This document shows, piece by piece, positions 1 through 64,000 of a stretch of DNA of 64,000 bases (position 1 is its first letter; every line of letters starts with the position of its first letter). Below the pieces are notes generated by a model. The model searched no databases. It was not told where the DNA came from and saw only the letters and a list, made by a program, of their open reading frames with translations. The stretch is from Lacinutrix mariniflava (GTDB lineage Bacteria; Bacteroidota; Bacteroidia; Flavobacteriales; Flavobacteriaceae): assembly GCF_001418015.1 (NCBI RefSeq), contig NZ_LIQG01000026.1, forward strand, positions 186,001 to 250,000, written 5' to 3'. The translations under genes and the position numbers were made by a program.

Positions 1-3000
1 ATCAGAATACGGGAGGTGCTTATATCGAGAAAAACCACCAAGCCAATTTTATTCGTGGAGAAGGTTTAGCAAGAACAATTACAGATATTAATAACATTGT
101 TGTTACCAATAAAAACGGAATTCCTATTACTATTAAAAATATAGCAACAGTTAATTTTGGAAATGCCATACGTTACGGTGCATTAACAAAAAATGGAGAA
201 GGAGAGGCTGTTGGCGGCATGATATTAATGCTGAAAGGCTCTAGCACAAATGAGGTTATTAACAATGTAACCACTAGAATTAAAGAGATACAAAAATCGC
301 TCCCAGAAGGTGTAACCATTAAACCTTTTTTAGACAGAAGTAAGCTAATAGAAAGTACAACTTCTACAGTAGAAAGAAACCTAGTTGAAGGCGCATTAAT
401 TGTAATTTTTATTCTAATATTTTTCTTAGGAAACTTTAGAGGTGGTTTAATTGTTGCCTCAACCATTCCGCTATCGCTTTTATTCGCTTTTATACTAATG
501 AATATTTTTGGTGTTTGGGCAAACTTAATGAGCTTAGGTGCTATCGACTTTGGAATTATTGTGGACGGAGCAGTTATTATTGTAGAAAGCACCGTTTTCT
601 TAATGTATCAACGTATTAAAAAAGGACAAACAATTAACCAAGAAGAACGCGATAAACTAACCTATAGTTCTTCTTCAAAAATGATGAACACCGCCTTCTT
701 TGGTCAATTTATTATCTTAATTGTTTTCCTTCCTATTTTAGCATTAGAAGGGATTGAAGGCAAAATGTTTATTCCAATGGCACTTACATTCAGTTTTGCT
801 ATGATTGGCGCTATGATACTTTGTTTAACTTACGTACCAATGGTAACGGCTCTATTTCTAAAAGTCCCAGAAAACAAAAAACTAACTTGGGGAGACAAAA
901 CTGTTATTTGGTTAGAAAATATTTATGAAAAAAGTTTAGCTAAAGCCTTAAAAGGTTCTAAAGTTATTATCATTTCTTCTGTTATTTTGTTAGCCATTTC
1001 TGGTTATCTGTTTTCTAGAATGGGTGGTGAATTTATTCCGCAGTTAGATGAAGGTGATTTAGCTTTTCATGCTATTTTAAAACCAGGAAGTTCGCTTACA
1101 GAAACGATTTCTACAACTACAAAAATTGAAAAAATTGTAAAAGAAAACTTTCCAGAAGTTGAAGATATAATTAGTAGAATTGGTGTTGCAGATGTACCAA
1201 CAGACCCAATGCCTATGGATATAGCAGATGTATTTGTTATTTTAAAACCACAAAGCGAATGGACAACCGTAACTAGCAAGGAGGAATTAATTTCTAAAAT
1301 GAAAACACGCTTAGAATCGATTCCGGGTGTTAATTACGAATTCACCCAACCCATAGAAATGCGTTTTAATGAACTAATTACTGGTGTTCGAGAAGATATC
1401 GCCATTAAATTGTATGGAGACGACTTAGAAATTCTATCAAAAAAAGCCGAAGAAATAGGAAAACTAGTTGCCAATGTAGACGGTGTTGCAGACATGAAAG
1501 TAGAAGCTACTTCTGGACAACCACAAATAACCATTCACTATAATAGAGCTAAAATTGCGCAGTACGGTTTACAAATAAACGACCTTAATACACTTATTCA
1601 AACCTCTTTTGCTGGTGGAGTTGCAGGAACAATTTTTGAAGGCGAAAAACGATTTGATTTAGTAGTTAGACTGAAGGACGAGTTACGTCAAGATTTAAAT
1701 CACGTTAAAAATCTATTTGTAAGCCTTCCCAACGGTTCTCAAATTCCTTTAAAAGAAGTTGCCGAAATAAGCTTTAAACCAGGACCAATGCAAATAAGCC
1801 GAGACAATACAAACCGTCGTGTTTATGTTGGAATAAATGTTCGTGGTAGAGATATTAAAACACTAGTTGAAGAAATACAAACAAAAATAGACACCGAAAT
1901 TAATCTTCCAACAGGTTACTATGTTAGATATGGCGGTGCTTTTGAAAACTTAGAACGCGCTACTAGTAAACTAAAAACGGTAGTTCCAATTTCTCTAGGA
2001 TTAATTTTTGTATTAATTTTTTTCGCCTTAAAATCGATGAAGCAAACCTTAATGATTTATGTTGCCATTCCGTTTGCTATTATTGGCGGCATATTTTCAT
2101 TAATTTTAAGAGATATGCCTTTTAGTATCTCTGCAGGTGTTGGTTTTATAGTGCTTTTTGGAGTTGCTGTTTTAAACGGATTAGTTTTAATAAGCGGATT
2201 TAACGAGCTTAAAGAAGAAGGTGTAACAGATATTAACGAGCGTATTCGTATTGGAACGCGAAGACGTATTCGACCTATTTTACTAACGGCTTTAACAGAC
2301 ATGTTAGGCTTTTTACCAATGGCCTTATCCTCTTCTTCTGGTGCCGAAGTACAACGTCCGTTAGCAACAGTGGTTATTGGCGGTTTATTAACCGCAACAT
2401 TACTTACATTGTTTATAATACCAATTTTATACCGTTGGATAGAAACAAGAGATGAGAAAGCGAAAAGCAAAAGTGGAAACTACAAAACAGTTTTAGCTTC
2501 ATTGTTAGTTTTCTTTGGCGTCTTTAGTCTTAATGCTCAGACAAATCAGACCCTTTCTATAGACGAAGCCGTAAATATGGCTGTAAAAAATTATCCTTCT
2601 TTAAAAGCTTCAAAATTAAATATTGACAAAGAAGAGGCCTTAAAAACTACAGCCTGGAATTTTGGAGATACTAAAATATTTACTTCAGGAGAAGAAATAG
2701 GAAACAACAATCCTGCAACTTATACAAGACTTGGTATCGGTCAAACTGGTATTGCTATTTTTAAAGGTCCTGCTAAAAGCAAACTAGCAAAACAAAATAT
2801 TGCCTTAGCAAAAATGAACCTTCAATTAAACCGTTTGGAGTTAGAGCAAAATGTAAAAAAGGCTTGGATTAATGCTTATGTTGCTAAAAAGACCTATCAA
2901 TCTTATGCTGCTATAGATTCTGTTTTTTCTGGCTTAGAACAAGCTCTTGAGTTAAGATATGAGACCGAAGCTATTTCTCAATTAGAATATAGATCGACAG

Positions 3001-3686
3001 CAAACCAAGGTCGCTTAATCACTATCCAAAAGCAAGTTGCGCTTAATAAATACAATATCGCTTTACAAACCCTAAACCAATGGCTGTTTAACGATGTTAT
3101 ATTCGATGTAGAAAACACAGAAACTGCTGCTTTAGAACGCCAATCTATTATAATTCAGGAGTCCTTGAAATCGCATCCGTTATTTAATTACTGGGACAAC
3201 CAAACAGCAATTGCTAATGCTCAAACAAATGTAGAAAAAGCAAGTTACCTTCCTAAACTTTCTGCGCAATATGGTTTTCAAGAAATTAACGGACAGTCAG
3301 GTTTTAGTAGTTTTCAAATAGGTATTCAAATACCGTTGATTTTTAATTCTGTAAAAGGAAAAACTAAAGCTTCAAAAATAAATTCTGAAATTATTAAAGA
3401 AGAGAATCGAGTTAAAAAAAGCTTACTGGAAACTAATTACACTAATCTCGTTACTCAATTCAAACAAAATAAAAGTAACTGGGAGTATTATAAATCCGAA
3501 GCTTTAAATCTTGCTATCCAACAACGTAACGGAGCTACATTATCTTACAAAGAAGGTGCAATGGATTACATTGCCTTTATACAAACCATTAAAGAAGCTG
3601 TACAATTAGAAATTAACACTTGGGAGATTTTTAAAGACTATTTAAACAGCAAAATCGAGCTAGAATACTATACAAATAAAAACTAA
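1..3686 (+). CDS. CusA/CzcA-family heavy-metal RND efflux pump fused to a TolC-like outer-membrane domain (5' end outside window)
   Basis: Proton-driven export of metal cations such as Cu(I)/Ag(I), Zn or Co across the envelope. The frame is open from the first bases (codons start at position 3), so the true start lies upstream; an internal ATG at 219 is not the start. Visible are the heavy-metal RND TM4 signature DFGIIVDGAVIIVES with its two Asp and one Glu, the periplasmic segment GVREDIAIKLYGDD, and a second membrane block ending near 2440. After a linker (about 2460-2540) that contains a hydrophobic stretch ending in SLNAQ comes about 380 residues of TolC/CusC-type helical sequence (DEAVNMAVKNYPSLKASK onward). 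Such fusions are known in Bacteroidota. It overlaps the adaptor gene by 1 base (TAATG), so the two are translationally coupled. Metal specificity cannot be read with certainty. Confidence 0.93.
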   Translation, partial: QNTGGAYIEKNHQANFIRGEGLARTITDINNIVVTNKNGIPITIKNIATVNFGNAIRYGALTKNGEGEAVGGMILMLKGSSTNEVINNVTTRIKEIQKSLPEGVTIKPFLDRSKLIESTTSTVERNLVEGALIVIFILIFFLGNFRGGLIVASTIPLSLLFAFILMNIFGVWANLMSLGAIDFGIIVDGAVIIVESTVFLMYQRIKKGQTINQEERDKLTYSSSSKMMNTAFFGQFIILIVFLPILALEGIEGKMFIPMALTFSFAMIGAMILCLTYVPMVTALFLKVPENKKLTWGDKTVIWLENIYEKSLAKALKGSKVIIISSVILLAISGYLFSRMGGEFIPQLDEGDLAFHAILKPGSSLTETISTTTKIEKIVKENFPEVEDIISRIGVADVPTDPMPMDIADVFVILKPQSEWTTVTSKEELISKMKTRLESIPGVNYEFTQPIEMRFNELITGVREDIAIKLYGDDLEILSKKAEEIGKLVANVDGVADMKVEATSGQPQITIHYNRAKIAQYGLQINDLNTLIQTSFAGGVAGTIFEGEKRFDLVVRLKDELRQDLNHVKNLFVSLPNGSQIPLKEVAEISFKPGPMQISRDNTNRRVYVGINVRGRDIKTLVEEIQTKIDTEINLPTGYYVRYGGAFENLERATSKLKTVVPISLGLIFVLIFFALKSMKQTLMIYVAIPFAIIGGIFSLILRDMPFSISAGVGFIVLFGVAVLNGLVLISGFNELKEEGVTDINERIRIGTRRRIRPILLTALTDMLGFLPMALSSSSGAEVQRPLATVVIGGLLTATLLTLFIIPILYRWIETRDEKAKSKSGNYKTVLASLLVFFGVFSLNAQTNQTLSIDEAVNMAVKNYPSLKASKLNIDKEEALKTTAWNFGDTKIFTSGEEIGNNNPATYTRLGIGQTGIAIFKGPAKSKLAKQNIALAKMNLQLNRLELEQNVKKAWINAYVAKKTYQSYAAIDSVFSGLEQALELRYETEAISQLEYRSTANQGRLITIQKQVALNKYNIALQTLNQWLFNDVIFDVENTETAALERQSIIIQESLKSHPLFNYWDNQTAIANAQTNVEKASYLPKLSAQYGFQEINGQSGFSSFQIGIQIPLIFNSVKGKTKASKINSEIIKEENRVKKSLLETNYTNLVTQFKQNKSNWEYYKSEALNLAIQQRNGATLSYKEGAMDYIAFIQTIKEAVQLEINTWEIFKDYLNSKIELEYYTNKN

Positions 3687-4903
3687 TGACTATGAAAACA
3701 TCATATAAAATACATATAATTATTGCTTTAACACTTGTGCTTTTTAGTTGTAATAATGAAAAAAATAAAGCAGATAATCATGAAAATACAGAAAAGTATG
3801 AAGATCATTCTAAAGACGATTCTCATGATGAAGACAAGCCACATTCTGAAAAAATCATACTTACCAATACCCAAGTTAAAGATTTAGAAATTAGTGTTGA
3901 TACTATATCTAAACGCAACATGTCTGGCTACATTGAAGTTAACGGAAGCTTAGGCGTACCTCCACAAAACGAAGCAATAATTACTTCTATTCTAGGAGCT
4001 AACATTAGCAAAATAAAAGTAATTGAAGGAGACAAAGTAAAAAAAGGACAAGTTGTTGCTTACATTAGTCATCCAGATATTATTACTATGCAAACAGATT
4101 ATTTGCAAACCGTTAACAAGCTTACTTTTTTAGAACAAGACTTTAATAGACAGCAAAAACTATACGATGCAAAGGTTGCTTCTGGTAGAGATTACCAGCA
4201 GGCAAAATCTGCTTTTTCAAGTGCAAAAGGACTTACAAAAGGTTATGAGAGTCAGTTGCGTTTATTAGGCATATCTCCTAATAGTGTTAAAGCTGGTACT
4301 ATTTCGCAAATTGCACCTGTAAAAAGCCCTATTGATGGTTATATAGAAAAGGTATTTATAAAATCTGGTCAATATGTTTTACCACAAACACCACTTATGG
4401 AAGTTGTAAATACAGAGCATATACATGCCGATTTAATGGTTTTTGAAAAAGACGTTAGCAAGGTTAAAAATGGACAAACCGTTAAAATTAATGTAGAGTC
4501 TTTAGGCAACAAAGAACTCTCTGCCACAATCTACTCTGTAGGCAAATCTTTTGAGGAAGGCCCGAAAGCACTTCATATTCATGCTGAAATAAAAAACAAA
4601 GATGGAAACCTAATTCCTGGAATGTATGTAACTGCAAGAATTCTAACAGACAGTTCTGAAGAAAATGCACTACCTGAATCTGCTATTTTCGAAGAAGGTA
4701 ATATAAGTTTTGTTTTTACAGCAAAACAAAAAGAAGACCAATGGTTTTTTTCTCCAATAGAAGTTATTGTAAAAAATACTAACAATGGCTATTCTGCTTT
4801 CCGTTTTAAAGAAGAGCAGCCTAAAAATACTTTAATAGCACAAAATGGAGCTTATTATTTAGTAGCAGAAATGAAAAAAGGAGAAGCAGAACATTCACAT
4901 TAA
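3686..4903 (+). CDS. RND efflux periplasmic adaptor (CusB/CzcB-like membrane-fusion lipoprotein)
   Basis: Periplasmic adaptor that links the RND pump to its outer-membrane channel. A signal sequence ends in the lipobox-like LVLFSC (Cys about residue 22), followed by a His/Asp/Glu-rich, probably metal-binding segment (residues about 23-56, with HENTEKYEDH and HDEDKPH) and a short C-terminal HSH tail. The middle holds the paired lipoyl/barrel-sandwich halves (IKVIEGDKVKKGQVVAYISHP and SPIDGYIEKVFIKSGQYV) around a helical hairpin, then a beta-barrel domain. The start ATG shares an A with the stop of the pump gene; a second ATG at 3692 is an equally possible start. The His-rich head and tail suggest divalent or Cu(I) cargo, but this is inference. 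Confidence 0.92.
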   Translation: MTMKTSYKIHIIIALTLVLFSCNNEKNKADNHENTEKYEDHSKDDSHDEDKPHSEKIILTNTQVKDLEISVDTISKRNMSGYIEVNGSLGVPPQNEAIITSILGANISKIKVIEGDKVKKGQVVAYISHPDIITMQTDYLQTVNKLTFLEQDFNRQQKLYDAKVASGRDYQQAKSAFSSAKGLTKGYESQLRLLGISPNSVKAGTISQIAPVKSPIDGYIEKVFIKSGQYVLPQTPLMEVVNTEHIHADLMVFEKDVSKVKNGQTVKINVESLGNKELSATIYSVGKSFEEGPKALHIHAEIKNKDGNLIPGMYVTARILTDSSEENALPESAIFEEGNISFVFTAKQKEDQWFFSPIEVIVKNTNNGYSAFRFKEEQPKNTLIAQNGAYYLVAEMKKGEAEHSH

Positions 4904-4924
4904 TAAAACCTATTACAAACAAAA

Positions 4925-4957
4925 AAAACACCCAAACAAGAACTGTTTGGGTGTTTT
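4925..4957. terminator. Bidirectional Rho-independent terminator
   Basis: A 14-bp perfect stem (AAAACACCCAAACA / TGTTTGGGTGTTTT) with a 5-nt loop, flanked by A-tract and T-tract. It lies between the convergent adaptor gene and glycyl-tRNA synthetase, so it can serve both. Confidence 0.9.
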
Positions 4958-4978
4958 ATTATTTAGAGTAAATTGTAA

Positions 4979-6520
4979 TTACATTTTCATTAACCACTCT
5001 TTTACATCAACTTCTTTTTTAATGATATCCTTAAGTTCTGAAATAGCAACACGAGATTGCTCCATTGTATCTCTGTGACGAATAGTCACTGTTTTATCTT
5101 CTAAAGTTTGATGGTCTACTGTAATACAAAACGGTGTACCATTAGCATCTTGCCTTCTGTAACGTTTTCCTACTGCATCTTTCTCATCGTAAAACACATT
5201 AAAATCCCACTTTAAATCTTCAATAATTTCTTTTGCTACTTCTGGCAAGCCATCCTTTTTAACTAAAGGAAAAACGGCTGCTTTTACAGGAGCTAAAACT
5301 GCTGGTAATTTTAAAACAGTTCTTGTTGTATTATTCTCTAATTCTTCCTCCATTAGAGCATTAGAAAATACTGCTAAAAACATACGATCTAAACCAATAG
5401 AGGTTTCTAAAACATATGGTGTATAACTCTTATTTTCTTCGTGGTCGAAATATTGTAATTTTTTACCAGAATGCTCTTCGTGTGCTTTTAAATCGAAATC
5501 TGTACGAGAATGTATTCCTTCTAATTCTTTAAATCCGAAAGGGAATTTAAATTCTATATCTGTTGCTGCATCTGCATAATGTGCTAATTTCTCGTGGTCA
5601 TGAAAACGGTAATTATCTTCTCCCATTCCTAAAGAAAGGTGCCATTTCATTCTCGTTTCTTTCCAATGCTCGAACCATTTTTTCTGTGTTCCTGGCTTTA
5701 TAAAAAATTGCATTTCCATTTGTTCAAACTCACGCATTCTAAAAATAAATTGTCTTGCAACAATTTCATTTCTAAACGCTTTTCCTGTTTGGGCAATACC
5801 AAAAGGAATTTTCATACGTCCAGTTTTCTGTACGTTTAAAAAGTTCACAAAAATACCTTGTGCTGTTTCTGGTCTTAAATAAAGATCCATTGCAGTCTCT
5901 GCACTTGCTCCTAACTTTGTACCAAACATTAGGTTAAACTGCTTAACGTCTGTCCAATTACGGCTTCCGCTTAACGGACAAGCTATTTCTAACTCTTCTA
6001 TTAAAGCTTTAACATCTGCTAAATCTTCAGCTTCAAGAGATTTTCCTAAACGAGATAGAATAGTATCAATTTTTTCTTGATATCCTAAAACACGAGGATT
6101 AGTAGCTATAAATTCAGCTTTATTAAAAGAGTCTCCAAAACGTTTTTCAGCTTTTTTAACTTCTTTTTCAATTTTTGCTTCAATTTTAAGACAGTAGTCT
6201 TCCACTAAAACATCTGCACGATATCTTTTTTTAGAATCTTTATTATCTATTAATGGATCGCTAAAGGCATCTACGTGTCCAGAAGCTTTCCAAGTGGTTG
6301 GATGCATAAATATTGCAGTATCTATACCAACTATATTGTCATGCATTTGCACCATGGCTTTCCACCAGTAGTCGCGAATGTTCTTTTTTAATTCTGCTCC
6401 ATTTTGTGCGTAATCGTAAACTGCACTTAGTCCATCGTAAATTTCACTACTTTGGAATACGTAACCATACTCTTTTGCATGAGAGATTACTTTTTTAAAT
6501 TGATCGTCTTGATTTGCCAT
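4979..6520 (-). CDS. glyS: Glycyl-tRNA synthetase (dimeric class II type)
   Basis: Charges tRNA-Gly in the cytosol. At 513 residues it is the bacterial/eukaryal-type alpha2 enzyme, not the alpha2beta2 GlyQ/GlyS form. Class II motifs are visible: motif 2 FRNEIVARQFIFRMREFEQ, motif 3 ETSIGLDRMFLAVF, and the Gly-specific segments SGHVDAFSDP and LRPETAQGIFVNF. The C-terminal anticodon-binding domain spans roughly residues 400-513 (APVKAAVFPLVKKDGL, QDANGTPFCITVD). The ATG start fits the family N-terminus (MANQDDQFKKVISHAKEYG). It is transcribed alone; a -7 box lies only 5 nt before the ATG (see 6526-6533). Confidence 0.98.
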   Translation of the reverse strand: MANQDDQFKKVISHAKEYGYVFQSSEIYDGLSAVYDYAQNGAELKKNIRDYWWKAMVQMHDNIVGIDTAIFMHPTTWKASGHVDAFSDPLIDNKDSKKRYRADVLVEDYCLKIEAKIEKEVKKAEKRFGDSFNKAEFIATNPRVLGYQEKIDTILSRLGKSLEAEDLADVKALIEELEIACPLSGSRNWTDVKQFNLMFGTKLGASAETAMDLYLRPETAQGIFVNFLNVQKTGRMKIPFGIAQTGKAFRNEIVARQFIFRMREFEQMEMQFFIKPGTQKKWFEHWKETRMKWHLSLGMGEDNYRFHDHEKLAHYADAATDIEFKFPFGFKELEGIHSRTDFDLKAHEEHSGKKLQYFDHEENKSYTPYVLETSIGLDRMFLAVFSNALMEEELENNTTRTVLKLPAVLAPVKAAVFPLVKKDGLPEVAKEIIEDLKWDFNVFYDEKDAVGKRYRRQDANGTPFCITVDHQTLEDKTVTIRHRDTMEQSRVAISELKDIIKKEVDVKEWLMKM

Positions 6521-6525
6521 AAGTA

Positions 6526-6533
6526 CAAAAATA
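6526..6533 (-). promoter_or_regulatory. Candidate -7 box (TATTTTTG) directly before glyS; possible leaderless transcript
   Basis: On the minus strand TATTTTTG matches the Bacteroidota TAnnTTTG -7 consensus and ends 5 nt before the glyS ATG, so the predicted +1 falls on or next to the start codon. No good TTTG -33 element is visible at 19-21 nt, which weakens the call. Confidence 0.4.
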
Positions 6534-6584
6534 TAAAACCCTTCTAAATATGGAACGGTTTTAATAAAAATATTACCACTTATT

Positions 6585-7481
6585 TTATTTTAACGTTGTA
6601 GAGGTTTTAGAAATAATTTCTCCTTTATGAATAATAGAAATAAAATAAACACCCGAAGTTAGTTTTTCTTCTTTTTCCTTACTAATTATGGCAGAAACTG
6701 TAATTTCTCCTCCCTTATAATTGACTGTTTTCTTTCCTGAATAAATAAGTGATTTTTCATTAAACTCAACAGTACCTTTATCTGCAATTATATTCATTTT
6801 AGAATCGAGAATTTGAAAGTAAAAAACCTTTGGCCCTTTTGTTAAAAACCTATTTTTAACAAGAGTAAATTCAATATGAAATTTCTTTACTTTTCTAGCA
6901 TACCTTGTGTCTACAATACGGTTCCTAGAAGTTATACGCTTAACTCCTTCTACGTTCACATTGCTTATAAACAACTTATCGTAAGCTTTCAACTTATCTC
7001 GCTCCTCTAAAAGATGGGCATATTTTAATTCAATTACGTCGTTAATTGAATCTCTTAATTTTATGACTTTATTAAAAGCTCTCCTTTCTATTTTTAGAAA
7101 TTCATTTTCAGATTTAAGATTGTTAACTAAAGAAATAATATTTTCTTTTTTTATTTTAAAATTCTTTAGTTGCAGCTTGTATCTCGAGATTAGAGCCTCG
7201 TTAGGCTTTATACTTTTTACAGAATCCATGGTTGCTAACAACCGTTCTTTAGCTTGATTGAGTTGGAGTCCTAGTGAATCGTTTACAACATCTACGGCAT
7301 CATAGCTGTCAATCATTTCGGAAAGTTCAGATATAATTATTGTTTTTTCTTGTTCTAGAAGTTTATTCTCATCTTTAGTATCTAAGTAACCTGAAACACT
7401 TAGTATACTTACTATTAAAAATAAAAATCCAGTTACTATTGTAGCTAGTCTAAAATATGGGATTTGGGGAGTTACCATCAT
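6585..7481 (-). CDS. Membrane-anchored coiled-coil protein of unknown function
   Basis: I do not recognise a named family. The 298 residues show one N-terminal transmembrane helix (about residues 10-30, LATIVTGFLFLIVSILSV), a long charged heptad-rich region (about 38-165) likely to form a coiled coil, and a C-terminal beta-rich domain (about 175-298) with alternating hydrophobics (KKFHIEFTLVKNRF, KVFYFQILDSKMNIIADKG). The topology suggests an inner-membrane protein with its coiled coil and beta domain in the periplasm. A second Met follows the first, so the exact start may shift by one codon. It lies 64 bp upstream of glyS on the same strand, with no obvious functional link. Confidence 0.8.
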   Translation of the reverse strand: MMVTPQIPYFRLATIVTGFLFLIVSILSVSGYLDTKDENKLLEQEKTIIISELSEMIDSYDAVDVVNDSLGLQLNQAKERLLATMDSVKSIKPNEALISRYKLQLKNFKIKKENIISLVNNLKSENEFLKIERRAFNKVIKLRDSINDVIELKYAHLLEERDKLKAYDKLFISNVNVEGVKRITSRNRIVDTRYARKVKKFHIEFTLVKNRFLTKGPKVFYFQILDSKMNIIADKGTVEFNEKSLIYSGKKTVNYKGGEITVSAIISKEKEEKLTSGVYFISIIHKGEIISKTSTTLK

Positions 7482-7996
7482 TTTTCAATCAATTTGTAAT
7501 CTGCAATATTAAATAGGTATTTTGAATATATGAAAAATAAACGCATTTAAATTACAAATAACTGAAAGCGTAAGAATTTAAAGTAAAAAAACCTTCGGAA
7601 TTTGAATCGTATTTTTATTAAAAAATAGAGGGTATTCCTATTTTAATTCAATAAACCTTAAGCCTTATAATCGACAGTCTCTTGCGCAGAGTATATTAGA
7701 TATGTTTCCCTGAAATTTAATACTTGAATGTAAAATTCTTTAACTCCTTATAATATTTCATTTTTAACTAATGCAATTGAAGGAACCTAAAATTACATTG
7801 CCTAAAAATAGTGAACCAATAATTAACTTACAACTAAAGGCCTGAGTGTTAACTATCATTTAAACTAGACCGAAAATTAAACACATAAATTTTGATTGAT
7901 GACTAAAATCCATGAAATGAAAATTTAATTGTCAAAGCAATAATAAAACGGATAATATATCTGAAAAACAAATACTTACCGTATTTTAGTTCCTAA
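7482..7996. other. 515-bp intergenic region without a recognised feature
   Basis: The space between divergent genes contains no ORF of convincing length, no tRNA-like fold and no copy of the dispersed repeats found elsewhere in the window. Promoters for both flanking genes must lie here, but I see no strong TTTG/TAnnTTTG pair. Confidence 0.5.
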
Positions 7997-8674
7997 ATGA
8001 TAACAGCTCTCCTAAACTTATTCTTTCCAAAAGTTTGTTTAACGTGCCGATTACAACTAATTGACAACGAAAAACACCTATGCACAGCTTGTAGACATAA
8101 ACTACCATTAACAAATTATCATTTAACTAAAGACAACTTTATTTCAAAATTATTTTACGGAAGAGCTAAAATTGAAACAGGAACAGCTTTACTTAGGTTC
8201 GAAAAAAAAGGAATTACTCAACAATTAATCCATCAATTAAAATATAAAGAACAACAACAAATAGGTACTTTTCTAGGCACTTGGTTAGGAACAGAATTAA
8301 GTAATAACAAAGATTACTCAACTGTAGATATTGTTATTCCTGTACCTCTACACAAAAAGAAGCTAAGAAGCAGAGGTTACAATCAGGTCACTAAATTTGG
8401 TGAAGAAATAGCAGCTGCTCTGCAGGCCGAATACATAGACGACGTGTTAATTAAAGTAACAAATACCAAGTCTCAAGTTACCAAAAACAGGTTTTCTCGC
8501 TGGACAGGTAAGAACGATTCCTTTTCACTATCCAATACAAATAAAATAGCAAAAAAACACATTCTTTTAGTGGATGACATTATTACTACAGGAGCAACTT
8601 TAGAAGCTTGTATGCTAGAATTAAACAAAGCCGAAAACATAAAAATAAGCATTGCTACAATGGCAATTGCTTAA
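7997..8674 (+). CDS. comF: ComF-family amidophosphoribosyltransferase-like protein
   Basis: ComF proteins are cytosolic type I phosphoribosyltransferase-fold proteins required for DNA uptake in competent bacteria; their substrate is unsettled. The N-terminus has the two CxxC pairs of the ComF zinc finger (VCLTCR, LCTACR; residues about 14-36). The C-terminus has the PRPP-binding motif HILLVDDIITTGATLEAC (about 190-207) and the preceding PVPLHKKKLRSRGYNQ segment typical of the family. At 225 residues the length is normal. It is probably monocistronic; the next gene starts about 105 bp later with its own upstream region. Confidence 0.93.
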   Translation: MITALLNLFFPKVCLTCRLQLIDNEKHLCTACRHKLPLTNYHLTKDNFISKLFYGRAKIETGTALLRFEKKGITQQLIHQLKYKEQQQIGTFLGTWLGTELSNNKDYSTVDIVIPVPLHKKKLRSRGYNQVTKFGEEIAAALQAEYIDDVLIKVTNTKSQVTKNRFSRWTGKNDSFSLSNTNKIAKKHILLVDDIITTGATLEACMLELNKAENIKISIATMAIA

Positions 8675-8779
8675 GACTGTTGCTTTTATGTTAAATTCTT
8701 TATAAATACGAAGTTTAATAGAATACTATTTATGTTACTTTACAAATATGTTGTTATTTTGCGAACAATAAATTCAAGC

Positions 8780-10393
8780 ATGAAAAACGGTTTTTACAAT
8801 ATTTTATTTATTATTTCTATTGCCCTAATTATTGCTAGCTGCGCCAATAGAGGTACGCCAGATGGTGGAGAAAAAGATATTTTACCACCTGTAATTGTTA
8901 AATCTGTTCCAGAAAACTACACGACAAATTTTAATAGTAAAGAAATTAGAATTTATTTCGATGAGTATATTAAAACAAAAAATCTAACTCAGCAACTGGT
9001 TATTTCGCCTCCAATGAAAACACAACCAGACATAACACCTCTTGGTTCTGCTAGTAAATATATTACAATTAAAATTTTCGACACACTACAGCCAAATACT
9101 ACCTATGCGTTTAATTTTGGGAATAGTATTGTGGATAATAACGAAGAAAATCCGTTTAAATATTTCAGATACGTTTTTTCAACTGGATCTTATATAGATT
9201 CACTTTCTGTAAAAGGAATTATTAAAGATGCGTTAATTCCTGAAGTAGATGAGTTTGTTTCGGTTGCTTTATATGAAATGGATTCTACGTATTCCGATTC
9301 ACTTATATATAAAAATCAACCAAATTACCTTACTAATACATTAGATAGCACAACCAATTTTAAAATTGAAAATATAAAAGCAGGTAAATACATGCTTCGT
9401 GCAATCAAGGATAAAAATGGTGATAATAAGTTTCAGCAAAAAACAGAAAAAATAGCCTTTTACGAAACACCAATTACGCTACCTCAAGACACTTCTAAAA
9501 CTTTTGAGCTTAAACTGTTTTCTGAAAATGTAAATTACAGAGCATCAAAACCTAGTTTAGTAGCCGGTGAAAAAATTATTTTTGGTTACGAAGGTGATTA
9601 TAAAAATACCAAAATAGAATTACTCTCTAAAGTAACAGACAGTTTTAAAGGTCGCTATTATAAAGACGAAAAAACCGATTCGCTTTTATATTATTACAAC
9701 CCAAAATTAAAAGTCGATTCGTTAATATTTAAAATTAGTAACCGAAAAAAAATCGACACATTTACAGTTAGACTTAGAGATAAAGAACGCGATTCTTTAA
9801 TTATAAAGCCTAAGACAAAAGGTTTTATTGGTATGGAAAAAGACTTTTTTATCACCGCAAATATTCCTTTTGAAAGTATAGATGAAACCAAAATTGCAAT
9901 ACGGGACAAAGACTCTGTACTAGTCGATTTTAAAACCGAATATGATAGTTTAAATAATAGTTACGCTGTTAAATTTAATAAAACTTTAGATAACGAGTAC
10001 AAAATACAAATGCTACCAAATGCATTATTAGACTTATTTAATAATACCAACGACACGCTAAATTTTGGAGTTAAAACGCTAGACAAATACAAACTGTTTA
10101 ACCTAAGAACTATACTTGTAAACGCAAAATATCCAGTAATTGTGCAGCTTACAGATTCTAAATATGAAGTCGTTGCCGAACAATACATTGAAAAATCGCA
10201 ACCTATAGATTTCAATTATTTAGATCCTCAAAAATTCTTTTTACGTGTTATTTACGATACTAATAAAAATGGAAAGTATGATACTGGAGATTACCTAAAA
10301 GGCATCCAACCAGAACGTGTAAGTTATCAGCTAGAAGTTATTGAGGGCACAGCTGGTTTTGATGAAACGCTAACATTTAAACTTCTAGACTAA
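8780..10393 (+). CDS. Ig-like (Big_5-type) domain lipoprotein
   Basis: The start is placed at the ATG at 8780 rather than 8732, because residues from there give a clean lipoprotein signal (FIISIALIIASCANRG, Cys about residue 22). Then follows the RGTPDGGEKDILPP motif and an Ig-like domain (about residues 35-130, ending near YAFNFGNSIVDNNEENP) of the Big_5 family common in Bacteroidota surface or periplasmic lipoproteins. The remainder is beta-rich with a later calcium-like DTNKNGKYDTGDY segment. Function unknown; probably outer-membrane anchored. Its 3' end overlaps the convergent omega-amidase gene by 17 bp. Confidence 0.85.
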   Translation: MKNGFYNILFIISIALIIASCANRGTPDGGEKDILPPVIVKSVPENYTTNFNSKEIRIYFDEYIKTKNLTQQLVISPPMKTQPDITPLGSASKYITIKIFDTLQPNTTYAFNFGNSIVDNNEENPFKYFRYVFSTGSYIDSLSVKGIIKDALIPEVDEFVSVALYEMDSTYSDSLIYKNQPNYLTNTLDSTTNFKIENIKAGKYMLRAIKDKNGDNKFQQKTEKIAFYETPITLPQDTSKTFELKLFSENVNYRASKPSLVAGEKIIFGYEGDYKNTKIELLSKVTDSFKGRYYKDEKTDSLLYYYNPKLKVDSLIFKISNRKKIDTFTVRLRDKERDSLIIKPKTKGFIGMEKDFFITANIPFESIDETKIAIRDKDSVLVDFKTEYDSLNNSYAVKFNKTLDNEYKIQMLPNALLDLFNNTNDTLNFGVKTLDKYKLFNLRTILVNAKYPVIVQLTDSKYEVVAEQYIEKSQPIDFNYLDPQKFFLRVIYDTNKNGKYDTGDYLKGIQPERVSYQLEVIEGTAGFDETLTFKLLD

Positions 10394-11159
10394 AAGTATC
10401 CTTATCATTCAAAAAACCTAGGTGTCTTCTGTTTTTTTCGATATGAGATTTATTTAATGTTATAATTTCTGTAGTTTCTTTTCCGCTATTATCGCTGGTG
10501 AGTTTTTCTCCTAAAACATCGTAAACGGCAGAATGCCCTGGATATTCAAAACTATTACCATCAAGTCCTACTCTATTTACACCAATGCAGTAAGTCATGT
10601 TTTCTATTGCTCTTGCTTTTAATAAAGCATCCCAAGCGGCAATTCTTTGTTTTGGCCAATTAGCAACATAAAGCAACACATCGTAATTTTCTGTATTTCT
10701 TGCCCAAACAGGAAAACGAAGATCGTAACATACTTGCGGACAAATACTCCAACCTTTATATTCAATAATTACTTTTTTTGCTCCTGAAGTAAAGACTTTG
10801 TCTTCTCCTGCAAGCGAGAAGCTATGTCTTTTATTGTATTGTATTATTTCTCCATTTGGTTTTACAAAAAGAAGTCTATTATAATATTTAGCATCTTCTG
10901 TAATAGCAATACTCCCAACAATGGCTGATTGCTTTTGCCTAGCTATATCTTGCATCCAAGCTACAGTTTTACCTTGCATCGTTTCTGCAATGGCTTCAGC
11001 ATTCATGTTAAAACCAGAGGTAAACATTTCTGGTAAAACAATTAAATCTACGGCTTCAACAATAGCATCTATTTTAGCATGGAAGCTAATGCGGTTTTCT
11101 ACCGCATTCTCCCAAACTAAATTAGATTGTACAATTGCTATTTTTAATTTTTCTGCCAT
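10377..11159 (-). CDS. Omega-amidase, carbon-nitrogen hydrolase family (YafV/Nit2-like)
   Basis: Nitrilase-superfamily amidohydrolase. The Glu-Lys-Cys triad is present: E44 (VLPEMFTSG), K110 (YNKRHSFSLAGE) and C144 (QVCYDLRFPVWARN). Family knowledge: YafV/Nit2 hydrolyses the omega-amide of 2-oxoglutaramate or 2-oxosuccinamate to the 2-oxo acid plus ammonia, clearing the dead-end product of glutamine transaminases. The same-strand neighbour two genes upstream is exactly such an aminotransferase, which supports this assignment. Start ATG is 1 bp after the stop of the coiled-coil gene, indicating one transcription unit. At 260 residues the length is normal. Confidence 0.93.
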   Translation of the reverse strand: MAEKLKIAIVQSNLVWENAVENRISFHAKIDAIVEAVDLIVLPEMFTSGFNMNAEAIAETMQGKTVAWMQDIARQKQSAIVGSIAITEDAKYYNRLLFVKPNGEIIQYNKRHSFSLAGEDKVFTSGAKKVIIEYKGWSICPQVCYDLRFPVWARNTENYDVLLYVANWPKQRIAAWDALLKARAIENMTYCIGVNRVGLDGNSFEYPGHSAVYDVLGEKLTSDNSGKETTEIITLNKSHIEKNRRHLGFLNDKDTFSLEV

Positions 11160-11160
11160 A

Positions 11161-11844
11161 TTAAAGCTTACCTAAACGTTTTTCTGCTTTAGCTATATTA
11201 CTTCTTAGTTTTTCGAATTTCTTTTCCCACTTTTCATGATCGTCTGGAGAAAGCTTACCTTTTCTTTTTAATTTTTCGAATTTCTTATTTTGAGACTCAT
11301 ACTTATCTTTTGCTTTGCTTAAATTATTTTCAGCAGATTCTATTTTCTTTTCTGCCTTTTCTTTCTTTTTAAGCTCTTTCTCAATAGCCTTCGTTTCTTT
11401 TTCTGCTTTTTTCTGTGCTTTTTGAATACTTTTAAGCTCTTTTTCTCTGTCCTTTTCTGCGTCTTTTAGTTTCTTCTCTTCTCTCTCTTTTGCTTTTTCG
11501 GCATCTTTCTTTTCTTTTTCGGCCTTCTTAACTTCTTGCTTAGCCTTTTCTTCTTGCTTTTCTTTAGCTTTTTCAGCGGCCTTTAATTCCTTTTCCTGCT
11601 TCTCTACTTCTTCTTTAGCTTTCTCAAGCGCATCTTCTTGCGTTTTAACCGCCTCGGTTGCTGCTTCTGCTTGTTTAAACATTTCAACCTTTTGTTCTTC
11701 GGTAAAAGTTGAAGACACATCTTCTCCGTCTAAAAGAATCTTACTCTTTACAATTTTGTAAGTCTTTCCATTACTTAAAATTTCTTGTGCACTCATACTA
11801 AAGCTTAATCCTAAAAAGAAAGCTAGTAAAATTAAATTTTTCAT
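11161..11844 (-). CDS. Exported Lys/Glu-rich coiled-coil protein
   Basis: Start chosen at the ATG at 11844, which gives a typical signal peptide (MKNLILLAFFLGLSFSMSAQ) instead of a longer hydrophilic extension. After about 40 residues of globular sequence (SNGKTYKIVKSKILLDGEDV) nearly the whole protein (about residues 55-225) is a highly charged Lys/Glu/Ala coiled coil with repeated KKAEKE/KEKEE segments, and a short C-terminal SNIAKAEKRLGKL. Function unknown, presumably periplasmic. It sits between the aminotransferase and the omega-amidase on the same strand and is probably co-transcribed. Low-complexity composition makes homology searches unreliable here. Confidence 0.82.
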   Translation of the reverse strand: MKNLILLAFFLGLSFSMSAQEILSNGKTYKIVKSKILLDGEDVSSTFTEEQKVEMFKQAEAATEAVKTQEDALEKAKEEVEKQEKELKAAEKAKEKQEEKAKQEVKKAEKEKKDAEKAKEREEKKLKDAEKDREKELKSIQKAQKKAEKETKAIEKELKKKEKAEKKIESAENNLSKAKDKYESQNKKFEKLKRKGKLSPDDHEKWEKKFEKLRSNIAKAEKRLGKL

Positions 11845-11910
11845 TATTATTTGTTTTATTATTTTAGTTATCATGGAATAATCAAAGATATTGCCAAATT
11901 AATAGTATCA

Positions 11911-13053
11911 CTATATTTTATTAATTATTTCTGCTGCTTTTTTCAAGGTCTCATCTGTTTTCGCAAAGCAAAAACGTAAGACTTTATCATCTTTATTATT
12001 ATCGTTAAAAACCGATAATGGTATTGCTGCTAAACCGGATTCTATGGTTAATCGCGTTGCAAAATCAACATCGCTTTCTTTAGTGATTTCAGAAAAATCT
12101 AACACCTGAAAATAGGTTCCTTTTGCTGGAACATATTTAAAACGAGAGTCTTTAATTAGACTTAAAAACAAGTCTCTTTTAGTTTGATAGAATTCTGAAA
12201 GCCCCAAATAGTTATTCGGTTCTTTTAAATAGTCTGCTAATGCTTTTTGAGTTGGATGATTTACACTAAACACATTAAACTGATGCACTTTTTTAAACTC
12301 ATCCATTAATATTTTTGGAGCACAACAATAACCAACTTTCCAACCTGTATTATGAAACGTTTTTCCAAAAGAGGCCGTTATAAAACTTCTTGCTTTTAAA
12401 CCCGGAAACTTACAAGCGCTTTCATGTTCGAGACCATCATAAATAATATGCTCGTAAACTTCATCACTCAAAACAATGCAATTGGTATTCTCTGTTAGTT
12501 TTTGAAGCGCTAACATATCGTGTTTAGCAAAAACACTTCCACTTGGGTTTTGTGGTGTATTTATAATAATCATTTTAGTTTTTGAAGAAAAATGAGTCGC
12601 TACTTCTTCCCAATTCACCTTATAATGTGGCGCATTTAATTGAATAGAAATGGTTTTCCCGCCATTAATTTCTATTGCAGGTTCGTAACAATCGTAAGCC
12701 GGACGAAAAATTATCACTTCATCGTTAGGCCTTATAAAAGTTGAAATTATAGTATAAATAGCCTGCGTTGCTCCGGCAGTTACCGTTATTTCGGTTTCAG
12801 GATTATAAGTCGAATTGTACAACAACTCCATTTTCTTAGCAATGGCTTCTCGCAAATCCATATTTCCAGGCATTGGCGCATATTGGTTGTAACCAGAATT
12901 CATCGCTTTCGAGACTAAATCTATTAGTTTTGAATCACTTTTAAAATTAGGAAATCCTTGAGACATGTTAATAGCATTATGCTTATTCGCCAAAGCACTC
13001 ATTACCGAAAATATAGTTGTCCCAACATTAGGGAGCTTAGATAGATGTTTCAT
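11911..13053 (-). CDS. Methionine/glutamine aminotransferase (PLP fold type I, YbdL/KAT-like)
   Basis: Class I PLP aminotransferase of 380 residues. Visible motifs: NMSQGFPNF near the N-terminus, TAGATQAIYTIIST, NTPQNPSGSVF (substrate carboxylate loop), LSDEVYEHI and the PLP-lysine motif SFGKTFHNTGWKVGYC. This YbdL/kynurenine-aminotransferase-like group prefers methionine, glutamine and aromatic amino acids and makes 2-oxoglutaramate from glutamine. The omega-amidase two genes downstream would remove that product and pull the reaction toward methionine formation from its 2-oxo acid, as in methionine salvage. Function by family plus context. Confidence 0.92.
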   Translation of the reverse strand: MKHLSKLPNVGTTIFSVMSALANKHNAINMSQGFPNFKSDSKLIDLVSKAMNSGYNQYAPMPGNMDLREAIAKKMELLYNSTYNPETEITVTAGATQAIYTIISTFIRPNDEVIIFRPAYDCYEPAIEINGGKTISIQLNAPHYKVNWEEVATHFSSKTKMIIINTPQNPSGSVFAKHDMLALQKLTENTNCIVLSDEVYEHIIYDGLEHESACKFPGLKARSFITASFGKTFHNTGWKVGYCCAPKILMDEFKKVHQFNVFSVNHPTQKALADYLKEPNNYLGLSEFYQTKRDLFLSLIKDSRFKYVPAKGTYFQVLDFSEITKESDVDFATRLTIESGLAAIPLSVFNDNNKDDKVLRFCFAKTDETLKKAAEIINKI

Positions 13054-13146
13054 ACCCTAAATATAACTAGAAATTCGATGAATTTTAACAAATTTTAGTT
13101 CTCGATTTTTTATATTTGAGGCTATTCAAAAAAAAACAAATCGACT

Positions 13147-15237
13147 ATGAAATTTTTAAAATTCATTTTACTATTAATTACAGTTAATGTTTCGGCACAG
13201 CAAGGCGGAATGTGGATTCCTTCGCTTTTAGAAGGCATGAACGAAGACGAAATGACAAATCTTGGTAGTAAACTAACGGCCAAAGATATTTACGATGTAA
13301 ACAACTCAAGCTTAAAGGATGCAATTGGCCACTTTAATGGCGGCTGTACTAGTGAAATTATTAGTGATCAAGGATTAATTTTAACCAATCACCATTGTGG
13401 TTTCGGACAAATACAAGCACACTCTTCTTTAGAAAACGATTATTTAAAAGATGGTTTTTGGGCAATGAATCTTGAAGACGAATTACCAAACGAAGGTTTA
13501 TACATAGAGTTTATAGTTAGCATTGAAGATATAACTTCTAAAGTGCTATCTGGCGTAGCTGAAGCTATGACCGAAAAAGAGAAGCAATCTCAAATTAGTA
13601 AAAACAGTAACGCAGCAGAAAGTGCAACTACTAAAGAAGATTGGCAAGACACTAAAGTAAAATCTTTTTACAATGGTAACCAGTACTTTCTATTTGTAAC
13701 AGAACGTTTTGAAGATATTCGTTTAGTTGGTGCACCACCAACAAGCATTGGGAAATTTGGTAGTGATACAGACAATTGGGTTTTCCCAAGACATACAGGA
13801 GATTTTTCTATGTTTAGAATTTATGCAGATGCTAATAATAGACCAGCAAAATATAGTAAAGACAACAAACCATACAAGCCAAAACACTTTTTACCAATCT
13901 CTTTAGATGGTATTGAAGAAGGTGATTTTACACTTGTTTTTGGTTTCCCTGGACGTACAAACGAGTATTTACCAGCAGTAGCTATCGAGCATATTACAAA
14001 AGATTTTAACCCAAGTAATATTGCTATTCGTGAAGCAGCTTTAAAAGTAATTGATAATGCAATGAAATCTAGTGATGATGTACGTATTAAATACGCCTCT
14101 AAACAAGCAAGAATTGCAAATGCATGGAAAAAATGGATTGGCGAGAACTTAGGAATTGAAAAAAGTAATGCAGTAGCAGAACGTCGCAAATTTGAAGCTG
14201 AATTTACCACTGCTTTAACAACAAAAGATTTAGTTAACAAATACGGAAGCATTTTACCAGAATTTGAAAACCTTTATAAGGATTTTGCTGATGTAAATAT
14301 TAAACGTAGAAACTTTATTGAAGTGTTTATTGTTACCAACGAGTTAATGCAAATGACGTTTAGAGCTTACCAAATGGAAGCTGCCATAACTAGCAATCCA
14401 GATATTTTTGAGCGTGCTAAAACAGGAACGATTGATATTTTAAAAGGTATTCATAAAAATTACGATGTTACTGTAGATAAAGGTGTTTACAAGGCTGTTA
14501 TGCCAATGTATACTTCTAATGTAGATGCTTCAATTTACGATAAAACAGCTTTTACAAGTTTAGAATCTACTTTAGCTTTATTTGAAGGTGATCAAAAAAG
14601 CATATTAAAAAAGCTAAATAAAGATGCTGCTTACAAATATGCTAAGCCAATTATTGAAAATTATTACAAAAATATTGACCCTCAATTTCAAGAAAAAAAC
14701 GAGGTAATAACAGCATTACAAACTAAGTACATGACTGCCTTAATGGACGCTTTGCCAGATGCACGTTATTTTCCAGATGCTAACAGTACATTGCGTGTTA
14801 CTTACGGTCAAGTACGTGGTTATGCTCCAAGAGATGCCGTTTACTACGAGCCTGTAAGCTACCTTGATGGTGTTATTGAGAAGTTTGTACCTGGTGATTA
14901 CGAATTTGATGTACCAAAAAAATTACGCGATTTACACGCAGCTAAAGATTACGGACAATATGCAGACAAAAACGGAAAAGTACCTGTTTGCTTTTTAGGA
15001 ACAAACCATACTACTGGTGGAAACTCTGGAAGTCCTGCTATTGATGCACATGGAAACTTAGTTGGACTTAATTTTGACCGCGTATGGGAAGGTACAATGA
15101 GCGATATGAACTATGATCCTGAAATTTGTCGAAACATTATGGTAGATGCTCGTTATGTGTTATTTATTGTTGATAAGTTTGCAGGTGCAACGCGATTGAT
15201 TGATGAGATGAAATTGGTTCATCCTAAGAAGAAGTAA
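13147..15237 (+). CDS. S46-family dipeptidyl-peptidase, predicted Asp/Glu-specific (DPP11-like)
   Basis: Periplasmic serine exopeptidase that releases dipeptides. Signal peptide MKFLKFILLLITVNVSAQ. The chymotrypsin-like catalytic residues are visible: His in TNHHCGF (residues 82-83), Asp219 in TGDFSMFR, and Ser627 in TGGNSGSPAID. The residue 18 positions after the catalytic Ser is Arg645 (LNFDRVWEG). In the Porphyromonas family the equivalent position 673 is Arg in DPP11 (acidic P1) and Gly in DPP7 (hydrophobic P1), so DPP11 specificity is predicted. 696 residues is slightly short but normal. It probably feeds peptide catabolism. An HNH-type gene begins 5 bp downstream. Confidence 0.93.
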   Translation: MKFLKFILLLITVNVSAQQGGMWIPSLLEGMNEDEMTNLGSKLTAKDIYDVNNSSLKDAIGHFNGGCTSEIISDQGLILTNHHCGFGQIQAHSSLENDYLKDGFWAMNLEDELPNEGLYIEFIVSIEDITSKVLSGVAEAMTEKEKQSQISKNSNAAESATTKEDWQDTKVKSFYNGNQYFLFVTERFEDIRLVGAPPTSIGKFGSDTDNWVFPRHTGDFSMFRIYADANNRPAKYSKDNKPYKPKHFLPISLDGIEEGDFTLVFGFPGRTNEYLPAVAIEHITKDFNPSNIAIREAALKVIDNAMKSSDDVRIKYASKQARIANAWKKWIGENLGIEKSNAVAERRKFEAEFTTALTTKDLVNKYGSILPEFENLYKDFADVNIKRRNFIEVFIVTNELMQMTFRAYQMEAAITSNPDIFERAKTGTIDILKGIHKNYDVTVDKGVYKAVMPMYTSNVDASIYDKTAFTSLESTLALFEGDQKSILKKLNKDAAYKYAKPIIENYYKNIDPQFQEKNEVITALQTKYMTALMDALPDARYFPDANSTLRVTYGQVRGYAPRDAVYYEPVSYLDGVIEKFVPGDYEFDVPKKLRDLHAAKDYGQYADKNGKVPVCFLGTNHTTGGNSGSPAIDAHGNLVGLNFDRVWEGTMSDMNYDPEICRNIMVDARYVLFIVDKFAGATRLIDEMKLVHPKKK

Positions 15238-15242
15238 ATATA

Positions 15243-16145
15243 ATGGAAATTAATATTCACTACGAAATAGACACTATTTCTGATATATATGAAGATTATG
15301 TCTATATGTCCAAATACGAGACAAAAAGTGAAGAAAAAGGAACTTGTAAATATTGTGGTACGACAGATTTAAATAAATTTAAATCTAAAGCTCATTTAGC
15401 ACCAGAATTTACTGGAAACAAGGACTCTTTTTGCTATAATGAATGCGATGATTGTAACAACACCTTCAGCGCATATGAATATAGCTTAAAAAGCTTTGGA
15501 GCTTTTAAGAACTCTCACTTACCAATTAAAGGAAAAAAGAAATTTCCAAAATACGTTGATGGTTATCATGGTTACTCTCTTCAATTTAAAGATGATAACT
15601 CGCTAATGATTAGCACTAAAAAGGAAGGTGATTTTTTAAAAGTATCTGATGACAAAGTGAAAATTAAATCTTTAACAATGCCTTTCGTTCCTCTCAACGT
15701 GTACAAATGCTTAGTAAAAATAGCTTTTTCATTAATGGAAGATAAAGATTTCAATAAATTCAAATCTGGGATTTCATGGTTAATGGGTAAAAAAGAAAAA
15801 ACAACACCATTGATACCGCATATCATGCTTTATAATCCTAATCAAAAACCTATAAGTAAACCTATAGCGTTACTATTAAAAAGAAAAATTGACTACAATG
15901 CGCCAGAATTTAGTTTTGTTTTCATTTGGGGATTTTACATTTTTCAGGTTTTTCCACCTTTTAATGTATTAGATAAAAATTTAGATTTCGCAAATTTAAA
16001 ACTTCCCATCATGAATGAATTTATCACTAAAAACGAAGAAGGTAAATTTGGTGTATCACATTATGATATGAATCACCTAGAAAGAATACAGTCTTTAGAA
16101 AAAATAACATTTGGCTTAAAAAAAGATAGAAATATTAAATCATAA
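15243..16145 (+). CDS. HNH-endonuclease-like zinc-binding protein
   Basis: The N-terminal part (residues about 33-90) has CKYCG, then KAHLAPEFTGNK, then NECDDCNNTFS: two CxxC pairs around a central His, the layout of HNH/HNH_5-type beta-beta-alpha metal domains (H..P-[EQ]-x-G, CxxCN). The remaining 210 residues are not recognised. A DNA-cleaving role is possible, but the normal catalytic His/Asn pattern cannot be confirmed by eye. The ATG is only 5 bp after the peptidase stop, so the gene is read from that transcript. It is followed by a repeat-rich spacer, which suggests an accessory insertion behind the peptidase. Confidence 0.7.
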   Translation: MEINIHYEIDTISDIYEDYVYMSKYETKSEEKGTCKYCGTTDLNKFKSKAHLAPEFTGNKDSFCYNECDDCNNTFSAYEYSLKSFGAFKNSHLPIKGKKKFPKYVDGYHGYSLQFKDDNSLMISTKKEGDFLKVSDDKVKIKSLTMPFVPLNVYKCLVKIAFSLMEDKDFNKFKSGISWLMGKKEKTTPLIPHIMLYNPNQKPISKPIALLLKRKIDYNAPEFSFVFIWGFYIFQVFPPFNVLDKNLDFANLKLPIMNEFITKNEEGKFGVSHYDMNHLERIQSLEKITFGLKKDRNIKS

Positions 16146-16414
16146 GATTCCTCCTCGTTCGGAATGACAGATAGACTAATTTTATGTTAACCTAAAAACA
16201 CAATCGTATGTGCTCCTCTCTTTAGTTAAAGAGAGGTGGTTTTAATCTTAGATTAAAATCGGAGAGTTTGAAGATAAAAGAGCAAAGCGATTTTTTATTT
16301 AGCTCCTATTTCTTTCAATTTCTTTTCGGAAATTAAAATTCATTCTCCTCTTAAAAATAAGAGGAGAGCACTAAAAAACAAACATTTTAATACACATAAA
16401 GTGTTTTATTAGGT
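16146..16414. repeat. Repeat-rich spacer with three hairpins (MITE-like element about 16210-16371)
   Basis: Three palindromes are visible: CCTCTCTTTAGTTAAAGAGAGG (split as CCTCTCTTT/AAAGAGAGG, 16215-16236), ATTTTAATC/GATTAAAAT (about 16239-16259), and CTCCTCTT/AAGAGGAG (about 16345-16366). The outer ends GTGCTCCTCTC (16210) and GAGGAGAGCAC (16371) are near-inverted. Just before them, ATTCCTCCTCGTTCGGAATGA (starting about 16148) resembles a repeat often seen in flavobacterial intergenic DNA. No coding potential. Confidence 0.6.
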
Positions 16415-17110
16415 TTACCCAATCTTCAATTTACGTAACAATTCCTGCTTATAAGTTCGACCAATTGGCAATCTATTACCAGAAACAAAAATTTCGTTTC
16501 CAGCAATTTTATCTACATAATTCTTATTAATAATAAACGATTTATGTATTTGAATAAAGTTTTCGTTTGGCAATTTCTCCACCCAATTTTTAAGTGAATC
16601 GATATACGATAATTTTTGTGTTTTTGTAATTACAGTAATATAATTTCTATCGCTTTCGATATGAAGAATATCGTTAATAACAATTTTATGATGTGTTTTA
16701 TCGACGTTTAAAAACAAGATTTCAACACTATTTTCTTCGGAAGTATTTTGTGGTTTTTTAATAAAGTTTTCAGCTTTATTTACAGCTTTTAAAAAGCGAT
16801 CGAAAGCAAATGGCTTTACAAGATAATCTACAATAGTATCTAGTGCAAAACTATCTGCAGCGTAATCTGGATATGCAGTCGTCATTATTATTGCTGGAGG
16901 ATTTTTTATTGTTTTTATAAAATCTATTCCTGAAATATCTGGTAAATTAATATCTAAAAAAACAACATCTACAGTTTCATTTTTAAAAAACGAATGTGCT
17001 TCAATCGCAGCTTGAAATGCACCTTTTAATTCCATATTTGGTAACTTACCTAAAAAGTTTTTCAGGATGTTTTGAGCTGGAATTTCGTCTTCTATTATTA
17101 TACAGGTCAT
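16415..17110 (-). CDS. LytTR-family response regulator
   Basis: Cytosolic transcription factor of a two-component pair. Start set at ATG 17110 (MTCIIIEDEIPAQNIL), because the longer reading from 17146 only adds a hydrophilic tail that comes from a repeat. Receiver domain residues about 1-115, with the acidic pair in IIEDE, the phospho-acceptor Asp in VVFLDINLPDISG and the conserved Lys in LVKPFAFDRF. The LytTR DNA-binding domain occupies about 130-231 (IVINDILHIESDRNYITVIT, FIQIHKSFIINKNYVDKI). Its sensor kinase lies upstream on the same strand, separated by a repeat-containing 143-bp spacer. Confidence 0.95.
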   Translation of the reverse strand: MTCIIIEDEIPAQNILKNFLGKLPNMELKGAFQAAIEAHSFFKNETVDVVFLDINLPDISGIDFIKTIKNPPAIIMTTAYPDYAADSFALDTIVDYLVKPFAFDRFLKAVNKAENFIKKPQNTSEENSVEILFLNVDKTHHKIVINDILHIESDRNYITVITKTQKLSYIDSLKNWVEKLPNENFIQIHKSFIINKNYVDKIAGNEIFVSGNRLPIGRTYKQELLRKLKIG

Positions 17111-17140
17111 TTGTTTATGTTTTTCTAAATGGTTACGTTT

Positions 17141-17247
17141 TGACACTTCGAGTGATTTCGTTTTTTTAACGAAATTGTATCGAGAAGCTATTTTAAAATG
17201 TTCTCGATACTAAATTGCAAAAAAGCAATTTCACTCGAACTGACAGA
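17141..17247. repeat. REP/BIME-like pair (two units, inverted)
   Basis: Two about 48-bp units lie head to head. One reads on the minus strand as GCTTCTCGATACAATTTCG...TCACTCGAAGTGTCA (17189 to 17141); the other on plus as GTTCTCGATACTAAATTGC...TTTCACTCGAACTGACAG (17200-17247). Each carries an inner inverted repeat (ATTTCGTT/AACGAAAT; AAATTGC/GCAATTT). Same family as at 19315-19563 and 52412-52461. It lies between the kinase and its response regulator. Confidence 0.8.
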
Positions 17248-17253
17248 ATCGTT

Positions 17254-18231
17254 TTATTTTAAATTTAATTTCAAAATCACAACAAACTGTTCTGCTTTTT
17301 TAATATCGAAACTATAATTGTCTTTATAAATTAACTGTAATCGTTTTTCTAAGTTTTGCAAACCTATCTTAAAATCGGTTGAAGTCACCTGGTCTTTATT
17401 GTAATCGTTACTACACACACATTCTAGAACACTATCTTTTTCAATAATTGAAATAGAAATATCACTATTTAATGTACTGTGTTTAAAAGCATTTTCAATG
17501 ATAGTAATTAATAGTAAAGGTGCTATTTTTTTATGTGCCGAATTTACTTCAGTTTTATAAAAAATCTGTTTTACACCTTCGGTTCTAATGCGTTGAAACT
17601 TGATGTAATTATCTAAAAACTGAAGCTCTTTTTCTAGCGAAATGGTTTTTGCATTGCTTTCATACAACACATGTTTTAAATTATCAGATAGCATTAAAAT
17701 AAGCTCTGGTGTTTCTGCTGGCTTTTCTATAGAATAAGAATAAATCGTGTTTAAATTATTAAATAACACATGCGGATTTATTTGCGATTTTAGGAATTTT
17801 AATTCCATTTCTGCATGTTCTTTTTTTACTTGCTCAACTTCAGCTTGCTTATCTATAAAACGATATAAAACCCAAACAAACGAAAAGAAAATAAGTGGAA
17901 CCAACGTTTGCCAAAGGTAATCACTGAGGCATTTCATTATAGAACAACCGCATTGTGCAAATACATTACAGTACAATTGTGTGGCAAAAAAGGAAATAAT
18001 AGCGAAAACAAACACATAAGGTATGTACCATTTTTTCTTTACAAAAAATGGTAATAAGACGAAGTTATTAGCATAAACAATAACAACAAGTATAGATAAA
18101 TACTGTAAAAAAGGATTCTCTTTCCAGTAATACCTTGAAAAAATAGATAACGATACAAACACAAAAAGCATCCAAAATAGAATGTGTACTAATAATTGCG
18201 ACCCGTGTTTTTTAATAAATGATTGTTTCAC
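17254..18231 (-). CDS. LytS-like sensor histidine kinase
   Basis: Inner-membrane histidine kinase of the His_kinase (LytS/YehU) type that partners the adjacent LytTR regulator. Four hydrophobic helices fill residues about 10-125 (LVHILFWMLFVFVSLSIF, FLQYLSILVVIVYANNFVLL, IPYVFVFAIISFFATQLY, LVPLIFFSFVWVLYRF), with no large periplasmic sensor. A short coiled coil leads to the phospho-acceptor box LKSQINPHVLFNNLNTIYS. The ATPase has an N-box (IIENAFKHS) and GLQNLEKRLQLIY. The family normally has INPHFLFN; here Phe is Val, a mild change. The stimulus is unknown. Confidence 0.94.
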   Translation of the reverse strand: MKQSFIKKHGSQLLVHILFWMLFVFVSLSIFSRYYWKENPFLQYLSILVVIVYANNFVLLPFFVKKKWYIPYVFVFAIISFFATQLYCNVFAQCGCSIMKCLSDYLWQTLVPLIFFSFVWVLYRFIDKQAEVEQVKKEHAEMELKFLKSQINPHVLFNNLNTIYSYSIEKPAETPELILMLSDNLKHVLYESNAKTISLEKELQFLDNYIKFQRIRTEGVKQIFYKTEVNSAHKKIAPLLLITIIENAFKHSTLNSDISISIIEKDSVLECVCSNDYNKDQVTSTDFKIGLQNLEKRLQLIYKDNYSFDIKKAEQFVVILKLNLK

Positions 18232-18378
18232 ATTTGAAATGTACTTAGAATTGATTGAACCATCAAAAAAGGAAGTATAAAAACCATGTTTAGTAATGCA
18301 AACAACATGTTTTAGTTTCGTTTGCTACTTTAAGAGTGCTGTTTGTACAGATTTTTAGAAAAGGACTCTTCCTCATTT

Positions 18379-18386
18379 TACTTTTG
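18379..18386 (+). promoter_or_regulatory. Candidate -7 box (TACTTTTG) for the thioredoxin-TPR gene
   Basis: TACTTTTG fits TAnnTTTG and lies 23 nt before the ATG at 18410. The -33 region is only a weak TTTA at 18354, 21 nt upstream. Confidence 0.4.
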
Positions 18387-18409
18387 GCTTAACTAATAAA
18401 TCAATCATC

Positions 18410-19306
18410 ATGACACGAACAGTAATCATCACAGTAATACTTAGCCTTTGCCTTTCTTTTGGCTTTTCTCAATCTCTAAACAAACGAGTAAAATATGGAG
18501 ATAACAAAGACATGCTTCTTGGGGAAATAGACAAAAATGGATTACAATCTGCTCCTTTTAATACTTGGTTTAATAAAAACCACGACGATTATATTGTAAA
18601 CAAAAACCTTGTAAAAACGTTTAAAAAAGACTTAAAAAACTATACTATTAAAGCTTTTTTAGGCACTTGGTGTGGAGACAGTAAAAAAGAAGTTCCAAGA
18701 TTCTATAAGGTTTTAGAAGCTGCAAATTTCCCAATGAACCAGTTAGAAACTTTTGCTTTAGACAAAAGTGACGACGCTTACAAACAAGGTCCAAATGGTG
18801 AAGAAAAAGGATTAAACATACATAGGGTGCCAACTTTTATTTTCTACAAAAATGGGAAAGAAGTTAACCGAATTGTAGAACACGCAAAAGAAACTTTTGA
18901 GCACGATATACTAAGTATAGTAAATACCGATCATTATAGACAAAACTATATTGCTGTGGATTACTTGCATTCTTTATTAGAAGACAAATCGTTAGATTCT
19001 CTTAAAGCAATTAAAACAGATTTAACCAAAAAACTTGGCAGATTTGTAAAAAGTAGTGGTGAATTAAACACCTTTGGCTATGTCCTTTTAAGAAGTAAAC
19101 AGATTGAAAAAGCACTATATGTTTTTGATTTAAACACAAAATTATATGCTTACAAGCTTGGTGTTTACGATAGTTTAGCTGAAGCTTTTTTTGTTGCCGA
19201 GAATTACAATGAAGCTTTAAAAAACTACTATAAAGTATTAAGTATAATGCCTAACGACAAAAATGCTTTGGAAATGGTGGATAAAATAACGAAGCTTAAT
19301 AGTTAA
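18410..19306 (+). CDS. Exported thioredoxin-fold protein with C-terminal TPR-like helices
   Basis: Signal peptide (MTRTVIITVILSLCLSFGFSQ), then a thioredoxin fold (residues about 65-170) whose active-site segment is FLGTWCGDSKKEVPRF: only the first Cys is kept (CGDS instead of CxxC). The cis-Pro loop is present (HRVPTFIFYKNGKEV). A helical C-terminus (about 215-298) with FYVAENYNEALKNY-type pattern looks like one or two TPR repeats. Without the resolving Cys it cannot act as a classical dithiol oxidoreductase; a monothiol, reductase-assisted or binding role is more likely. Transcribed alone, divergent from the two-component pair. Confidence 0.85.
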   Translation: MTRTVIITVILSLCLSFGFSQSLNKRVKYGDNKDMLLGEIDKNGLQSAPFNTWFNKNHDDYIVNKNLVKTFKKDLKNYTIKAFLGTWCGDSKKEVPRFYKVLEAANFPMNQLETFALDKSDDAYKQGPNGEEKGLNIHRVPTFIFYKNGKEVNRIVEHAKETFEHDILSIVNTDHYRQNYIAVDYLHSLLEDKSLDSLKAIKTDLTKKLGRFVKSSGELNTFGYVLLRSKQIEKALYVFDLNTKLYAYKLGVYDSLAEAFFVAENYNEALKNYYKVLSIMPNDKNALEMVDKITKLNS

Positions 19307-19314
19307 AAATAACA

Positions 19315-19563
19315 GCTTCTCGATGCACTTTTTTCATGCTTCAAAAATCACTCGAAGTGACAGAGTAATCTTAAATTGAAACTCGTTGTCAGTTCGAGTG
19401 ATGCGACTAAAGGAGCATTGTATTGAGAACTTATCTTTATTTAAAATGCTTCTCGATACAATTTTCTCGTGCCTCAAAAATCACTAGAAGTAACAGAATA
19501 AATTTATACTCAAACATGTTGTCAGTTCGAGTGAAATTGTTTTTTTCAATTTTGTATCGAGAA
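19315..19563. repeat. Cluster of four alternating REP/BIME-like units
   Basis: Units in alternating orientation: plus 19315-19363 (GCTTCTCGATGCAC...ACTCGAAGTGACAG), minus 19387-19430 (TGTCAGTTCGAGTGA...TATTGAGAAC), plus 19448-19496 (TGCTTCTCGATACAA...ACTAGAAGTAACAG), minus 19519-19563 (TTGTCAGTTCGAGTGA...TGTATCGAGAAC). This fills the space between the convergent thioredoxin-TPR and MutS-like genes. No coding potential; ORFs through it are repeat-derived. Confidence 0.82.
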
Positions 19564-19583
19564 CATTCTAAAACTATAAATAG

Positions 19584-21353
19584 CTATACAATCTCCATCT
19601 TCTTCAACAGAAAACTAGCATTCATATTCTGGCAAATTCCTTTTTTAAAGGTATAATCGAAATACAACTCATCGTCAATTATCTGTGCATCGAAATAGTA
19701 GTTTTTAACTTCCTCGAGTTCTTTTTCAATTTCACAAAGGCTTAAATCGTGTGTAGCAATAATACCAGTAGCATTACTTGCTACTAACTTCTCTACAAAC
19801 TTTCTAGAACCTATGGCTTTATCTGTGCTATTTGTGCCTTTTAGAATTTCGTCTAGAATAATAAAGTAACTATCCGTTTTAATAGCATCGACAATGTATT
19901 TTAAACGCGTTAACTCAGAAAAGAAGTATGAACTATCATCTGTTAACGAATCGCTTGTTCGCATACTTGTAATTAATTTTACAGGAACATACTCACTTGT
20001 CTTTGCACAAACAGGTAAACCAACATTTGCCATAACAATATGCAAGGAAACCGTTCTTAAAAACGTACTCTTTCCAGCCATGTTTGCACCTGTGATTATA
20101 AAAAACTGTTCCGTTTCTATATTAAAATCGTTATCTACACGTTTCTCCGTTTTTAATAAAGGATGTCCTAATTCGGTAACTTTAGTTTGTTTGCCTTGTT
20201 CTAAAATTTCAGAATACACATACTCTTCATGATTAAAAGCGTAGTTTCCCAAACTATTATAAGCATCGAAAAAGGTAACCACTTCAAACCAATCTTCAAC
20301 TTTATCATGGTACGTTTCAATCCATTGCTCGATGGCATAACTGTTTTTAATATCTGTTAGAAAATAACCATTTCCAAAAATAGCAGAAATAAGATTATTT
20401 CTATTATCTAAAGCATCCATTGCCTTAGACAAATCTGTTAAAATAGAAGAGGCTTTCTTTCCTTCTAATTGAATTTCTTTTTGTTTCTCAATAAGTAATG
20501 TTGAAGAAAATGTTTCATTTTCGATAGCATTTAAGAGTTGAGCATATTGTCTAAACGTATCTCTAATTTTATCTGTGTTTGCAGCTAAATCATTTATCTT
20601 TTTTAAATACTTACCTGTTACTGCTAGCCCGATTAATAACCAATATCCGAAAAACTCAATAGAAATTACTTTTGTAATACCTAAAACCAGAAGTAAGGCT
20701 GAAATAATAACAAATACTAATGGCAATCGTTTTAACGCTTTAGGCAAAAATGATTTATGTTTGTGTAACCAAGAAACAATTTGGTCTGGTTTTGTTTCTA
20801 CTTTTATCAAGTTTGCAGTAGCTTGAAAATGTTGTCTCCATTCTGGTTTAGTAGACAACTCTTGTATTGCTTCCTGTCTTTTTTCTATGTTTAAAATATT
20901 GTTAGCCTTAAGTGCATTTGACAATGCTAATGCTCCAATTTTTGTTGCTGTTCTATTTACAAATTGAAAGAAAGAACCACGACCAAACAAATCGATATCT
21001 AAAGCATAATTATGAAGCGAATCTTGAAATTCTAAGCCTTCATTTCTATCAAAAAAGTCACCAGAACCAATTTTTAGTTCTTCTTCATTTATAGCAAGTA
21101 ATGCTTTTTTTAAAGCATATTCAGACTTTAAAGCTGTGTGTTTTGATAATAAAAATAGAAATACAAACACACCAATTAAGCCACATCCTAAAGCTATTTG
21201 CCAATTACTAAACGTAAAATAAACAACTACAATTGTAGCTATAAAAGCTAATAGTCTAGCAGTACTTAAAAGGGTAAGTTGCTTGTGTAATTTTGAAACT
21301 TCTCCTTTATAAGTTTCGAGTTGTTGTTGATAATATTGAGTTGAATCTTGCAT
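19584..21353 (-). CDS. Membrane-anchored MutS-domain-V (MutS-like) ATPase
   Basis: The C-terminal 200 residues are a MutS-type ABC ATPase: Walker A GANMAGKSTFLRT, the SYFFSEL segment, Walker B YFIILDEILKGTNS and an H-loop GIIATHDLSLCE. The N-terminal mismatch-recognition domains of MutS are absent. Two hydrophobic hairpins (residues about 33-72 and about 205-250) predict membrane insertion. Bacteroidota carry many such MutS-related proteins; their role is unknown and it should not be named mutS. The gene ends in convergence with REP units and starts 4 bp after the stop of the M28 peptidase gene, so both form one unit. Confidence 0.9.
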   Translation of the reverse strand: MQDSTQYYQQQLETYKGEVSKLHKQLTLLSTARLLAFIATIVVVYFTFSNWQIALGCGLIGVFVFLFLLSKHTALKSEYALKKALLAINEEELKIGSGDFFDRNEGLEFQDSLHNYALDIDLFGRGSFFQFVNRTATKIGALALSNALKANNILNIEKRQEAIQELSTKPEWRQHFQATANLIKVETKPDQIVSWLHKHKSFLPKALKRLPLVFVIISALLLVLGITKVISIEFFGYWLLIGLAVTGKYLKKINDLAANTDKIRDTFRQYAQLLNAIENETFSSTLLIEKQKEIQLEGKKASSILTDLSKAMDALDNRNNLISAIFGNGYFLTDIKNSYAIEQWIETYHDKVEDWFEVVTFFDAYNSLGNYAFNHEEYVYSEILEQGKQTKVTELGHPLLKTEKRVDNDFNIETEQFFIITGANMAGKSTFLRTVSLHIVMANVGLPVCAKTSEYVPVKLITSMRTSDSLTDDSSYFFSELTRLKYIVDAIKTDSYFIILDEILKGTNSTDKAIGSRKFVEKLVASNATGIIATHDLSLCEIEKELEEVKNYYFDAQIIDDELYFDYTFKKGICQNMNASFLLKKMEIV

Positions 21354-21357
21354 TATT

Positions 21358-22293
21358 TTATAATTCTATAGCATCAAATTTTGTAAAAACTTGAATAATT
21401 GTTTCTACTGCGTCTTGATAAAATTGGTTATCAATTCTTTCAAAATCATCAGTTGGTTTGTGGTAATCTTCATGATCTGCCACTCCAAAATAGATAAACG
21501 GAATATCTGCTTTATGAAACGCAGCGTGATCACTAGAATTAGTCCAGTTATCTCCATCACCCAATCCTTCGTGACCAATTAGTAAATCTACTTTACCTAA
21601 ATCTTTAAAATTTTCTATTGTTGGTTTTAAATGCGGATAATATCTCGATCCCACTGCGAAGAGTTCGTTTCTATCGCTTCGGCTAATCATATCCATATTT
21701 AAGTTTAACACTATATTTCTTTGCTGAATTGTATTGTCTTTTACAAAATGGTAAGCACCTTTTAAACCTAATTCCTCGCCATCGAATGCAGCTAAAATAA
21801 CATTATGCTTTGGTGGATGGGTTTTAAAATATTCTGCGAAAGCGACTAATGCACTTATACCTGAAGCATCATCGTCTGCTCCATTGTATATCTTTCCGCC
21901 TTTTACTCCTTCGTGATCGTAATGTGCCGATAAAACTATATACTTATTTGTATGTTCTGTACCTTCAATTAATCCTAAAATATTTTCAGCGTCATATTTA
22001 CCAAAAGTAAATGGCTGGCCATAAGTTGCTCTCAAAGGTTTTACGTCTTCTTGTTTAAAAGCTTTAATAATATAATCTTTAGCTTTTTTCGCACCTTCAG
22101 TTCCTGTTCTTCTGCCTTCAAAAGCATCAGAAGATAACGTTTTAATGTTTTTAAGTAAGGTTTTAGTTGAGTATGAATAAGTGGTTATTGGTGTTGTATT
22201 CTCAACCTTTTTTGGCGCCTCTGTTGTTTGTGTTTTACAACCTACAAGCGAAATACCTAAGGCTAATATATATAATGGATATGTTCTTTTCAT
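21358..22293 (-). CDS. M28-family zinc aminopeptidase lipoprotein
   Basis: Exported metallo-aminopeptidase. Signal sequence with lipobox LGISLVGCKT (Cys about residue 19). Co-catalytic zinc ligands of the M28 family are visible in order: His in LSAHYDHEG, bridging Asp in NGADDDASGISALVAFAEY, Glu pair in DGEELGLKG, Asp in LNMDMISR, and a late His in SSDHAAFHKADIPF. 311 residues is normal. It is followed 4 bp later by the MutS-like gene and preceded by the sdhB terminator. Likely role: cleaving N-terminal residues from imported peptides; substrate unknown. Confidence 0.93.
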   Translation of the reverse strand: MKRTYPLYILALGISLVGCKTQTTEAPKKVENTTPITTYSYSTKTLLKNIKTLSSDAFEGRRTGTEGAKKAKDYIIKAFKQEDVKPLRATYGQPFTFGKYDAENILGLIEGTEHTNKYIVLSAHYDHEGVKGGKIYNGADDDASGISALVAFAEYFKTHPPKHNVILAAFDGEELGLKGAYHFVKDNTIQQRNIVLNLNMDMISRSDRNELFAVGSRYYPHLKPTIENFKDLGKVDLLIGHEGLGDGDNWTNSSDHAAFHKADIPFIYFGVADHEDYHKPTDDFERIDNQFYQDAVETIIQVFTKFDAIEL

Positions 22294-22323
22294 ATTAAAA
22301 ATAATTATACGTAAAGCTAATAA

Positions 22324-22352
22324 AAAAACCCAAGCGAGTGGCTTGGGTTTTT
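22324..22352 (-). terminator. Terminator of the sdhCAB operon
   Basis: A 12-bp perfect stem (AAAAACCCAAGC / GCTTGGGTTTTT) with loop GAGTG, 50 bp after the sdhB stop. Read on the minus strand it ends in a T-tract. Confidence 0.88.
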
Positions 22353-22401
22353 ATTTATTTAAGACTCTTAGCAATTGCTCTGAGTGTTAGTTCTATTCTT
22401 A

Positions 22402-23148
22402 TTATCCTTTTAAAGAAGCTCCTAAATACTCACGATTCATACGTGCAATATTTTCTAAAGAAATACCTTTTGGGCATTCAACTTCACAAGCTCCAGTGTT
22501 AGTACAGTTACCAAAACCTTCGTCGTCCATTTGCTTAACCATGTTTAAAACACGGTCGGTAGCTTCAATTTTACCTTGAGGTAACAATGCAAATTGAGAT
22601 ACTTTTGCTCCAACAAATAACATTGCTGATGAGTTTTTACAAGATGCTACACAAGCACCACAACCAATACAAGTTGCTGCTGAAAAAGCATCGTCTGCAT
22701 CTTCTTTGTTAATTGGAGTTGCATTAGCATCGATAGTATTACCAGATGTATTTACAGAAATAAATCCTCCTGCATGTTGAATACGATCGAAAGAACTTCT
22801 ATCTACAATTAAATCTTTTACTACAGGAAATGCAGTGGCTCTAAAAGGCTCAATAGTAATAGTATCGCCATCTTTAAACATACGCATGTGTAACTGGCAA
22901 GTTGTTACACCACGATCTGGTCCATGAGCTTCTCCATTAATATATAATGAACACATACCGCAAATTCCTTCACGACAATCGTGATCGAAAGCTACTGGCT
23001 CTTCATCTTTATTAATTAGTTGTTCGTTTAAAACATCTAACATTTCAAGGAAAGACATATCTGGAGAAATATCGCTGACTTTATAATCAACCATACTTCC
23101 TTTATCACTAGCGTTTTTTTGACGCCAAATTTTTAACGTTAAATTCAT
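22402..23148 (-). CDS. sdhB: Succinate dehydrogenase/fumarate reductase iron-sulfur subunit
   Basis: Electron-transfer subunit of complex II on the cytosolic face of the inner membrane. [2Fe-2S] ligands in [16 protein letters not shown] followed by TTCQLHM, then the ferredoxin part with [15 protein letters not shown] and [15 protein letters not shown] for the [4Fe-4S] and [3Fe-4S] clusters. At 248 residues it is the Bacteroidota/epsilon type that works with a single five-helix cytochrome b subunit (SdhC). Last gene of sdhC-sdhA-(four-helix-bundle)-sdhB; a strong terminator follows. The insert between sdhA and sdhB ends 15 nt before this ATG. Confidence 0.97.
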
Positions 23149-23162
23149 AACTATTTTAGTAT

Positions 23163-23601
23163 TTAGTGAATAGCGAAAAGCGATAAGAAGGTTAGTTCTT
23201 TTCTTCCAGTTTTCTTATCAAAGAATTTAGCATCTTGCTAATCTCAATAATCAAACTTTCTACTGCTTTGCTATCATTTATATAGTTTAACTGTTTTGTT
23301 ATTAATATTTGTGTTTCCAACTCGTATAAAGAACCTCTTGAAATCCTTAAGAATTGAATGTAATTTTTTCTTGATAATCTTCCCCAGCCTTCAGCGATAT
23401 TAGAAGGAACAGAAACCGAACATCTTCGCATTTGACTTGTTAATCCAAATCTCTCATCATCAGGAAGCATTTTTGTTAATTCATAAATTTGAGTTACCAG
23501 TTTCATTGACTTTTGCCAAACTATTAACTCTTTATATGATTTTATACTACTCACTAATTCCGTATCGTTTTTCCCTAACTCCTCTTCGCTATTTCACTAA
23601 T
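23163..23601 (-). mobile_element. IVS-like element: inverted-repeat-bounded unit carrying a four-helix-bundle gene, inside the sdh operon
   Basis: The ends are TTTAGTGAATAGCGAA (23162-23177) and TTCGCTATTTCACTAA (23586-23601), inverted copies of each other apart from one inserted T. The unit fills the whole space from 2-3 nt after the sdhA stop to 15 nt before the sdhB start. In the sdh mRNA the ends would pair and loop out the gene, the same architecture as intervening sequences of 23S rRNA that encode S23 proteins. A 'mobile' label is inference. Confidence 0.55.
23192..23554 (-). CDS. Four-helix-bundle protein (23S rRNA IVS / S23 family)
   Basis: 120 residues with the family signature: [20 protein letters not shown] near the N-terminus, [21 protein letters not shown] in the middle, and [18 protein letters not shown] toward the C-terminus. 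The fold is a small all-alpha bundle that forms oligomers; related proteins are encoded in 23S rRNA intervening sequences and as Avd in diversity-generating retroelements (no template repeat or reverse transcriptase is seen here). The start codon is GTG at 23554. It lies between sdhA and sdhB on the operon strand, flanked by inverted repeats, and has no known link to succinate dehydrogenase. Confidence 0.93.
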
Positions 23602-23603
23602 TT

Positions 23604-25616
23604 CTACTTATAAGAACGTTGCTTCAACTCAATATCCTTGAACTCTAATTCTTCTTTGTGTAAAACGGCATCGCTAGGTTCTCCTTTGTATTCCCAAGCA
23701 GAAACATATGCAAAATCTTCATCGTTACGTTTTGCTTCTCCTTTTTGCTCACCATCTAACTCTACTGCATCTTCTCTAAAGTGTCCTCCACAAGATTCTT
23801 CTCTGTTTAAAGCATCTTTAGCGAATAATTCTCCTAATTCTAAGAAATCTGCAACACGACCAGCTTTTGCTAATTCTTCGTTGTATTCTTCGTTAGTTCC
23901 AGGCACTTTTACTTCTTTCCAGAATTCTTCTCTTAACGCTTTAATTTCAGCAATAGCTTCCGTTAAACCTTTTACATTTCTTGACATCCCTACTTTGTTC
24001 CACATGATTTTTCCTAATTTCTTATGGAAATAATCTACAGAGTGAGATCCTTTATTCGTTACAAAGAATTCTAATTGTTTTCGAACATCGTTTTCAGCTT
24101 CTTCAAATTCTTTCGAATCTGTAGAAATTGGTCCTGTTCTAATATCGTGAGATAAATAATCACCAATTGTATAAGGCAATACAAAATAACCATCTGCTAA
24201 ACCTTGCATTAATGCCGAAGCACCAAGTCTGTTTGCACCATGATCAGAGAAATTTGCTTCTCCAATACAGTATAAACCAGGAACGGTTGTCATTAAGTTA
24301 TAATCTACCCAAACACCACCCATTGTGTAGTGAACTGCTGGATAAATCATCATTGGTGTGTTGTATGGATCTTGATCTACGATCTTCTCATACATTTGGA
24401 ATAAGTTTCCGTATTTATTTTTGATTACTTCTTGCCCTAATTTTTTAACAAGAGCAGCATCATTTTCGTCTAATCCTTTTACGTGAGCAGTTTCTTTACC
24501 GTAACGTTGAATTGCCGAAGCAAAATCTAAGAATACAGCTTCACCTGTTGCATTAACTCCAAAACCAGCATCACAACGCTCTTTTGCTGCACGAGAGGCA
24601 ACATCACGAGGTACTAAGTTTCCGAATGCAGGATAGCGACGCTCTAAGTAATAATCTCTATCGTCTTCAGCTAATTCTCTAGGCTTTAAAGCACCAGATT
24701 TAATAGCCTCAACATCTTTCATGTGTTTTGGCACCCAAATACGTCCATCGTTACGTAAAGACTCAGACATTAACGTTAGTTTAGACTGATGATCTCCAGA
24801 AACTGGAATACATGTTGGGTGAATTTGTGTGTAACAAGGGTTTGCAAAATAAGCACCTTTTTTGTGTGCTTTCCAACCTGCTGTTACATTAGATCCCATC
24901 GCGTTAGTCGATAAGAAGAATACGTTACCATAACCACCAGTTCCAAGAACTACAGCGTGAGCCGAGTGACGTTCTACTTCTCCTGTAATTAAGTTACGTG
25001 TTATAATTCCACGAGCTTTTCCATCAACTTTAACAACGTCTAACATTTCGTGACGGTTGTACATTTTGATTTTTCCACGACCGATTTGACGGTTCATGGC
25101 AGAATAAGCTCCTAATAGTAATTGTTGTCCTGTTTGTCCAGCTGCGTAAAAAGTACGTGATACTAATACACCACCAAACGAACGGTTATCTAATAATCCA
25201 CCATATTCACGTGCAAAAGGAACACCTTGAGCAACACATTGGTCAATTATATTTGCAGAAACCTCAGCTAAACGATACACGTTAGCCTCACGAGAACGGT
25301 AATCTCCACCTTTTACAGTATCGTAAAATAATCTGTAAGTAGAATCACCATCTCCTTGGTAATTTTTTGCTGCATTAATTCCTCCTTGCGCTGCAATAGA
25401 GTGTGCACGTCTTGGAGAATCTTGAAAGCAAAAAGCTTTTACGTTATATCCAAGTTCTGCTAAAGTAGCCGCAGCAGATCCACCAGCTAATCCAGTTCCA
25501 ACAATAATAACATCTATGTTACGCTTGTTAGCAGGATTTACTAAGTCGATATGATTTTTATAATCTGTCCATTTATCTTTAATTGGACCTTGAGGTATTT
25601 TAGAATCTAAAGCCAT
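23604..25616 (-). CDS. sdhA: Succinate dehydrogenase/fumarate reductase flavoprotein subunit
   Basis: Catalytic FAD subunit of complex II. N-terminal dinucleotide motif [21 protein letters not shown], covalent-FAD His segment [18 protein letters not shown], and active-site Arg/His regions [13 protein letters not shown] and [22 protein letters not shown]. 670 residues matches the large Bacteroidota form. ATG lies 15 bp after the sdhC stop. Its TAG stop is at 23604-23606, directly at the boundary of the IVS-like element, so the element does not damage the reading frame. Confidence 0.98.
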
Positions 25617-25631
25617 AAATCTCTCTGTATA

Positions 25632-26318
25632 TTAATGATTGAAATAATGAAACAATGCAATAAAAATGAATCCTAATGGAATACCAATTGCATAGATTTT
25701 ACTAAATCTTTTTAATCCTTTTGTATATTTATTATTTGCTCCAACCGACTGGAAAGCCGAATCGAAACCGTGTAGTAAGTGTAATGCTAAGAATACAAAT
25801 GCAACTACATAAAGTACAACTCTCCATAAATCTACAAACTTATGTTGTAGCTCTTCGAAGTATCTGTAACCGCTTGCTGCATTGTTTGGATCTATAAGAC
25901 CAGACATATCACCAACAATAAACTTTGTGTTTATTTCTGGAAACCAGAAATCGTAAAAATGAAGACAAACAAATGCTAAAATTGCAGCTCCACTCCAAAT
26001 CATGTTTCTACTCATCCATGAAGAATTTGCTCCTCCATTGTTTTTTGCATAACTAATTTGTCTTGCTTTGTTGTTTTTAATTTCTAAAACAAATCCCATT
26101 ACAAAATGGAAAACAACACCGAAAATCAAGACGGGTTGTAATACATATTGTACTAACGGAAAGGTTCCCATAAAATGAGAAACATCGTTGAAAGTCTCTG
26201 GACTAAACACCGAAAGTATGTTTATTGAAAAATGTTGAAGTAAGAAAAACATTAGAAAGAATGCTGAAAGTGCCATCGCAAACTTTCTTCCTATTGAAGA
26301 ATTTAAAATTCCGCTCAT
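25632..26318 (-). CDS. sdhC: Succinate dehydrogenase cytochrome b subunit
   Basis: Inner-membrane haem b and menaquinone anchor of complex II. 228 residues with five predicted helices, of the SdhC/FrdC type in which one subunit holds both haems. Conserved His are in FLLQHFSIN, FGVVFHFVMGFV, AFVCLHFYDFW and ALHLLHGFDSAFQSVG. First gene of the operon, behind a strong Bacteroidota promoter. Confidence 0.95.
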   Translation of the reverse strand: MSGILNSSIGRKFAMALSAFFLMFFLLQHFSINILSVFSPETFNDVSHFMGTFPLVQYVLQPVLIFGVVFHFVMGFVLEIKNNKARQISYAKNNGGANSSWMSRNMIWSGAAILAFVCLHFYDFWFPEINTKFIVGDMSGLIDPNNAASGYRYFEELQHKFVDLWRVVLYVVAFVFLALHLLHGFDSAFQSVGANNKYTKGLKRFSKIYAIGIPLGFIFIALFHYFNH

Positions 26319-26346
26319 TATTTTTGTAGTTAAAGTATTGTTCCTA

Positions 26347-26378
26347 CAAAGATACGGCGCAAACGCTTTCGCAACAAA
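26347..26378 (-). promoter_or_regulatory. Sigma-ABfr-type promoter of the sdh operon
   Basis: On the minus strand: TTTG (26378-26375), 20-nt spacer, TATCTTTG (26354-26347), a full match to TTTG-N19-21-TAnnTTTG. It lies 29 nt upstream of the sdhC ATG. Confidence 0.88.
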
Positions 26379-26429
26379 TTTTACTAGTTTTTAAAAAACT
26401 ATTTAGAATGAGTATAATTTAGAGAACCA

Positions 26430-28106
26430 TTAATCTATTTTTATTTCTATAAAATTAATCCAAAGTTGACCTCTGTCTCTATACCTTTTCCAATTAGAGA
26501 ACATAAAAGCTCTATTATAATCTAGCTTGTTATTAAAATAAAGCTTCCCATTTACATATACTTTTATTGCCTTATTTAAATCTACCATTTCTGGCGAAAT
26601 AGTAATATTAAACGATTTAATTCTTGAAGTTTCTACCCTAAACTCGTTATTACTATAACCTGCTTTAATTTTACCTGACTGTCTTGGGAAATCGAATGCT
26701 TTCTCACTAACCTCAACTTCTACTAAGCTATCATTATCGGTAAGCTTAAACCATTTGTTAATATCAAAATTCAAGGTTTTTTGCCATTTTTTTTTAGACT
26801 GAAGCGTATCTAATTTTGCATTTGCAATCCAATCTACAGTTCCATAATTATTATCATCAAACTCCCATTGAATATCTTTGGGAAGAGGATTCCTTTTTCT
26901 AATAACAAGATCTTTAAATAAAATATCGTACGCTGGTTCAGAGGCTTCGAAAGCCGGAAACCAATGCGGAAAACCATTATAGCGATAATCTTTATAATCC
27001 GCATTTAAAGTTGCCATTAACTTATTTAAACTGTCGTTAGCATTTGGCGGATAGTAATAATCTTGGTCTGTAGAAAAATTAATATAAGAACGTGATAACG
27101 CATTTTCTATAAAAGTGCCACCTGTATACACTTTAGGATGTGTATTAAAGCCGTAAAAGCCTGCAAATTGAGTTGGCTGTTTTACCAAGTATGAAAAAGA
27201 ACCAGTTGCTCCATTAGAATGTCCTGAAATGTGAACTCTATTATCGTCTATATTTATTGCAGTTTTAAGTTGATTTACCATTTCTGGAATCATAAAAAAA
27301 CCATCATCTCCGAGCATCCAATTAAAATTCTTATCACCTTTCGGGAAAACTAAAATAACATTATCAGCTTCTGCTCTTTTAGTATATCTAGCGTTATCGT
27401 ACATTAAATTGAGTTTTGTTTCAAACTCTGAAAGTACATTACCTCTAACCGCTCCATGTAAATAAAATAATACAGCGTATTTCTTTTCAGGATTATAATT
27501 CTTGGGTAAATGCACAAAATAAGCCGTACTTGATGTATCGTTTATTTTAAATGAAATGGAATAATCCTGCTTTTGCTTAGGCAAATAATTGTTTGATGAT
27601 TTGAGGTATTTATACAATTCGGGAGCTTCAAAATCACTTATCTCTGCACCTTTTTTAACGTTAAAAAATTCAGTTTCATCTGTTTTCAATTTTTCAAAAA
27701 ACAGCTTTTTATCAAGTATTGCTTTTTCTTTTAACGCTACCCATCGATCCTCTTGCATTAGGTTTTTATAATCACCTTCAGCATATTCACCTAAAATATA
27801 ATCCCAACCAGGATAACCAAACATATCTTCTTCAAGCGATGCTATTGGCTTTAGATATTTAAAAGCTTTATCAAAGTCTTTTATACCACTAGCAACAACA
27901 CTCGCTTCGTAAACCGAATAGTCGTCTATACTATCTGGATATTTAGCAAATGCTTTTTCGTAAAGCTCAAGTGCTTTTATATGTACCGTAGAATCTTTGT
28001 CTAGAGACAACTCTTGAGCGGCTTCAATAATAGAAGTGTAAGATTGTTGTTTAGCACAACCAAACATCACGAAACAAAAAGCAAAACCAATAAACAATGT
28101 CTTCAT
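26430..28106 (-). CDS. Alpha/beta-hydrolase (esterase/depolymerase-like) lipoprotein
   Basis: Lipoprotein signal with Cys at about residue 17 (FCFVMFGCAK). The first 170 residues are helical and TPR-like (SIDDYSVYEASVVASGIKDF). The hydrolase domain (about 180-400) shows the oxyanion HGAVRGN, the nucleophile elbow ISGHSNGATGSFSY and a late HWFPAFE for the catalytic His, close to feruloyl-esterase/PHB-depolymerase-type enzymes. The last 150 residues are beta-rich. Substrate unknown; probably a surface or periplasmic esterase. It is separated from sdhC by the sdh promoter and so belongs to a different unit, perhaps with the upstream Asp-box gene (57 bp away). Confidence 0.85.
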   Translation of the reverse strand: MKTLFIGFAFCFVMFGCAKQQSYTSIIEAAQELSLDKDSTVHIKALELYEKAFAKYPDSIDDYSVYEASVVASGIKDFDKAFKYLKPIASLEEDMFGYPGWDYILGEYAEGDYKNLMQEDRWVALKEKAILDKKLFFEKLKTDETEFFNVKKGAEISDFEAPELYKYLKSSNNYLPKQKQDYSISFKINDTSSTAYFVHLPKNYNPEKKYAVLFYLHGAVRGNVLSEFETKLNLMYDNARYTKRAEADNVILVFPKGDKNFNWMLGDDGFFMIPEMVNQLKTAINIDDNRVHISGHSNGATGSFSYLVKQPTQFAGFYGFNTHPKVYTGGTFIENALSRSYINFSTDQDYYYPPNANDSLNKLMATLNADYKDYRYNGFPHWFPAFEASEPAYDILFKDLVIRKRNPLPKDIQWEFDDNNYGTVDWIANAKLDTLQSKKKWQKTLNFDINKWFKLTDNDSLVEVEVSEKAFDFPRQSGKIKAGYSNNEFRVETSRIKSFNITISPEMVDLNKAIKVYVNGKLYFNNKLDYNRAFMFSNWKRYRDRGQLWINFIEIKID

Positions 28107-28163
28107 AATAAATATATTTATTATTAAGGATAGATTTATTCCTCTATTGTTACAGTTTTAATA

Positions 28164-31004
28164 TTATTCGATTTCAAAACCTTTAGTAACATTTTCTATA
28201 GAAATTAAATAATTTCCTTTTGGCAAATAATACTTATCGTTTTTAGCCTTATTAATATCTATTGTAGTATTCTCTTTTAATAGTTTTTTTCTTCCTTTTT
28301 CTGAAATTGTTAAATCGTAATCCACATAATTAAAACCTTTATCAACGTCGACTTCTATCGTTTGTAAAACTGAATTTTTATCGCTTTTAATCTCAATCGC
28401 TTTTTTACCAGAATTATTAGCATAAAACTTAATCTGTGTTGAAGGCTCATAAGGCTGCATCCATTTACTCCAGCTGTTTCCCCAACGTCCGTTAGCTCTT
28501 ATCTTTTCTGTTTCAAAAATAGTAATTGTATTGTTTTTTAAACTCGCATTCATTTTTTGAAGCGGTTCGACATTGGTTTTGTAAATACTTCTTCCGTGTG
28601 TTGCAATTAACATATCGTTACTCCCTTCGTGCATTACAATATCGTGTACTGCTACCGTTGGCAATCCGTTAGAAAAAGCCTCCCAAGATTGTCCGCTATT
28701 AAAACTAACGTATACGCCATTATCTGTACCTAAATACAGTAGTTCTTCATTTGCAAAATCCTCTTTAATTACATTAACAGGCGAAGTAGGAATATTTGAT
28801 GCAATAGACTTCCATGTTTGTCCGTAGTCTTCTGACACATAAACATAGGTTGAAAAATCGTCGAATCGGTAACCGTTTAAAGTAACATAAACACGTTCCT
28901 TTTTATGTTTTGAAGCAATAACTCTAGTCACCCACAAATCTTTAGGCAAACCATTACTAATATTATTCCATGAACCACCAGCGTTTTTAGTTACTTGTAT
29001 TAGTCCGTCGTCACTTCCTGTGTACATTAAACCAAACTCGAAAGCCGATTCGCTAATTGTAGTTAAAGTACCGTAAGCTACATTTCCTTTTTTTCCGCCT
29101 TGCGTTAAATCTGGAGAAATTGACTTCCAAGTATCTCCTTTATCCATAGAACGCATTAATTTATTGCCTCCTAAATATAAAATATCTTGATTGTGTTTTG
29201 ATAAATGAATAGGTGTTTGCCAATTAAAACGGTAAGGTGTCTCACCTAATTCATGCTTTGGCTGAATGTATTTTTGCGTACCAGTTTCTCTATTAATTCT
29301 ATAATAATTACCAAATTGATAACCTGTGTACACAATATCCGAATTACGATTATCAATCTCAATTTGCATACCATCGCCTCCCATTAAAGACTCCCAAGGA
29401 TACATACCTGTTTGGTGCCATCTCTTATCTTCTGGCGCATCATGCGCACCAACCCAAACACCATTATCCTGCAAACCACCGTACACACGATAAGGTTCTT
29501 GGTTATCCACATTTATAGCATAAAATTGCCCAACTGCTGGCGAGTTGTTTTTTATCCAGTTTTCACCATCATCGTAACTTATGTTTACACCACCATCGTT
29601 ACCATTAACTAAATGTCCAGATTTTTTAGGATTTACCCAAAGTGCTTGATGATCTGCATGTACATTCTCTTTACTAATAGACGTAAAGGTTTTTCCGCCA
29701 TCTTTAGATTTTAAAATGGGCACTCCCATTACGTAAATACCATCTACATTCTGCGTATCTACTCTAATTTCACCAAAGTAATACCCATAACTATAATACA
29801 AATCGTCTAAATAATCGTTGTGTGTTTTCTGCCATGTTTTACCACCATCGGTACTTTTATAAACCTCAGCTCCAATTACAGGCGTATCGAACAACATAGA
29901 ATTAGCATCTTCTAAATAATGCGCTAAATCTATTGGTTTTACGTTTCCGCTACGTACCATTTGTTTTACGTTTTCGGCTCTATACTTTTCTTGAAAACCA
30001 TTTGTTTTTAAAAAGGCATTCAACTTTTTATCTTCAAGACTTAAAAAATCTTGAGTACTCATGGTTTTAAAATCTTCTTTTTTAAGACCTCTTGTTTCTT
30101 CTTTTTTCCCTTCGGAAGGTCTCCTGAACTGACTATCGTGCAATGCATAAATAGTAGTATCATTGTATATTGCCAATCCTATTCTACCAACACCATTTCC
30201 TGTTGGAAAACCACTGTTTTCTGTAGATACTTTTTCCCAAGTTTCTCCAGCATCTGTACTTTTATATATAGCCGAATTATTTCCGCTACCATCAAAATTC
30301 CATGCTTTTCTGTTTTTAGTCCAAGACGAAGCAAACATAACATTGTAGTTATTTGGTGCATGTTGCACATCTATAATACCACTTACATTATCGACAAATA
30401 AGTTTTTGCTCCACGTTTTTCCGCCATCTTTAGTTTTATAAATGCCTCTGTCTTCAGATTTGGAATACAAGGCACCAGTAACTCCAACTACAACTTCGTT
30501 TACATTATTTGGATTGATTAAAATACGACCAATATGCTGAGAGTTTGGCAAACCTACATGCTCCCAAGTTTCGCCATTATTAATAGACTTTAAAATACCA
30601 ATTCCCGAATAAGACGATCGAGAAGCGTTATTTTCTCCTGTACCCACCCAAATTGTTCGCGTGTTCCAATCTACAGCAATATCGCCTACATTTTGCGTTT
30701 GCGCACTGTCTAGAATTGGTGTAAAAGTGGTACCATTATTTGTAGTATGCCACACACCTCCAGAAGCATAACCAGCATAAAACTCTGCAGGATTTTCAGG
30801 GTTTACTGCTAAATCCACCACACGACCACTCATTACTGTTGGTCCAATATTTTTAAAAGGAACATTTTTTACTAAAGACTCCATTTGCAACACTGCTTTT
30901 TGCTGAAGTGCTTGTTGTACAGCTTCGGCATTTATTTGAGGTTGTTGTGCTTCGGTTTTAAGAATAACCAAAAAAGATAAAGCTAAAAAAATATTGAATT
31001 TCAT
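28164..31004 (-). CDS. Exported VPS10/BNR beta-propeller protein with 11 Asp-box repeats
   Basis: Start at ATG 31004 gives the signal peptide MKFNIFLALSFLVILKTEA; the longer frame to 31076 is not used. At least 11 Asp-box/BNR repeats S-x-D-x-G-x-[TS]-W are visible (INNGETWEHV, TKDGGKTWSK, STDAGETWEK, STDGGKTWQK, SKDGGKTFTS, SYDDGENWIK, SMDKGDTWKS, SEDYGQTWKS, SFNSGQSWEA and others), predicting one or two sortilin-type propellers. A C-terminal module (about 860-946) is beta-rich. Often annotated as glycosyl hydrolase, but no catalytic residues can be assigned. Likely secreted; no T9SS tail is seen. Confidence 0.88.
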   Translation of the reverse strand: MKFNIFLALSFLVILKTEAQQPQINAEAVQQALQQKAVLQMESLVKNVPFKNIGPTVMSGRVVDLAVNPENPAEFYAGYASGGVWHTTNNGTTFTPILDSAQTQNVGDIAVDWNTRTIWVGTGENNASRSSYSGIGILKSINNGETWEHVGLPNSQHIGRILINPNNVNEVVVGVTGALYSKSEDRGIYKTKDGGKTWSKNLFVDNVSGIIDVQHAPNNYNVMFASSWTKNRKAWNFDGSGNNSAIYKSTDAGETWEKVSTENSGFPTGNGVGRIGLAIYNDTTIYALHDSQFRRPSEGKKEETRGLKKEDFKTMSTQDFLSLEDKKLNAFLKTNGFQEKYRAENVKQMVRSGNVKPIDLAHYLEDANSMLFDTPVIGAEVYKSTDGGKTWQKTHNDYLDDLYYSYGYYFGEIRVDTQNVDGIYVMGVPILKSKDGGKTFTSISKENVHADHQALWVNPKKSGHLVNGNDGGVNISYDDGENWIKNNSPAVGQFYAINVDNQEPYRVYGGLQDNGVWVGAHDAPEDKRWHQTGMYPWESLMGGDGMQIEIDNRNSDIVYTGYQFGNYYRINRETGTQKYIQPKHELGETPYRFNWQTPIHLSKHNQDILYLGGNKLMRSMDKGDTWKSISPDLTQGGKKGNVAYGTLTTISESAFEFGLMYTGSDDGLIQVTKNAGGSWNNISNGLPKDLWVTRVIASKHKKERVYVTLNGYRFDDFSTYVYVSEDYGQTWKSIASNIPTSPVNVIKEDFANEELLYLGTDNGVYVSFNSGQSWEAFSNGLPTVAVHDIVMHEGSNDMLIATHGRSIYKTNVEPLQKMNASLKNNTITIFETEKIRANGRWGNSWSKWMQPYEPSTQIKFYANNSGKKAIEIKSDKNSVLQTIEVDVDKGFNYVDYDLTISEKGRKKLLKENTTIDINKAKNDKYYLPKGNYLISIENVTKGFEIE

Positions 31005-31148
31005 AAAATGTATTTTTAAAAGTTTGAAGGTAACGATTATGTTAAATCTGAGCAAAACAGAAATGCTTTTAACCAATAAAATGTTATTTTTACACTTGCT
31101 AAGTATTTCCGCTTGACGGAAAAATTATAGCTGATATACATTAATAAG

Positions 31149-31168
31149 ATTCCCATTTTCATGGGAAT
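31149..31168. other. Perfect hairpin in the leader of the Xaa-Pro aminopeptidase gene
   Basis: ATTCCCAT-TTTC-ATGGGAAT: 8-bp perfect stem, 4-nt loop, 17 nt before the ATG at 31185. The upstream ATG at 31161 lies in its right arm. A second small hairpin TCCG-CTTGA-CGGA is at 31108-31120. It could be an operator or an mRNA structure. Confidence 0.5.
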
Positions 31169-31184
31169 GAAAAACAAGTTTTTC

Positions 31185-32477
31185 ATGAAATACAACAAAA
31201 TAGATTCTGCCCTTTTTATAAAAAACCGTAAAAACTTTGGTGCTCAAATGAAGCCTAAAAGTATTGCGTTTTTTAACTCTAACGATATTTATCCTATTAG
31301 TGCCGATAGCACAATGCCTTTTGAGCAGCATAGAGATATCTTTTATTTAAGTGGCGTAGATCAAGAAGAAAGTATTTTGGTGCTTTTTCCAGATTGTCCG
31401 AATCCTAAAAACAGAGCAGTTTTATTTTTAAAAGAAACTAACGAACATATTGCTGTATGGGAAGGTGAAAAATTAACTAAAGATGCTGCTTTTGCAACTA
31501 GCGGAATTAAAACCGTTTACTGGTTACAAGATTTAGAAAAAGTAGTGTTTGAAATGATGACACAAGCTGAAACTGTTTACATAAATACAAACGAGCACTA
31601 CAGAGCAAATGTAGAAACGGAAACTAGAGAAGACCGTTTTACTACATGGATAAAAAACAAATATCCTGCGCACAGTGTTGCAAAAAGCAACCCAATTTTA
31701 CAGCGTTTACGTTCTGTAAAAGACCAGATAGAATTAGACTTAATCCAGACGGCTTGCGATATTACTAACAAAGGTTTTAGACGTGTTTTAAATTTTGTTA
31801 AGCCTGGTGTTATGGAATATAACATTGAAGCTGAGTTTATGCACGAGTTTTTAAACAACCGTTCTGATGGTTTTGCATACACTCCGATTGTAGGTTCTGG
31901 AAACAACGCTAACGTTTTACATTATATAGAGAATAATCAAGAGTGTAAAGCTGGTGATTTAATATTAATTGATGCTGGTGCTAAATACGCAAATTACGCA
32001 AGTGATATGACGCGTACTATTCCTGTTTCTGGTAAGTTTAACGACAGACAAAAAGCGGTTTACAATGCTGTTTTAAGAGTAAAAAATGATGCTACAAAAA
32101 TGTTAGTTCCTGGAACTATTTGGGCAGATTACCATGTTGAAGTTGGTAAATTAATGACTAGCGAACTTTTAGGCTTAGGTTTACTTGATAAAGCTGATGT
32201 TAAAAATGAAAATCCAGATTGGCCAGCATACAAAAAATACTTTATGCATGGCACGTCTCACCATATGGGATTAGACACGCATGATTACGGTATTTTAACT
32301 GAACCTATGCAAGCAAACAATGTATTTACTGTAGAGCCAGGAATTTATATTCCAGATGAAGGTTTTGGTATTAGATTAGAAGACGATGTGGTTATACAAA
32401 AAACAGGAGCACCTTTTAATTTAATGCGTGATATCCCGATTGAAGTTGAAGAGATTGAGAGTTTGATGAATAAATAA
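31185..32477 (+). CDS. pepP: Xaa-Pro aminopeptidase P (M24B)
   Basis: Cytosolic di-metal aminopeptidase that removes N-terminal residues before proline. N-terminal creatinase-like domain (SADSTMPFEQHRDIFYLSG) and C-terminal pita-bread domain with the metal ligands Asp in LILIDAGAKYANYASDMTRT, His in FMHGTSHHMGLDTHD, Glu in TVEPGIYIPDEG and the final Glu in IRLEDDVVIQ. Start at ATG 31185 (MKYNKIDSALFIKNR) fits the family; ATGs at 31161 and 31167 would add a short extension. Followed by a strong terminator. Confidence 0.95.
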   Translation: MKYNKIDSALFIKNRKNFGAQMKPKSIAFFNSNDIYPISADSTMPFEQHRDIFYLSGVDQEESILVLFPDCPNPKNRAVLFLKETNEHIAVWEGEKLTKDAAFATSGIKTVYWLQDLEKVVFEMMTQAETVYINTNEHYRANVETETREDRFTTWIKNKYPAHSVAKSNPILQRLRSVKDQIELDLIQTACDITNKGFRRVLNFVKPGVMEYNIEAEFMHEFLNNRSDGFAYTPIVGSGNNANVLHYIENNQECKAGDLILIDAGAKYANYASDMTRTIPVSGKFNDRQKAVYNAVLRVKNDATKMLVPGTIWADYHVEVGKLMTSELLGLGLLDKADVKNENPDWPAYKKYFMHGTSHHMGLDTHDYGILTEPMQANNVFTVEPGIYIPDEGFGIRLEDDVVIQKTGAPFNLMRDIPIEVEEIESLMNK

Positions 32478-32497
32478 ATTCTTTTGTTATATAGAAG

Positions 32498-32522
32498 AAA
32501 AGCGAGCTTTAGGCTCGCTTTT
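32498..32522 (+). terminator. Rho-independent terminator (AAGCGAGC stem)
   Basis: AAAAGCGAGC-TTTAG-GCTCGCTTTT with a following T-tract, just after pepP. The same stem recurs at 33096 and 51896. Confidence 0.9.
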
Positions 32523-32631
32523 TTTTGTTTAGAAGTGGCTCCTTTTTTTTACAATAAATTCATTTTTTATTTTTATAAGAAAAACCTAAATTGCATTTTT
32601 TTTAAACCCAATTTAATAAAAGATATTAATT

Positions 32632-33078
32632 ATGATAAAAAAATTATTTATTTTATTTGTTTTAGCGTCAATGACATCATGCTCTTCAGACGATGATAAT
32701 CAACAAACTAACGAATCAAGCATCCTAGATGGCGATTGGTTTTTTCTAAGACAAGACTCTACTAGTTGTACAAATGAAGATGGATTCCTTCAAGGTGGAG
32801 AAAGCCCTACTCCATTTTATTTTTTATCAGACAACACAGTAAGCTTTGAAAACACTGGAAGCTTAACTTTGTCATCATATACTTTAAATGGAAACAACCT
32901 TAACATTGAAATGCTATTTGTAACGCAAGTTCGCGCTTATCAATTTTCTGGAAACTACACCTACTCTGAAAGTCTTCAATCTTTTTCAGGCAACTTTACT
33001 CATACCGCTCATGATGGCATGACAACGGACGATGAAATACTTTGGTCGTGTGAAGGTCCAACCCAAATTACTAAATAA
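32632..33078 (+). CDS. Small lipoprotein, lipocalin-like (unknown function)
   Basis: 148 residues. Signal and lipobox FVLASMTSCSSDDDNQ (Cys about residue 17). The rest is beta-rich (DGDWFFLRQDS, YFLSDNTVSFENTG, LTLSSYTLNGNNLNI, FSGNFTHTAHDG), a pattern seen in lipocalin-like small lipoproteins of Bacteroidota, where the start 'ILDGDWxL' is typical. No function can be assigned. It is flanked by two near-identical terminators and so forms a single-gene unit. Confidence 0.8.
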   Translation: MIKKLFILFVLASMTSCSSDDDNQQTNESSILDGDWFFLRQDSTSCTNEDGFLQGGESPTPFYFLSDNTVSFENTGSLTLSSYTLNGNNLNIEMLFVTQVRAYQFSGNYTYSESLQSFSGNFTHTAHDGMTTDDEILWSCEGPTQITK

Positions 33079-33095
33079 ACACACAAAACGAATTA

Positions 33096-33126
33096 AAAAA
33101 AGCGAGCTTATTAGGCTCGCTTTTTT
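33096..33126 (+). terminator. Rho-independent terminator (AAGCGAGC stem)
   Basis: AAAAAAGCGAGC-TTATTAG-GCTCGCTTTTTT: 12-bp stem with T-tract, just after the lipoprotein. Confidence 0.9.
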
Positions 33127-33156
33127 TGTTTCTTGAAACTTGAGTTTTGATTATAA

Positions 33157-33221
33157 ATAGTCGAACTTCGTTTGACGTATGATATAAGACATTGAAATGA
33201 TTTTATATTAACGAAACATTG
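33157..33221 (+). repeat. Palindromic cassette-type repeat, copy A
   Basis: TAGTCGAACTTCGTTTGACG, then an inner stem (GATATAA...TTATATT), then TTAACGAAACATTG. Outer stem TTCGTT/AACGAA. It ends 21 nt before the start of the HEPN-like gene. Confidence 0.75.
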
Positions 33222-33242
33222 TAAACAATTAGAAAAAAACCG

Positions 33243-34004
33243 TTGATAAAGAAAAAACAATACGATTTACCTTTTGAAAAAACTGATTTTGTAAGCAAAG
33301 TGAGTAAAATGCGAGGTGAAATTATTGGAAGAAGTACTGAAATCGTAAATGGAAAAGTTGAACAAAAAATCGACTATAAAGAAACAGAACAAGATGAATA
33401 TATCTCTTCAGTTGCAAAACCGATGACGAACATAATATTCACATTTGAACAGCTTGAATTTATTCCAGTATTTATGAGGAGATTTCCAGGCAGGAAGTTT
33501 CATAACGAGTATGGGATAAATCATCCTAAATACCTTCAATATCATTTAGAAAATCACTTTTTAAAAATCACAACGGTTTTAGACCAATGTATTGCATTCA
33601 CAGCGGAGATTTATCGACTTGGAATTCCGATAAAATTAAATTCACTTCGACATCTATCTGAAAACAAACATACTCGGCAAACGAAATCTGTCGAACTATT
33701 AAAAAAATTGGACAAACAAATTCAAGATATTAAAGGAATAAGAAACAGGATAATGCATCGTGGAGAATTTAATGATAGCGAAATTGACCGAGTTGCACAG
33801 TTTTATTTTTTATCAAATACAGTTAATGAAGGAGAAGAACCAATGTTCTCGGAAGACACTTTAAAGTATCATATGAAAGATGCAGTTAAAAATAGATTGG
33901 AACTTGTTGAATCAAATACAACTGAATTAAAGAAATATATTACTAAATTGTTCTCATTATCGCTCATAGAATTTGAAACGAAAATACAAACATTTCGAAA
34001 ATAA
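33243..34004 (+). CDS. HEPN-like hypothetical protein
   Basis: 253 residues, not a firmly recognised family. A helical core (about residues 95-190) ends in GIRNRIMHRGEF, which contains the R-x4-H signature of HEPN nucleases and is set as in Cthe_2314-type HEPN proteins (NRIxH before a short acidic turn). This suggests a metal-independent RNase or an RNA-binding relative. The start is uncertain: the frame opens at TTG 33243 (MIKKKQYDLPFEK), while the first in-frame ATG is at 33309. No antitoxin-like partner is adjacent. Preceded by palindromic repeat copy A and followed by structured DNA, as expected for an accessory cassette. Confidence 0.68.
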   Translation: MIKKKQYDLPFEKTDFVSKVSKMRGEIIGRSTEIVNGKVEQKIDYKETEQDEYISSVAKPMTNIIFTFEQLEFIPVFMRRFPGRKFHNEYGINHPKYLQYHLENHFLKITTVLDQCIAFTAEIYRLGIPIKLNSLRHLSENKHTRQTKSVELLKKLDKQIQDIKGIRNRIMHRGEFNDSEIDRVAQFYFLSNTVNEGEEPMFSEDTLKYHMKDAVKNRLELVESNTTELKKYITKLFSLSLIEFETKIQTFRK

Positions 34005-34297
34005 CCGCGGGCAATAATGCACATAAATCATATATATTAAAGGCCTTACGAGAAGTTTTTATGTATTTACTAAGACCGCCAAATTTTAAAATTTGGCTTT
34101 TAGTAAAATAAAGATAACAGAAAAATTTAAAAATTCGGCTCGTGTATAATCCGAAACGATAGTATCCTTTTACACGGTACGTTTCATATACGAGACGCTA
34201 AACGAAACATAAAAAGAAAGCCCAAAGCTCGCTTTTTTTATGATTAAATTAAGCAATCAACTTACAATATAAAAATTGAGTTTCTTTACAAAAACAA
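34005..34297. repeat. Structured non-coding spacer with a perfect 20-bp palindrome (34078-34097)
   Basis: GCCAAATTTTAAAATTTGGC is a perfect palindrome nested in an outer stem (TTTACTAA at about 34066 / TTAGTAAA at about 34100). Further on are TTCGGCTCGTGTATAATCCGAA (an imperfect stem near 34134) and ACGGTACGTTTC...AAACGAAAC (34174-34210), and a decayed terminator arm AAGCTCGCTTTTTTT near 34225. No ORF. This is the 3' flank of the HEPN gene up to repeat copy B. Confidence 0.6.
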
Positions 34298-34340
34298 CTA
34301 ACTTCGTTTACCGATAAATAAAACATTGAACCTATTTCTA
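34298..34340 (+). repeat. Palindromic cassette-type repeat, copy B (diverged)
   Basis: CTAACTTCGTTTACCGATAA followed by ATAAAACATTGAACCTATTTC. It keeps the left part and the CATTGAA loop; the right arm is decayed. It ends 12 nt before the ATG at 34353. Confidence 0.6.
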
Positions 34341-34352
34341 CTGGAGCACATT

Positions 34353-34922
34353 ATGAAAAAAATTCTAATATTATTACTAATAGTTTTAACTTCAAATTTA
34401 GCTGAAGCTCAGTTTATAAAAGAAAAATCTATAAATGCGCAAATTGGATACGGCGTAAGCGTACCATTTAATAGTGTTGATGAAATTGCTGATAGTGGTT
34501 TATTTGTACAAGGAGAATTAGTTTTAAAAGTAGCTTCTTGGTTCGAGTTAAGGCCTTATGCAGGTTTTATTTCGACAAGTTCAAGCGGAAAAGATATAAA
34601 CGACAAACCAACTAACGAAAGAGCAGAATCCAAAGCCATTTTACTTGGTGGAAAAGCAAGAGTTCGCGCACCAATTCCTTGGATTGCACCATACTTTGAA
34701 ATTGGAATAGGAACTTCAATTGGGAAATTTGAAACATTTACAGTCATTGATAACATCGATAAAGGTGGTATTATTTATCACATCCCTTTATCATTAGGAC
34801 TAGAATTAGGAAAAAACAACAATGTTGATTTAGCCTTTTCTTATTATTTTCAACCATCGGTTAAACAATTTGTTGGAGCATTTGCTGTTGGTATTACATT
34901 TCCGTTGAATAACAAAAAGTAA
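34353..34922 (+). CDS. Outer-membrane beta-barrel protein
   Basis: Start at ATG 34353 gives the signal peptide MKKILILLLIVLTSNLAEAQ; the longer frame from 34326 is unlikely. About 170 mature residues with alternating hydrophobic strands (INAQIGYGVSVPF, FELRPYAGFIS, APYFEIGIGTSIG, HIPLSLGLELG, VDLAFSYYFQPSVK) and a C-terminal aromatic-hydrophobic strand (FAVGITFPLNNKK), typical of an 8-stranded OMP_b-brl barrel. No substrate suggested. Preceded directly by repeat copy B. A hairpin TTCTAGTA/TACTAGAA occurs near 34950 without a clear T-tract. Confidence 0.82.
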   Translation: MKKILILLLIVLTSNLAEAQFIKEKSINAQIGYGVSVPFNSVDEIADSGLFVQGELVLKVASWFELRPYAGFISTSSSGKDINDKPTNERAESKAILLGGKARVRAPIPWIAPYFEIGIGTSIGKFETFTVIDNIDKGGIIYHIPLSLGLELGKNNNVDLAFSYYFQPSVKQFVGAFAVGITFPLNNKK

Positions 34923-35079
34923 GCTAACCACTCCTTTCTTCAATTCTATTCTAGTATTTTCTATTTACTAGAAACAATAAACCAGCACTCTAAAAATCCA
35001 CAAACAAAGCCTTTCACACTATAAACAAACACATTAAAGTAACCCACAACCTACCCAATCCTCAAATTAACACCTAAGA

Positions 35080-35133
35080 TTTCCTAAACTCAAATTAAGT
35101 CTCTATATTTGGTAAACCAGTTTGGTAAACCAA
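35080..35133 (+). promoter_or_regulatory. Promoter of the hexuronate operon overlapped by two tandem GntR/UxuR-type operators
   Basis: TTTC (35080-35083), 20-nt spacer, TATATTTG (35104-35111) fits the Bacteroidota promoter. Two copies of TTTGGTAAACCA follow, with cores TGGTAAACCA at 35110-35119 and 35123-35132 (13 bp apart). TGGTnnACCA is the known core of FadR/UxuR/ExuR-type GntR operators. The first operator overlaps the -7 box and the predicted +1, so binding would repress. Confidence 0.78.
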
Positions 35134-35214
35134 TTATGTTTATAGTTAGTACCATTTCAAAAAAATTAACTACACAATCAGCCAAGCTTTATTTAATACT
35201 AAATCAATTTAAGT

Positions 35215-36468
35215 ATGGCAACAGATATTATTACCTTTTCAGAAAAATTTAAAAAGAAGCTAAAAGATTTTGGACCAGCTTTTTTTATAATAGGTTATGT
35301 AGTAGGAACCGGAAGTGTAACTTCTATGGTTGTTTCTGGTGCTAAATATGGCTTAAGTCTGTCTTGGGCACTTTTGCTTTCTTGTTTTTTTACTTATTTT
35401 CTTCTTATTTCAATTAGTAAATTAACTATCGTTTCTGGAGAAACATTAATGTTCAATTTTAAAAAAATGTTTGGAAAACCACTCACCATTTTTATTGTTG
35501 TTGCATTGGGTGTTTCCATAATTTCATCGGTTATAGGTGTTATGGGCGTAGTTGCAGAAGTATCTCTAGAATGGATTTCTGTAAAAACCTCAATTTCCTT
35601 TTTAAATAAACCTGCTATTGCTATTTTCTTTATCGCTATTTTAATTGGTCTTTTCTGGACTGGTAAACACGAGTATTTTATTAAAGCAATGAGTATTATG
35701 GTAGGCTTTATGGCGCTCGCTTTTATTTTTACCAGTATTATGGTTTTAAAAGAATCTGGAAAAGCTATTATCGATTTTTTCCCTCAATTGCCAACTGGAG
35801 ACAATTCGGGACTTGTAATTGCCGGAATAGTAGGTACAACTATGGGCGGTGTTTGTTTAGCATCACGTAGTATTTTAGTCCAAGAAGAAGGTTGGGGATT
35901 ACAAGATTTAAAAAAGGAAAACAAAGACGCAATGTCTGCTATGGTATTAACTTTTTTAATAAGTCTAGCCATTATGATTAGCGCAACAGGAACACTATAT
36001 TTTAGCGGCACACCTGTAGACGACGCAACAGATATGATGCATGCATTAGGACCATGGGCTGGAGATTTTGCACTTACATTATTTACCTTAGGTATTATTG
36101 GAGCAGGATTATCTTCAATTTTTCCAAACCTTTTATTATTTCCGTGGTTGATTGCAGATTATACTGGCACACCACGTAACATGAAAAAACCGTTATACAA
36201 ACTTATAGTAGTAATAGTCGCATTGTGTGGTTTAATTATTCCCGTTTTAGGCGGTAAACCTGTTTGGATTTTAATCGCCTCGCAAGCATTAAGTCCATTT
36301 GTTATGCCATTAATAACGCTATTCTTATTAATTCTAATAAATAAATCTGACGTTATGAAAGGCCATAAAACATCACTTTGGATGAATATAGCCTTAGGAG
36401 CAACTTTAATTTTTAACTGTTATATGCTCTATGTCGCTTTAATTGGATTAATTAAATTTATACAGTAA
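35215..36468 (+). CDS. Nramp-family transporter lacking the canonical metal-binding motifs
   Basis: Inner-membrane protein of 417 residues with about 11 hydrophobic helices and overall Nramp similarity (GPAFFIIGYVVGTGSVTSMVVSGAKYG at TM1). In metal-transporting Nramp, TM1 has DPGN and TM6 has M-P-H; here TM1 reads VGTGS and TM6 reads TTMGGVCLASRSILVQ, so the Asp, Asn, Met and His ligands are missing. It is the first gene of a uronate-type operon, 23 bp before the PMI-like gene. Transport of another substrate (hydrated Mg, or an organic acid such as a uronate) is possible; this is inference. Confidence 0.8.
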   Translation: MATDIITFSEKFKKKLKDFGPAFFIIGYVVGTGSVTSMVVSGAKYGLSLSWALLLSCFFTYFLLISISKLTIVSGETLMFNFKKMFGKPLTIFIVVALGVSIISSVIGVMGVVAEVSLEWISVKTSISFLNKPAIAIFFIAILIGLFWTGKHEYFIKAMSIMVGFMALAFIFTSIMVLKESGKAIIDFFPQLPTGDNSGLVIAGIVGTTMGGVCLASRSILVQEEGWGLQDLKKENKDAMSAMVLTFLISLAIMISATGTLYFSGTPVDDATDMMHALGPWAGDFALTLFTLGIIGAGLSSIFPNLLLFPWLIADYTGTPRNMKKPLYKLIVVIVALCGLIIPVLGGKPVWILIASQALSPFVMPLITLFLLILINKSDVMKGHKTSLWMNIALGATLIFNCYMLYVALIGLIKFIQ

Positions 36469-36491
36469 CACAAACGTACACAAAAGAGAAC

Positions 36492-37586
36492 ATGAGTGAT
36501 AATTTACAACAATACGCACACGTACCTTTAAAACAACTTTCTAACAGAGTTTGGAGAACTTACCAAGGTGGTGCTTTAATAGATAACTGGAAAAAAACAT
36601 CACCAGAAATTGATAACAGCATGCCCGAAGAATGGATAATGTCTACCATTACTGCACGTGGAAAAGACAGACCAGAAAACGAAGGCTTGTCTCTTATAGA
36701 AACTCCAGATGGAACATTACCATTAAAGCAATTAATAGACTCTAATAAAGAATTATATTTAGGTAAAGCCCTTGCTGATAAATACGGAACAACAGGCGTA
36801 CTTATTAAAATGTTAGACTCTGTAGAACGTTTAACCGTACAAGTACATCCTGATAAAGAATATGCAAAAACAGTTTTTAATTCTGAATTTGGTAAAACCG
36901 AATCTTGGTACGTATTAAATACACGTGAAATAGACGGAGAGAAACCTGTTGTTTACATGGGTTTTAAAGAGCATGTTACAAAAGAAGAATGGAGAACGCA
37001 TTTTGAAAACCAAAACATTCAAGGCTTACTAGATTGTTTACACAAAATTGAAGTAAAAGCAGGTGATGCTTTCATGATTTATGGAGGCGTACCACATGCC
37101 ATAGGAAGCGGTTGTTTTTTAATGGAAGTTCAAGAACCTACAGATTATACCATGCGTGTTGAAAAAACGACACCTAATAATCTAAAAATTGGTCCAGAAT
37201 TAATACATCAAGGTGTTGGTGAAGAAAAAATGCTAGAGTGTTTTCATTACGATAATTACAGTTTAGAGCAAGCTTTAAACGCATGGAAAATAACTCCTGA
37301 AGTTATAGAAAGTAGTAATGAGTTTACCCTAAAAACCTTGTTTAACGAAAAACACACCAATTGTTTTGGCTTAAACGAATTGCTTTTAGACGGTAAGCAT
37401 ACTATTAAAGGCAACTCCAGTTTTTATGCTGCTGTTATCTATTCTGGTGATGGTGTTATGCATTGTAATGGTAAAGATTACGACTACACTCAAGGTGATG
37501 AAATCTTTATTTCTGCTGCCATTCCTGAAATTACTTTCAGCTCTAAAAGCCCATCAAAAATATTACTTTGTTATCCTCCAAACTAA
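36492..37586 (+). CDS. Class I mannose-6-phosphate isomerase family protein
   Basis: Cupin-type zinc isomerase of 364 residues. Zinc-site motifs: LTVQVHPDKEYA (Gln and His), the Glu in FGKTESWYVL, and GGVPHAIGSGCFLMEVQEPTDY (His and metal-site Glu). Family activity is mannose-6-P to fructose-6-P. It lies second in an operon with mannonate enzymes, where a uronate isomerase (UxaC) would be expected but is absent in the window. It may therefore act on a uronate or feed mannose into the pathway; this cannot be settled from sequence. C-terminal second cupin half at about 280-364. Confidence 0.88.
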   Translation: MSDNLQQYAHVPLKQLSNRVWRTYQGGALIDNWKKTSPEIDNSMPEEWIMSTITARGKDRPENEGLSLIETPDGTLPLKQLIDSNKELYLGKALADKYGTTGVLIKMLDSVERLTVQVHPDKEYAKTVFNSEFGKTESWYVLNTREIDGEKPVVYMGFKEHVTKEEWRTHFENQNIQGLLDCLHKIEVKAGDAFMIYGGVPHAIGSGCFLMEVQEPTDYTMRVEKTTPNNLKIGPELIHQGVGEEKMLECFHYDNYSLEQALNAWKITPEVIESSNEFTLKTLFNEKHTNCFGLNELLLDGKHTIKGNSSFYAAVIYSGDGVMHCNGKDYDYTQGDEIFISAAIPEITFSSKSPSKILLCYPPN

Positions 37587-37633
37587 GGGAAAACAAACAA
37601 TTACTGTCTAATAATTAAAATTTAAAAGCACAA

Positions 37634-38446
37634 ATGAATTTATTTAATCTAGAACATAAAGTAATCCTAGTCACTGGTGGTTGTGGAATTCTTGGTGGTG
37701 GAATTGCTAAATATTTAGCAGAAAATAAAGCAACGGTAATTTTATTACATTATAAAGAAGAACCATTATTAGCTGCTGTAAAAGAGCTGAAAACTATTAA
37801 TGAACATGCTGCAGGTTATGTTTGTAATGTTGTTGAAGAGAAGAGCTTGCAAGAAGTAGCAAAAAAAATCATGGATACTTATGGTAAAATTGATGCTTTA
37901 ATAAATGCTGCAGGTGGAAACAAACCGGGAGCAACAGTTGGTCCTGATCAGTCGGTATTCGATGTTGATGTCGAGCAGTTTAAACAAGTTATAGATTTAA
38001 ACTTATTTGGAAGTATTATTCCGTCTTTAGTCTTTGGAAAAGAAATGGCTAAAAACAAAAAAGGAACTATTATTAATGTGTCTTCTATGGCTGCAGACAG
38101 AGCTATTACTCGAGTAATGGGTTATTCGGCATCAAAAGCAGCAATAGACAATTTTACAAAATGGATGTCTGTTGAGTTAGCTCAAAAATATGGAGATGGT
38201 TTACGTGTAAATGCAATAGCACCTGGCTTTTTTATAGGAAATCAAAACCGAGCTTTGTTAACCAATGAAGACGGAAGTTATACCGATAGAGGCAATACAA
38301 TTATTAAAAACACACCAATGAATCGTTTTGGTGATGCTGATGAACTTAATGGAGCTATTCATTACCTAGCCTCTGAAGCTTCAAAATTTGTAACAGGAAT
38401 TATTATTCCTATCGATGGTGGATTTAGTGCTTTTAGTGGTGTTTAA
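37634..38446 (+). CDS. SDR-family D-mannonate oxidoreductase (fructuronate reductase type)
   Basis: Classical NAD(P)-dependent short-chain dehydrogenase: cofactor motif VTGGCGILGGGIAKYLA (residues about 13-29), NAAGGNKPGAT, Ser in INVSSMAADRA and catalytic YSASKAAIDNF. C-terminal PIDGGFSAFSGV. SDR proteins beside UxuA in Bacteroidota reduce D-fructuronate to D-mannonate, replacing UxuB of enterobacteria. The uxuA gene starts 13 bp later, which supports this. 270 residues is normal. Confidence 0.88.
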   Translation: MNLFNLEHKVILVTGGCGILGGGIAKYLAENKATVILLHYKEEPLLAAVKELKTINEHAAGYVCNVVEEKSLQEVAKKIMDTYGKIDALINAAGGNKPGATVGPDQSVFDVDVEQFKQVIDLNLFGSIIPSLVFGKEMAKNKKGTIINVSSMAADRAITRVMGYSASKAAIDNFTKWMSVELAQKYGDGLRVNAIAPGFFIGNQNRALLTNEDGSYTDRGNTIIKNTPMNRFGDADELNGAIHYLASEASKFVTGIIIPIDGGFSAFSGV

Positions 38447-38459
38447 AAAATAGAAAACA

Positions 38460-39638
38460 ATGGAACAAACATGGCGTTGGTACGGTCCGAAGGATACAGT
38501 ATCATTATCAGACATTAAACAAGCGGGAGCAACAGGAATTGTTTCGGCTTTACATCATATTCCAAACGGGCAAGTTTGGACGGTTGAAGCTATTAAAGAA
38601 CGAAAAGCAACTATAGAAAACGCTGGTTTAACATGGAGTGTTGTAGAAAGTATTCCTGTACACGAAAATATTAAAACACGTTCTGGCGATTTTAATATAT
38701 ATATAGACCATTATAAAACAAGTATTCAAAATTTAGCAGCCTGTGGTATTTCTATAGTCTGTTATAATTTTATGCCTGTTTTAGATTGGACAAGAACAGC
38801 ATTAGATTTTGAAGTTGAAGACGGCTCTAAAGCATTACGTTTTGATGTAACTGCATTTGCAGCTTTCGAATTGTTTATTTTAAAAAGACCCGGAGCATCA
38901 ACTTCTTATAACGAAACCGAAAAAAATAATGCTCAAGCTTATTTTAATACACTTTCTAAAGCCGAAATTAAAAACCTAAGTAATAATATTATTGCCGGCT
39001 TACCAGGTGCTGAAGAAGGTTACTCTTTAGAGCAGTTTCAAACCATTTTAAATACTTACAATGACATTGACTCTAACAAGTTGAAAGAAAATTTAGTCGC
39101 CTTTTTAAAAGAAATAATACCTATTGCTTCTCAAAACAAGGTGTTAATGTGTATTCATCCAGACGATCCACCTATGCCTATTTTAGGATTACCAAGAGTT
39201 GTGAGTACTGAAGAAGATTATGCTTATTTATTTGAACAAGTACCAGATAGAGCTAACGGCATTACATTTTGCACAGGTTCACTAGGCGTTAGAGAAGACA
39301 ATAATTTGGTAAACATATTTAAACGCTTTGCAGATCGTGTTCATTTTTTACATTTAAGAAGCACACAAAGAGATGCCGCTGGTAATTTTTACGAAGCCAA
39401 CCATTTAGAAGGTAATGTAGATATGTTTAGTATTGTTACCGAAGTTTTAAAAGAAGAAAAAAGGCGTTTAGCAGCAGGTATGGCAGATGCTATTATACCT
39501 ATGAGACCAGATCATGGACACCAAATGTTAGACGACTTAAAAAAAACTACAAATCCTGGATATTCTGGTATTGGTAGACTAAGAGGTTTAGCAGAAATTA
39601 GAGGTTTAGCTTATGGAATTTCTAGAAGCTTAAACTAG
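38460..39638 (+). CDS. uxuA: Mannonate dehydratase
   Basis: Dehydrates D-mannonate to 2-keto-3-deoxy-D-gluconate; TIM-barrel enzyme using Mn or Fe. Family motifs: [19 protein letters not shown] at the N-terminus, [61 protein letters not shown] and the C-terminal [13 protein letters not shown]. 392 residues is the usual length. Last gene of the operon; a clear terminator follows. KDG kinase and aldolase are not in the window. Confidence 0.97.
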
Positions 39639-39664
39639 ATAATTACTGTTTTAAAAAGAAATAT

Positions 39665-39694
39665 AACGCCACAATTTATGTGGCGTTTTTGTTT
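39665..39694 (+). terminator. Terminator of the hexuronate operon
   Basis: AACGCCACA-ATTTA-TGTGGCGTT with a following T-rich run, 27 bp after the uxuA stop. Confidence 0.88.
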
Positions 39695-39751
39695 TTTTTA
39701 AAACAGTATTTACCGACATCTATTCTACCTTAATTTACTGATTTTAAAAAA

Positions 39752-39840
39752 TTTGACTTTGTAAAAAAAATAGTCGAACTTCGTTTAACGCTTGATAAAA
39801 AACATTAAAACGATTTTTTATCAGAGAAATATTAAACGAA
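39752..39840 (+). repeat. Palindromic cassette-type repeat, copy C (best-preserved)
   Basis: TTTGACTTTGT leader, TAGTCGAACTTCGTTTAACG, inner perfect stem GATAAAAAA (39794) / TTTTTTATC (39823) around CATTAAAACGA, right arm ATATTAAACGAA. Outer stem TTCGTTTAA/TTAAACGAA. The gene at 39858 starts 17 nt later. Confidence 0.82.
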
Positions 39841-39857
39841 TAAAAAAATAAAGACTA

Positions 39858-40196
39858 ATGGTAAGGTTAAAGAAAACTGGTTTTAGAATAACTTTTGAAG
39901 ATGGACAAACCTTAACAAGGTATTTACAACCTAGAGGCGAAAAACAACCTTTCAAAATTGAAATAGAAGCTAAAAATAGTGATGTAAAAAACGGAACTTT
40001 TGGTTTTGATACCATTCCAGATAAAGGCATTGTAGAGTCTGACTACCAAAAACTAAAAGATGAATATAAGCCGCTTTCTGAAAAAATACTTGGCGAAGAA
40101 TATATACCCAATTGGTTAAGTTTAAGAAAAGACCAAACTGTTGAACTTGAACTAGAATGGACAAAAAAAATAGAGCAGAGGACTATGAAACAATAA
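39858..40196 (+). CDS. Hypothetical protein, probable N-terminal part of a frameshifted metzincin
   Basis: 112 residues with no recognised domain; beta-rich start (VRLKKTGFRITFEDGQTLTRY). Near its 3' end the codons ACA AAA AAA ATA contain the -1 slippery heptamer A AAA AAA (40163-40169). A -1 slip moves the reading directly into the metzincin frame, giving ...EWTKKNRAEDYE... and a fusion of about 375 residues. In zero frame it ends 9 codons later after IEQRTMKQ. It is therefore either a separate small protein or the front half of a fusion made by ribosomal or transcriptional slippage (or a single-base indel). Preceded by repeat copy C. Confidence 0.6.
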   Translation: MVRLKKTGFRITFEDGQTLTRYLQPRGEKQPFKIEIEAKNSDVKNGTFGFDTIPDKGIVESDYQKLKDEYKPLSEKILGEEYIPNWLSLRKDQTVELELEWTKKIEQRTMKQ

Positions 40197-40984
40197 GTTT
40201 TAATTCACACGACGATTTTACCTTTGAGCCAGAGAATCTAAAAGATGCTAAAAAAGTGACCATTACCTGTAAAAACAACAACCAAAATCCACTTCAACTT
40301 CTTATAAGAGCTGACAACGAATTAACTGTTGGCGCTTTAAATATTTTTTACCCTAAACCTAAAACCATTGACCTTGAATGGTGTTTTATAGAAATACAGG
40401 GGAGACAAAAAGACAAAAACGATTTAGCAAGAAAAATAAATTATTCAAAAATAAAGGACTATCTTAAAAAAGGTTTAAATCCTGCTTTAATAGATGTTAC
40501 TATTACAAACAATGAAGCTGCTTTAGTAGATATTAGTACAGATACTGAAAAACTAACAGAACGTGGCTATTTAAAAAAACATTCAACGATAGGTAACTAT
40601 ATTGAGCGTAGTAAAAAAAGTGTCATTTTAAGTTTTGTTAGTAGTAACCACAATGAAGATGTAAATAAATTAACTGTTTATTTTATCAACCAAAAATGCA
40701 TTAATACTTCTGATATTAAAGAGGATGGAACTTTTAAAATGGCTGGTGGTGTATCTCCAACAGGCACTGGTATTGCTTATTTAGTATTAGATGATGATGG
40801 AAATATTAAATCTGAAAACATTATACACGAAGTAATGCATGCTTTAGGTTTAAACCATACATTTAGTAGTACACATAAATTTAAAGACACCAAAACAGAC
40901 AATTACATGGATTACGAAAATACAAAAAAGTACACCTATAAATGGCAATGGGAAAAATTACAAGGATATTCTAAACTAAAATAA
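40157..40984 (+). CDS. Metzincin-type zinc metallopeptidase (M10/M43-like)
   Basis: The C-terminus has the extended zinc motif IIHEVMHALGLNHTF (HExxHxxGxxH) and 25-30 residues later the Met-turn DNYMDYENTKK, the two marks of metzincins; HTF...NYMDY is close to the M43/M10 clans. The N-terminal 180 residues (FTFEPENLKDAKKVTITCKNN, LEWCFIEIQGR) are not recognised. No signal peptide. An ATG is present at 40157, 40 bp inside the upstream ORF; no other good start follows until far into the protein. A lipoprotein gene begins 1 bp after its stop. Confidence 0.78.
   Translation: MDKKNRAEDYETISFNSHDDFTFEPENLKDAKKVTITCKNNNQNPLQLLIRADNELTVGALNIFYPKPKTIDLEWCFIEIQGRQKDKNDLARKINYSKIKDYLKKGLNPALIDVTITNNEAALVDISTDTEKLTERGYLKKHSTIGNYIERSKKSVILSFVSSNHNEDVNKLTVYFINQKCINTSDIKEDGTFKMAGGVSPTGTGIAYLVLDDDGNIKSENIIHEVMHALGLNHTFSSTHKFKDTKTDNYMDYENTKKYTYKWQWEKLQGYSKLK
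40163..40169 (+). other. -1 slippery site A AAA AAA in the overlap of two ORFs
   Basis: Zero-frame codons ACA AAA AAA ATA; tract of eight A at 40163-40170. The heptamer is in the correct phase for -1 slippage, and the -1 frame is open upstream to the metzincin ORF for its whole length. Confidence 0.5.
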
Positions 40985-40985
40985 T

Positions 40986-41639
40986 ATGAAATATTTATAT
41001 ATTTTACTCTTAGGCGTTTTTCTAATTAGTTGCTCTTCTGTTCCTAAAGAATATCTAACCAATAATGATATTTGTTATTATGACGACCCTATTTTTAAAA
41101 TTACTACAGAAGAAATGGTTTTTAACAGCGCCAAATATGATAGTATACTTTCTATAAAAGGAGTTGTTTTTATTGAAAAAGGAAATTACACGATTGAAAT
41201 ACAAAATGATTTAATTGGCAAAACAGACAATAAAACAAGTTTAACTAAATGGATTAACTACTATCCGAATGGAAAAATTAGTAATATTAAATTTTTCTTG
41301 AGAAATTCTAGTAGTACAGGAATAGAAAAAGAAACTTCTTATGACCAAAAAGGAAATATTACCGAAGTAATTAACTACGAAAAAGGGTATAGTATTTGTT
41401 GGGCAGAAGCTATTGAAATAGTAAAAAAAATAGCTAAAAAGGAAATTCAAAAATATCAAGTAACAGGTTTTAATTTATCTCGTGTAGATTTAAATGAATT
41501 TCCAAATGAAAAACCAAAATGGGCAGTTTCATTAGTTGGAAATGAAGAGTACGAACAAAAAGACACTAAAGTATATTGGATAGATGGCATAACAGGTAAG
41601 TTTTTAAGAACAACAAAAATAATAACAACATTCGATTAA
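40986..41639 (+). CDS. Hypothetical lipoprotein next to the metzincin
   Basis: 217 residues with lipobox LLLGVFLISCSSVPKEY (Cys about residue 16). The middle contains WINYYPNGKISNIKFF and SYDQKGNITEVINYEKGY, which look like MORN-variant / antitoxin-type repeats common in Bacteroidota; the C-terminus has a VAL-VGNEEY...VYWIDGITGKFLRT pattern like PepSY-type folds. The start is 1 bp after the metzincin stop, so they are co-expressed. A role as an inhibitor or immunity protein for the peptidase is speculative. The 150 bp after it hold no ORF; repeat copy D follows. Confidence 0.75.
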   Translation: MKYLYILLLGVFLISCSSVPKEYLTNNDICYYDDPIFKITTEEMVFNSAKYDSILSIKGVVFIEKGNYTIEIQNDLIGKTDNKTSLTKWINYYPNGKISNIKFFLRNSSSTGIEKETSYDQKGNITEVINYEKGYSICWAEAIEIVKKIAKKEIQKYQVTGFNLSRVDLNEFPNEKPKWAVSLVGNEEYEQKDTKVYWIDGITGKFLRTTKIITTFD

Positions 41640-41793
41640 AGCCCAGTGGCCAACAAAGAACAATCTAGAGATACTCACAACAACTTGAAAACGAGATCTT
41701 GGTCTCACAGCACTGAACGTGATTTATAGTAGAAAATAGAGAGGATTATCAATGTTGTCAAAGTCGTTTCTAGAAACTTGAATTTCCAATAAA

Positions 41794-41850
41794 ATAGTCG
41801 AACTTCGTTTAACAACTTGAAAAAAGACATAAAAACTATTTTTTTCATCA
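41794..41850 (+). repeat. Palindromic cassette-type repeat, copy D
   Basis: ATAGTCGAACTTCGTTTAAC, then inner stem TTGAAAAAA / TTTTTTCA around GACATAAAAACTA. The right outer arm is diverged. It lies 36 nt before the ATG at 41887. Confidence 0.75.
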
Positions 41851-41886
41851 GGTAGTCTATTGCTCAAAAAAAAACTCAAAGACAAA

Positions 41887-42657
41887 ATGTATTATTTAAT
41901 TCAAAAAAATATTTTCCAAGACCCTAGATATGATGAAATATTTCATGTAATGAAAGCATTAAATTTACCTTTTCAAGAAGTTAGTTTTCAACCAAATAGT
42001 ACTGAGTTAAATATAGAAACTACCCGAAAAGATATATTTGTATACGGCTCTGTAAAATTAGCAAAAACCGCAACAAACTACGATTGGAAGCCAGGTTCCT
42101 TTTATGGAAATAATCATGAGTATGAGAAATATTCTGTTGGTTATGGAGCTAATATTTTAAACCACGGAAGTTTTATCAAGCAATTTAGCGAGCCTTTTAA
42201 TTGGGACACTAATCAAACACTATTTATTAAACCGAGTAAGGATGCCAAAGTTTTTACAGGCAAAGTTTTTTCAAAACCAGAGTGGGAAGATTTTGTATAT
42301 AATACTCTAAATAGTAAAGAAGACAATAGAGTTGATGGTGCAACACAAATACAGGTTTCAAAATCGTACAATGTAATTAAAGAAGCAAGAGTTTGGATTA
42401 TTAATCGCAAAGTTATTACCAGCTCTTACTATTTATTTCATGGAAATGTTGAATATGAAGAAAATGTATCTAAGGACGGATTATGCTTTGCTAAAGAAAT
42501 GGCTGATTTATATAATGTAGCAGACGCCTATGTAATGGATATTTGTAAAACTCATAATGGATGGAAAATTATGGAAGTTAATTGTATTAATAGTGCAGGA
42601 TTTTACAAAGCTGATGTGAAAGCTATAATCGTTGCATTGGAAGAATTTTATGAATAA
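41887..42657 (+). CDS. ATP-grasp protein (R2K-clade-like)
   Basis: Start taken at ATG 41887 (MYYLIQKNIF); the frame also opens at TTG 41860. Features of a minimal ATP-grasp fold: LFIKPSKDAKVFTGKVF (Lys near the N-lobe), a central EARVWIINRKVIT (Arg), and the metal-binding end AYVMDICKTHNGWKIMEVNCINSAGFY with Asp, Glu and Asn. The R2K clade of ATP-grasp proteins is built this way and is thought to form peptide or other carbon-nitrogen bonds; substrate unknown. Flanked by repeat copies D and E, with no partner gene inside the pair. Confidence 0.8.
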   Translation: MYYLIQKNIFQDPRYDEIFHVMKALNLPFQEVSFQPNSTELNIETTRKDIFVYGSVKLAKTATNYDWKPGSFYGNNHEYEKYSVGYGANILNHGSFIKQFSEPFNWDTNQTLFIKPSKDAKVFTGKVFSKPEWEDFVYNTLNSKEDNRVDGATQIQVSKSYNVIKEARVWIINRKVITSSYYLFHGNVEYEENVSKDGLCFAKEMADLYNVADAYVMDICKTHNGWKIMEVNCINSAGFYKADVKAIIVALEEFYE

Positions 42658-42660
42658 GTA

Positions 42661-42714
42661 AGACGAACTTTGTTTAATGCTTGGTGAAAAATAATAAAAC
42701 TATTTTTTATTCAT
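42661..42714 (+). repeat. Palindromic cassette-type repeat, copy E
   Basis: AGACGAACTTTGTTTAATGC, then TTGGTGAAAAATA...TATTTTTTATTCA inner stem. It begins 3 nt after the ATP-grasp stop and abuts the lysC stop on the other strand; the right outer arm is missing. Confidence 0.65.
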
Positions 42715-42715
42715 T

Positions 42716-44044
42716 TTAAACCACCACACCACTATTCTCAAAAACGTAACGTTGTAATTTCTGTAGCGTTTCTATTTTATCGCTAGTATTTATTAATAAC
42801 GAAATATTATTATTACTTCCGCCGTAAGAGATCATTCTTACGCTAACATCTTGTAAAATCTGGAATAAGTTAGGCGTATCTGTATGGAAAATTATTTCAT
42901 TTCCAACCAAACACACAATACTCATATAATCGTCAACCTCAACTACTGCAAATTTATTAAGTTCGTCTACAATAGCTTCTAAATGTCTAGTATCGTCAAT
43001 TGTTAAAGACACAGCAATTTCCGAAGTTGTAATCATGTCTATAGCCGTTTCGTAACGTTCGAAAATTTCAAAGACCTTCTTTAAAAAACCATGAGCTTGT
43101 AACATTCTAACCGATTTTATCTTTATGGCCGTAATACCATCTTTAGCTGCAATAGCTTTAATACCTTCTCCATGAACCTGGTTAGTAATTAATGTACCAT
43201 GTGCTTCAGGATCCATTGTGTTTTTTAGTCTTACAGGGATATCAAATACACTTACAGGCATTACGGTTTGTGGGTGTAAAATTTTAGCTCCAAAATAAGC
43301 CAGCTCGGCAGACTCATCGAAAGACAAATTAGAGATTGCTGTTGTGTTTTCTACAAAACGTGGATCGTTATTATGAAAACCATCAATATCTGTCCAAATT
43401 TGTACTTCTTCAGCTTTTAAAACAGCACCAATTATCGTTGCAGTATAATCGCTTCCGCCGCGTTGTAAATTTGCAATATTCCCTTCAGCATCCCGACTAA
43501 TAAAACCTTGTGTAATGTATATTTCAGAATTTGGTGTTTCGGCCATAATTCTGTTTAAATTCTGTTGTATGTAATAGTTATCTGGTTCGTTAGTTTTATC
43601 AATACGCATAAAATCTAAAGCAGGTAGTAATGATGCATTTATCCCTTCTTGTTGTAAATAATGAGTAAAAATATAAGTAGATAACAATTCGCCTTGAGCT
43701 ACAATTTGATTATATAATAAAGTATTAAATCGCTTATTTACCAATGCTTCTAACGTATTAAACACATCGTTTACATAAACAAAAACGGTTTTATATAAGT
43801 CTTTATTAATAATAAAGGTTTTAATCGTGCTATTATAGTTAGTTCTAAGTGCATCGATAACAATCAATGCTTCGTCTACATTTCCAATTTTAATGTATTC
43901 CGAAATTTTAACCAAAGCGTTTGTAGTACCAGACATTGCCGATAATACAACAACCTTTTTTTCGCCATCGTTAATAATATTTTTAACATTTATCATGTTC
44001 TCTATAGACCCAACCGATGTACCTCCAAATTTTAATACTAACAT
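42716..44044 (-). CDS. lysC: Aspartate kinase (monofunctional)
   Basis: First step of the lysine/threonine/methionine branch: aspartate to aspartyl-phosphate. N-terminal MLVLKFGGTSVGS nucleotide motif, VVVLSAMSGTTNAL, the Asp-binding FISRDAEGNIANLQRGGSDYTATIIGA (partly: GGSDYTAT) and EVQIWTDIDGFHNNDPR. Two ACT domains in the C-terminus (about 300-442) imply allosteric control. 442 residues, not fused to homoserine dehydrogenase. Single gene, divergent from an ACT-like protein gene with 104 bp between. Confidence 0.96.
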   Translation of the reverse strand: MLVLKFGGTSVGSIENMINVKNIINDGEKKVVVLSAMSGTTNALVKISEYIKIGNVDEALIVIDALRTNYNSTIKTFIINKDLYKTVFVYVNDVFNTLEALVNKRFNTLLYNQIVAQGELLSTYIFTHYLQQEGINASLLPALDFMRIDKTNEPDNYYIQQNLNRIMAETPNSEIYITQGFISRDAEGNIANLQRGGSDYTATIIGAVLKAEEVQIWTDIDGFHNNDPRFVENTTAISNLSFDESAELAYFGAKILHPQTVMPVSVFDIPVRLKNTMDPEAHGTLITNQVHGEGIKAIAAKDGITAIKIKSVRMLQAHGFLKKVFEIFERYETAIDMITTSEIAVSLTIDDTRHLEAIVDELNKFAVVEVDDYMSIVCLVGNEIIFHTDTPNLFQILQDVSVRMISYGGSNNNISLLINTSDKIETLQKLQRYVFENSGVVV

Positions 44045-44115
44045 TTTGTTTTTAGTTTTATAAAGCTAAACTACTTCGCAAGCATCTAACAACCATAGAA
44101 ATGAAAAAATTGTTA

Positions 44116-44123
44116 TACTTTTG
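44116..44123 (+). promoter_or_regulatory. -7 box (TACTTTTG) of the ACT-like gene
   Basis: TACTTTTG lies 25 nt before the ATG at 44149. No good -33 TTTG. TTGTTAAATAGTTAACAA (about 44130-44147) right after it is an inverted repeat TTGTTAA/TTAACAA that could be an operator. Confidence 0.5.
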
Positions 44124-44148
44124 CACAAATTGTTAAATAGTTAACAAA

Positions 44149-44799
44149 ATGAAAACCATTGCAACCTGTGTAGAAGAGATATTAGTTACACAACCTTTTC
44201 TTGAAGAAGCTTTATCGCGTAGTATTATTAATTTTTCGGCTTTAGCCGAAGAGCTACAAGCGCCTATTGGTGCCATGTTAAGAAAACCAGTTAAGACTGG
44301 AGCCATAATGATGGCTTTACGCCGTTACAATCCTCCAAAAGACTTAAGACATTCTAATCAGTTAAAGTCCGTTTTAAAAAATTTAGGAGATATTACGGTA
44401 CGCTCCAACTTGGTTGATTTTACTTTTAAAAATTCTAAGACCTTAATTAATAGTCATACTAAACTATTAGAAACCATAGATAGTAATGCTTTTTACGGTT
44501 TTTCGCGTGGTATTTATGAAAGTAATATGGTGATTTCGGCTTCAGAAAAAACAAAAACACAAACGCATTTTAAAAACGAAGAGATGATTGGTTTACACGA
44601 AAACCTATCTGCTATTAGTATTCGATTGCCAGAAAACAATTCTAAAATATCTGGTTTGTACTATCAAATATTTAAGCGTTTTGCTTGGGAAGGCATTTCT
44701 CTTTACGAAGTAATTTCTACTACAAATGAATTTACGGTTTTAGTTGAAGATAACAATGTAGACAAGGCATTCTCTGCCATAAAAAAGCTAAATAATTAA
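44149..44799 (+). CDS. ACT-like domain protein, possible regulator (unknown)
   Basis: 216 residues with no signal peptide. The N-terminal half has helix-rich sequence with a winged-helix feel (NFSALAEELQAPIGAMLRKPVKTGAIMMALRRY). The C-terminal 80 residues look like an ACT domain (LSAISIRLPENNSKISGLYYQIFKRFAWEGISLYEVISTTNEFTVLVED - quoted in parts: AISIRLPENNSKISG, EFTVLVEDNNVDKAF). Divergent orientation to lysC, whose product also has ACT domains, suggests an amino-acid-responsive regulator; no direct proof. Common in Bacteroidota at this position as far as I recall. Confidence 0.72.
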   Translation: MKTIATCVEEILVTQPFLEEALSRSIINFSALAEELQAPIGAMLRKPVKTGAIMMALRRYNPPKDLRHSNQLKSVLKNLGDITVRSNLVDFTFKNSKTLINSHTKLLETIDSNAFYGFSRGIYESNMVISASEKTKTQTHFKNEEMIGLHENLSAISIRLPENNSKISGLYYQIFKRFAWEGISLYEVISTTNEFTVLVEDNNVDKAFSAIKKLNN

Positions 44800-44859
44800 A
44801 GTATACTCTTTAAAAAACCAGGCCTTAAATATAAATAAATGTTAAAATATTTTTTAAAC

Positions 44860-44880
44860 CTAAACGATTGGTTAGTTTTG
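44860..44880 (+). promoter_or_regulatory. TetR operator and -7 box upstream of tetR
   Basis: CTAAACGATTGGTTAG (44860-44875) shares its left half and outer bases with the palindrome at 45505. It overlaps TAGTTTTG (44873-44880), a TAnnTTTG -7 box. Autorepression is predicted. Confidence 0.65.
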
Positions 44881-44921
44881 TCCTGTAATTAGAAATGAGT
44901 TCTGTTTTTACAGAAAGAAAG

Positions 44922-45485
44922 ATGGCTAGAAAAAAAGAATATAACGAACAAGAAGTAGTAGAAAAAGCAATGCACCTTTTTTGGCGTAATGGTTATGAAA
45001 CGACGTCGATGCAAATGCTTGAAAAAGAAATGGGCATAAACAAGTTCTCTATATATTCTAGTTTTGGAAACAAACATGGTTTATTTCTTGAAAGCTTAAA
45101 TCTTTACAAATCTAAAGTAAGTGCTACTTTACTAAAGTTAAAAAATGGAACCGAAGGTATTGAAGATATTAAACATTTTTTTATGGATTCTGTAAGTTTC
45201 GATTTTAAAACAGACAGTACTAAAGGTTGTTTATTAACCAATACATATAACGAGTTTTCTGAAAAAGAAGATGAATGTATTACTTTACAGATGAATACTT
45301 TTATGGATAATTTAAAATCCATACTTATTGAAAAATTACAAATAGATGCGTCAAAAGATGAAGCCACAATATTAAAACAAGCTAATTATTTATTATTAGC
45401 AAAACATGGTTTAGCAGCTGCATCAAGAGTAAACACAAAACAAGAAATCGAAGATTATATAGAAATGACCTTCCAAAATTTATAA
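44922..45485 (+). CDS. TetR/AcrR-family transcriptional regulator
   Basis: Start at ATG 44922 (MARKKEYNEQEVVEKAMHLF); the longer frame from 44895 lies between the promoter and this ATG and is unlikely. N-terminal helix-turn-helix (YETTSMQMLEKEMGINKFSIYSSFGNKHGLF - in parts: TTSMQMLEKEMGINKFSIYS, then FGNKHGLF) followed by an all-helical ligand domain. Single Cys at GCLLTN and ECITL could sense oxidants or electrophiles, as in related NemR-type regulators; that is inference. It leads an operon of redox genes and has matching operators before itself and before the next gene. Confidence 0.92.
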   Translation: MARKKEYNEQEVVEKAMHLFWRNGYETTSMQMLEKEMGINKFSIYSSFGNKHGLFLESLNLYKSKVSATLLKLKNGTEGIEDIKHFFMDSVSFDFKTDSTKGCLLTNTYNEFSEKEDECITLQMNTFMDNLKSILIEKLQIDASKDEATILKQANYLLLAKHGLAAASRVNTKQEIEDYIEMTFQNL

Positions 45486-45504
45486 ACATTTTTTTATACA
45501 ATAA

Positions 45505-45520
45505 CTAAACGAACGTTTAG
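45505..45520 (+). promoter_or_regulatory. TetR operator before the CMD-family gene
   Basis: CTAAACGAACGTTTAG, palindromic except for the central pair (halves CTAAACG/CGTTTAG), 36 bp before the ATG at 45556. Confidence 0.72.
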
Positions 45521-45555
45521 ATAAAATTAACATAAATATTAAAAAAAGAAAAATT

Positions 45556-46104
45556 ATGACAACATTAAAAGTTCACAACATCGAGTCTGCTCCAACTGAA
45601 GCAAAACCATTATTAGAAAATTCTCAAAAAGCTTACGGAATGATTCCTGGTTTACACGGTGTATTAGCTGCGTCACCTCAATTATTAAAAGCATACCAAG
45701 ATTTACACCAATTATTTACAGAAACATCTTTTAATAATGATGAGCTTACTGTAGTATGGCAAACAATTAACGTAGAGCACGCTTGCCATTACTGTGTACC
45801 TGCGCATACAGGTATTGCTAAAATGATGAAAGTTGATGATGCTATTATTAATGCTTTACGTGATGAAACCCCTTTAGCAGATGCAAAATTAGAAGCATTA
45901 CGTACGTTAACATTATCTCTAACACGTAACCGTGGTAATGTATCTCAAGAAGATTTAGAAGCATTTTACGCAGCTGGATATGGCGAGCAACAAGTATTAG
46001 AGATTATTTTAGGATTATCTCAAAAAGTAATTAGTAATTACACAAACCACATCGCAAACACACCTGTAGATGAAGCTTTCCAAAAATTTGCTTGGAAAAA
46101 ATAA
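45556..46104 (+). CDS. Carboxymuconolactone decarboxylase (AhpD-like) family protein
   Basis: 182 residues, helical AhpD fold. The catalytic CxxC with following His is present: ACHYCVPAHTGIAKMM. Proteins with this motif act as alkylhydroperoxidases or thiol-disulfide proteins rather than as decarboxylases. The C-terminus has the repeat-like ILGLSQKVISNYTNHIANTP. First structural gene after the TetR operator, separated from the next gene by a hairpin. A paralogue with the same motif is at 52469-53026. Confidence 0.93.
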   Translation: MTTLKVHNIESAPTEAKPLLENSQKAYGMIPGLHGVLAASPQLLKAYQDLHQLFTETSFNNDELTVVWQTINVEHACHYCVPAHTGIAKMMKVDDAIINALRDETPLADAKLEALRTLTLSLTRNRGNVSQEDLEAFYAAGYGEQQVLEIILGLSQKVISNYTNHIANTPVDEAFQKFAWKK

Positions 46105-46139
46105 AAATGTAGTCCCTTTAACTGCAGATTAATAGCTGT

Positions 46140-46168
46140 AAACCTTCCTCCTATTTTGAGGAAGGTTT
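46140..46168 (+). terminator. Intercistronic hairpin, possible partial terminator
   Basis: AAACCTTCCTC / GAGGAAGGTTT, 11-bp perfect stem with a 7-nt loop, between the CMD and SDR genes. The following sequence (ATTAATT) is only weakly T-rich, so read-through is likely and the hairpin may set higher expression of the first gene. Confidence 0.7.
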
Positions 46169-46196
46169 ATTAATTATCAAATAAAAACATAAAATT

Positions 46197-46922
46197 ATGA
46201 GTGTTTCAATTGAAAATAAAGTCGCATTAGTAACAGGTGCAAACAGAGGTATTGGTAAAGCAATTGTGGAATCGTTTATAAATCATGGCGCAAAAAAAGT
46301 ATATTTAGCTGTTCGTGATGTTAACTCTACTAAGGAATTAGAAGAAAAATATGGTGAAAAGGTTGTAACATTAAAAGCAGATGTATCTAACACAAAATCT
46401 ATACAAGATTTAGCTGAACAAACTAAAGATGTAGAGGTTGTAGTAAACAATGCTGGTATTGGCACACCACAAGATACAATTGGAGAAAATGCAGAACAAG
46501 ATTTTCAAAATCAACTTAATGTCAATGCTTTTGGATTATTACGTGTAGCAAATTCTTTTGCTAAAACGTTAGAAAAAAACCAAGGTGCTTTAGTACAATT
46601 AAACTCTGTAGCATCCCTTAAAAATTTCTCTGCCCTTTCAACATATTCAGCTTCAAAAGCAGCATCGTATTCTTTAACTCAAGGATTAAGAACAGATTTA
46701 GGTGCAAAAGGCGTAAGTATTTTAAGTGTACATCCTGGACCTGTTTTAACAGATATGGGAAAAGCAGCAGGTTTTGATGAAGGTGCTTCTACTTCTACAA
46801 TTTCAGAAGGAATTGTAAGCGCATTAAAGGCAGGCGATTTTCATTTATTTCCAGACGAAATGGCTAAACAATTTGAAGGTGCCTATCAAGGGTTTTCAGA
46901 TGCTATTGTTTTAGCAGAATAA
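46197..46922 (+). CDS. SDR-family oxidoreductase
   Basis: Short-chain dehydrogenase of 241 residues. Cofactor motif ALVTGANRGIGKAIVESF, Asp-binding ADVSNTKS, VVNNAGIGTP, catalytic Ser in LNSVASLKN and YSASKAASYSLTQGL. Basic residues after the glycine motif are not clear, so NADH or NADPH use cannot be decided. Member of the TetR-controlled operon with EthD, DsbA-like and peroxiredoxin-like genes; possibly reduces a reactive carbonyl or quinone. Confidence 0.92.
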   Translation: MSVSIENKVALVTGANRGIGKAIVESFINHGAKKVYLAVRDVNSTKELEEKYGEKVVTLKADVSNTKSIQDLAEQTKDVEVVVNNAGIGTPQDTIGENAEQDFQNQLNVNAFGLLRVANSFAKTLEKNQGALVQLNSVASLKNFSALSTYSASKAASYSLTQGLRTDLGAKGVSILSVHPGPVLTDMGKAAGFDEGASTSTISEGIVSALKAGDFHLFPDEMAKQFEGAYQGFSDAIVLAE

Positions 46923-46941
46923 ATACAAACAAAAATAAATT

Positions 46942-47256
46942 ATGATAAAAGTATCCGTAATGTATCCAAACAGTAAAGATGTACAGTTTGATGCAGACTA
47001 TTATAAAACAAAACATTTACCAATGGTTATCGATGCGCTTGGTAGTGCTTTAAAAGGTTTAGAATTAGATTTAGGATTGGCTAGCAGAGCTCCGGAAGAG
47101 TCTGCACCTTACATAGCCATTGCACATTTAAAATTTGATAGCGTAACGGCTTTTCAAGAGTCTTTTGGGCCTCATGCCGAAACTTTTGCTGCAGATATAG
47201 AAAACTACACTAATGTACAAGGCGTACTTCAAATTAGTGAATTGGTTACTTTTTAA
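46942..47256 (+). CDS. EthD-family protein
   Basis: 104 residues: IKVSVMYPNSKDVQFDADYYKTKHLP at the start and FGPHAETFAADIENYTNVQ near the end match the EthD ferredoxin-like fold (phrases shown in two parts: VMYPNSKDVQFDADYY, then KHLPMVID). EthD-type proteins accompany degradation of ethers and aromatic compounds; exact chemistry is unsettled. 19 bp after the SDR gene, so co-transcribed. Confidence 0.9.
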   Translation: MIKVSVMYPNSKDVQFDADYYKTKHLPMVIDALGSALKGLELDLGLASRAPEESAPYIAIAHLKFDSVTAFQESFGPHAETFAADIENYTNVQGVLQISELVTF

Positions 47257-47280
47257 AACAGAAACATAAATGGTGTTTTA

Positions 47281-47952
47281 ATGAATATTAAAGAGGAAAC
47301 TATAACACATATAACAGAAAAGAGCTTCTCTACAGTTTTTAGAACTACTACTGAGGCTCTTGGCTTTATGCATCTAGTTTTCAGTAAAAAAGAAATAACA
47401 CCTTATCAATTTAGGTCTATTATGATAGATCTAAAAAAAGAATTCTCAAAACTTAGTGTTTCAAAATTCAATAAAAAACTAAGCTATCATTGGCTTGTAC
47501 GTTTTGACCAACAAGTAAATACTCCTTTTCACGTAGACAATGCTGCAGAGCAATCTATACTAATGCTGGGTTACGAACCTAGTGATATTAAAAGTGAATT
47601 ACATTTGGCAGATTATCATTCCTACGCTAATAAAGCATATAAAACGCCTAAAGATTATTTTAATAAATTTACACCTGTTTTTAAAGGTGACGAGGACGTA
47701 TTAAAACCTTTCGTTTCAAAAATAAAATCTGTAGATAACGATCATTATTCTATTGTTATAATTAATAATAGTAGCCCAAAATCTAATGCAGATACATTAG
47801 GTCTTTTTCATAAAGCTTTAATTATAAAGGAAGATTTAGGCAAAAGTAGAATCGTTAATTCTATGGTTTTAAATCTTGTGTCAACAGATACAATTACAGA
47901 AGATCAACAAAAAGAAAACAACTTTCTAAACACTAATCTAATCAGTAAATAA
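47281..47952 (+). CDS. Hypothetical protein in the redox operon
   Basis: 223 residues, not recognised. A HxD pattern (QVNTPFHVDNAAEQS, residues about 80-94) and a later LGLFHKALI His would fit the Fe ligands of a 2-oxoglutarate-type dioxygenase jelly-roll, but spacing and fold cannot be proven by eye. No signal peptide or membrane helix. The ATG lies 25 bp after the EthD stop, in the same operon. Confidence 0.75.
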   Translation: MNIKEETITHITEKSFSTVFRTTTEALGFMHLVFSKKEITPYQFRSIMIDLKKEFSKLSVSKFNKKLSYHWLVRFDQQVNTPFHVDNAAEQSILMLGYEPSDIKSELHLADYHSYANKAYKTPKDYFNKFTPVFKGDEDVLKPFVSKIKSVDNDHYSIVIINNSSPKSNADTLGLFHKALIIKEDLGKSRIVNSMVLNLVSTDTITEDQQKENNFLNTNLISK

Positions 47953-48003
47953 GTCGATTAGCGTTCTAGGAATCAATATAAAATTCAATTAAAAAATAAA
48001 GTT

Positions 48004-48660
48004 ATGGCTAATAAATTAAAAATAGATATTGTTTCAGATGTTGTATGCCCTTGGTGTACCATTGGATACAAACGTTTAGAAAAAGCAATCCAAGAACTTG
48101 GTATTGAAGATCAAATTGATTTAGAATGGCAACCATTTGAGTTAAATCCAAATATGCCTGCTGAAGGTCAAAATGTAAACGAGCATATTACAGAAAAATA
48201 CGGTTCTACTACAGAGCAACAAAACGAATCGAAGCAAATGATGACGGAAGCTGGTGAAGAACTAGGTTTTAAATTCGATTATTTTGATGACATGCGCATG
48301 ATAAATACTTTTGATGCACACATTTTATTAGAATATGCTAAAGATTTCGGAAAGCAAACCGAATTAAAAATGGCATTAACTAAAGCTTTTTTTAGCGATA
48401 GAAAAGATGTGTCTAAAAAAGATATTTTAAAAGAAACTCTTTTAAGTGTTGGTTTAAATGCAGACGAAGCCTTAGCTAAATTAGATAGTGAAGATGCACG
48501 TTTAGAAGTAAGAACCAAACAAGACTATTGGAAAAATATGGGCGTAAACTCTGTACCAACTATTGTTTTTAATCGTAAAAGTGCCGTTACAGGAGCGCAA
48601 CCTGTAGATACTTTTAAGCAAGTTTTAAACGAATTAATTAAAGAACAACAATCGGTTTAA
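48004..48660 (+). CDS. DsbA-family oxidoreductase (FrnE-like, cytosolic)
   Basis: 218 residues without signal peptide. Active site VVCPWCTIGYKRLEKA (CPWC) near the N-terminus, a helical insert, and the cis-Pro loop GVNSVPTIVFNRK. FrnE-type proteins are cytosolic dithiol isomerases linked to oxidative stress and polyketide pathways. In the TetR operon, 10 bp before the peroxiredoxin-like gene. A 26-codon relic of this gene or a paralogue lies at 51203-51283. Confidence 0.95.
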   Translation: MANKLKIDIVSDVVCPWCTIGYKRLEKAIQELGIEDQIDLEWQPFELNPNMPAEGQNVNEHITEKYGSTTEQQNESKQMMTEAGEELGFKFDYFDDMRMINTFDAHILLEYAKDFGKQTELKMALTKAFFSDRKDVSKKDILKETLLSVGLNADEALAKLDSEDARLEVRTKQDYWKNMGVNSVPTIVFNRKSAVTGAQPVDTFKQVLNELIKEQQSV

Positions 48661-48670
48661 TACAAAACAC

Positions 48671-49336
48671 ATGAACAACAATAAAAACACAGGAGCATTA
48701 GACGTTTTGTTAGATGAAGTCCGTCAAGCAGGCGCTGCTAAATTCTCAGACGAAAAGAAACAGATATATGCAGACGGAATTTCTAGTGTTGCCAATTCTG
48801 GAGTCTTAGATGCTGCATTAAATGTTGGAGATAAAGCACCTAACTTCACTTTAAAAAATGCTTTAAACGAAGCTGTTACTTTAAACGACGAACTTAAAAA
48901 TGGACCTGTAGTTTTAACATGGTACAGAGGTGGTTGGTGTCCGTATTGTAACATTACATTACACGCTTTACAAGAAAAATTACCAGAGTTTAAAAATGAA
49001 GGTGCTACACTTTTGGCTTTAACTCCAGAATTGCCTGATAACTCTTTAAGTACTTCAGAAAAAAATAATTTAGAATTTACTGTATTGAGTGATATTGGCA
49101 ATGCAATTGGCAAAGAATACGGTGTAGTTTACACATTAACAGACGATGTTGCTTCTATGTATAATGCTGGTTTTGGGTTAAACAAAGTAAATGGAGACGC
49201 TAGTAACACCTTGCCTTTAGCTGCAACTTATGTTATTGACACTAACGGAATTATTAAGTATGCTTTTTTAGATGCAGATTATACAGCGCGTGCTGAACCT
49301 TTAGAAATATTATCTGCTTTACGTAAATTAAAATAA
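48671..49336 (+). CDS. Peroxiredoxin-like (AhpC/TSA-type) protein
   Basis: 221 residues of thioredoxin fold: GDKAPNFTLKNA, then LTWYRGGWCPYCNITLHALQ with an active CxxC rather than the single peroxidatic Cys motif PxxxTxxC of classic 2-Cys enzymes. C-terminal TYVIDTNGIIKYAFLDADY. Likely an atypical peroxiredoxin or thiol reductase. Neighbour to DsbA-like and AhpD-like genes, supporting an electrophile or peroxide defence role. Confidence 0.92.
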   Translation: MNNNKNTGALDVLLDEVRQAGAAKFSDEKKQIYADGISSVANSGVLDAALNVGDKAPNFTLKNALNEAVTLNDELKNGPVVLTWYRGGWCPYCNITLHALQEKLPEFKNEGATLLALTPELPDNSLSTSEKNNLEFTVLSDIGNAIGKEYGVVYTLTDDVASMYNAGFGLNKVNGDASNTLPLAATYVIDTNGIIKYAFLDADYTARAEPLEILSALRKLK

Positions 49337-49363
49337 TGTATTTTTATTAAGAAAAACATACCA

Positions 49364-50440
49364 ATGAAAAATTTTAGCTACATCATTATCCTTTCTATTT
49401 TATTTATTTCTTGTAAAGAAAAAATAGAAAACAAAGTAGAAACTACACCTGTTACGGTACAAACCGAAACTCCAAAAGCCACTCAAATAACGGCTTTTAA
49501 AGGACAACAAGTCACTGGAGTCTCGGTGAGTAATGAAGGTCGTATTTTTGTGAATTTCCCAAGGTGGAGAAAAGGCGTTAAGAATTCTGTAGCAGAAATC
49601 ACAAATAATACAAACACTGCTTTTCCTAATGAAGCTTGGAACTCTTGGGAAATAGGAAACAAAATAGAAGCTAATAAATTTGTTGGCGTACAGTCTGTTG
49701 TTGTTTACAACCAACTTATCTATGTTTTAGATACTAGAAGCGCACTTTTTCAAGAAGTAGTAGATGCTCCTAGAATTTTTGTTTTTAATATAAATACAAA
49801 GGAACTAGAGCATACTTATATTTTAAATGAAGAGGCTTATCATCCTAATTCTTACATCAACGATTTACGTCTTGATAAAAAGAACAACAAAATCTACTTT
49901 ACAGATTCTGGTAATTCTGGATTAGTAATTTTAGATTTAAAAACTGAAAAGTTTACCAGAGTTTTAGACAACCATTCTTCTACAGCAGCAGAAGTCGATT
50001 TTTTAACTTTTGAGAATAAAACATGGACGAATTCTGTAAATTCTGATGGAATTGCCCTAGATACCAAGAATAACAAACTATACTACCACGCACTTTCAGG
50101 CTATAGTTTATTTAGTATACCAACAACAGCACTGACTTTAGAAGATGAAAAAGAGATTGAAAACGCAGTCACTTTTGAAGCTAAAACTTCTGCGCCCGAC
50201 GGAATGATTTTTGATGACAACGGAAACTTATATTACGCAGATCTAGAACACAATAAAATTATGTATCGCAAACCAGATGGCAGCATACACACTTTAATTG
50301 AAGGTGATGCCATAAAATGGGCAGATACCTTTAGTATATATAACGGTTATTTATATTTCACCAACTCTAGAATTAATGAGATCACTGCAGATATTTCTAA
50401 CATGGAATTTACCGTTAATAAAATTGCATTAGCAAATTAG
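49364..50440 (+). CDS. Major-royal-jelly/yellow-related lipoprotein (L-dopachrome tautomerase-related)
   Basis: 358 residues. Lipobox ILSILFISCKEK (Cys about residue 17). Beta-propeller blades typical of the MRJP/yellow family: VSVSNEGRIFVNFPRWRKG, YVLDTRSALFQ, NDLRLDKKNNKIYFTDSG, GIALDTKNNKLYYHALSG, FEAKTSAPDGMIFDDNGNLYYADLE (quoted in part: APDGMIFDDNGNLYYAD) and WADTFSIYNGYLYFTNSR. Function in bacteria unknown; the eukaryotic relatives act in dopachrome/melanin chemistry. Outer-membrane or periplasmic. Ends at a strong terminator. Confidence 0.9.
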   Translation: MKNFSYIIILSILFISCKEKIENKVETTPVTVQTETPKATQITAFKGQQVTGVSVSNEGRIFVNFPRWRKGVKNSVAEITNNTNTAFPNEAWNSWEIGNKIEANKFVGVQSVVVYNQLIYVLDTRSALFQEVVDAPRIFVFNINTKELEHTYILNEEAYHPNSYINDLRLDKKNNKIYFTDSGNSGLVILDLKTEKFTRVLDNHSSTAAEVDFLTFENKTWTNSVNSDGIALDTKNNKLYYHALSGYSLFSIPTTALTLEDEKEIENAVTFEAKTSAPDGMIFDDNGNLYYADLEHNKIMYRKPDGSIHTLIEGDAIKWADTFSIYNGYLYFTNSRINEITADISNMEFTVNKIALAN

Positions 50441-50456
50441 TTTTTAATGCTTCAAG

Positions 50457-50489
50457 AAAAAACAGATTGATTTTATCAGTCTGTTTTTT
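50457..50489 (+). terminator. Terminator after the MRJP-like gene
   Basis: AAAAAACAGATTGAT / ATCAGTCTGTTTTTT: 15-bp stem with one G-T pair, 3-nt loop, then T's. Confidence 0.9.
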
Positions 50490-50518
50490 TAATTATAAAC
50501 ATTACATATCTTCATAAA

Positions 50519-51202
50519 ATGAAAACCAAACCTAAAGTATTATTCTTCGATGTAAACGAAACGTTATTAGATTTAACGATAATGAAAAAGCAAATTGGTG
50601 ACGCTTTAGGCGGAAAAGACCATTTGCTATCCTTGTGGTTTACAACTATGTTGCAATACTCGTTAGTGGTTTCTGCAAGCGGACAATATAAACCGTTTGG
50701 ACATATTGGTGCTGCTGCTTTACAAATGGTTGCAGCAAATAATGGAATTACAATTCCTGAGGATAAAGCGCGAGATATTATAGTTAATGCCATGCAAAAT
50801 TTACCACCGCATCCAGAAGTTAAAGACGCTTTAACCTTACTAAAAAAGGAAGGATACACTTTGGTAGCACTTACTAATTCTAATAAAGAAAGCTTAAAAA
50901 ACAAATTTGAAAACGTAGGTTTAACAACTTATTTTGATGAGCTATTAAGTATTGAATCTGTTGGGAAATTTAAACCTTTTACCGATGTTTATAATTGGGC
51001 AGCCCATAAAATGAACGCAAAACCAGAAGATTGTATGCTTATTGCTGCGCATGGTTGGGATGTTGCAGGCGCACTTTGGGCTGGCTGGCGAGCTGCTTTT
51101 GTTAGCAGACCAGGACAACAAACATTTCCGTTAGCACCACAAACAGAAATTAACGAACCAAACTTAAAATTAATAGCAGATATTCTTATTCAATACAAAT
51201 AA
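50519..51202 (+). CDS. HAD-superfamily hydrolase, haloacid dehalogenase type II
   Basis: 227 residues. Nucleophile Asp in KVLFFDVNETLLDL, motif II Thr/Ser in LVALTNSNKESL, motif III Lys in ESVGKFKPFTDVY and motif IV Asp in MLIAAHGWDVAGALWAGW. The type II L-2-haloacid dehalogenase group hydrolyses 2-haloacids to 2-hydroxyacids, though many members act on other small substrates. It follows its own terminator-bounded space, so it is probably separate from the operon upstream. Its stop is directly followed, in frame, by the DsbA relic. Confidence 0.93.
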   Translation: MKTKPKVLFFDVNETLLDLTIMKKQIGDALGGKDHLLSLWFTTMLQYSLVVSASGQYKPFGHIGAAALQMVAANNGITIPEDKARDIIVNAMQNLPPHPEVKDALTLLKKEGYTLVALTNSNKESLKNKFENVGLTTYFDELLSIESVGKFKPFTDVYNWAAHKMNAKPEDCMLIAAHGWDVAGALWAGWRAAFVSRPGQQTFPLAPQTEINEPNLKLIADILIQYK

Positions 51203-51283
51203 GAACTAAAAATAGACATTGTTTCAGATGTTGTTTGCCCATCGTGTAGCGTTGGATATAAGCGTTTAGAAAAAGCAGTTTAA
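51203..51283 (+). pseudogene. DsbA-family relic (residues 4-29 of a CPWC protein)
   Basis: Immediately after the HAD stop and in the same frame, codons read ELKIDIVSDVVCPSCSVGYK, then RLEKAV and stop. It matches residues 4-29 of the DsbA-like protein at 48004 (KLKIDIVSDVVCPWCTIGYK, RLEKAI) at 21 of 26 positions. No start codon or remaining body. A fossil of a deleted or duplicated paralogue; the active site is CPSC instead of CPWC. Confidence 0.85.
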
Positions 51284-51300
51284 TTAGTAAAAACTTCGCC

Positions 51301-51380
51301 TTGACTTTGTTAAAAAACCGCTAACTTCGTTTATCGTATGATAAAAAACATTGAATCGATTTTTTATCAACGAAACATTG
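51301..51380 (+). repeat. Palindromic cassette-type repeat, copy F
   Basis: TTGACTTTGTT leader, CTAACTTCGTTTATCG, inner perfect stem GATAAAAAA / TTTTTTATC around CATTGAATCGA, right arm AACGAAACATTG. Outer stem TTCGTT/AACGAA. It ends 22 nt before the ATG at 51403. Confidence 0.82.
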
Positions 51381-51402
51381 GCAAAATTAATCAACCAACT
51401 CT

Positions 51403-51780
51403 ATGAATACATTTGAAAAGATAGTTTTTCTTGAAATGACAAATAAACAGTTTGCGAAACTTCCTGACTCCGAATATTACGCTACATATAATAAACTAAC
51501 AGAAGAAGAAAAAGATGTAATCGACTTGAATATCTCAAATGAAATTCACGAAATATGGACTAGGATAAATACCAAACAAAGAAAAGGAATTCATAAGACT
51601 GAAATTAATTCTATCGAGGAATATAATGAGTTAATTACACCTATCAGCACAGTAGTTCTGCGTGTTTCATCTGATTTTGGAATAACGCTAAAAAATGAAG
51701 TAACCGACAAATTTAAAAACGAAGTTATAAATATATTTGGAAAAGACTATTTAGATGATTTTATGAATAAATTAAAATAA
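51403..51780 (+). CDS. Hypothetical protein
   Basis: 125 residues, not recognised, without signal peptide or membrane helix. Mixed alpha/charged sequence (MTNKQFAKLPDSEYYATYN, EEEKDVIDLNISNEIHEIW). Preceded by palindromic repeat copy F and followed by a gene-poor segment and a terminator. The typical layout of the accessory genes in this window. Confidence 0.7.
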   Translation: MNTFEKIVFLEMTNKQFAKLPDSEYYATYNKLTEEEKDVIDLNISNEIHEIWTRINTKQRKGIHKTEINSIEEYNELITPISTVVLRVSSDFGITLKNEVTDKFKNEVINIFGKDYLDDFMNKLK

Positions 51781-51895
51781 AACTTTCCCTAAATAATTGC
51801 AATTTTAATGCTTAATCAAAGGTCGTTGCGTGTTTGTAACGTCTGATTTTCCTTCGAAAAATCCTCACTTACAAAAACACAATAAACGAAACAAA

Positions 51896-51927
51896 AAAAA
51901 GCGAGCCTCATACAAGGCTCGCTTTTT
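51896..51927. terminator. Bidirectional terminator (GCGAGCC stem)
   Basis: AAAAAGCGAGCC / GGCTCGCTTTTT, 12-bp stem with an 8-nt loop, between convergent genes. Same core as at 32498 and 33096. Confidence 0.9.
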
Positions 51928-51950
51928 CTACTTAAAAACTAAATAATTAA

Positions 51951-52331
51951 CTACTCTACTACTAAAGTATACTGTGGTGTTTTGTTAAAAGGACAGAAAT
52001 ATGTGTATGTTCCTTTTGTAAGTGTAACTTCTTTTGAAGATTCTGTTTTACCATGTTTTACCATTTGAGATACGTAAGCATCTGCAATGTGGTTTTTTGC
52101 ATCTTTACCGTCTTTACCAGCTTCAATTAATACTAAACCAACTTCTGGTGCTGCATTTGTGTTTGTTACATTAAATACATAAGTTCCTTCGCTTACTGTT
52201 AATGCTTTTTGTGTAAACTCTCCAGCTGTTTGCTCTAATGAGATTGTTTTTACTGCTTTACTCATTTTGTCTTGTGCTCCAGATACAAATGTGAAGGCTA
52301 CTAAAAATACTGCTAATACTAAATTTTTCAT
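51951..52331 (-). CDS. Cupredoxin-like periplasmic protein
   Basis: 126 residues. Signal peptide (MKNLVLAVFLVAFTFVSGAQ), then a Greek-key beta sandwich of cupredoxin type (ISLEQTAGEFTQKALTVSEGTYVFNVTNTN, shown in parts: GTYVFNVTNTN; TLTKGTYTYFCPFNKTPQYTL). The Cys of the copper site is present, but the usual downstream His and Met are replaced (CPFNKTPQY). Copper binding is therefore doubtful. Its upstream region holds a REP unit (52412-52461). Confidence 0.83.
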   Translation of the reverse strand: MKNLVLAVFLVAFTFVSGAQDKMSKAVKTISLEQTAGEFTQKALTVSEGTYVFNVTNTNAAPEVGLVLIEAGKDGKDAKNHIADAYVSQMVKHGKTESSKEVTLTKGTYTYFCPFNKTPQYTLVVE

Positions 52332-52411
52332 AATGTGCTTTGTTTTAATTTATTTGTTATTGTTTAATTCTATTCTTTTTGTTTGAGTTGAGATTTCACA
52401 AAGCATCAAGA

Positions 52412-52461
52412 GCTTCTCGATACGCTTTTTTATGCTTTTACAAAACCACTCGAAGTGACAC
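52412..52461 (+). repeat. Single REP/BIME-like unit
   Basis: GCTTCTCGATACGCTTTTTT ... ACCACTCGAAGTGACAC. One unit of the family at 17141 and 19315, located upstream of the cupredoxin gene and just after the CMD-family gene. Confidence 0.8.
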
Positions 52462-52468
52462 GTTGTAA

Positions 52469-53026
52469 TTATTGTGCTACTGTAAATTTTCCTGCTTCTA
52501 CAGATGGGAAATCTACTTCTGTTTCTGCTATATGGTTTACATAGTTTGTTAATGTGTTAGACACTACATTAAGTACTATTTCTAATATTTCGCCATCGTT
52601 AAAACCTGCTGCTTTTACTTCTGCAATGGCTTCTGTAGATACTTGTCCGCGATTTAATGTTACGGCCTGTGCAAATTGTAATCCTGCTTGATCTTTATCT
52701 TCATTTGCAAAACCTTGGCGACTTTGTTGTGTTTGCTCTTCGGTTAAACCATTCATTTTACCAATTGCTGTGTGCGCAGATAAACAGTAGTTACATGAGT
52801 TTGTTTCGGCAATTGCTAATGCTAATTGTTCACGGTATTTGTTTGAAAAATCACCACTTGCTGTTAATTCTCCTAAACTTAAATACGTTTGTAATGTTGC
52901 TGGAGAGTTTCCAAATACTTTAATAAGGTTTGGTATAAAACCTAATTTCTTTTGTACTGCGTTAAATAAATCTTTAGCTTTTCCTGTTGTTGTTGCTGGA
53001 TCTAATGTTTTAATTCTTGTGCTCAT
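52469..53026 (-). CDS. Carboxymuconolactone decarboxylase (AhpD/peroxidase-related) family protein
   Basis: 185 residues with the CxxC-His motif NSCNYCLSAHTAIGKMNG. Overall similar to the paralogue at 45556 (KLGFIPNLIKVFGNSPATLQTYLSL; EIVLNVVSNTLTNYVNHIAETEV, each shown in part: GFIPNLIKVFGNS, VVSNTLTNYVNHIAE). Likely alkylhydroperoxidase-type thiol protein. It is transcribed from upstream with the zinc-ribbon peptide gene, possibly under AraC control. Confidence 0.93.
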   Translation of the reverse strand: MSTRIKTLDPATTTGKAKDLFNAVQKKLGFIPNLIKVFGNSPATLQTYLSLGELTASGDFSNKYREQLALAIAETNSCNYCLSAHTAIGKMNGLTEEQTQQSRQGFANEDKDQAGLQFAQAVTLNRGQVSTEAIAEVKAAGFNDGEILEIVLNVVSNTLTNYVNHIAETEVDFPSVEAGKFTVAQ

Positions 53027-53093
53027 TGTTTTTGTTTTTATGTTTTTCGCTTTCGCGGAAATACTATTTATGTTTGTTTGTTGTTTTTAACTT

Positions 53094-53192
53094 TTAGTTA
53101 GAACATTTGCATAATTGTTGTTCTGGGTTTTGCTCGTCGTATGTTTGGTATCCCCAACAATTTGGGCATTGTATGTTTTGTATTGTTTTCAT
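53094..53192 (-). CDS. 32-residue zinc-ribbon-like peptide
   Basis: Reading on the minus strand from ATG 53192: MKTIQNIQCPNCWGYQTYDE, then QNPEQQLCKCSN and stop TAA at 53094-53096. Four Cys in CPNC and CKC(S) placement, a small zinc knuckle. It is too short for ordinary ORF calling. Located between the AraC operator/promoter and the CMD gene on the same strand. A similar small peptide before CMD or thioredoxin genes is plausible in Flavobacteriaceae, but I cannot search for it. Confidence 0.65.
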   Translation of the reverse strand: MKTIQNIQCPNCWGYQTYDEQNPEQQLCKCSN

Positions 53193-53226
53193 AATTTTCG
53201 GTTTTTAATATTACTAATTAATTACA

Positions 53227-53287
53227 CTGCAAAGATGCGACGAGAACTTGCCTTTAAAAATGGACAAAAGTTCCTTATGCATGGACA
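53227..53287 (-). promoter_or_regulatory. AraC-type direct repeat and promoter for the zinc-ribbon/CMD unit
   Basis: ATGGACA at 53260-53266 and again at 53281-53287 (21 bp apart) around AAAGTTCCTTATGC. On the minus strand it is followed by a -7-like box CATCTTTG (53237-53230). From the operator edge to the -7 box is about 20 bp, the same as at trxA. Confidence 0.7.
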
Positions 53288-53295
53288 GCCTGTTT

Positions 53296-53625
53296 TTATT
53301 GGGTTACAGCTACTTCTAGCGCGTCTATTTTTAATCTTAGTTCTCTTTCTGTAAGTAATCCTGTGTGTTTATCTGCTACTTTTCCGTCTTGAAAAAACAC
53401 TAGTGTTGGAATGCTTCTTACTTTAAAGTAGGCTGCTAAATCTTGATTTTGGTCTACGTTTACTTTTTTAATAATAACATCGTCGTTTAAATCGTCTGCT
53501 AACTTATGAATGGTTGGCAATAATGTTTGACACGGTCCACACCAGTCTGCATAAAAATCTAATACTACTTTTTTATTGTTTAATACTGTGCTTTTAAAGT
53601 CGGCTTGATTTAATTGAATGTCCAT
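53296..53625 (-). CDS. Thioredoxin
   Basis: 109 residues with the classical VLDFYADWCGPCQTLLPTI active site, NQDLAAYFKVRSIPTLVFF cis-Pro loop and GLLTERELRLKIDAL C-terminus. Cytosolic general disulfide reductase, probably one of several in the genome. It lies directly downstream of the AraC gene in the opposite-facing order of promoters: its own AraC-type operator is at 53698-53725. Confidence 0.94.
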   Translation of the reverse strand: MDIQLNQADFKSTVLNNKKVVLDFYADWCGPCQTLLPTIHKLADDLNDDVIIKKVNVDQNQDLAAYFKVRSIPTLVFFQDGKVADKHTGLLTERELRLKIDALEVAVTQ

Positions 53626-53665
53626 ATGTTTTATAATTTTAGTGTTGTTGTTGTTTTAATTATAG

Positions 53666-53725
53666 TGCAAAGATGCGCTGTAAGTGCCTAGTAATAAATA
53701 GACAAAGGTTCCTTATGCTTGGACT
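53666..53725 (-). promoter_or_regulatory. AraC-type direct repeat and promoter for trxA
   Basis: ATAGACA (53698-53704) and TTGGACT (53719-53725), 21 bp apart, around AAGGTTCCTTATGC. -7-like box CATCTTTG on the minus strand at 53675-53668, 20 bp further in. Same sequence plan as at 53227-53287. Confidence 0.7.
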
Positions 53726-53769
53726 TGCCTATTTTTATTCAGTTTTATTGGGTTTCGAATCGGTAATCT

Positions 53770-53912
53770 TGCGTGAAGGATGGAAGTGGCATCCTTTTTT
53801 TAAGGAGAGGTTACTAATAAAAAGGTAATACTATTGTATTGGAGAGTTGCTAAAATAAATTCAGCTTTAAAAAAAAGATATAACGTACAGCCTGACCTTT
53901 ATGGTCACGCCC
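53770..53912 (+). ncRNA. Structured intergenic element, possibly Flavo-1-like
   Basis: GCGTGAAGGATGGAAGTGGC followed by ATCC and T's forms a GGATG...CATCC hairpin; near the end AGATATAACGTACAGCCTGACC and GGTCACGCCCA form a GACC/GGTC stem. This order (GGAAGTGGCATCC, later AGATATAACG...GCCTGACC...CGCCCA) is one I recall from flavobacterial intergenic RNA elements. No ORF. The strand and the Rfam identity are not established. Confidence 0.4.
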
Positions 53913-53918
53913 AAAAAA

Positions 53919-54758
53919 TTAATAGTCTTTTCTAAATTGAAGTGGTGACTTTGTGGTGGCTTTGGTAAAAAAACGGCTAAAGTATGCCGAGTCGTTAAAA
54001 CCGAGGTCGTAGGCTATTTGTTTTACGGCTTCGTCTGTATAGATGAGTTGGCGTTTGGCTTCTAGGACGATTCGGTTTTTAATGAAATCGCTTGGTGTTT
54101 CTGCGCCTACTTTTTGAAAGTTTTTGGTCAACGATTTTGGCGATAATCCTAACCTATTTGCATAGTCGGTTACGGCGTGTAGCGTTTTGTAATTTTGCTC
54201 GACTAGTGTGCTAAAATCTTTAAAGAGCTTGGTTTCTATGTCGTTTTTTATGGGATGATGTTCTTTTTGTATGCGTACGGAATGGATGATAAATTGCTTT
54301 AAATAGGTTTGCAACATATCGTATTGGGCGGTTTCGGTGTTTTTAAATTCCTCGATAAGGCTTTCTAATATAAAACTAAGTTTTTTAGTATCGTTTTCGC
54401 ATGGTTTTACAAAAGGTGTTTCGTAAACGTTGTTAAAGAGTACACCGTTACAGGCAACTTCTTTATCGTGCGTTTGTATGCAATAGAAATCTTTTACGAA
54501 TGTAATTTTGTATGCTTCTTTTATTTTTTCGGAATCTACCGAGAATACTTGACCAGGAGATAGAAAGAACAATACATTCTCGTTAAAGGAGTAGCTTTTA
54601 AAGTCTATGTTATAGGTGCCTTTTCCTTCTTTAATCCAATATATACTATAGGAATCTACTTGTTCTGGTTTATTAACCACACAGGCTTTTTCGAATTGTA
54701 CGACGCTTAACGAAAAAAGGTCTTTATAGGTATGTACTGATATGTCTTGTATTGCCAT
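53919..54758 (-). CDS. AraC-family transcriptional regulator
   Basis: 279 residues. N-terminal cupin-like sensor (about 1-160) and a C-terminal double helix-turn-helix: HAVTDYANRLGLSPKSLTKNFQ and IAYDLGFNDSAYFSRFFTKA then PLQFRKDY (AraC signature). Ligand unknown. The two 21-bp direct repeats at 53260 and 53698 lie in front of the next two minus-strand units and are the best candidates for its binding sites. It shares a strand with brnQ, 4 bp downstream of its stop. Confidence 0.93.
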   Translation of the reverse strand: MAIQDISVHTYKDLFSLSVVQFEKACVVNKPEQVDSYSIYWIKEGKGTYNIDFKSYSFNENVLFFLSPGQVFSVDSEKIKEAYKITFVKDFYCIQTHDKEVACNGVLFNNVYETPFVKPCENDTKKLSFILESLIEEFKNTETAQYDMLQTYLKQFIIHSVRIQKEHHPIKNDIETKLFKDFSTLVEQNYKTLHAVTDYANRLGLSPKSLTKNFQKVGAETPSDFIKNRIVLEAKRQLIYTDEAVKQIAYDLGFNDSAYFSRFFTKATTKSPLQFRKDY

Positions 54759-54762
54759 TGAT

Positions 54763-56067
54763 TTACGCGCTAATGGTTTTATTAGTCGTAAAAGTTTTGA
54801 TATTTAACACTAAAAATGAAATTAATGCTGGCAAGACCCAACCTAAACTGTGTTTTGCAAATGGTATAATATTAACGACTTGAGCTAATCCTTCTGATGG
54901 ACTTACAAATCCTAACACATCTGGAATACTAAAAATAAAGGTTAATAAAACAACGACTCTAAATACTGTACTTGATGCAAATTTATTTGGCACTGCGTTT
55001 AATAATATAAGTACAATTGTTATTGGATAAATAAATAAGAGCACTGGTAATGCAATTACTATAATAGAGTTAAAATCTAATTGACCAACAATGACACCAA
55101 TAGCACAAGCTATAGTTGCTGTAATTACATAAACGGTTTGAGAATTATTAATTAGGCCTTTAAAATAATCTGCTGTACCAGTTACAACACCTACTGCGGT
55201 TGTAAAACATGCTAAAGCAATTAAAACACTTAGTATAGTATTACCAAAGGCGCCTAATGCTTTTATACTAATTCCTCGTAACAAATCTGAGCGCTGCATA
55301 TCGTTACTTAGTGCGTTATTTAAATCTATTTCTGATCCATAAAACGCACCTACCGCAATAAGTCCTGCGTAAATAATAAACAAACCTAATCCTGCTATGA
55401 GTCCAGATTTTTTAATGAGGTCTTTTTTAGCTTCGAAAGAACTATCTTTTTTTAAATTAATAGATATAATAATTACTGCTCCTACGACTACGGCTGCAAT
55501 AGCATCGAAGGTTTGGTAACCTTCTAAAATTCCTTTTACAATTGGAGCTTCGAATTGTGGAGTGTTAGTAATCATTTGTGCAGAATACAAGCCAATACCT
55601 ATTACTAAAAGTAGCATAATAACTATAAATGGTGTGAGATACTTGCCAATAACGTTTAATATTTTTGATCGGTTTAATGCAAAAAGCAATACTAATACAA
55701 AATAAATACTACTAGTTAATAAAGGTGAGGTTCCAAAATTAGGATGAATTGCAATTTCGTGTGTTGCCGCAGCGGTTCTTGGTGACGGAATGGTAACTGC
55801 TATAACATAAATAAGAATACAATAAATTAAACTAAAAGCTGGTGATACCTTTTTACCAAAATCGTATAAAGTACCTTGCAATTTAGCATGTGCATAAATA
55901 CCTATTATAGGTATAGCAACTGCTGTAATCATGAATCCTATACTTACCCAAAACCAATTTTCTCCTGCGTTATAACCTAAAAGAGGCGGTAATAATAAAT
56001 TTCCTGCTCCAAAAAAAAGCGAAAACAATGCGAAACTAGTAATTAAAAGGTCTTTAGTTTTGTTCAT
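54763..56067 (-). CDS. brnQ: Branched-chain amino-acid carrier
   Basis: LIVCS-family secondary transporter for Leu/Ile/Val. Start taken at ATG 56067 (MNKTKDLLITSFALFSLFFG) rather than 56088. Family motif LFSLFFGAGNLLLPPLLGYNAG, IPSPRTAAATHEI and 12 hydrophobic helices across 434 residues. Inner membrane. The AraC gene starts 4 bp after its stop, so both may be on one transcript; amino-acid control is not proven. Confidence 0.95.
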   Translation of the reverse strand: MNKTKDLLITSFALFSLFFGAGNLLLPPLLGYNAGENWFWVSIGFMITAVAIPIIGIYAHAKLQGTLYDFGKKVSPAFSLIYCILIYVIAVTIPSPRTAAATHEIAIHPNFGTSPLLTSSIYFVLVLLFALNRSKILNVIGKYLTPFIVIMLLLVIGIGLYSAQMITNTPQFEAPIVKGILEGYQTFDAIAAVVVGAVIIISINLKKDSSFEAKKDLIKKSGLIAGLGLFIIYAGLIAVGAFYGSEIDLNNALSNDMQRSDLLRGISIKALGAFGNTILSVLIALACFTTAVGVVTGTADYFKGLINNSQTVYVITATIACAIGVIVGQLDFNSIIVIALPVLLFIYPITIVLILLNAVPNKFASSTVFRVVVLLTFIFSIPDVLGFVSPSEGLAQVVNIIPFAKHSLGWVLPALISFLVLNIKTFTTNKTISA

Positions 56068-56092
56068 TTTTAATAAAATACTAAGCATAGCT

Positions 56093-56122
56093 TTTGGTTA
56101 GCAAAGCGCTTAATTATATTTG
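56093..56122 (+). promoter_or_regulatory. Promoter of the alpha/beta-hydrolase gene
   Basis: TTTG (56093-56096), 18-nt spacer, TATATTTG (56115-56122); 16 nt to the ATG at 56139. Confidence 0.65.
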
Positions 56123-56138
56123 TCTAATATACTTTAAA

Positions 56139-56912
56139 ATGATATTAGAATACAAAGGCATAGACGTTTTTTACACAGACCAAGGTAAAGGTTCTGTAGT
56201 TGTTTTGCTTCATGGGTTTCTTGAAGACAGCTCGATGTGGCAAAATGTGGCATCAGAACTCGTTGAAAAAAACAGAGTTATTACTATAGATTTATTAGGT
56301 CACGGTAAAACAGGCTGTTTAGGTTATGTGCATAAAATGGAAGATATGGCTGCTGCTGTTTATGCTGTTTTGAGGCATTTAAAACTAAAAAAATACGTTT
56401 TTATAGGTCATTCTATGGGTGGTTATGTGGCTTTAGCTTTTGCTAAATTATATCCTGACAGTATTAAAGGTTTATGTTTATTAAATTCTACTTACCAAGA
56501 AGATGATAAAGACAGAAAACAATTAAGAGCACGTGCTAATAAAATGGCACAAAGCAATTATGAGAATATGGTACGCATGAGTTTTGCTAATCTTTTTAGT
56601 GTTGAAAGTAAGTTAAAACATATTGAAGCCTATAACAACGCCTTAGAAGTCGCGCTTAAAACACCTGTTCAAGGTTATATGGCTGCTAATGAAGGGATGC
56701 GTTTACGTGAGGATTCTTCAATATTCTTTGCTGAAGCTCCCTTTAAAAAAATTATTTTATTAGGTGAGAAAGACACTATTTTAAACACTGAAGAGATACT
56801 ATTGTTTACTGATAAACATAATATTGAAACGTTCGTTTTTTCTGAAGGACACATGAGTCACATAGAAAACAAGAAAGAAGTAAATAAAAAATTATTGTTT
56901 TTTATCGAATAA
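56139..56912 (+). CDS. Alpha/beta-hydrolase fold protein
   Basis: Start at ATG 56139 (MILEYKGIDVFYTDQGKG). 257 residues with HGFLEDSSMW (oxyanion), DLLGHGKT, nucleophile elbow FIGHSMGGYVALAFAK, Asp in LLGEKDTILN and a C-terminal His in SEGHMSHIENK. Closest type: MenH/BioH or haloperoxidase-like esterases. No signal peptide, so cytosolic. Substrate unknown. Confidence 0.9.
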   Translation: MILEYKGIDVFYTDQGKGSVVVLLHGFLEDSSMWQNVASELVEKNRVITIDLLGHGKTGCLGYVHKMEDMAAAVYAVLRHLKLKKYVFIGHSMGGYVALAFAKLYPDSIKGLCLLNSTYQEDDKDRKQLRARANKMAQSNYENMVRMSFANLFSVESKLKHIEAYNNALEVALKTPVQGYMAANEGMRLREDSSIFFAEAPFKKIILLGEKDTILNTEEILLFTDKHNIETFVFSEGHMSHIENKKEVNKKLLFFIE

Positions 56913-57013
56913 AACTACGTTTTGACGGATATTTGATTTTTTTAATTATCTTTAACCTCTTAACAATCAACCTTAAGAGTAATTTTACTTAAAAAACCGC
57001 AATAACCACATCT

Positions 57014-57250
57014 ATGTTCTGTAAACTATTTGGCCATAAATACGAAGTTTCTAAAAAAATCACGTATCACGTAAAGGAGTATAAATGCACTAAATGCAGC
57101 AGGCAATTAACGACAAGTGGAAATGGCCAATTGGTAGAATTAACGCCAAAATATAAAGAGATAAACTCAATTTTAAATAACATATACAATAAAAGACAGG
57201 CAAAACTTCGCAGAGAAGAATTACATATTGCTTATAAAATGACGTCTTAG
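57014..57250 (+). CDS. Small zinc-ribbon-like protein
   Basis: 78 residues: MFCKLFGHKYEVSKK with a Cys-His pair, KEYKCTKCSRQLT with CxxC; together one plausible zinc site (Cys3, His8, Cys25, Cys28 by approximate count). The rest is basic and helical (INSILNNIYNKRQAKLRREELH). Such small DUF1660-like proteins are common in Bacteroidota. Function unknown; transcribed alone. Confidence 0.75.
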   Translation: MFCKLFGHKYEVSKKITYHVKEYKCTKCSRQLTTSGNGQLVELTPKYKEINSILNNIYNKRQAKLRREELHIAYKMTS

Positions 57251-57303
57251 TAAAATAGAATGCTTTCGTTTCCTTAAAACATTACTAAATATTCGAAAAA
57301 ATC

Positions 57304-58350
57304 TTAACTATCAAAGTTTTTCCAGCCTTGTGCTTGCAATGGTATTTTTGTTTCACCTCTAGTTACTAGATTTGCACCAATACTTTTATCTGTAATATAT
57401 CCAATAACCGTTAAATGAGGATTGGCTTTTATCTTCGGGAAATCTTCTTGAGAAATTGTCATTAATAACTCGTAATCCTCACCTCCATTTAATACTACAG
57501 TTGTGCTGTCCATATCAAATTCTTCGCAAGTTGAAATAACCTGTGGATCAAGAGGTAGTTTTTCTTCGTATAAATCGCAACCAACATCACTTGCCTTACA
57601 AATGTGCAAAATTTCTGAAGATAAACCGTCACTCACATCAATCATCGACGTTGGTTTTACGTCTAAATCTTTCAGTAATTTAATAATATCAACTCTAGCT
57701 TCAGGTTTTAATTGACGTTCCATAACGTAAGTATAAGCATCCAAATCTGGCTGATTATTAGGATTTACTTTAAACACTTCTTTTTCACGTTCTAAAATTT
57801 GAAGACCCATATAAGCACCGCCCAAATCTCCTGTTACAACAAGTAAATCGTTTGGCTTTGCTCCTTTTCTATAAACTACGTCTTCGGTATTTACTTTACC
57901 AATTGCTGTTATAGAAATTATTAATCCTGCCGTAGAAGATGTTGTATCTCCACCAACAACATCAACATTATATATTTTTGCTGCCAAGGCTATACCTTCA
58001 TAAAGCTCTTCTAAAGCCTCTAAAGGAAAACGATTAGAAACGGCTATTGATACTGTAATTTGAGTAGCCTCGGCATTCATAGCATAAACATCAGATAGAT
58101 TTACAACCACAGCTTTATACCCTAAATGTTTTAGTGGTGCATAACTTAAATCGAAATGCACACCTTCCACTAACATGTCTGTAGTCACTACAATTTGCTT
58201 GCTTTTAAAATCTAAAACAGCAGCATCGTCTCCAATACTTGTTATAGTAGATTCTTGTTTAACCTCAAACTGCTTAGTAAGATGGTCTATAAGTCCAAAT
58301 TCTCCTAATTCACTTAATGGTGTACGTGCTTGATTTTTATCTTCTATCAT
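57304..58350 (-). CDS. thiL: Thiamine-monophosphate kinase
   Basis: Last step of thiamine-diphosphate synthesis: ThMP + ATP to TPP + ADP. PurM-like fold with IGDDAAVLDF, TTDMLVEGVHFDL, AVVVNLSDVYAMNAEATQ, VGGDTTSS, SMIDVSDGLSSE and LNGGEDYELL. 348 residues is normal. Start MIEDKNQARTPLSELGEFGL fits the Bacteroidota family. A -7 box ends 4 nt before the ATG. Confidence 0.96.
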   Translation of the reverse strand: MIEDKNQARTPLSELGEFGLIDHLTKQFEVKQESTITSIGDDAAVLDFKSKQIVVTTDMLVEGVHFDLSYAPLKHLGYKAVVVNLSDVYAMNAEATQITVSIAVSNRFPLEALEELYEGIALAAKIYNVDVVGGDTTSSTAGLIISITAIGKVNTEDVVYRKGAKPNDLLVVTGDLGGAYMGLQILEREKEVFKVNPNNQPDLDAYTYVMERQLKPEARVDIIKLLKDLDVKPTSMIDVSDGLSSEILHICKASDVGCDLYEEKLPLDPQVISTCEEFDMDSTTVVLNGGEDYELLMTISQEDFPKIKANPHLTVIGYITDKSIGANLVTRGETKIPLQAQGWKNFDS

Positions 58351-58354
58351 ATTG

Positions 58355-58388
58355 CAAAAATAAGAAGATGAATTAAAAGTAGTGCAAA
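58355..58388 (-). promoter_or_regulatory. Promoter of thiL; possible leaderless transcript
   Basis: On the minus strand TTTG (58388-58385), 22-nt spacer, TATTTTTG (58362-58355), only 4 nt before the ATG. The predicted +1 would fall inside the start codon region. Confidence 0.5.
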
Positions 58389-58566
58389 ATAACTTTTAAT
58401 TGTTTCTATAATAGAAAGTCATTTTATGTAATACACTAAATAGTTGTTCATTTATAAAAATACTGCAAAAACAGTATCAAAATGCACGTATTTTAACGCA
58501 ATAAACCAACGCTTTATCCTTTTTTTTGCTAATTTCGCAGAACGTATTTTCAAAAAAATAAAGCTT

Positions 58567-60102
58567 ATGCTTAAAAATTACTTTTTAATCTTACTTATTT
58601 CTTTTTCATTCCAGACTTTCTGTCAAGCTCAAACGCCTTGTGATACAGCAACAGGTTTGGCAGGTCAATACCCTTGTAACGATTACGATTTAATGTCTAG
58701 AATCCCAATAGCCACATTAGCAAGTACTTTGGGTAACCCAGAAGGTAGTGATATTTGGGGATGGACAGATCCATTAAACGGTAAAGAATATGCTATTATT
58801 GGAACCACTAACAGTACTGCATTTGTAGATGTTTCAAACCCATTAAACCCAATTTTTCTAGGACGTATTGAAACCGCAAACGGAAATACTTCTTTTTGGA
58901 GAGATGTAAAAGTATATAACAATCATGCATTTATTGTAGCAGACATTATAGGTGATCATGGCATGCAAGTATTCGACTTAACCATTTTAAGAAATGGTAT
59001 AGATCCAGATCTTACCTACGATGGTAGCCAAGTTTTAAGATATCAAGGAGATGGCGGAACAGGAGATTTAGTTATTGGTAGTTGTCATAATATTGTAATA
59101 AATGAAAACGAAGGTGTAGCTTATTTAGTAGGTTGTGGTTCTGCTAATGGTGGAGGACCAATTTTTATAGACATCTCAAACCCAGCAAACCCAACAGTAT
59201 TAGGAGATTATGCAAGTGGAGGTTATTCTCACGATGCACAAGTTGTAACATATACTGGTCCAGATACAGATTATTACGATCCTGCAAATGGCATAGCAGG
59301 TAAACAAATATACATTGGAAGTAATGGAAACTCAGACAAAGTAGTGATATTAGATGTTACAGATAAAAGCAATATTACATTAATAAACGACTTTACATAT
59401 CCACAGATTAGCTATGCGCACCAAGGCTGGTTTACAGACGATCAACGCTATTTTATATTAGGAGATGAAACAGATGAGCAATCTTTTGGAAACAATACAC
59501 GCACCTTAATCTTTGATTTTTTAGATTTAGACGCAGATTTCTCTAACGCTTCATTAAATTTAATTAATGATTATTTTGGACCAACTCCTGCAATAGATCA
59601 CAATGGATATGTTAAAGGAAATACATTTTATATGGCAAGCTACAGAGCTGGTCTACGCGTATTGGATGTTTCAATATTAACATCCACAAATAATGCAAAT
59701 GCTGAAATTGGATATTTCGATACCTATCCAGCTGATAATAGTGATAACTTTAATGGAGCATGGAGTGTTTACCCTTATTTTTCAAGTGGAAACATTATAA
59801 TTAGCGATATCGAACGTGGTTTATTTGTTGTTAGACAAAGCGGAACATTAAGTATACCCGAAGTTAAATTAGAAGAGAACTTTATATTATCTCCAAATCC
59901 AACAACTTCCATTTCAATATTAAAAGGAGACAAGAATAGTACAATTAAGAGTATCAGAATCTTCAACATTATAGGCCAACAAGTATTTATAAAAGACAAT
60001 ATAAACACTCAAGAATACGTTTTACCAATAAGTAATTATTCTACGGGAGTTTACTTAGTTAAGATTAATAATTTAGTAACAAAAAAATTAGTTGTAAAAT
60101 AA
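58567..60102 (+). CDS. Choice-of-anchor B family protein with T9SS type A sorting domain
   Basis: Start at ATG 58567 gives the signal peptide MLKNYFLILLISFSFQTFCQAQ; the longer frame from 58444 is rejected. Propeller-like body with GSDIWGWTDPLNGKEYAI, STAFVDVSNPLNPIFLGR, SYAHQGWFTDDQRYFILGDE and SCHNIVINENEGVAYLVG, the LVIVD/choice-of-anchor pattern. A C-terminal T9SS domain (about residues 440-511; FILSPNPTTS, IRIFNIIGQQVF, YSTGVYLVKINN) directs export to the cell surface. Next gene is a lipobox-anchored paralogue. Confidence 0.93.
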   Translation: MLKNYFLILLISFSFQTFCQAQTPCDTATGLAGQYPCNDYDLMSRIPIATLASTLGNPEGSDIWGWTDPLNGKEYAIIGTTNSTAFVDVSNPLNPIFLGRIETANGNTSFWRDVKVYNNHAFIVADIIGDHGMQVFDLTILRNGIDPDLTYDGSQVLRYQGDGGTGDLVIGSCHNIVINENEGVAYLVGCGSANGGGPIFIDISNPANPTVLGDYASGGYSHDAQVVTYTGPDTDYYDPANGIAGKQIYIGSNGNSDKVVILDVTDKSNITLINDFTYPQISYAHQGWFTDDQRYFILGDETDEQSFGNNTRTLIFDFLDLDADFSNASLNLINDYFGPTPAIDHNGYVKGNTFYMASYRAGLRVLDVSILTSTNNANAEIGYFDTYPADNSDNFNGAWSVYPYFSSGNIIISDIERGLFVVRQSGTLSIPEVKLEENFILSPNPTTSISILKGDKNSTIKSIRIFNIIGQQVFIKDNINTQEYVLPISNYSTGVYLVKINNLVTKKLVVK

Positions 60103-60112
60103 AATTGTTAAA

Positions 60113-61378
60113 ATGAAAAAATTAAAAAATAACATCTCAATATTATTAGTTTGTGTTACAATAGTTTTCACTTTTAATAACTGTTCAGACGAAGCTCCTG
60201 AATCAAACAACAACACACCTCCTCATGCTAGCATTACTCCTCTATCTCCTTGTGAAAATGGAATGGCAGGGATTTATCCATGTAATGGAATAGACTTATT
60301 ATCTGCAATAAGTGCAGAAACCTTGGGAGGAATCCCTAATATTGAAGGAAGTGACATTTGGGGATGGACCGATCCTACAAATAATAAAGAATACGCAATA
60401 ATAGCCTTAACAAATAGCACCGCATTTATAGACATTACAAACCCAACAAACCCAGTGTTTTTGGGACGCCTAAACTCTAACGCTGGAACAAGTGCTTGGA
60501 GAGATGTAAAAGTCTATAATAATTATGCCTTTATTGTCGCAGATAGTGCAGGCTCTCATGGAATGCAAATTTTCGATTTAACAAAATTAAGAAGCGTAGC
60601 AAATGCTCCAGAAATTTTTACTGCAGATGCGGTTTACTCTGGAGTAGGAAGTTGCCATAATATTGTAATAAATGAAAGCGAAGGTGTTGCTTACTTAGTT
60701 GGTTGCAGCTCAACTAACGGAGGAGGTCCAATTTTTGTGGATATCTCTAACCCAACAAACCCTACTCTATTAGGTGACTATACTGCTGGAGGATATTCTC
60801 ATGATGCTCAAGTAGTAACATACTCTGGTCCTGACTCAGAGCACACAGGAAAGCAAATATACGTAGGTAGTAATGGCAACACAGACAAGGTTGTAATACT
60901 AGATGTTACAGATAAAAATAACGTAGTTCTAATTAGTGAATTTACATATCCGCAAACAGCCTATGCACATCAAGGTTGGTTTACAGAAGACCAAGCTTAT
61001 TTTATTTTAGGTGATGAGGTAGACGAACAAAGCTTTGGCTTTAATACTAAAACATTAGTTTTCGATTTTACTGATTTAGATAACCCAAACTTATCTTCAA
61101 CTTACTTTGGACCGACAGCAGCTATAGATCATAATGGCTATGTTAAAGGAAATGAGTACTACTTAGCTAATTATAGAGCTGGCTTGAGAATACTAGATAT
61201 TTCAAATATCTCTTCCTCAAGTAATTCTATGACAGAAACAGCTTATTTTGATACTTATCCTTCTAGCAATAGTGCTAACTTTAATGGTGTATGGAGTGTC
61301 TATCCTTATTTTGCTAGTGGAAATATTATTATTAGCGATATTGAAGGAGGCCTATTTATAGTTAGAAAAAGTAATTAA
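60113..61378 (+). CDS. Choice-of-anchor B family lipoprotein (paralogue of the previous gene)
   Basis: 421 residues, same domain as the upstream gene (GSDIWGWTDPTNNKEYAII, SWRDVKVYNNYAFIVAD - here AWRDVKVYNN, SYAHQGWF as AYAHQGWFTEDQAYFILGDE) but with an N-terminal lipobox VFTFNNCSDEAPES (Cys about residue 25) and no T9SS tail. So the tandem pair uses two different anchors, which is how the family got its name. 10 bp after the previous gene and co-transcribed. Confidence 0.92.
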   Translation: MKKLKNNISILLVCVTIVFTFNNCSDEAPESNNNTPPHASITPLSPCENGMAGIYPCNGIDLLSAISAETLGGIPNIEGSDIWGWTDPTNNKEYAIIALTNSTAFIDITNPTNPVFLGRLNSNAGTSAWRDVKVYNNYAFIVADSAGSHGMQIFDLTKLRSVANAPEIFTADAVYSGVGSCHNIVINESEGVAYLVGCSSTNGGGPIFVDISNPTNPTLLGDYTAGGYSHDAQVVTYSGPDSEHTGKQIYVGSNGNTDKVVILDVTDKNNVVLISEFTYPQTAYAHQGWFTEDQAYFILGDEVDEQSFGFNTKTLVFDFTDLDNPNLSSTYFGPTAAIDHNGYVKGNEYYLANYRAGLRILDISNISSSSNSMTETAYFDTYPSSNSANFNGVWSVYPYFASGNIIISDIEGGLFIVRKSN

Positions 61379-61389
61379 TATTATTATAA

Positions 61390-62733
61390 ATGAAAAGCAA
61401 AAGCGCTTTATTACTTTATTTATTTGTTTTTACAATTGTAATAAGCTGTAAAAAAGACGACGACAATATTGAAGGCAATACTGTTTCATCTTCTGGATTA
61501 GTATCGTCTGTAAAAACTTACGGAGGCTCTAAAAACGAAAGTGCTCAAGAAATTGTAAGCACTAGCGATGGTGGTTATGCGGTACTCGGTTTTACTCAAA
61601 GCATAGATGGTGACATTACAGACAAACTAAACGAAAGTTTCGATTTCTGGGTATTAAAATTCAATGCAGAAAACGAAATACAATGGAATAAAACTTATGG
61701 TGGAACCGAAGATGACAAAGGTCAAGACATCATTCAAACATCTGATGGTGGCTATGCAATTTTAGGTTCAAGTTTTAGTAATAATGAAGACGTCTCTGGA
61801 AATCATGGGCAGAATGATTATTGGTTAGCAAAACTGGATGTTTCTGGAAATATTTCTTGGCAAAAATCTTTTGGTTACCAAGGTGCAGATTATGGTATTT
61901 CAGTCATTCAAACCAGCGACTCTGGATATTTGGTTACTGGCGTTTTAGATGTTACAAGCTCGGATGGAGCAGGTAATACTTCTCGTTTTAGTAACAGACA
62001 TGCCGGAGGAGACTATTGGGCACTAAAACTTGATGCTTCAGGCACTATAGAATGGAGTAAATACTATGGAGGACTGTTTACCGACACTCCAGAAAGTATT
62101 GTACAAACAGATGATAACGGCTATATCATTGTTGGAGGATCAGACAGTATGGATACAGACATTTCTAACAATATTGGATCATACGATTTTTGGGTCGTTA
62201 AAATTTCGGCAACAGGAGCAATTGTATGGGAAAAATCTTTTGGAGGAGACGAAATAGACGAAGCTTGGTCTATTGTGAAATCTGGAGATGGTAATTACCT
62301 TATTGCCGGAGACACAAGAAGTAATGATGTAGACGTCTCACATAACATAGGAGCTGCAGATTTGTGGCTAATAAAAATTTCTCCTACTGGTGAATTACTT
62401 TGGGAAAAAACCTTAGGAGGTACAAATTTTGACGTGGCTAGAGATATTTCTGCAACGCAAGATGGTGGTTTCTTGCTTGCCGGAAGCTCAAGAAGTGATG
62501 ATGTTGATGTTACTGAAAATAAAGGTCAAAATGATGCTTGGGCCTTAAAAGTAGATAGTAACGGTACAATCGAATGGCAAACATCTGTGGGAGGCACAAA
62601 TATTGATTTCGCCTACGGTATTACCGAATTAAATAATAAAAAAGTTATTGTTGTTGGAGACACTTATAGCAATGACGAAGATATAATTGAAAACAAAGGT
62701 TTTTCAGACTTACTTATAATTACCATTGATTAA
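61390..62733 (+). CDS. Repeat lipoprotein (delta-60/propeller-like)
   Basis: 447 residues. Lipobox FTIVISCKKDDDN (Cys about residue 20). About eight repeats of roughly 50 residues with the pattern S-x-DGGYxxxG-x-T-x-S-x-D-x-D-[IV]-S/T-x-N-x-G-x-x-D-x-W-x-x-K-[LI] (for example TSDGGYAILGSSFSNNEDVS, GDGNYLIAGDTRSNDVDVSH, TQDGGFLLAGSSRSDDVDVT). A solenoid or propeller fold is likely. Function unknown; located between the anchor B pair and the MbnP gene, in the same unit. Confidence 0.85.
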   Translation: MKSKSALLLYLFVFTIVISCKKDDDNIEGNTVSSSGLVSSVKTYGGSKNESAQEIVSTSDGGYAVLGFTQSIDGDITDKLNESFDFWVLKFNAENEIQWNKTYGGTEDDKGQDIIQTSDGGYAILGSSFSNNEDVSGNHGQNDYWLAKLDVSGNISWQKSFGYQGADYGISVIQTSDSGYLVTGVLDVTSSDGAGNTSRFSNRHAGGDYWALKLDASGTIEWSKYYGGLFTDTPESIVQTDDNGYIIVGGSDSMDTDISNNIGSYDFWVVKISATGAIVWEKSFGGDEIDEAWSIVKSGDGNYLIAGDTRSNDVDVSHNIGAADLWLIKISPTGELLWEKTLGGTNFDVARDISATQDGGFLLAGSSRSDDVDVTENKGQNDAWALKVDSNGTIEWQTSVGGTNIDFAYGITELNNKKVIVVGDTYSNDEDIIENKGFSDLLIITID

Positions 62734-62755
62734 AAAAAATAATAAATAGAATACA

Positions 62756-63547
62756 ATGAAAAGATTTTTTGCCCTACTACTATGCAGCACTCTCGCTTTT
62801 ACTTCATGTGGTGAAGATTTAGACGACAACCTAGTTTTAAAAACGGAAGCAGAAACAACTTTTAATTTCACTCATAATTGGGATGAAACTGAGGTAACTA
62901 GTGCTAGTTTCGACTCTATTCAATACCTTAATCAAAATGGTGATAGTTTAAGTATTGAAAAACTAAGATACTTAATATCAGATATTACTTTTTCTCGCGA
63001 AGGAGAAGAAGATATTGTTTTAGATATTTACAATTTAGTGGATGTTACAAACAGTACAAATTTATCGTTCTCTCCTGAAACAAAAATTCCATTAGGACAA
63101 TACACAAATGTATCTTTCACTTATGGTTTTGATGATGAAGATAATATTGAAAATGCATATCCAGATTTAAATTCTGAGAATTGGGAAGTACCAAATATTC
63201 AAATGTTCGGTAACATTGGAGGTTATCACTACATGCAATTAGAAGGACGTTTTATAAACAATGCAGATGAAGAAACTACCTACGCATACCACAACATTAG
63301 AGCAGCAGACGGCATGGCTACTCCAATAACAACACAAGACACCTCTATACAAGTTAATTTAGGAGCAATAACGATAACTAATGATATTACTTTTCAAGTT
63401 AAAATGAATATAGCAGAATGGTTTCAAAACACATACCAATGGGATTTAAACACATGGAACTCTTCTTTAATGGGTAATTTTGACGCACAATTAAGAATGA
63501 ATGAGAATGGTCAAAATGTTTTTAGCTTAGGTACAGTTACACAATAA
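62756..63547 (+). CDS. MbnP-family copper-binding lipoprotein
   Basis: 263 residues with lipobox LAFTSCGEDLDDN (Cys about residue 20). Family segments: TFNFTHNWDET near the N-terminus, LSIEKLRYLISDITF, GGYHYMQLEGRF and TFQVKMNIAEWF. MbnP binds Cu(I) through His residues and a kynurenine made from a conserved Trp by the partner MbnH; candidate Trp are in HNWD, NSENWEV and EWFQNTYQW. The downstream gene is an MbnH-like di-haem protein starting 1 bp after this stop. Confidence 0.88.
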   Translation: MKRFFALLLCSTLAFTSCGEDLDDNLVLKTEAETTFNFTHNWDETEVTSASFDSIQYLNQNGDSLSIEKLRYLISDITFSREGEEDIVLDIYNLVDVTNSTNLSFSPETKIPLGQYTNVSFTYGFDDEDNIENAYPDLNSENWEVPNIQMFGNIGGYHYMQLEGRFINNADEETTYAYHNIRAADGMATPITTQDTSIQVNLGAITITNDITFQVKMNIAEWFQNTYQWDLNTWNSSLMGNFDAQLRMNENGQNVFSLGTVTQ

Positions 63548-63548
63548 A

Positions 63549-64000
63549 ATGAAAAAAGGATTCATATATCTGTTATTAATTATTTCTGTTTCGGCTTGCT
63601 CAAAAAGCGACTCACCAGAAACAGAAACCTATGAACCTACACCTTTACCTCTTTCTATTCCACAACTATTTTCAGATAGAATCATCTCTCCAGTAATACC
63701 TAATAACAATCCGCAAACAGTTGAAGGTGTTGCTTTAGGTAAAAAACTGTTTTTCGACACTAAACTTTCTGGAGATGAAACAATGGCCTGTGCATCATGC
63801 CATTCACCACAAAGTGCTTTTACAAACAACACACCTACAAGCGAAGGTATAGACGGTGTTTTTGGTACAAGAAACTCAATGCCATTATTTAATTTAGCAT
63901 GGAACTACAGAGAACGCTTTACTTGGGACGGTAAACAACTAAGCATAGAACGACAAGCTCTAGAACCTGTGGAGAATCCAATAGAAATGCATAGCGATTG
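63549..64000 (+). CDS. Di-haem cytochrome-c peroxidase/MbnH-MauG family lipoprotein (3' end outside window)
   Basis: 150 residues visible from ATG 63549. Lipobox LLIISVSACSKSD. First haem site ACASCHSPQSAF, preceded by VALGKKLFFDTKLSGDETMA; then GTRNSMPLFNLAWNY and FTWDGKQLSIERQALEPVENP, all typical of the CCP/MauG family. As the partner of MbnP it probably oxidises a Trp of MbnP to kynurenine; a generic H2O2-reducing peroxidase is the alternative. The second haem motif and the end lie outside the window. Confidence 0.92.
   Translation, partial: MKKGFIYLLLIISVSACSKSDSPETETYEPTPLPLSIPQLFSDRIISPVIPNNNPQTVEGVALGKKLFFDTKLSGDETMACASCHSPQSAFTNNTPTSEGIDGVFGTRNSMPLFNLAWNYRERFTWDGKQLSIERQALEPVENPIEMHSD

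Follow-up and report, generated by a model that had tools for sequence, protein, structure and literature searches.

Gene cassettes and a dispersed family of short attC-like sites in the chromosome of Lacinutrix mariniflava

The window examined here is a stretch of 64,000 nucleotides of the Lacinutrix mariniflava genome (contig NZ_LIQG01000026.1, positions 186,001 to 250,000). It contains six copies of a palindromic repeat, A to F, whose positions and associated genes are collected in table 1. An earlier note had these copies sharing both a left arm, CGAACTTCGTTTAACG, and a right arm, AACGAAACATTG. All six are present on the plus strand near the positions it gave, and the left arm occurs in each at two mismatches or fewer. 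The right arm is exact in only two of the six (A at 33210, F at 51369), and a shared right arm was thus an over-generalization. Copies A, C and F are clear, D and E are weak, and B is recognized by eye only. The covariance model R1 was built from 20 copies in the same genome, A, C and F included, so the 79–84 bits of these three are high by construction. D and E, outside the training set, score 26 bits each (E = 0.0013 and 0.0018), and B has no R1 match at E ≤ 0.01. Taken alone, the six copies fold only weakly as DNA, with z ranging from +0.52 to −2.97 and falling below −2 only for F. When the window was searched against Rfam, nothing at the repeats came up to the gathering score of its family; the one family that did, Flavo-1, lies elsewhere.

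Table 1. Positions of repeat copies, cassettes and associated elements in the window.
Feature	Position	Strand	Basis or remark
Insertion hotspot, flanked by conserved genes 31161–32477 and 42716–44044	32478–42715		
Copy A, left part of landing site	33164–33221	+	R1 79.3 bits (used in R1 build); TTGAGTTTT at 33140
Copy A cassette gene, Cthe_2314-like HEPN	33243–34004	+	PF18730 29.1 bits, cut-off 27.1
Cassette A attC-like 3′ element	34023–34191	+	77% identity over 171 aligned nt to array L118:14214–14382; R2 does not reach it at E ≤ 0.01
Right part of site A, GCTAAACGAAA	34197–34207	+	
Copy B, degenerate site 5′ of beta-barrel gene 34353–34922	34294–34353	+	By eye; gene OMP_b-brl, under Pfam cut-off
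Copy C, complete empty landing site (..AAATA|TTAAACGAAT)	39777–39841	+	R1 80.1 bits (used in R1 build); TTGACTTTG at 39753; fits empty-site pattern
Copy D, degenerate site 5′ of ATP-grasp (R2K) gene	41795–41857	+	R1 26.1 bits
Copy E, remnant flanked by ATP-grasp gene and convergent gene 42716–44044	42660–42725	+	R1 25.6 bits
Promoter-like element TTGACTTTG 5′ of copy F	51301–51309	+	Putative promoter
Copy F, left part of attC-like landing site up to A|TT insertion point	51323–51377	+	R1 83.9 bits (used in R1 build); G002 orthologous locus is an uninterrupted site
Gene cassette within copy F	51378–51881	+	Borders by eye against G002 empty site
Copy F cassette gene, 125 aa	51403–51780	+	Pfam/PADLOC: none at E ≤ 0.01
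Copy F cassette attC, R″ end degenerate	51779–51881	+	R2 52.3 bits, E = 3.8e-7, match 51779–51901; right end placed by hand at G002 border
Right part of copy F landing site, ATAAACGAAAC	51882–51892	+	Complementary to variant left arm TTCGTTTAT, 9/10 match
Terminator-like hairpin 3′ of copy F slot	51900–51927	+	

How common is the repeat outside the window? A 30-nt pattern, allowing three mismatches, matches the 3.97 Mb genome 26 times, against none for a reversed control. R1 finds 36 matches at E ≤ 1e-4, of which 34 were among the matches listed and were examined. The 39 sites analysed comprise 38 distinct R1 matches and copy B, added by hand; sites present twice (L121, L122) count once each, and the pattern-like places L119 and L032:4396, which fall below the R1 matches, are excluded. 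The suggestion that the repeat favours gene starts holds across this set: an open reading frame of at least 70 aa starts within 100 nt downstream at 34 of the 39 sites, and on the other side at one. TTGA[CGA]TTT occurs no more than 62 nt upstream at 34 of 39, mostly at one fixed distance. The site usually follows a gene of the same direction; within arrays this gene is in many cases that of the cassette before it, and the 35 cases are therefore not independent.

This position and its promoter-like element are what one would expect if the repeat were a cis-regulatory 5′ leader, an RNA hairpin common to accessory genes, with recombination incidental. Folded as RNA, copies A and F do beat shuffled sequences (z = −2.3 and −2.6); the remaining copies lie between −1.0 and +0.8. 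Such a leader, however, has no need of three things that we observe: complete empty sites with no gene directly behind them, a left arm complementary to sequence past the gene, some 0.5–2.8 kb away, and exact cassette borders. We therefore hold the leader to be a very improbable explanation, although a 5′ leader RNA may be a secondary role of the repeat.

The intact site, hereafter the P-site, is a short attC-like palindrome 3′ of TTGACTTTG. Five natural empty palindromes were found by one pattern, and genome G002 supplies another. In many other sites a cassette interrupts the palindrome at A|TT, and the inserted cassettes end with a long attC hairpin. Does the far side of the cassette still match the near side? 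At 24 P-sites followed by a same-strand match to the attC model R2, the right half fits its own left arm at 9–10 of 10 positions in 21; at L030, L110 and L114 the expected right half is unmatched (6–7 of 10, like most random 28-mers). Seven of nine P-sites with variant arms have their own right half matched, as good a result arising in none of 20,000 permutations; as the pair at L115 are adjacent copies of a single variant, the seven are not fully independent. The hand-set right end of the copy F attC also enters this test.

This complementarity bears on whether P-sites are spreading elements of the MITE or REP kind with a mere resemblance to attC. They are indeed dispersed and palindromic, with the 36 copies given above, and such spreading may account for their arrival at new loci, not for their use. 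That cassettes split them at a single point, and that the right half is compensated, argues against the idea, to which we give little probability. Terminator-like hairpins stand at 9 of 25 right ends (five of the 25 set by hand), compared with 26 of 600 random segments and none of 37 array boundaries. A terminator in every slot was accordingly rejected and is kept as a tendency.

The cassette idea would have failed had each copy always been followed by the same gene at orthologous loci. They do not, either at copy F or in the A–E region. At the copy F locus G002 has an empty site, followed by the same right block ATAAACGAAAC, while G000, G012 and G005 carry three different genes; the G012 cassette occupies an ACA|TTG that comes earlier in the site, through either an alternative crossover or a deletion. 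The genes flanking the A–E hotspot stand side by side in G007, G009 and G011, none of which has an R1 match there; G005 holds another cassette, and G002 and G012 have other contents. The beta-barrel gene behind copy B is common to G000, G002 and G012. At the pepT–cydA locus, G000 has three cassettes, G012 has another gene together with an empty site, and G002 has other content; pepT adjoins cydA in three of five genomes, and the comparison leaves L087 and L088 aside. The flanking proteins at loci that differ in content are mostly 91–99% identical, one of them, beside the empty G002 site, 77%. A search of 299 genomes of the family found the copy A HEPN gene in its own genome only and so gives no evidence of its spread.

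Could the units be dead remnants, that is, old CALIN-like arrays and tandem duplicates with no present mobility? Of the window copies, B, D and E are degenerate, R2 detects no attC ahead of the next P-site at 15 of the 39 sites, and the units in one array repeat a local terminator sequence. On the other side, content differs, or an empty state is found, among species as close as those just described, and one cassette is 100% identical between a P-site and the array described below. We consider the remnant explanation unlikely.

The earlier note suggested looking for a recombinase with a linked array; there is one in the same genome, outside the window. The array has at least 37 attC in one orientation (37 by regular expression in 58.6 kb). 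They are imperfect palindromes of 120 nt with a G|TT crossover and cassette-specific R″/R′ pairs. Complementarity between a cassette's own R″ and R′ extends over 9–10 nt in 27 of 34 cassettes and 3–4 nt in seven, pairs more than 3.2 kb apart being excluded from the 34, and none of 10,000 permutations was as good. The attC stem is 99.3% paired and shows compensation at 7 of its 13 pairs; slid versions do far worse, for a structure derived from the same alignment. Folded as DNA, one array attC gives −19.9 on the bottom strand (z = −3.3) and −15.3 on the top (z = −1.5); a complete, empty P-site of the same genome gives z = −3.0 and −2.0, respectively. Thus the bottom strand is the better folder in both types of site, judged on one example each. 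The R boxes are non-classical: GTTRRRY fits 2 of 37 array R′ and RYYYAAC 3 of 37 R″, although the usual P-site arm (GTTTAAC/GTTAAAC) fits both. In four Lacinutrix genomes the sequence on the integrase side is alike until G|TT and divergent beyond, a position consistent with an attI.

Array and P-sites are linked by a 558-bp cassette, identical base for base in the C20 array and a C32 P-site, with borders at G|TT and A|TT. It is the only P-site cassette with an identical copy in the portion of the array compared. The arrays at L027 and L028 have attC with no adjacent integrase, and a PF00589 search of C32 gave no match. As a control, R2 was run on ten loci where no attC was expected, with no match below E = 0.7.

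The integrase (285 aa; L095:12597–13454; PF00589, 130 bits) adjoins the array and is a third tyrosine recombinase, XerC and XerD being encoded by separate genes. It lacks the IntI-specific additional domain: 66 residues separate KDR from HxLRH, 42 fewer than the 108 of IntI1, and its alignment to 2a3v has a gap. Against TIGR02249 it aligns in two pieces at 180.5 bits (cut-off 265). None of 40 genomes reached that cut-off and all 14 controls gave weak matches; the model alone is therefore not diagnostic. A5 takes in 17 of the 28 related integrases, and at 10 of the 28 loci an attC lies inside the flank (flanks of 6 kb or less, many shorter). An integrase tree did not settle placement relative to IntI1 (55/66 support, long branches) and is not used as evidence.

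The presence of XerC and XerD raises the possibility that they, and not the third recombinase, move the cassettes at dif-like sites, as pdif-type modules. Such modules keep like-for-like 28-bp dif-like sites at both ends. Here the mobile unit has a single complete attC, its point of entry is A|TT, the R″/R′ pairs of the array are cassette-specific, and recombinases related to the integrase adjoin attC in several genera. A Xer-based mechanism is accordingly most improbable.

It is very probable, on our reading of these sequences, that the repeat makes up the left half of the P-site, a short attC-like site of dispersed occurrence, and that a tyrosine recombinase of the integron type inserts gene cassettes there at A|TT. 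This reading draws on the sites themselves, their empty and filled orthologous states, the borders, the one cassette that the array and a P-site share without a difference, and the complementarity of half-sites across the cassette. The cassette-like units with attC-like sites that the earlier note proposed are in this way supported, by variable orthologous contents, by the bias to gene starts, and by an integrase with an attC array in the genome. Cassettes would enter at A|TT, as a rule with one gene each; placed 3′ of TTGACTTTG and usually after a gene of the same direction, the incoming gene would find a ready expression slot. They would be of the same kind as those of the large integron with its IntI-like recombinase, attI-like point and 120-nt attC. 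The integron's own recombinase is the likely agent, the folded bottom strand its putative substrate, and TTGACTTTG would drive transcription.

How does this arrangement compare with known systems? Like a sedentary chromosomal integron, or superintegron, it has a recombinase gene beside a candidate attI-like point, a long one-direction cassette array, and imperfectly palindromic 120-nt attC with a G|TT crossover and, in one example, the bottom strand as best folder. Unlike it, its integrase is without the IntI-specific domain, its R boxes are mostly off consensus, and its cassettes also occupy conserved slots across the chromosome. From its sequence, the system would act like an integron yet is outside the IntI definition. 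The C32 P-site arrays resemble CALINs in having cassettes with attC far from the integrase, and those at L027 and L028 have the two or more attC with no adjacent integrase by which CALINs are recognized; the slots differ in having a short conserved site of their own, in most cases with a promoter-like element (34 of 39) and in some with a terminator-like hairpin (9 of 25 right ends). The attG sites of Loot et al. (2024, Nat Microbiol), as cited in PMC12444791 and PMC12901181, are broadly distributed, diverge from classical att sites, and likewise receive integron cassettes in the chromosome outside the integron. As those citations describe attG, neither attC nor attI, P-sites fall outside the class, being attC-like palindromes that are conserved as a family and have a fixed point of crossover. 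A passage of the IntegronFinder 2.0 paper (PMC9024848) names a single complete integron for Bacteroidetes, that of Salinibacter ruber M1. This too is an integron of Bacteroidota, but it was found there by IntI-specific criteria; the integrase without that domain is set apart from it by description.

R2 matches all 13 genomes of the genus. Among the 149 Flavobacteriaceae genomes searched, 122 have attC matches, 91 of them at least five, and dispersed P-sites occur in 22. In G008 (84% complete) there are 147 attC matches but R1 finds nothing at E ≤ 1e-4; the system does not, then, require slots. We think it reasonably likely that Flavobacteriaceae have a widespread integron class whose integrase lacks the IntI domain and which, in Lacinutrix and some other genera, takes a distributed form: dozens of chromosomal slots, with a promoter-like element, a short attC-like landing site and sometimes a terminator, each holding an interchangeable cassette of the array type.

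Complete integrons appear rare in Bacteroidota in surveys keyed to the IntI-specific domain, to judge from the case named in PMC9024848 and the method given in PMC9668308. With attC matches in 122 of 149 genomes, a main route of gene exchange in Flavobacteriaceae may have been overlooked. The finding raises the question of how a recombinase that lacks the IntI-specific domain deals with attC hairpins. Besides storage in an array, the dispersed slots place cassettes singly behind promoter-like elements, which would give stored genes a way to expression.

Are the six palindromic repeats of the window (copies A to F) members of one family? All six that the earlier note listed are present, and they lie on the + strand; the right arm AACGAAACATTG, which it ascribed to every copy, occurs in exact form only in A and F. 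R1, a covariance model of the P-site (a short attC-like landing site), recognizes copies A, C and F well, these three having been in its training set, D and E weakly, and B not at all. In the 3.97 Mb genome of Lacinutrix mariniflava (G000), of which the window is C26:186001-250000, the 30-nt repeat pattern has 26 matches against 0 for a reversed control, and R1 has 36 at E<=1e-4. Some P-sites (L014, L024, L025, L026) carry about 23 nt of extra stem-like insert in the loop.

What distinguishes an empty site from a filled one? On contig C32 the P-sites are arranged in tandem units, which consist in order of TTGACTTTG, the palindrome, one gene (two in some units), a long 3' hairpin and TTAAACGAACC. 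In a geneless unit the palindrome continues directly into AAACGAACC. This empty site is a complete imperfect palindrome; in the fold of its bottom strand, an outer stem of 12 bp and an inner stem of 8 bp are separated by an asymmetric internal loop with 7 nt on one side and 3 on the other. The sequence examined contains five such empty sites, among them window copy C and three in the relative G012. In filled P-sites the cassette enters the right arm, between A and TT. Units within one array (L027, L031) repeat a local terminator sequence. A variant P-site at L115 (C27:143000-151500) has another left arm, GAAATTAATCTAAC, and keeps the upstream block TTGACTTT..TAGTCGAACTTCG, which is thus conserved apart from the arm.

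Does the same gene always lie behind the same copy? It does not, as the cassette idea of the earlier note predicts: the orthologues of copy F are empty in G002 and hold three different genes in G000, G012 and G005. These loci were compared 3' of a common upstream gene, after which comes a DsbA-like gene, intact or truncated; in G005 the right border falls outside the compared stretch, and the G012 insertion is at an ACA|TTG located earlier in the site. The truncated DsbA-like copy lies directly upstream of copy F and also occurs in G005; the gene is intact there in G002 and G012. The genes flanking copies A to E are side by side in G007, G009 and G011, where their junction has no match to R1 or to R2, the covariance model of the cassette attC. 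The same region holds a single different cassette with attC and TTAAACGAAAC in G005, an OMP gene with attC among other content in G002, and OMP, transporter, uxuA-like and further genes in G012. In G000 three cassettes lie between pepT and cydA; G012 has an empty site there together with another gene, and G002 has other content. The two genes are not adjacent in G005 and G007. The names pepP, lysC, pepT, cydA, htpG, uxuA and DsbA-like are what we take these genes to be from recognition of their sequences rather than from a database.

If a single site is split into left arm and right boundary, the two have to stay complementary on either side of the inserted gene. Among 24 P-site–attC pairs (15 with the consensus arm, nine with a variant arm), there are 21 in which at least 9 of 10 positions of the site's own right half match the left arm, a level reached by 21 of 2000 random 28-mers. 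Among the nine variant-armed sites, the right half agrees with the site's own left arm in seven (L106, L107, L108, two neighbours in L115, L116 and window F), which 0 of 20000 permutations equalled. The right half does not match in variant-armed L110 and L114 or in consensus-armed L030.

Is the repeat equally common away from gene starts? In 34 of 39 sites an ORF (70 aa or longer) begins within 100 nt downstream; on the opposite flank this holds for 1 of 39. TTGA[CGA]TTT lies within 62 nt upstream in 34 of 39. The spacing of this upstream element, a putative promoter, fits the promoter type of Bacteroidota (TTG and TAnnTTTG). The preceding ORF has the same direction in 35 of 39 cases (in arrays it is often the previous cassette), the opposite direction in two and is absent in two. 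A terminator-like hairpin stands behind the right end in 9 of 25.

The earlier note had called for a recombinase with a linked array, and the genome contains one. Of its five PF00589 genes, one is XerD, above the NCBIfam cut-off, and another (L101) has XerC as its top match, under the cut-off; a third tyrosine recombinase, of 285 aa, adjoins a large array of small genes with 120-nt hairpins between them. A regular expression finds 37 attC-type sites in 58.6 kb of this array. In 27 of 34 cassettes, R'' (one of the paired boxes at the ends of attC) and the 5' end of that cassette are complementary over 9-10 nt (permutations as good: 0 of 10000); some of the other seven look like places where the regular expression overlooked a site. 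Pairing in the attC stem reaches 99.3%, and compensatory changes occur at 7 of 13 pairs, as counted on the alignment that gave the structure; slid versions drop to 18-50%. Bottom-strand preference and folded features of attC have been described (PMC8946536). The integrase flank is similar in four Lacinutrix genomes as far as G|TT and divergent beyond. By eye, IS110-type transposase genes lie within integron arrays; the element in L117 sits in, and breaks, the right arm of an attC. One 558-bp P-site cassette of C32 is 100% identical to an array cassette, with differing sequence on either side; the remaining P-site loci share similarity of attC size only with the examined part of the array.

Coordinates of features
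Feature	Location	Remark
Upstream gene, copy F	window 50519-51202	
DsbA-like gene start, repeated	window 48014-48087; 51204-51277	second truncated; 88% identical over 74 nt
Genes flanking copies A-E	window 31161-32477; 42716-44044	
Tandem duplication	window 58741-59840; 60344-61371	pieces of two adjacent genes, 73-81% identical
Flavo-1 RNA (RF01705)	window 53766-53901	49.5 bits, over gathering score
Geneless C32 unit	L027:8022-8090	
C32 P-site cassette	L028:5393-5950	
Identical array cassette	L117:2460-3017	
XerD	L095:3471-4394	
285-aa recombinase	L095:12597-13454	
IS110-type transposase genes	L117 ~7260 onward; L098 11906-12898, 15314-16306	
Zinc-ribbon-like small ORF (by eye)	L096 9434-9832; L097 10979-11350; L099 9541-9918; L102 10809-11186	divergent from longer integrase

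How widely are these elements spread? R1 has matches in 12 of 13 genus genomes and R2 in all 13 (9 to 147 each, with 150 or fewer candidates scored per genome). With strict filters and mainly one genome per genus, the family sample has R1 in 22 of 149 genomes and R2 in 122; 91 of 149 have five or more R2 matches among the 23 or fewer candidates scored in each. Related integrases occur in Nonlabens, Aureitalea, Flavobacterium and others, with R2 attC at 10 of 28 loci in flanks of 6 kb or less, many shorter. Another integrase type is longer (370-392 aa), with an N-terminal extension, and has attC in the short flank at 5 of 10 loci (L039, L042, L044, L045, L047); a Persicobacter integrase 44% identical to it has one attC about 5 kb off. 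The extension (residues 1 to ~105 in L096, L097, L099, L102) has no Pfam match at E<=0.001, nor have the two zinc-ribbon-like ORFs tested.

Published accounts place Bacteroidota (PMC8618304), or the Bacteroidetes/Chlorobi group (PMC2426708), among integron-bearing phyla, and Salinibacter ruber is the single complete case named for Bacteroidetes in the part of PMC9024848 consulted. Bacteroid- and Flavobacter- gave no hit when the text of PMC8352920 and PMC7370490 was searched. Among the matches listed for integrons in Flavobacteria, Flavobacteriaceae, Bacteroidota or Lacinutrix, with subscription papers and preprints outside the scope, no title concerns Flavobacteriaceae integrons or dispersed slots.

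We conclude that the system works like an integron, a reading that is well supported. It lacks two defining features of an IntI integron. Compared with IntI1, the 285-aa integrase is without 42 residues between the KDR and HxLRH motifs, a gap seen also against 2a3v; it scores below the TIGR02249 cut-off, and the array R boxes are non-classical. One feature that marks IntI is the additional domain, which IntegronFinder looks for with a profile (PMC9668308); reliance on this profile would account for such arrays having gone unnoticed.
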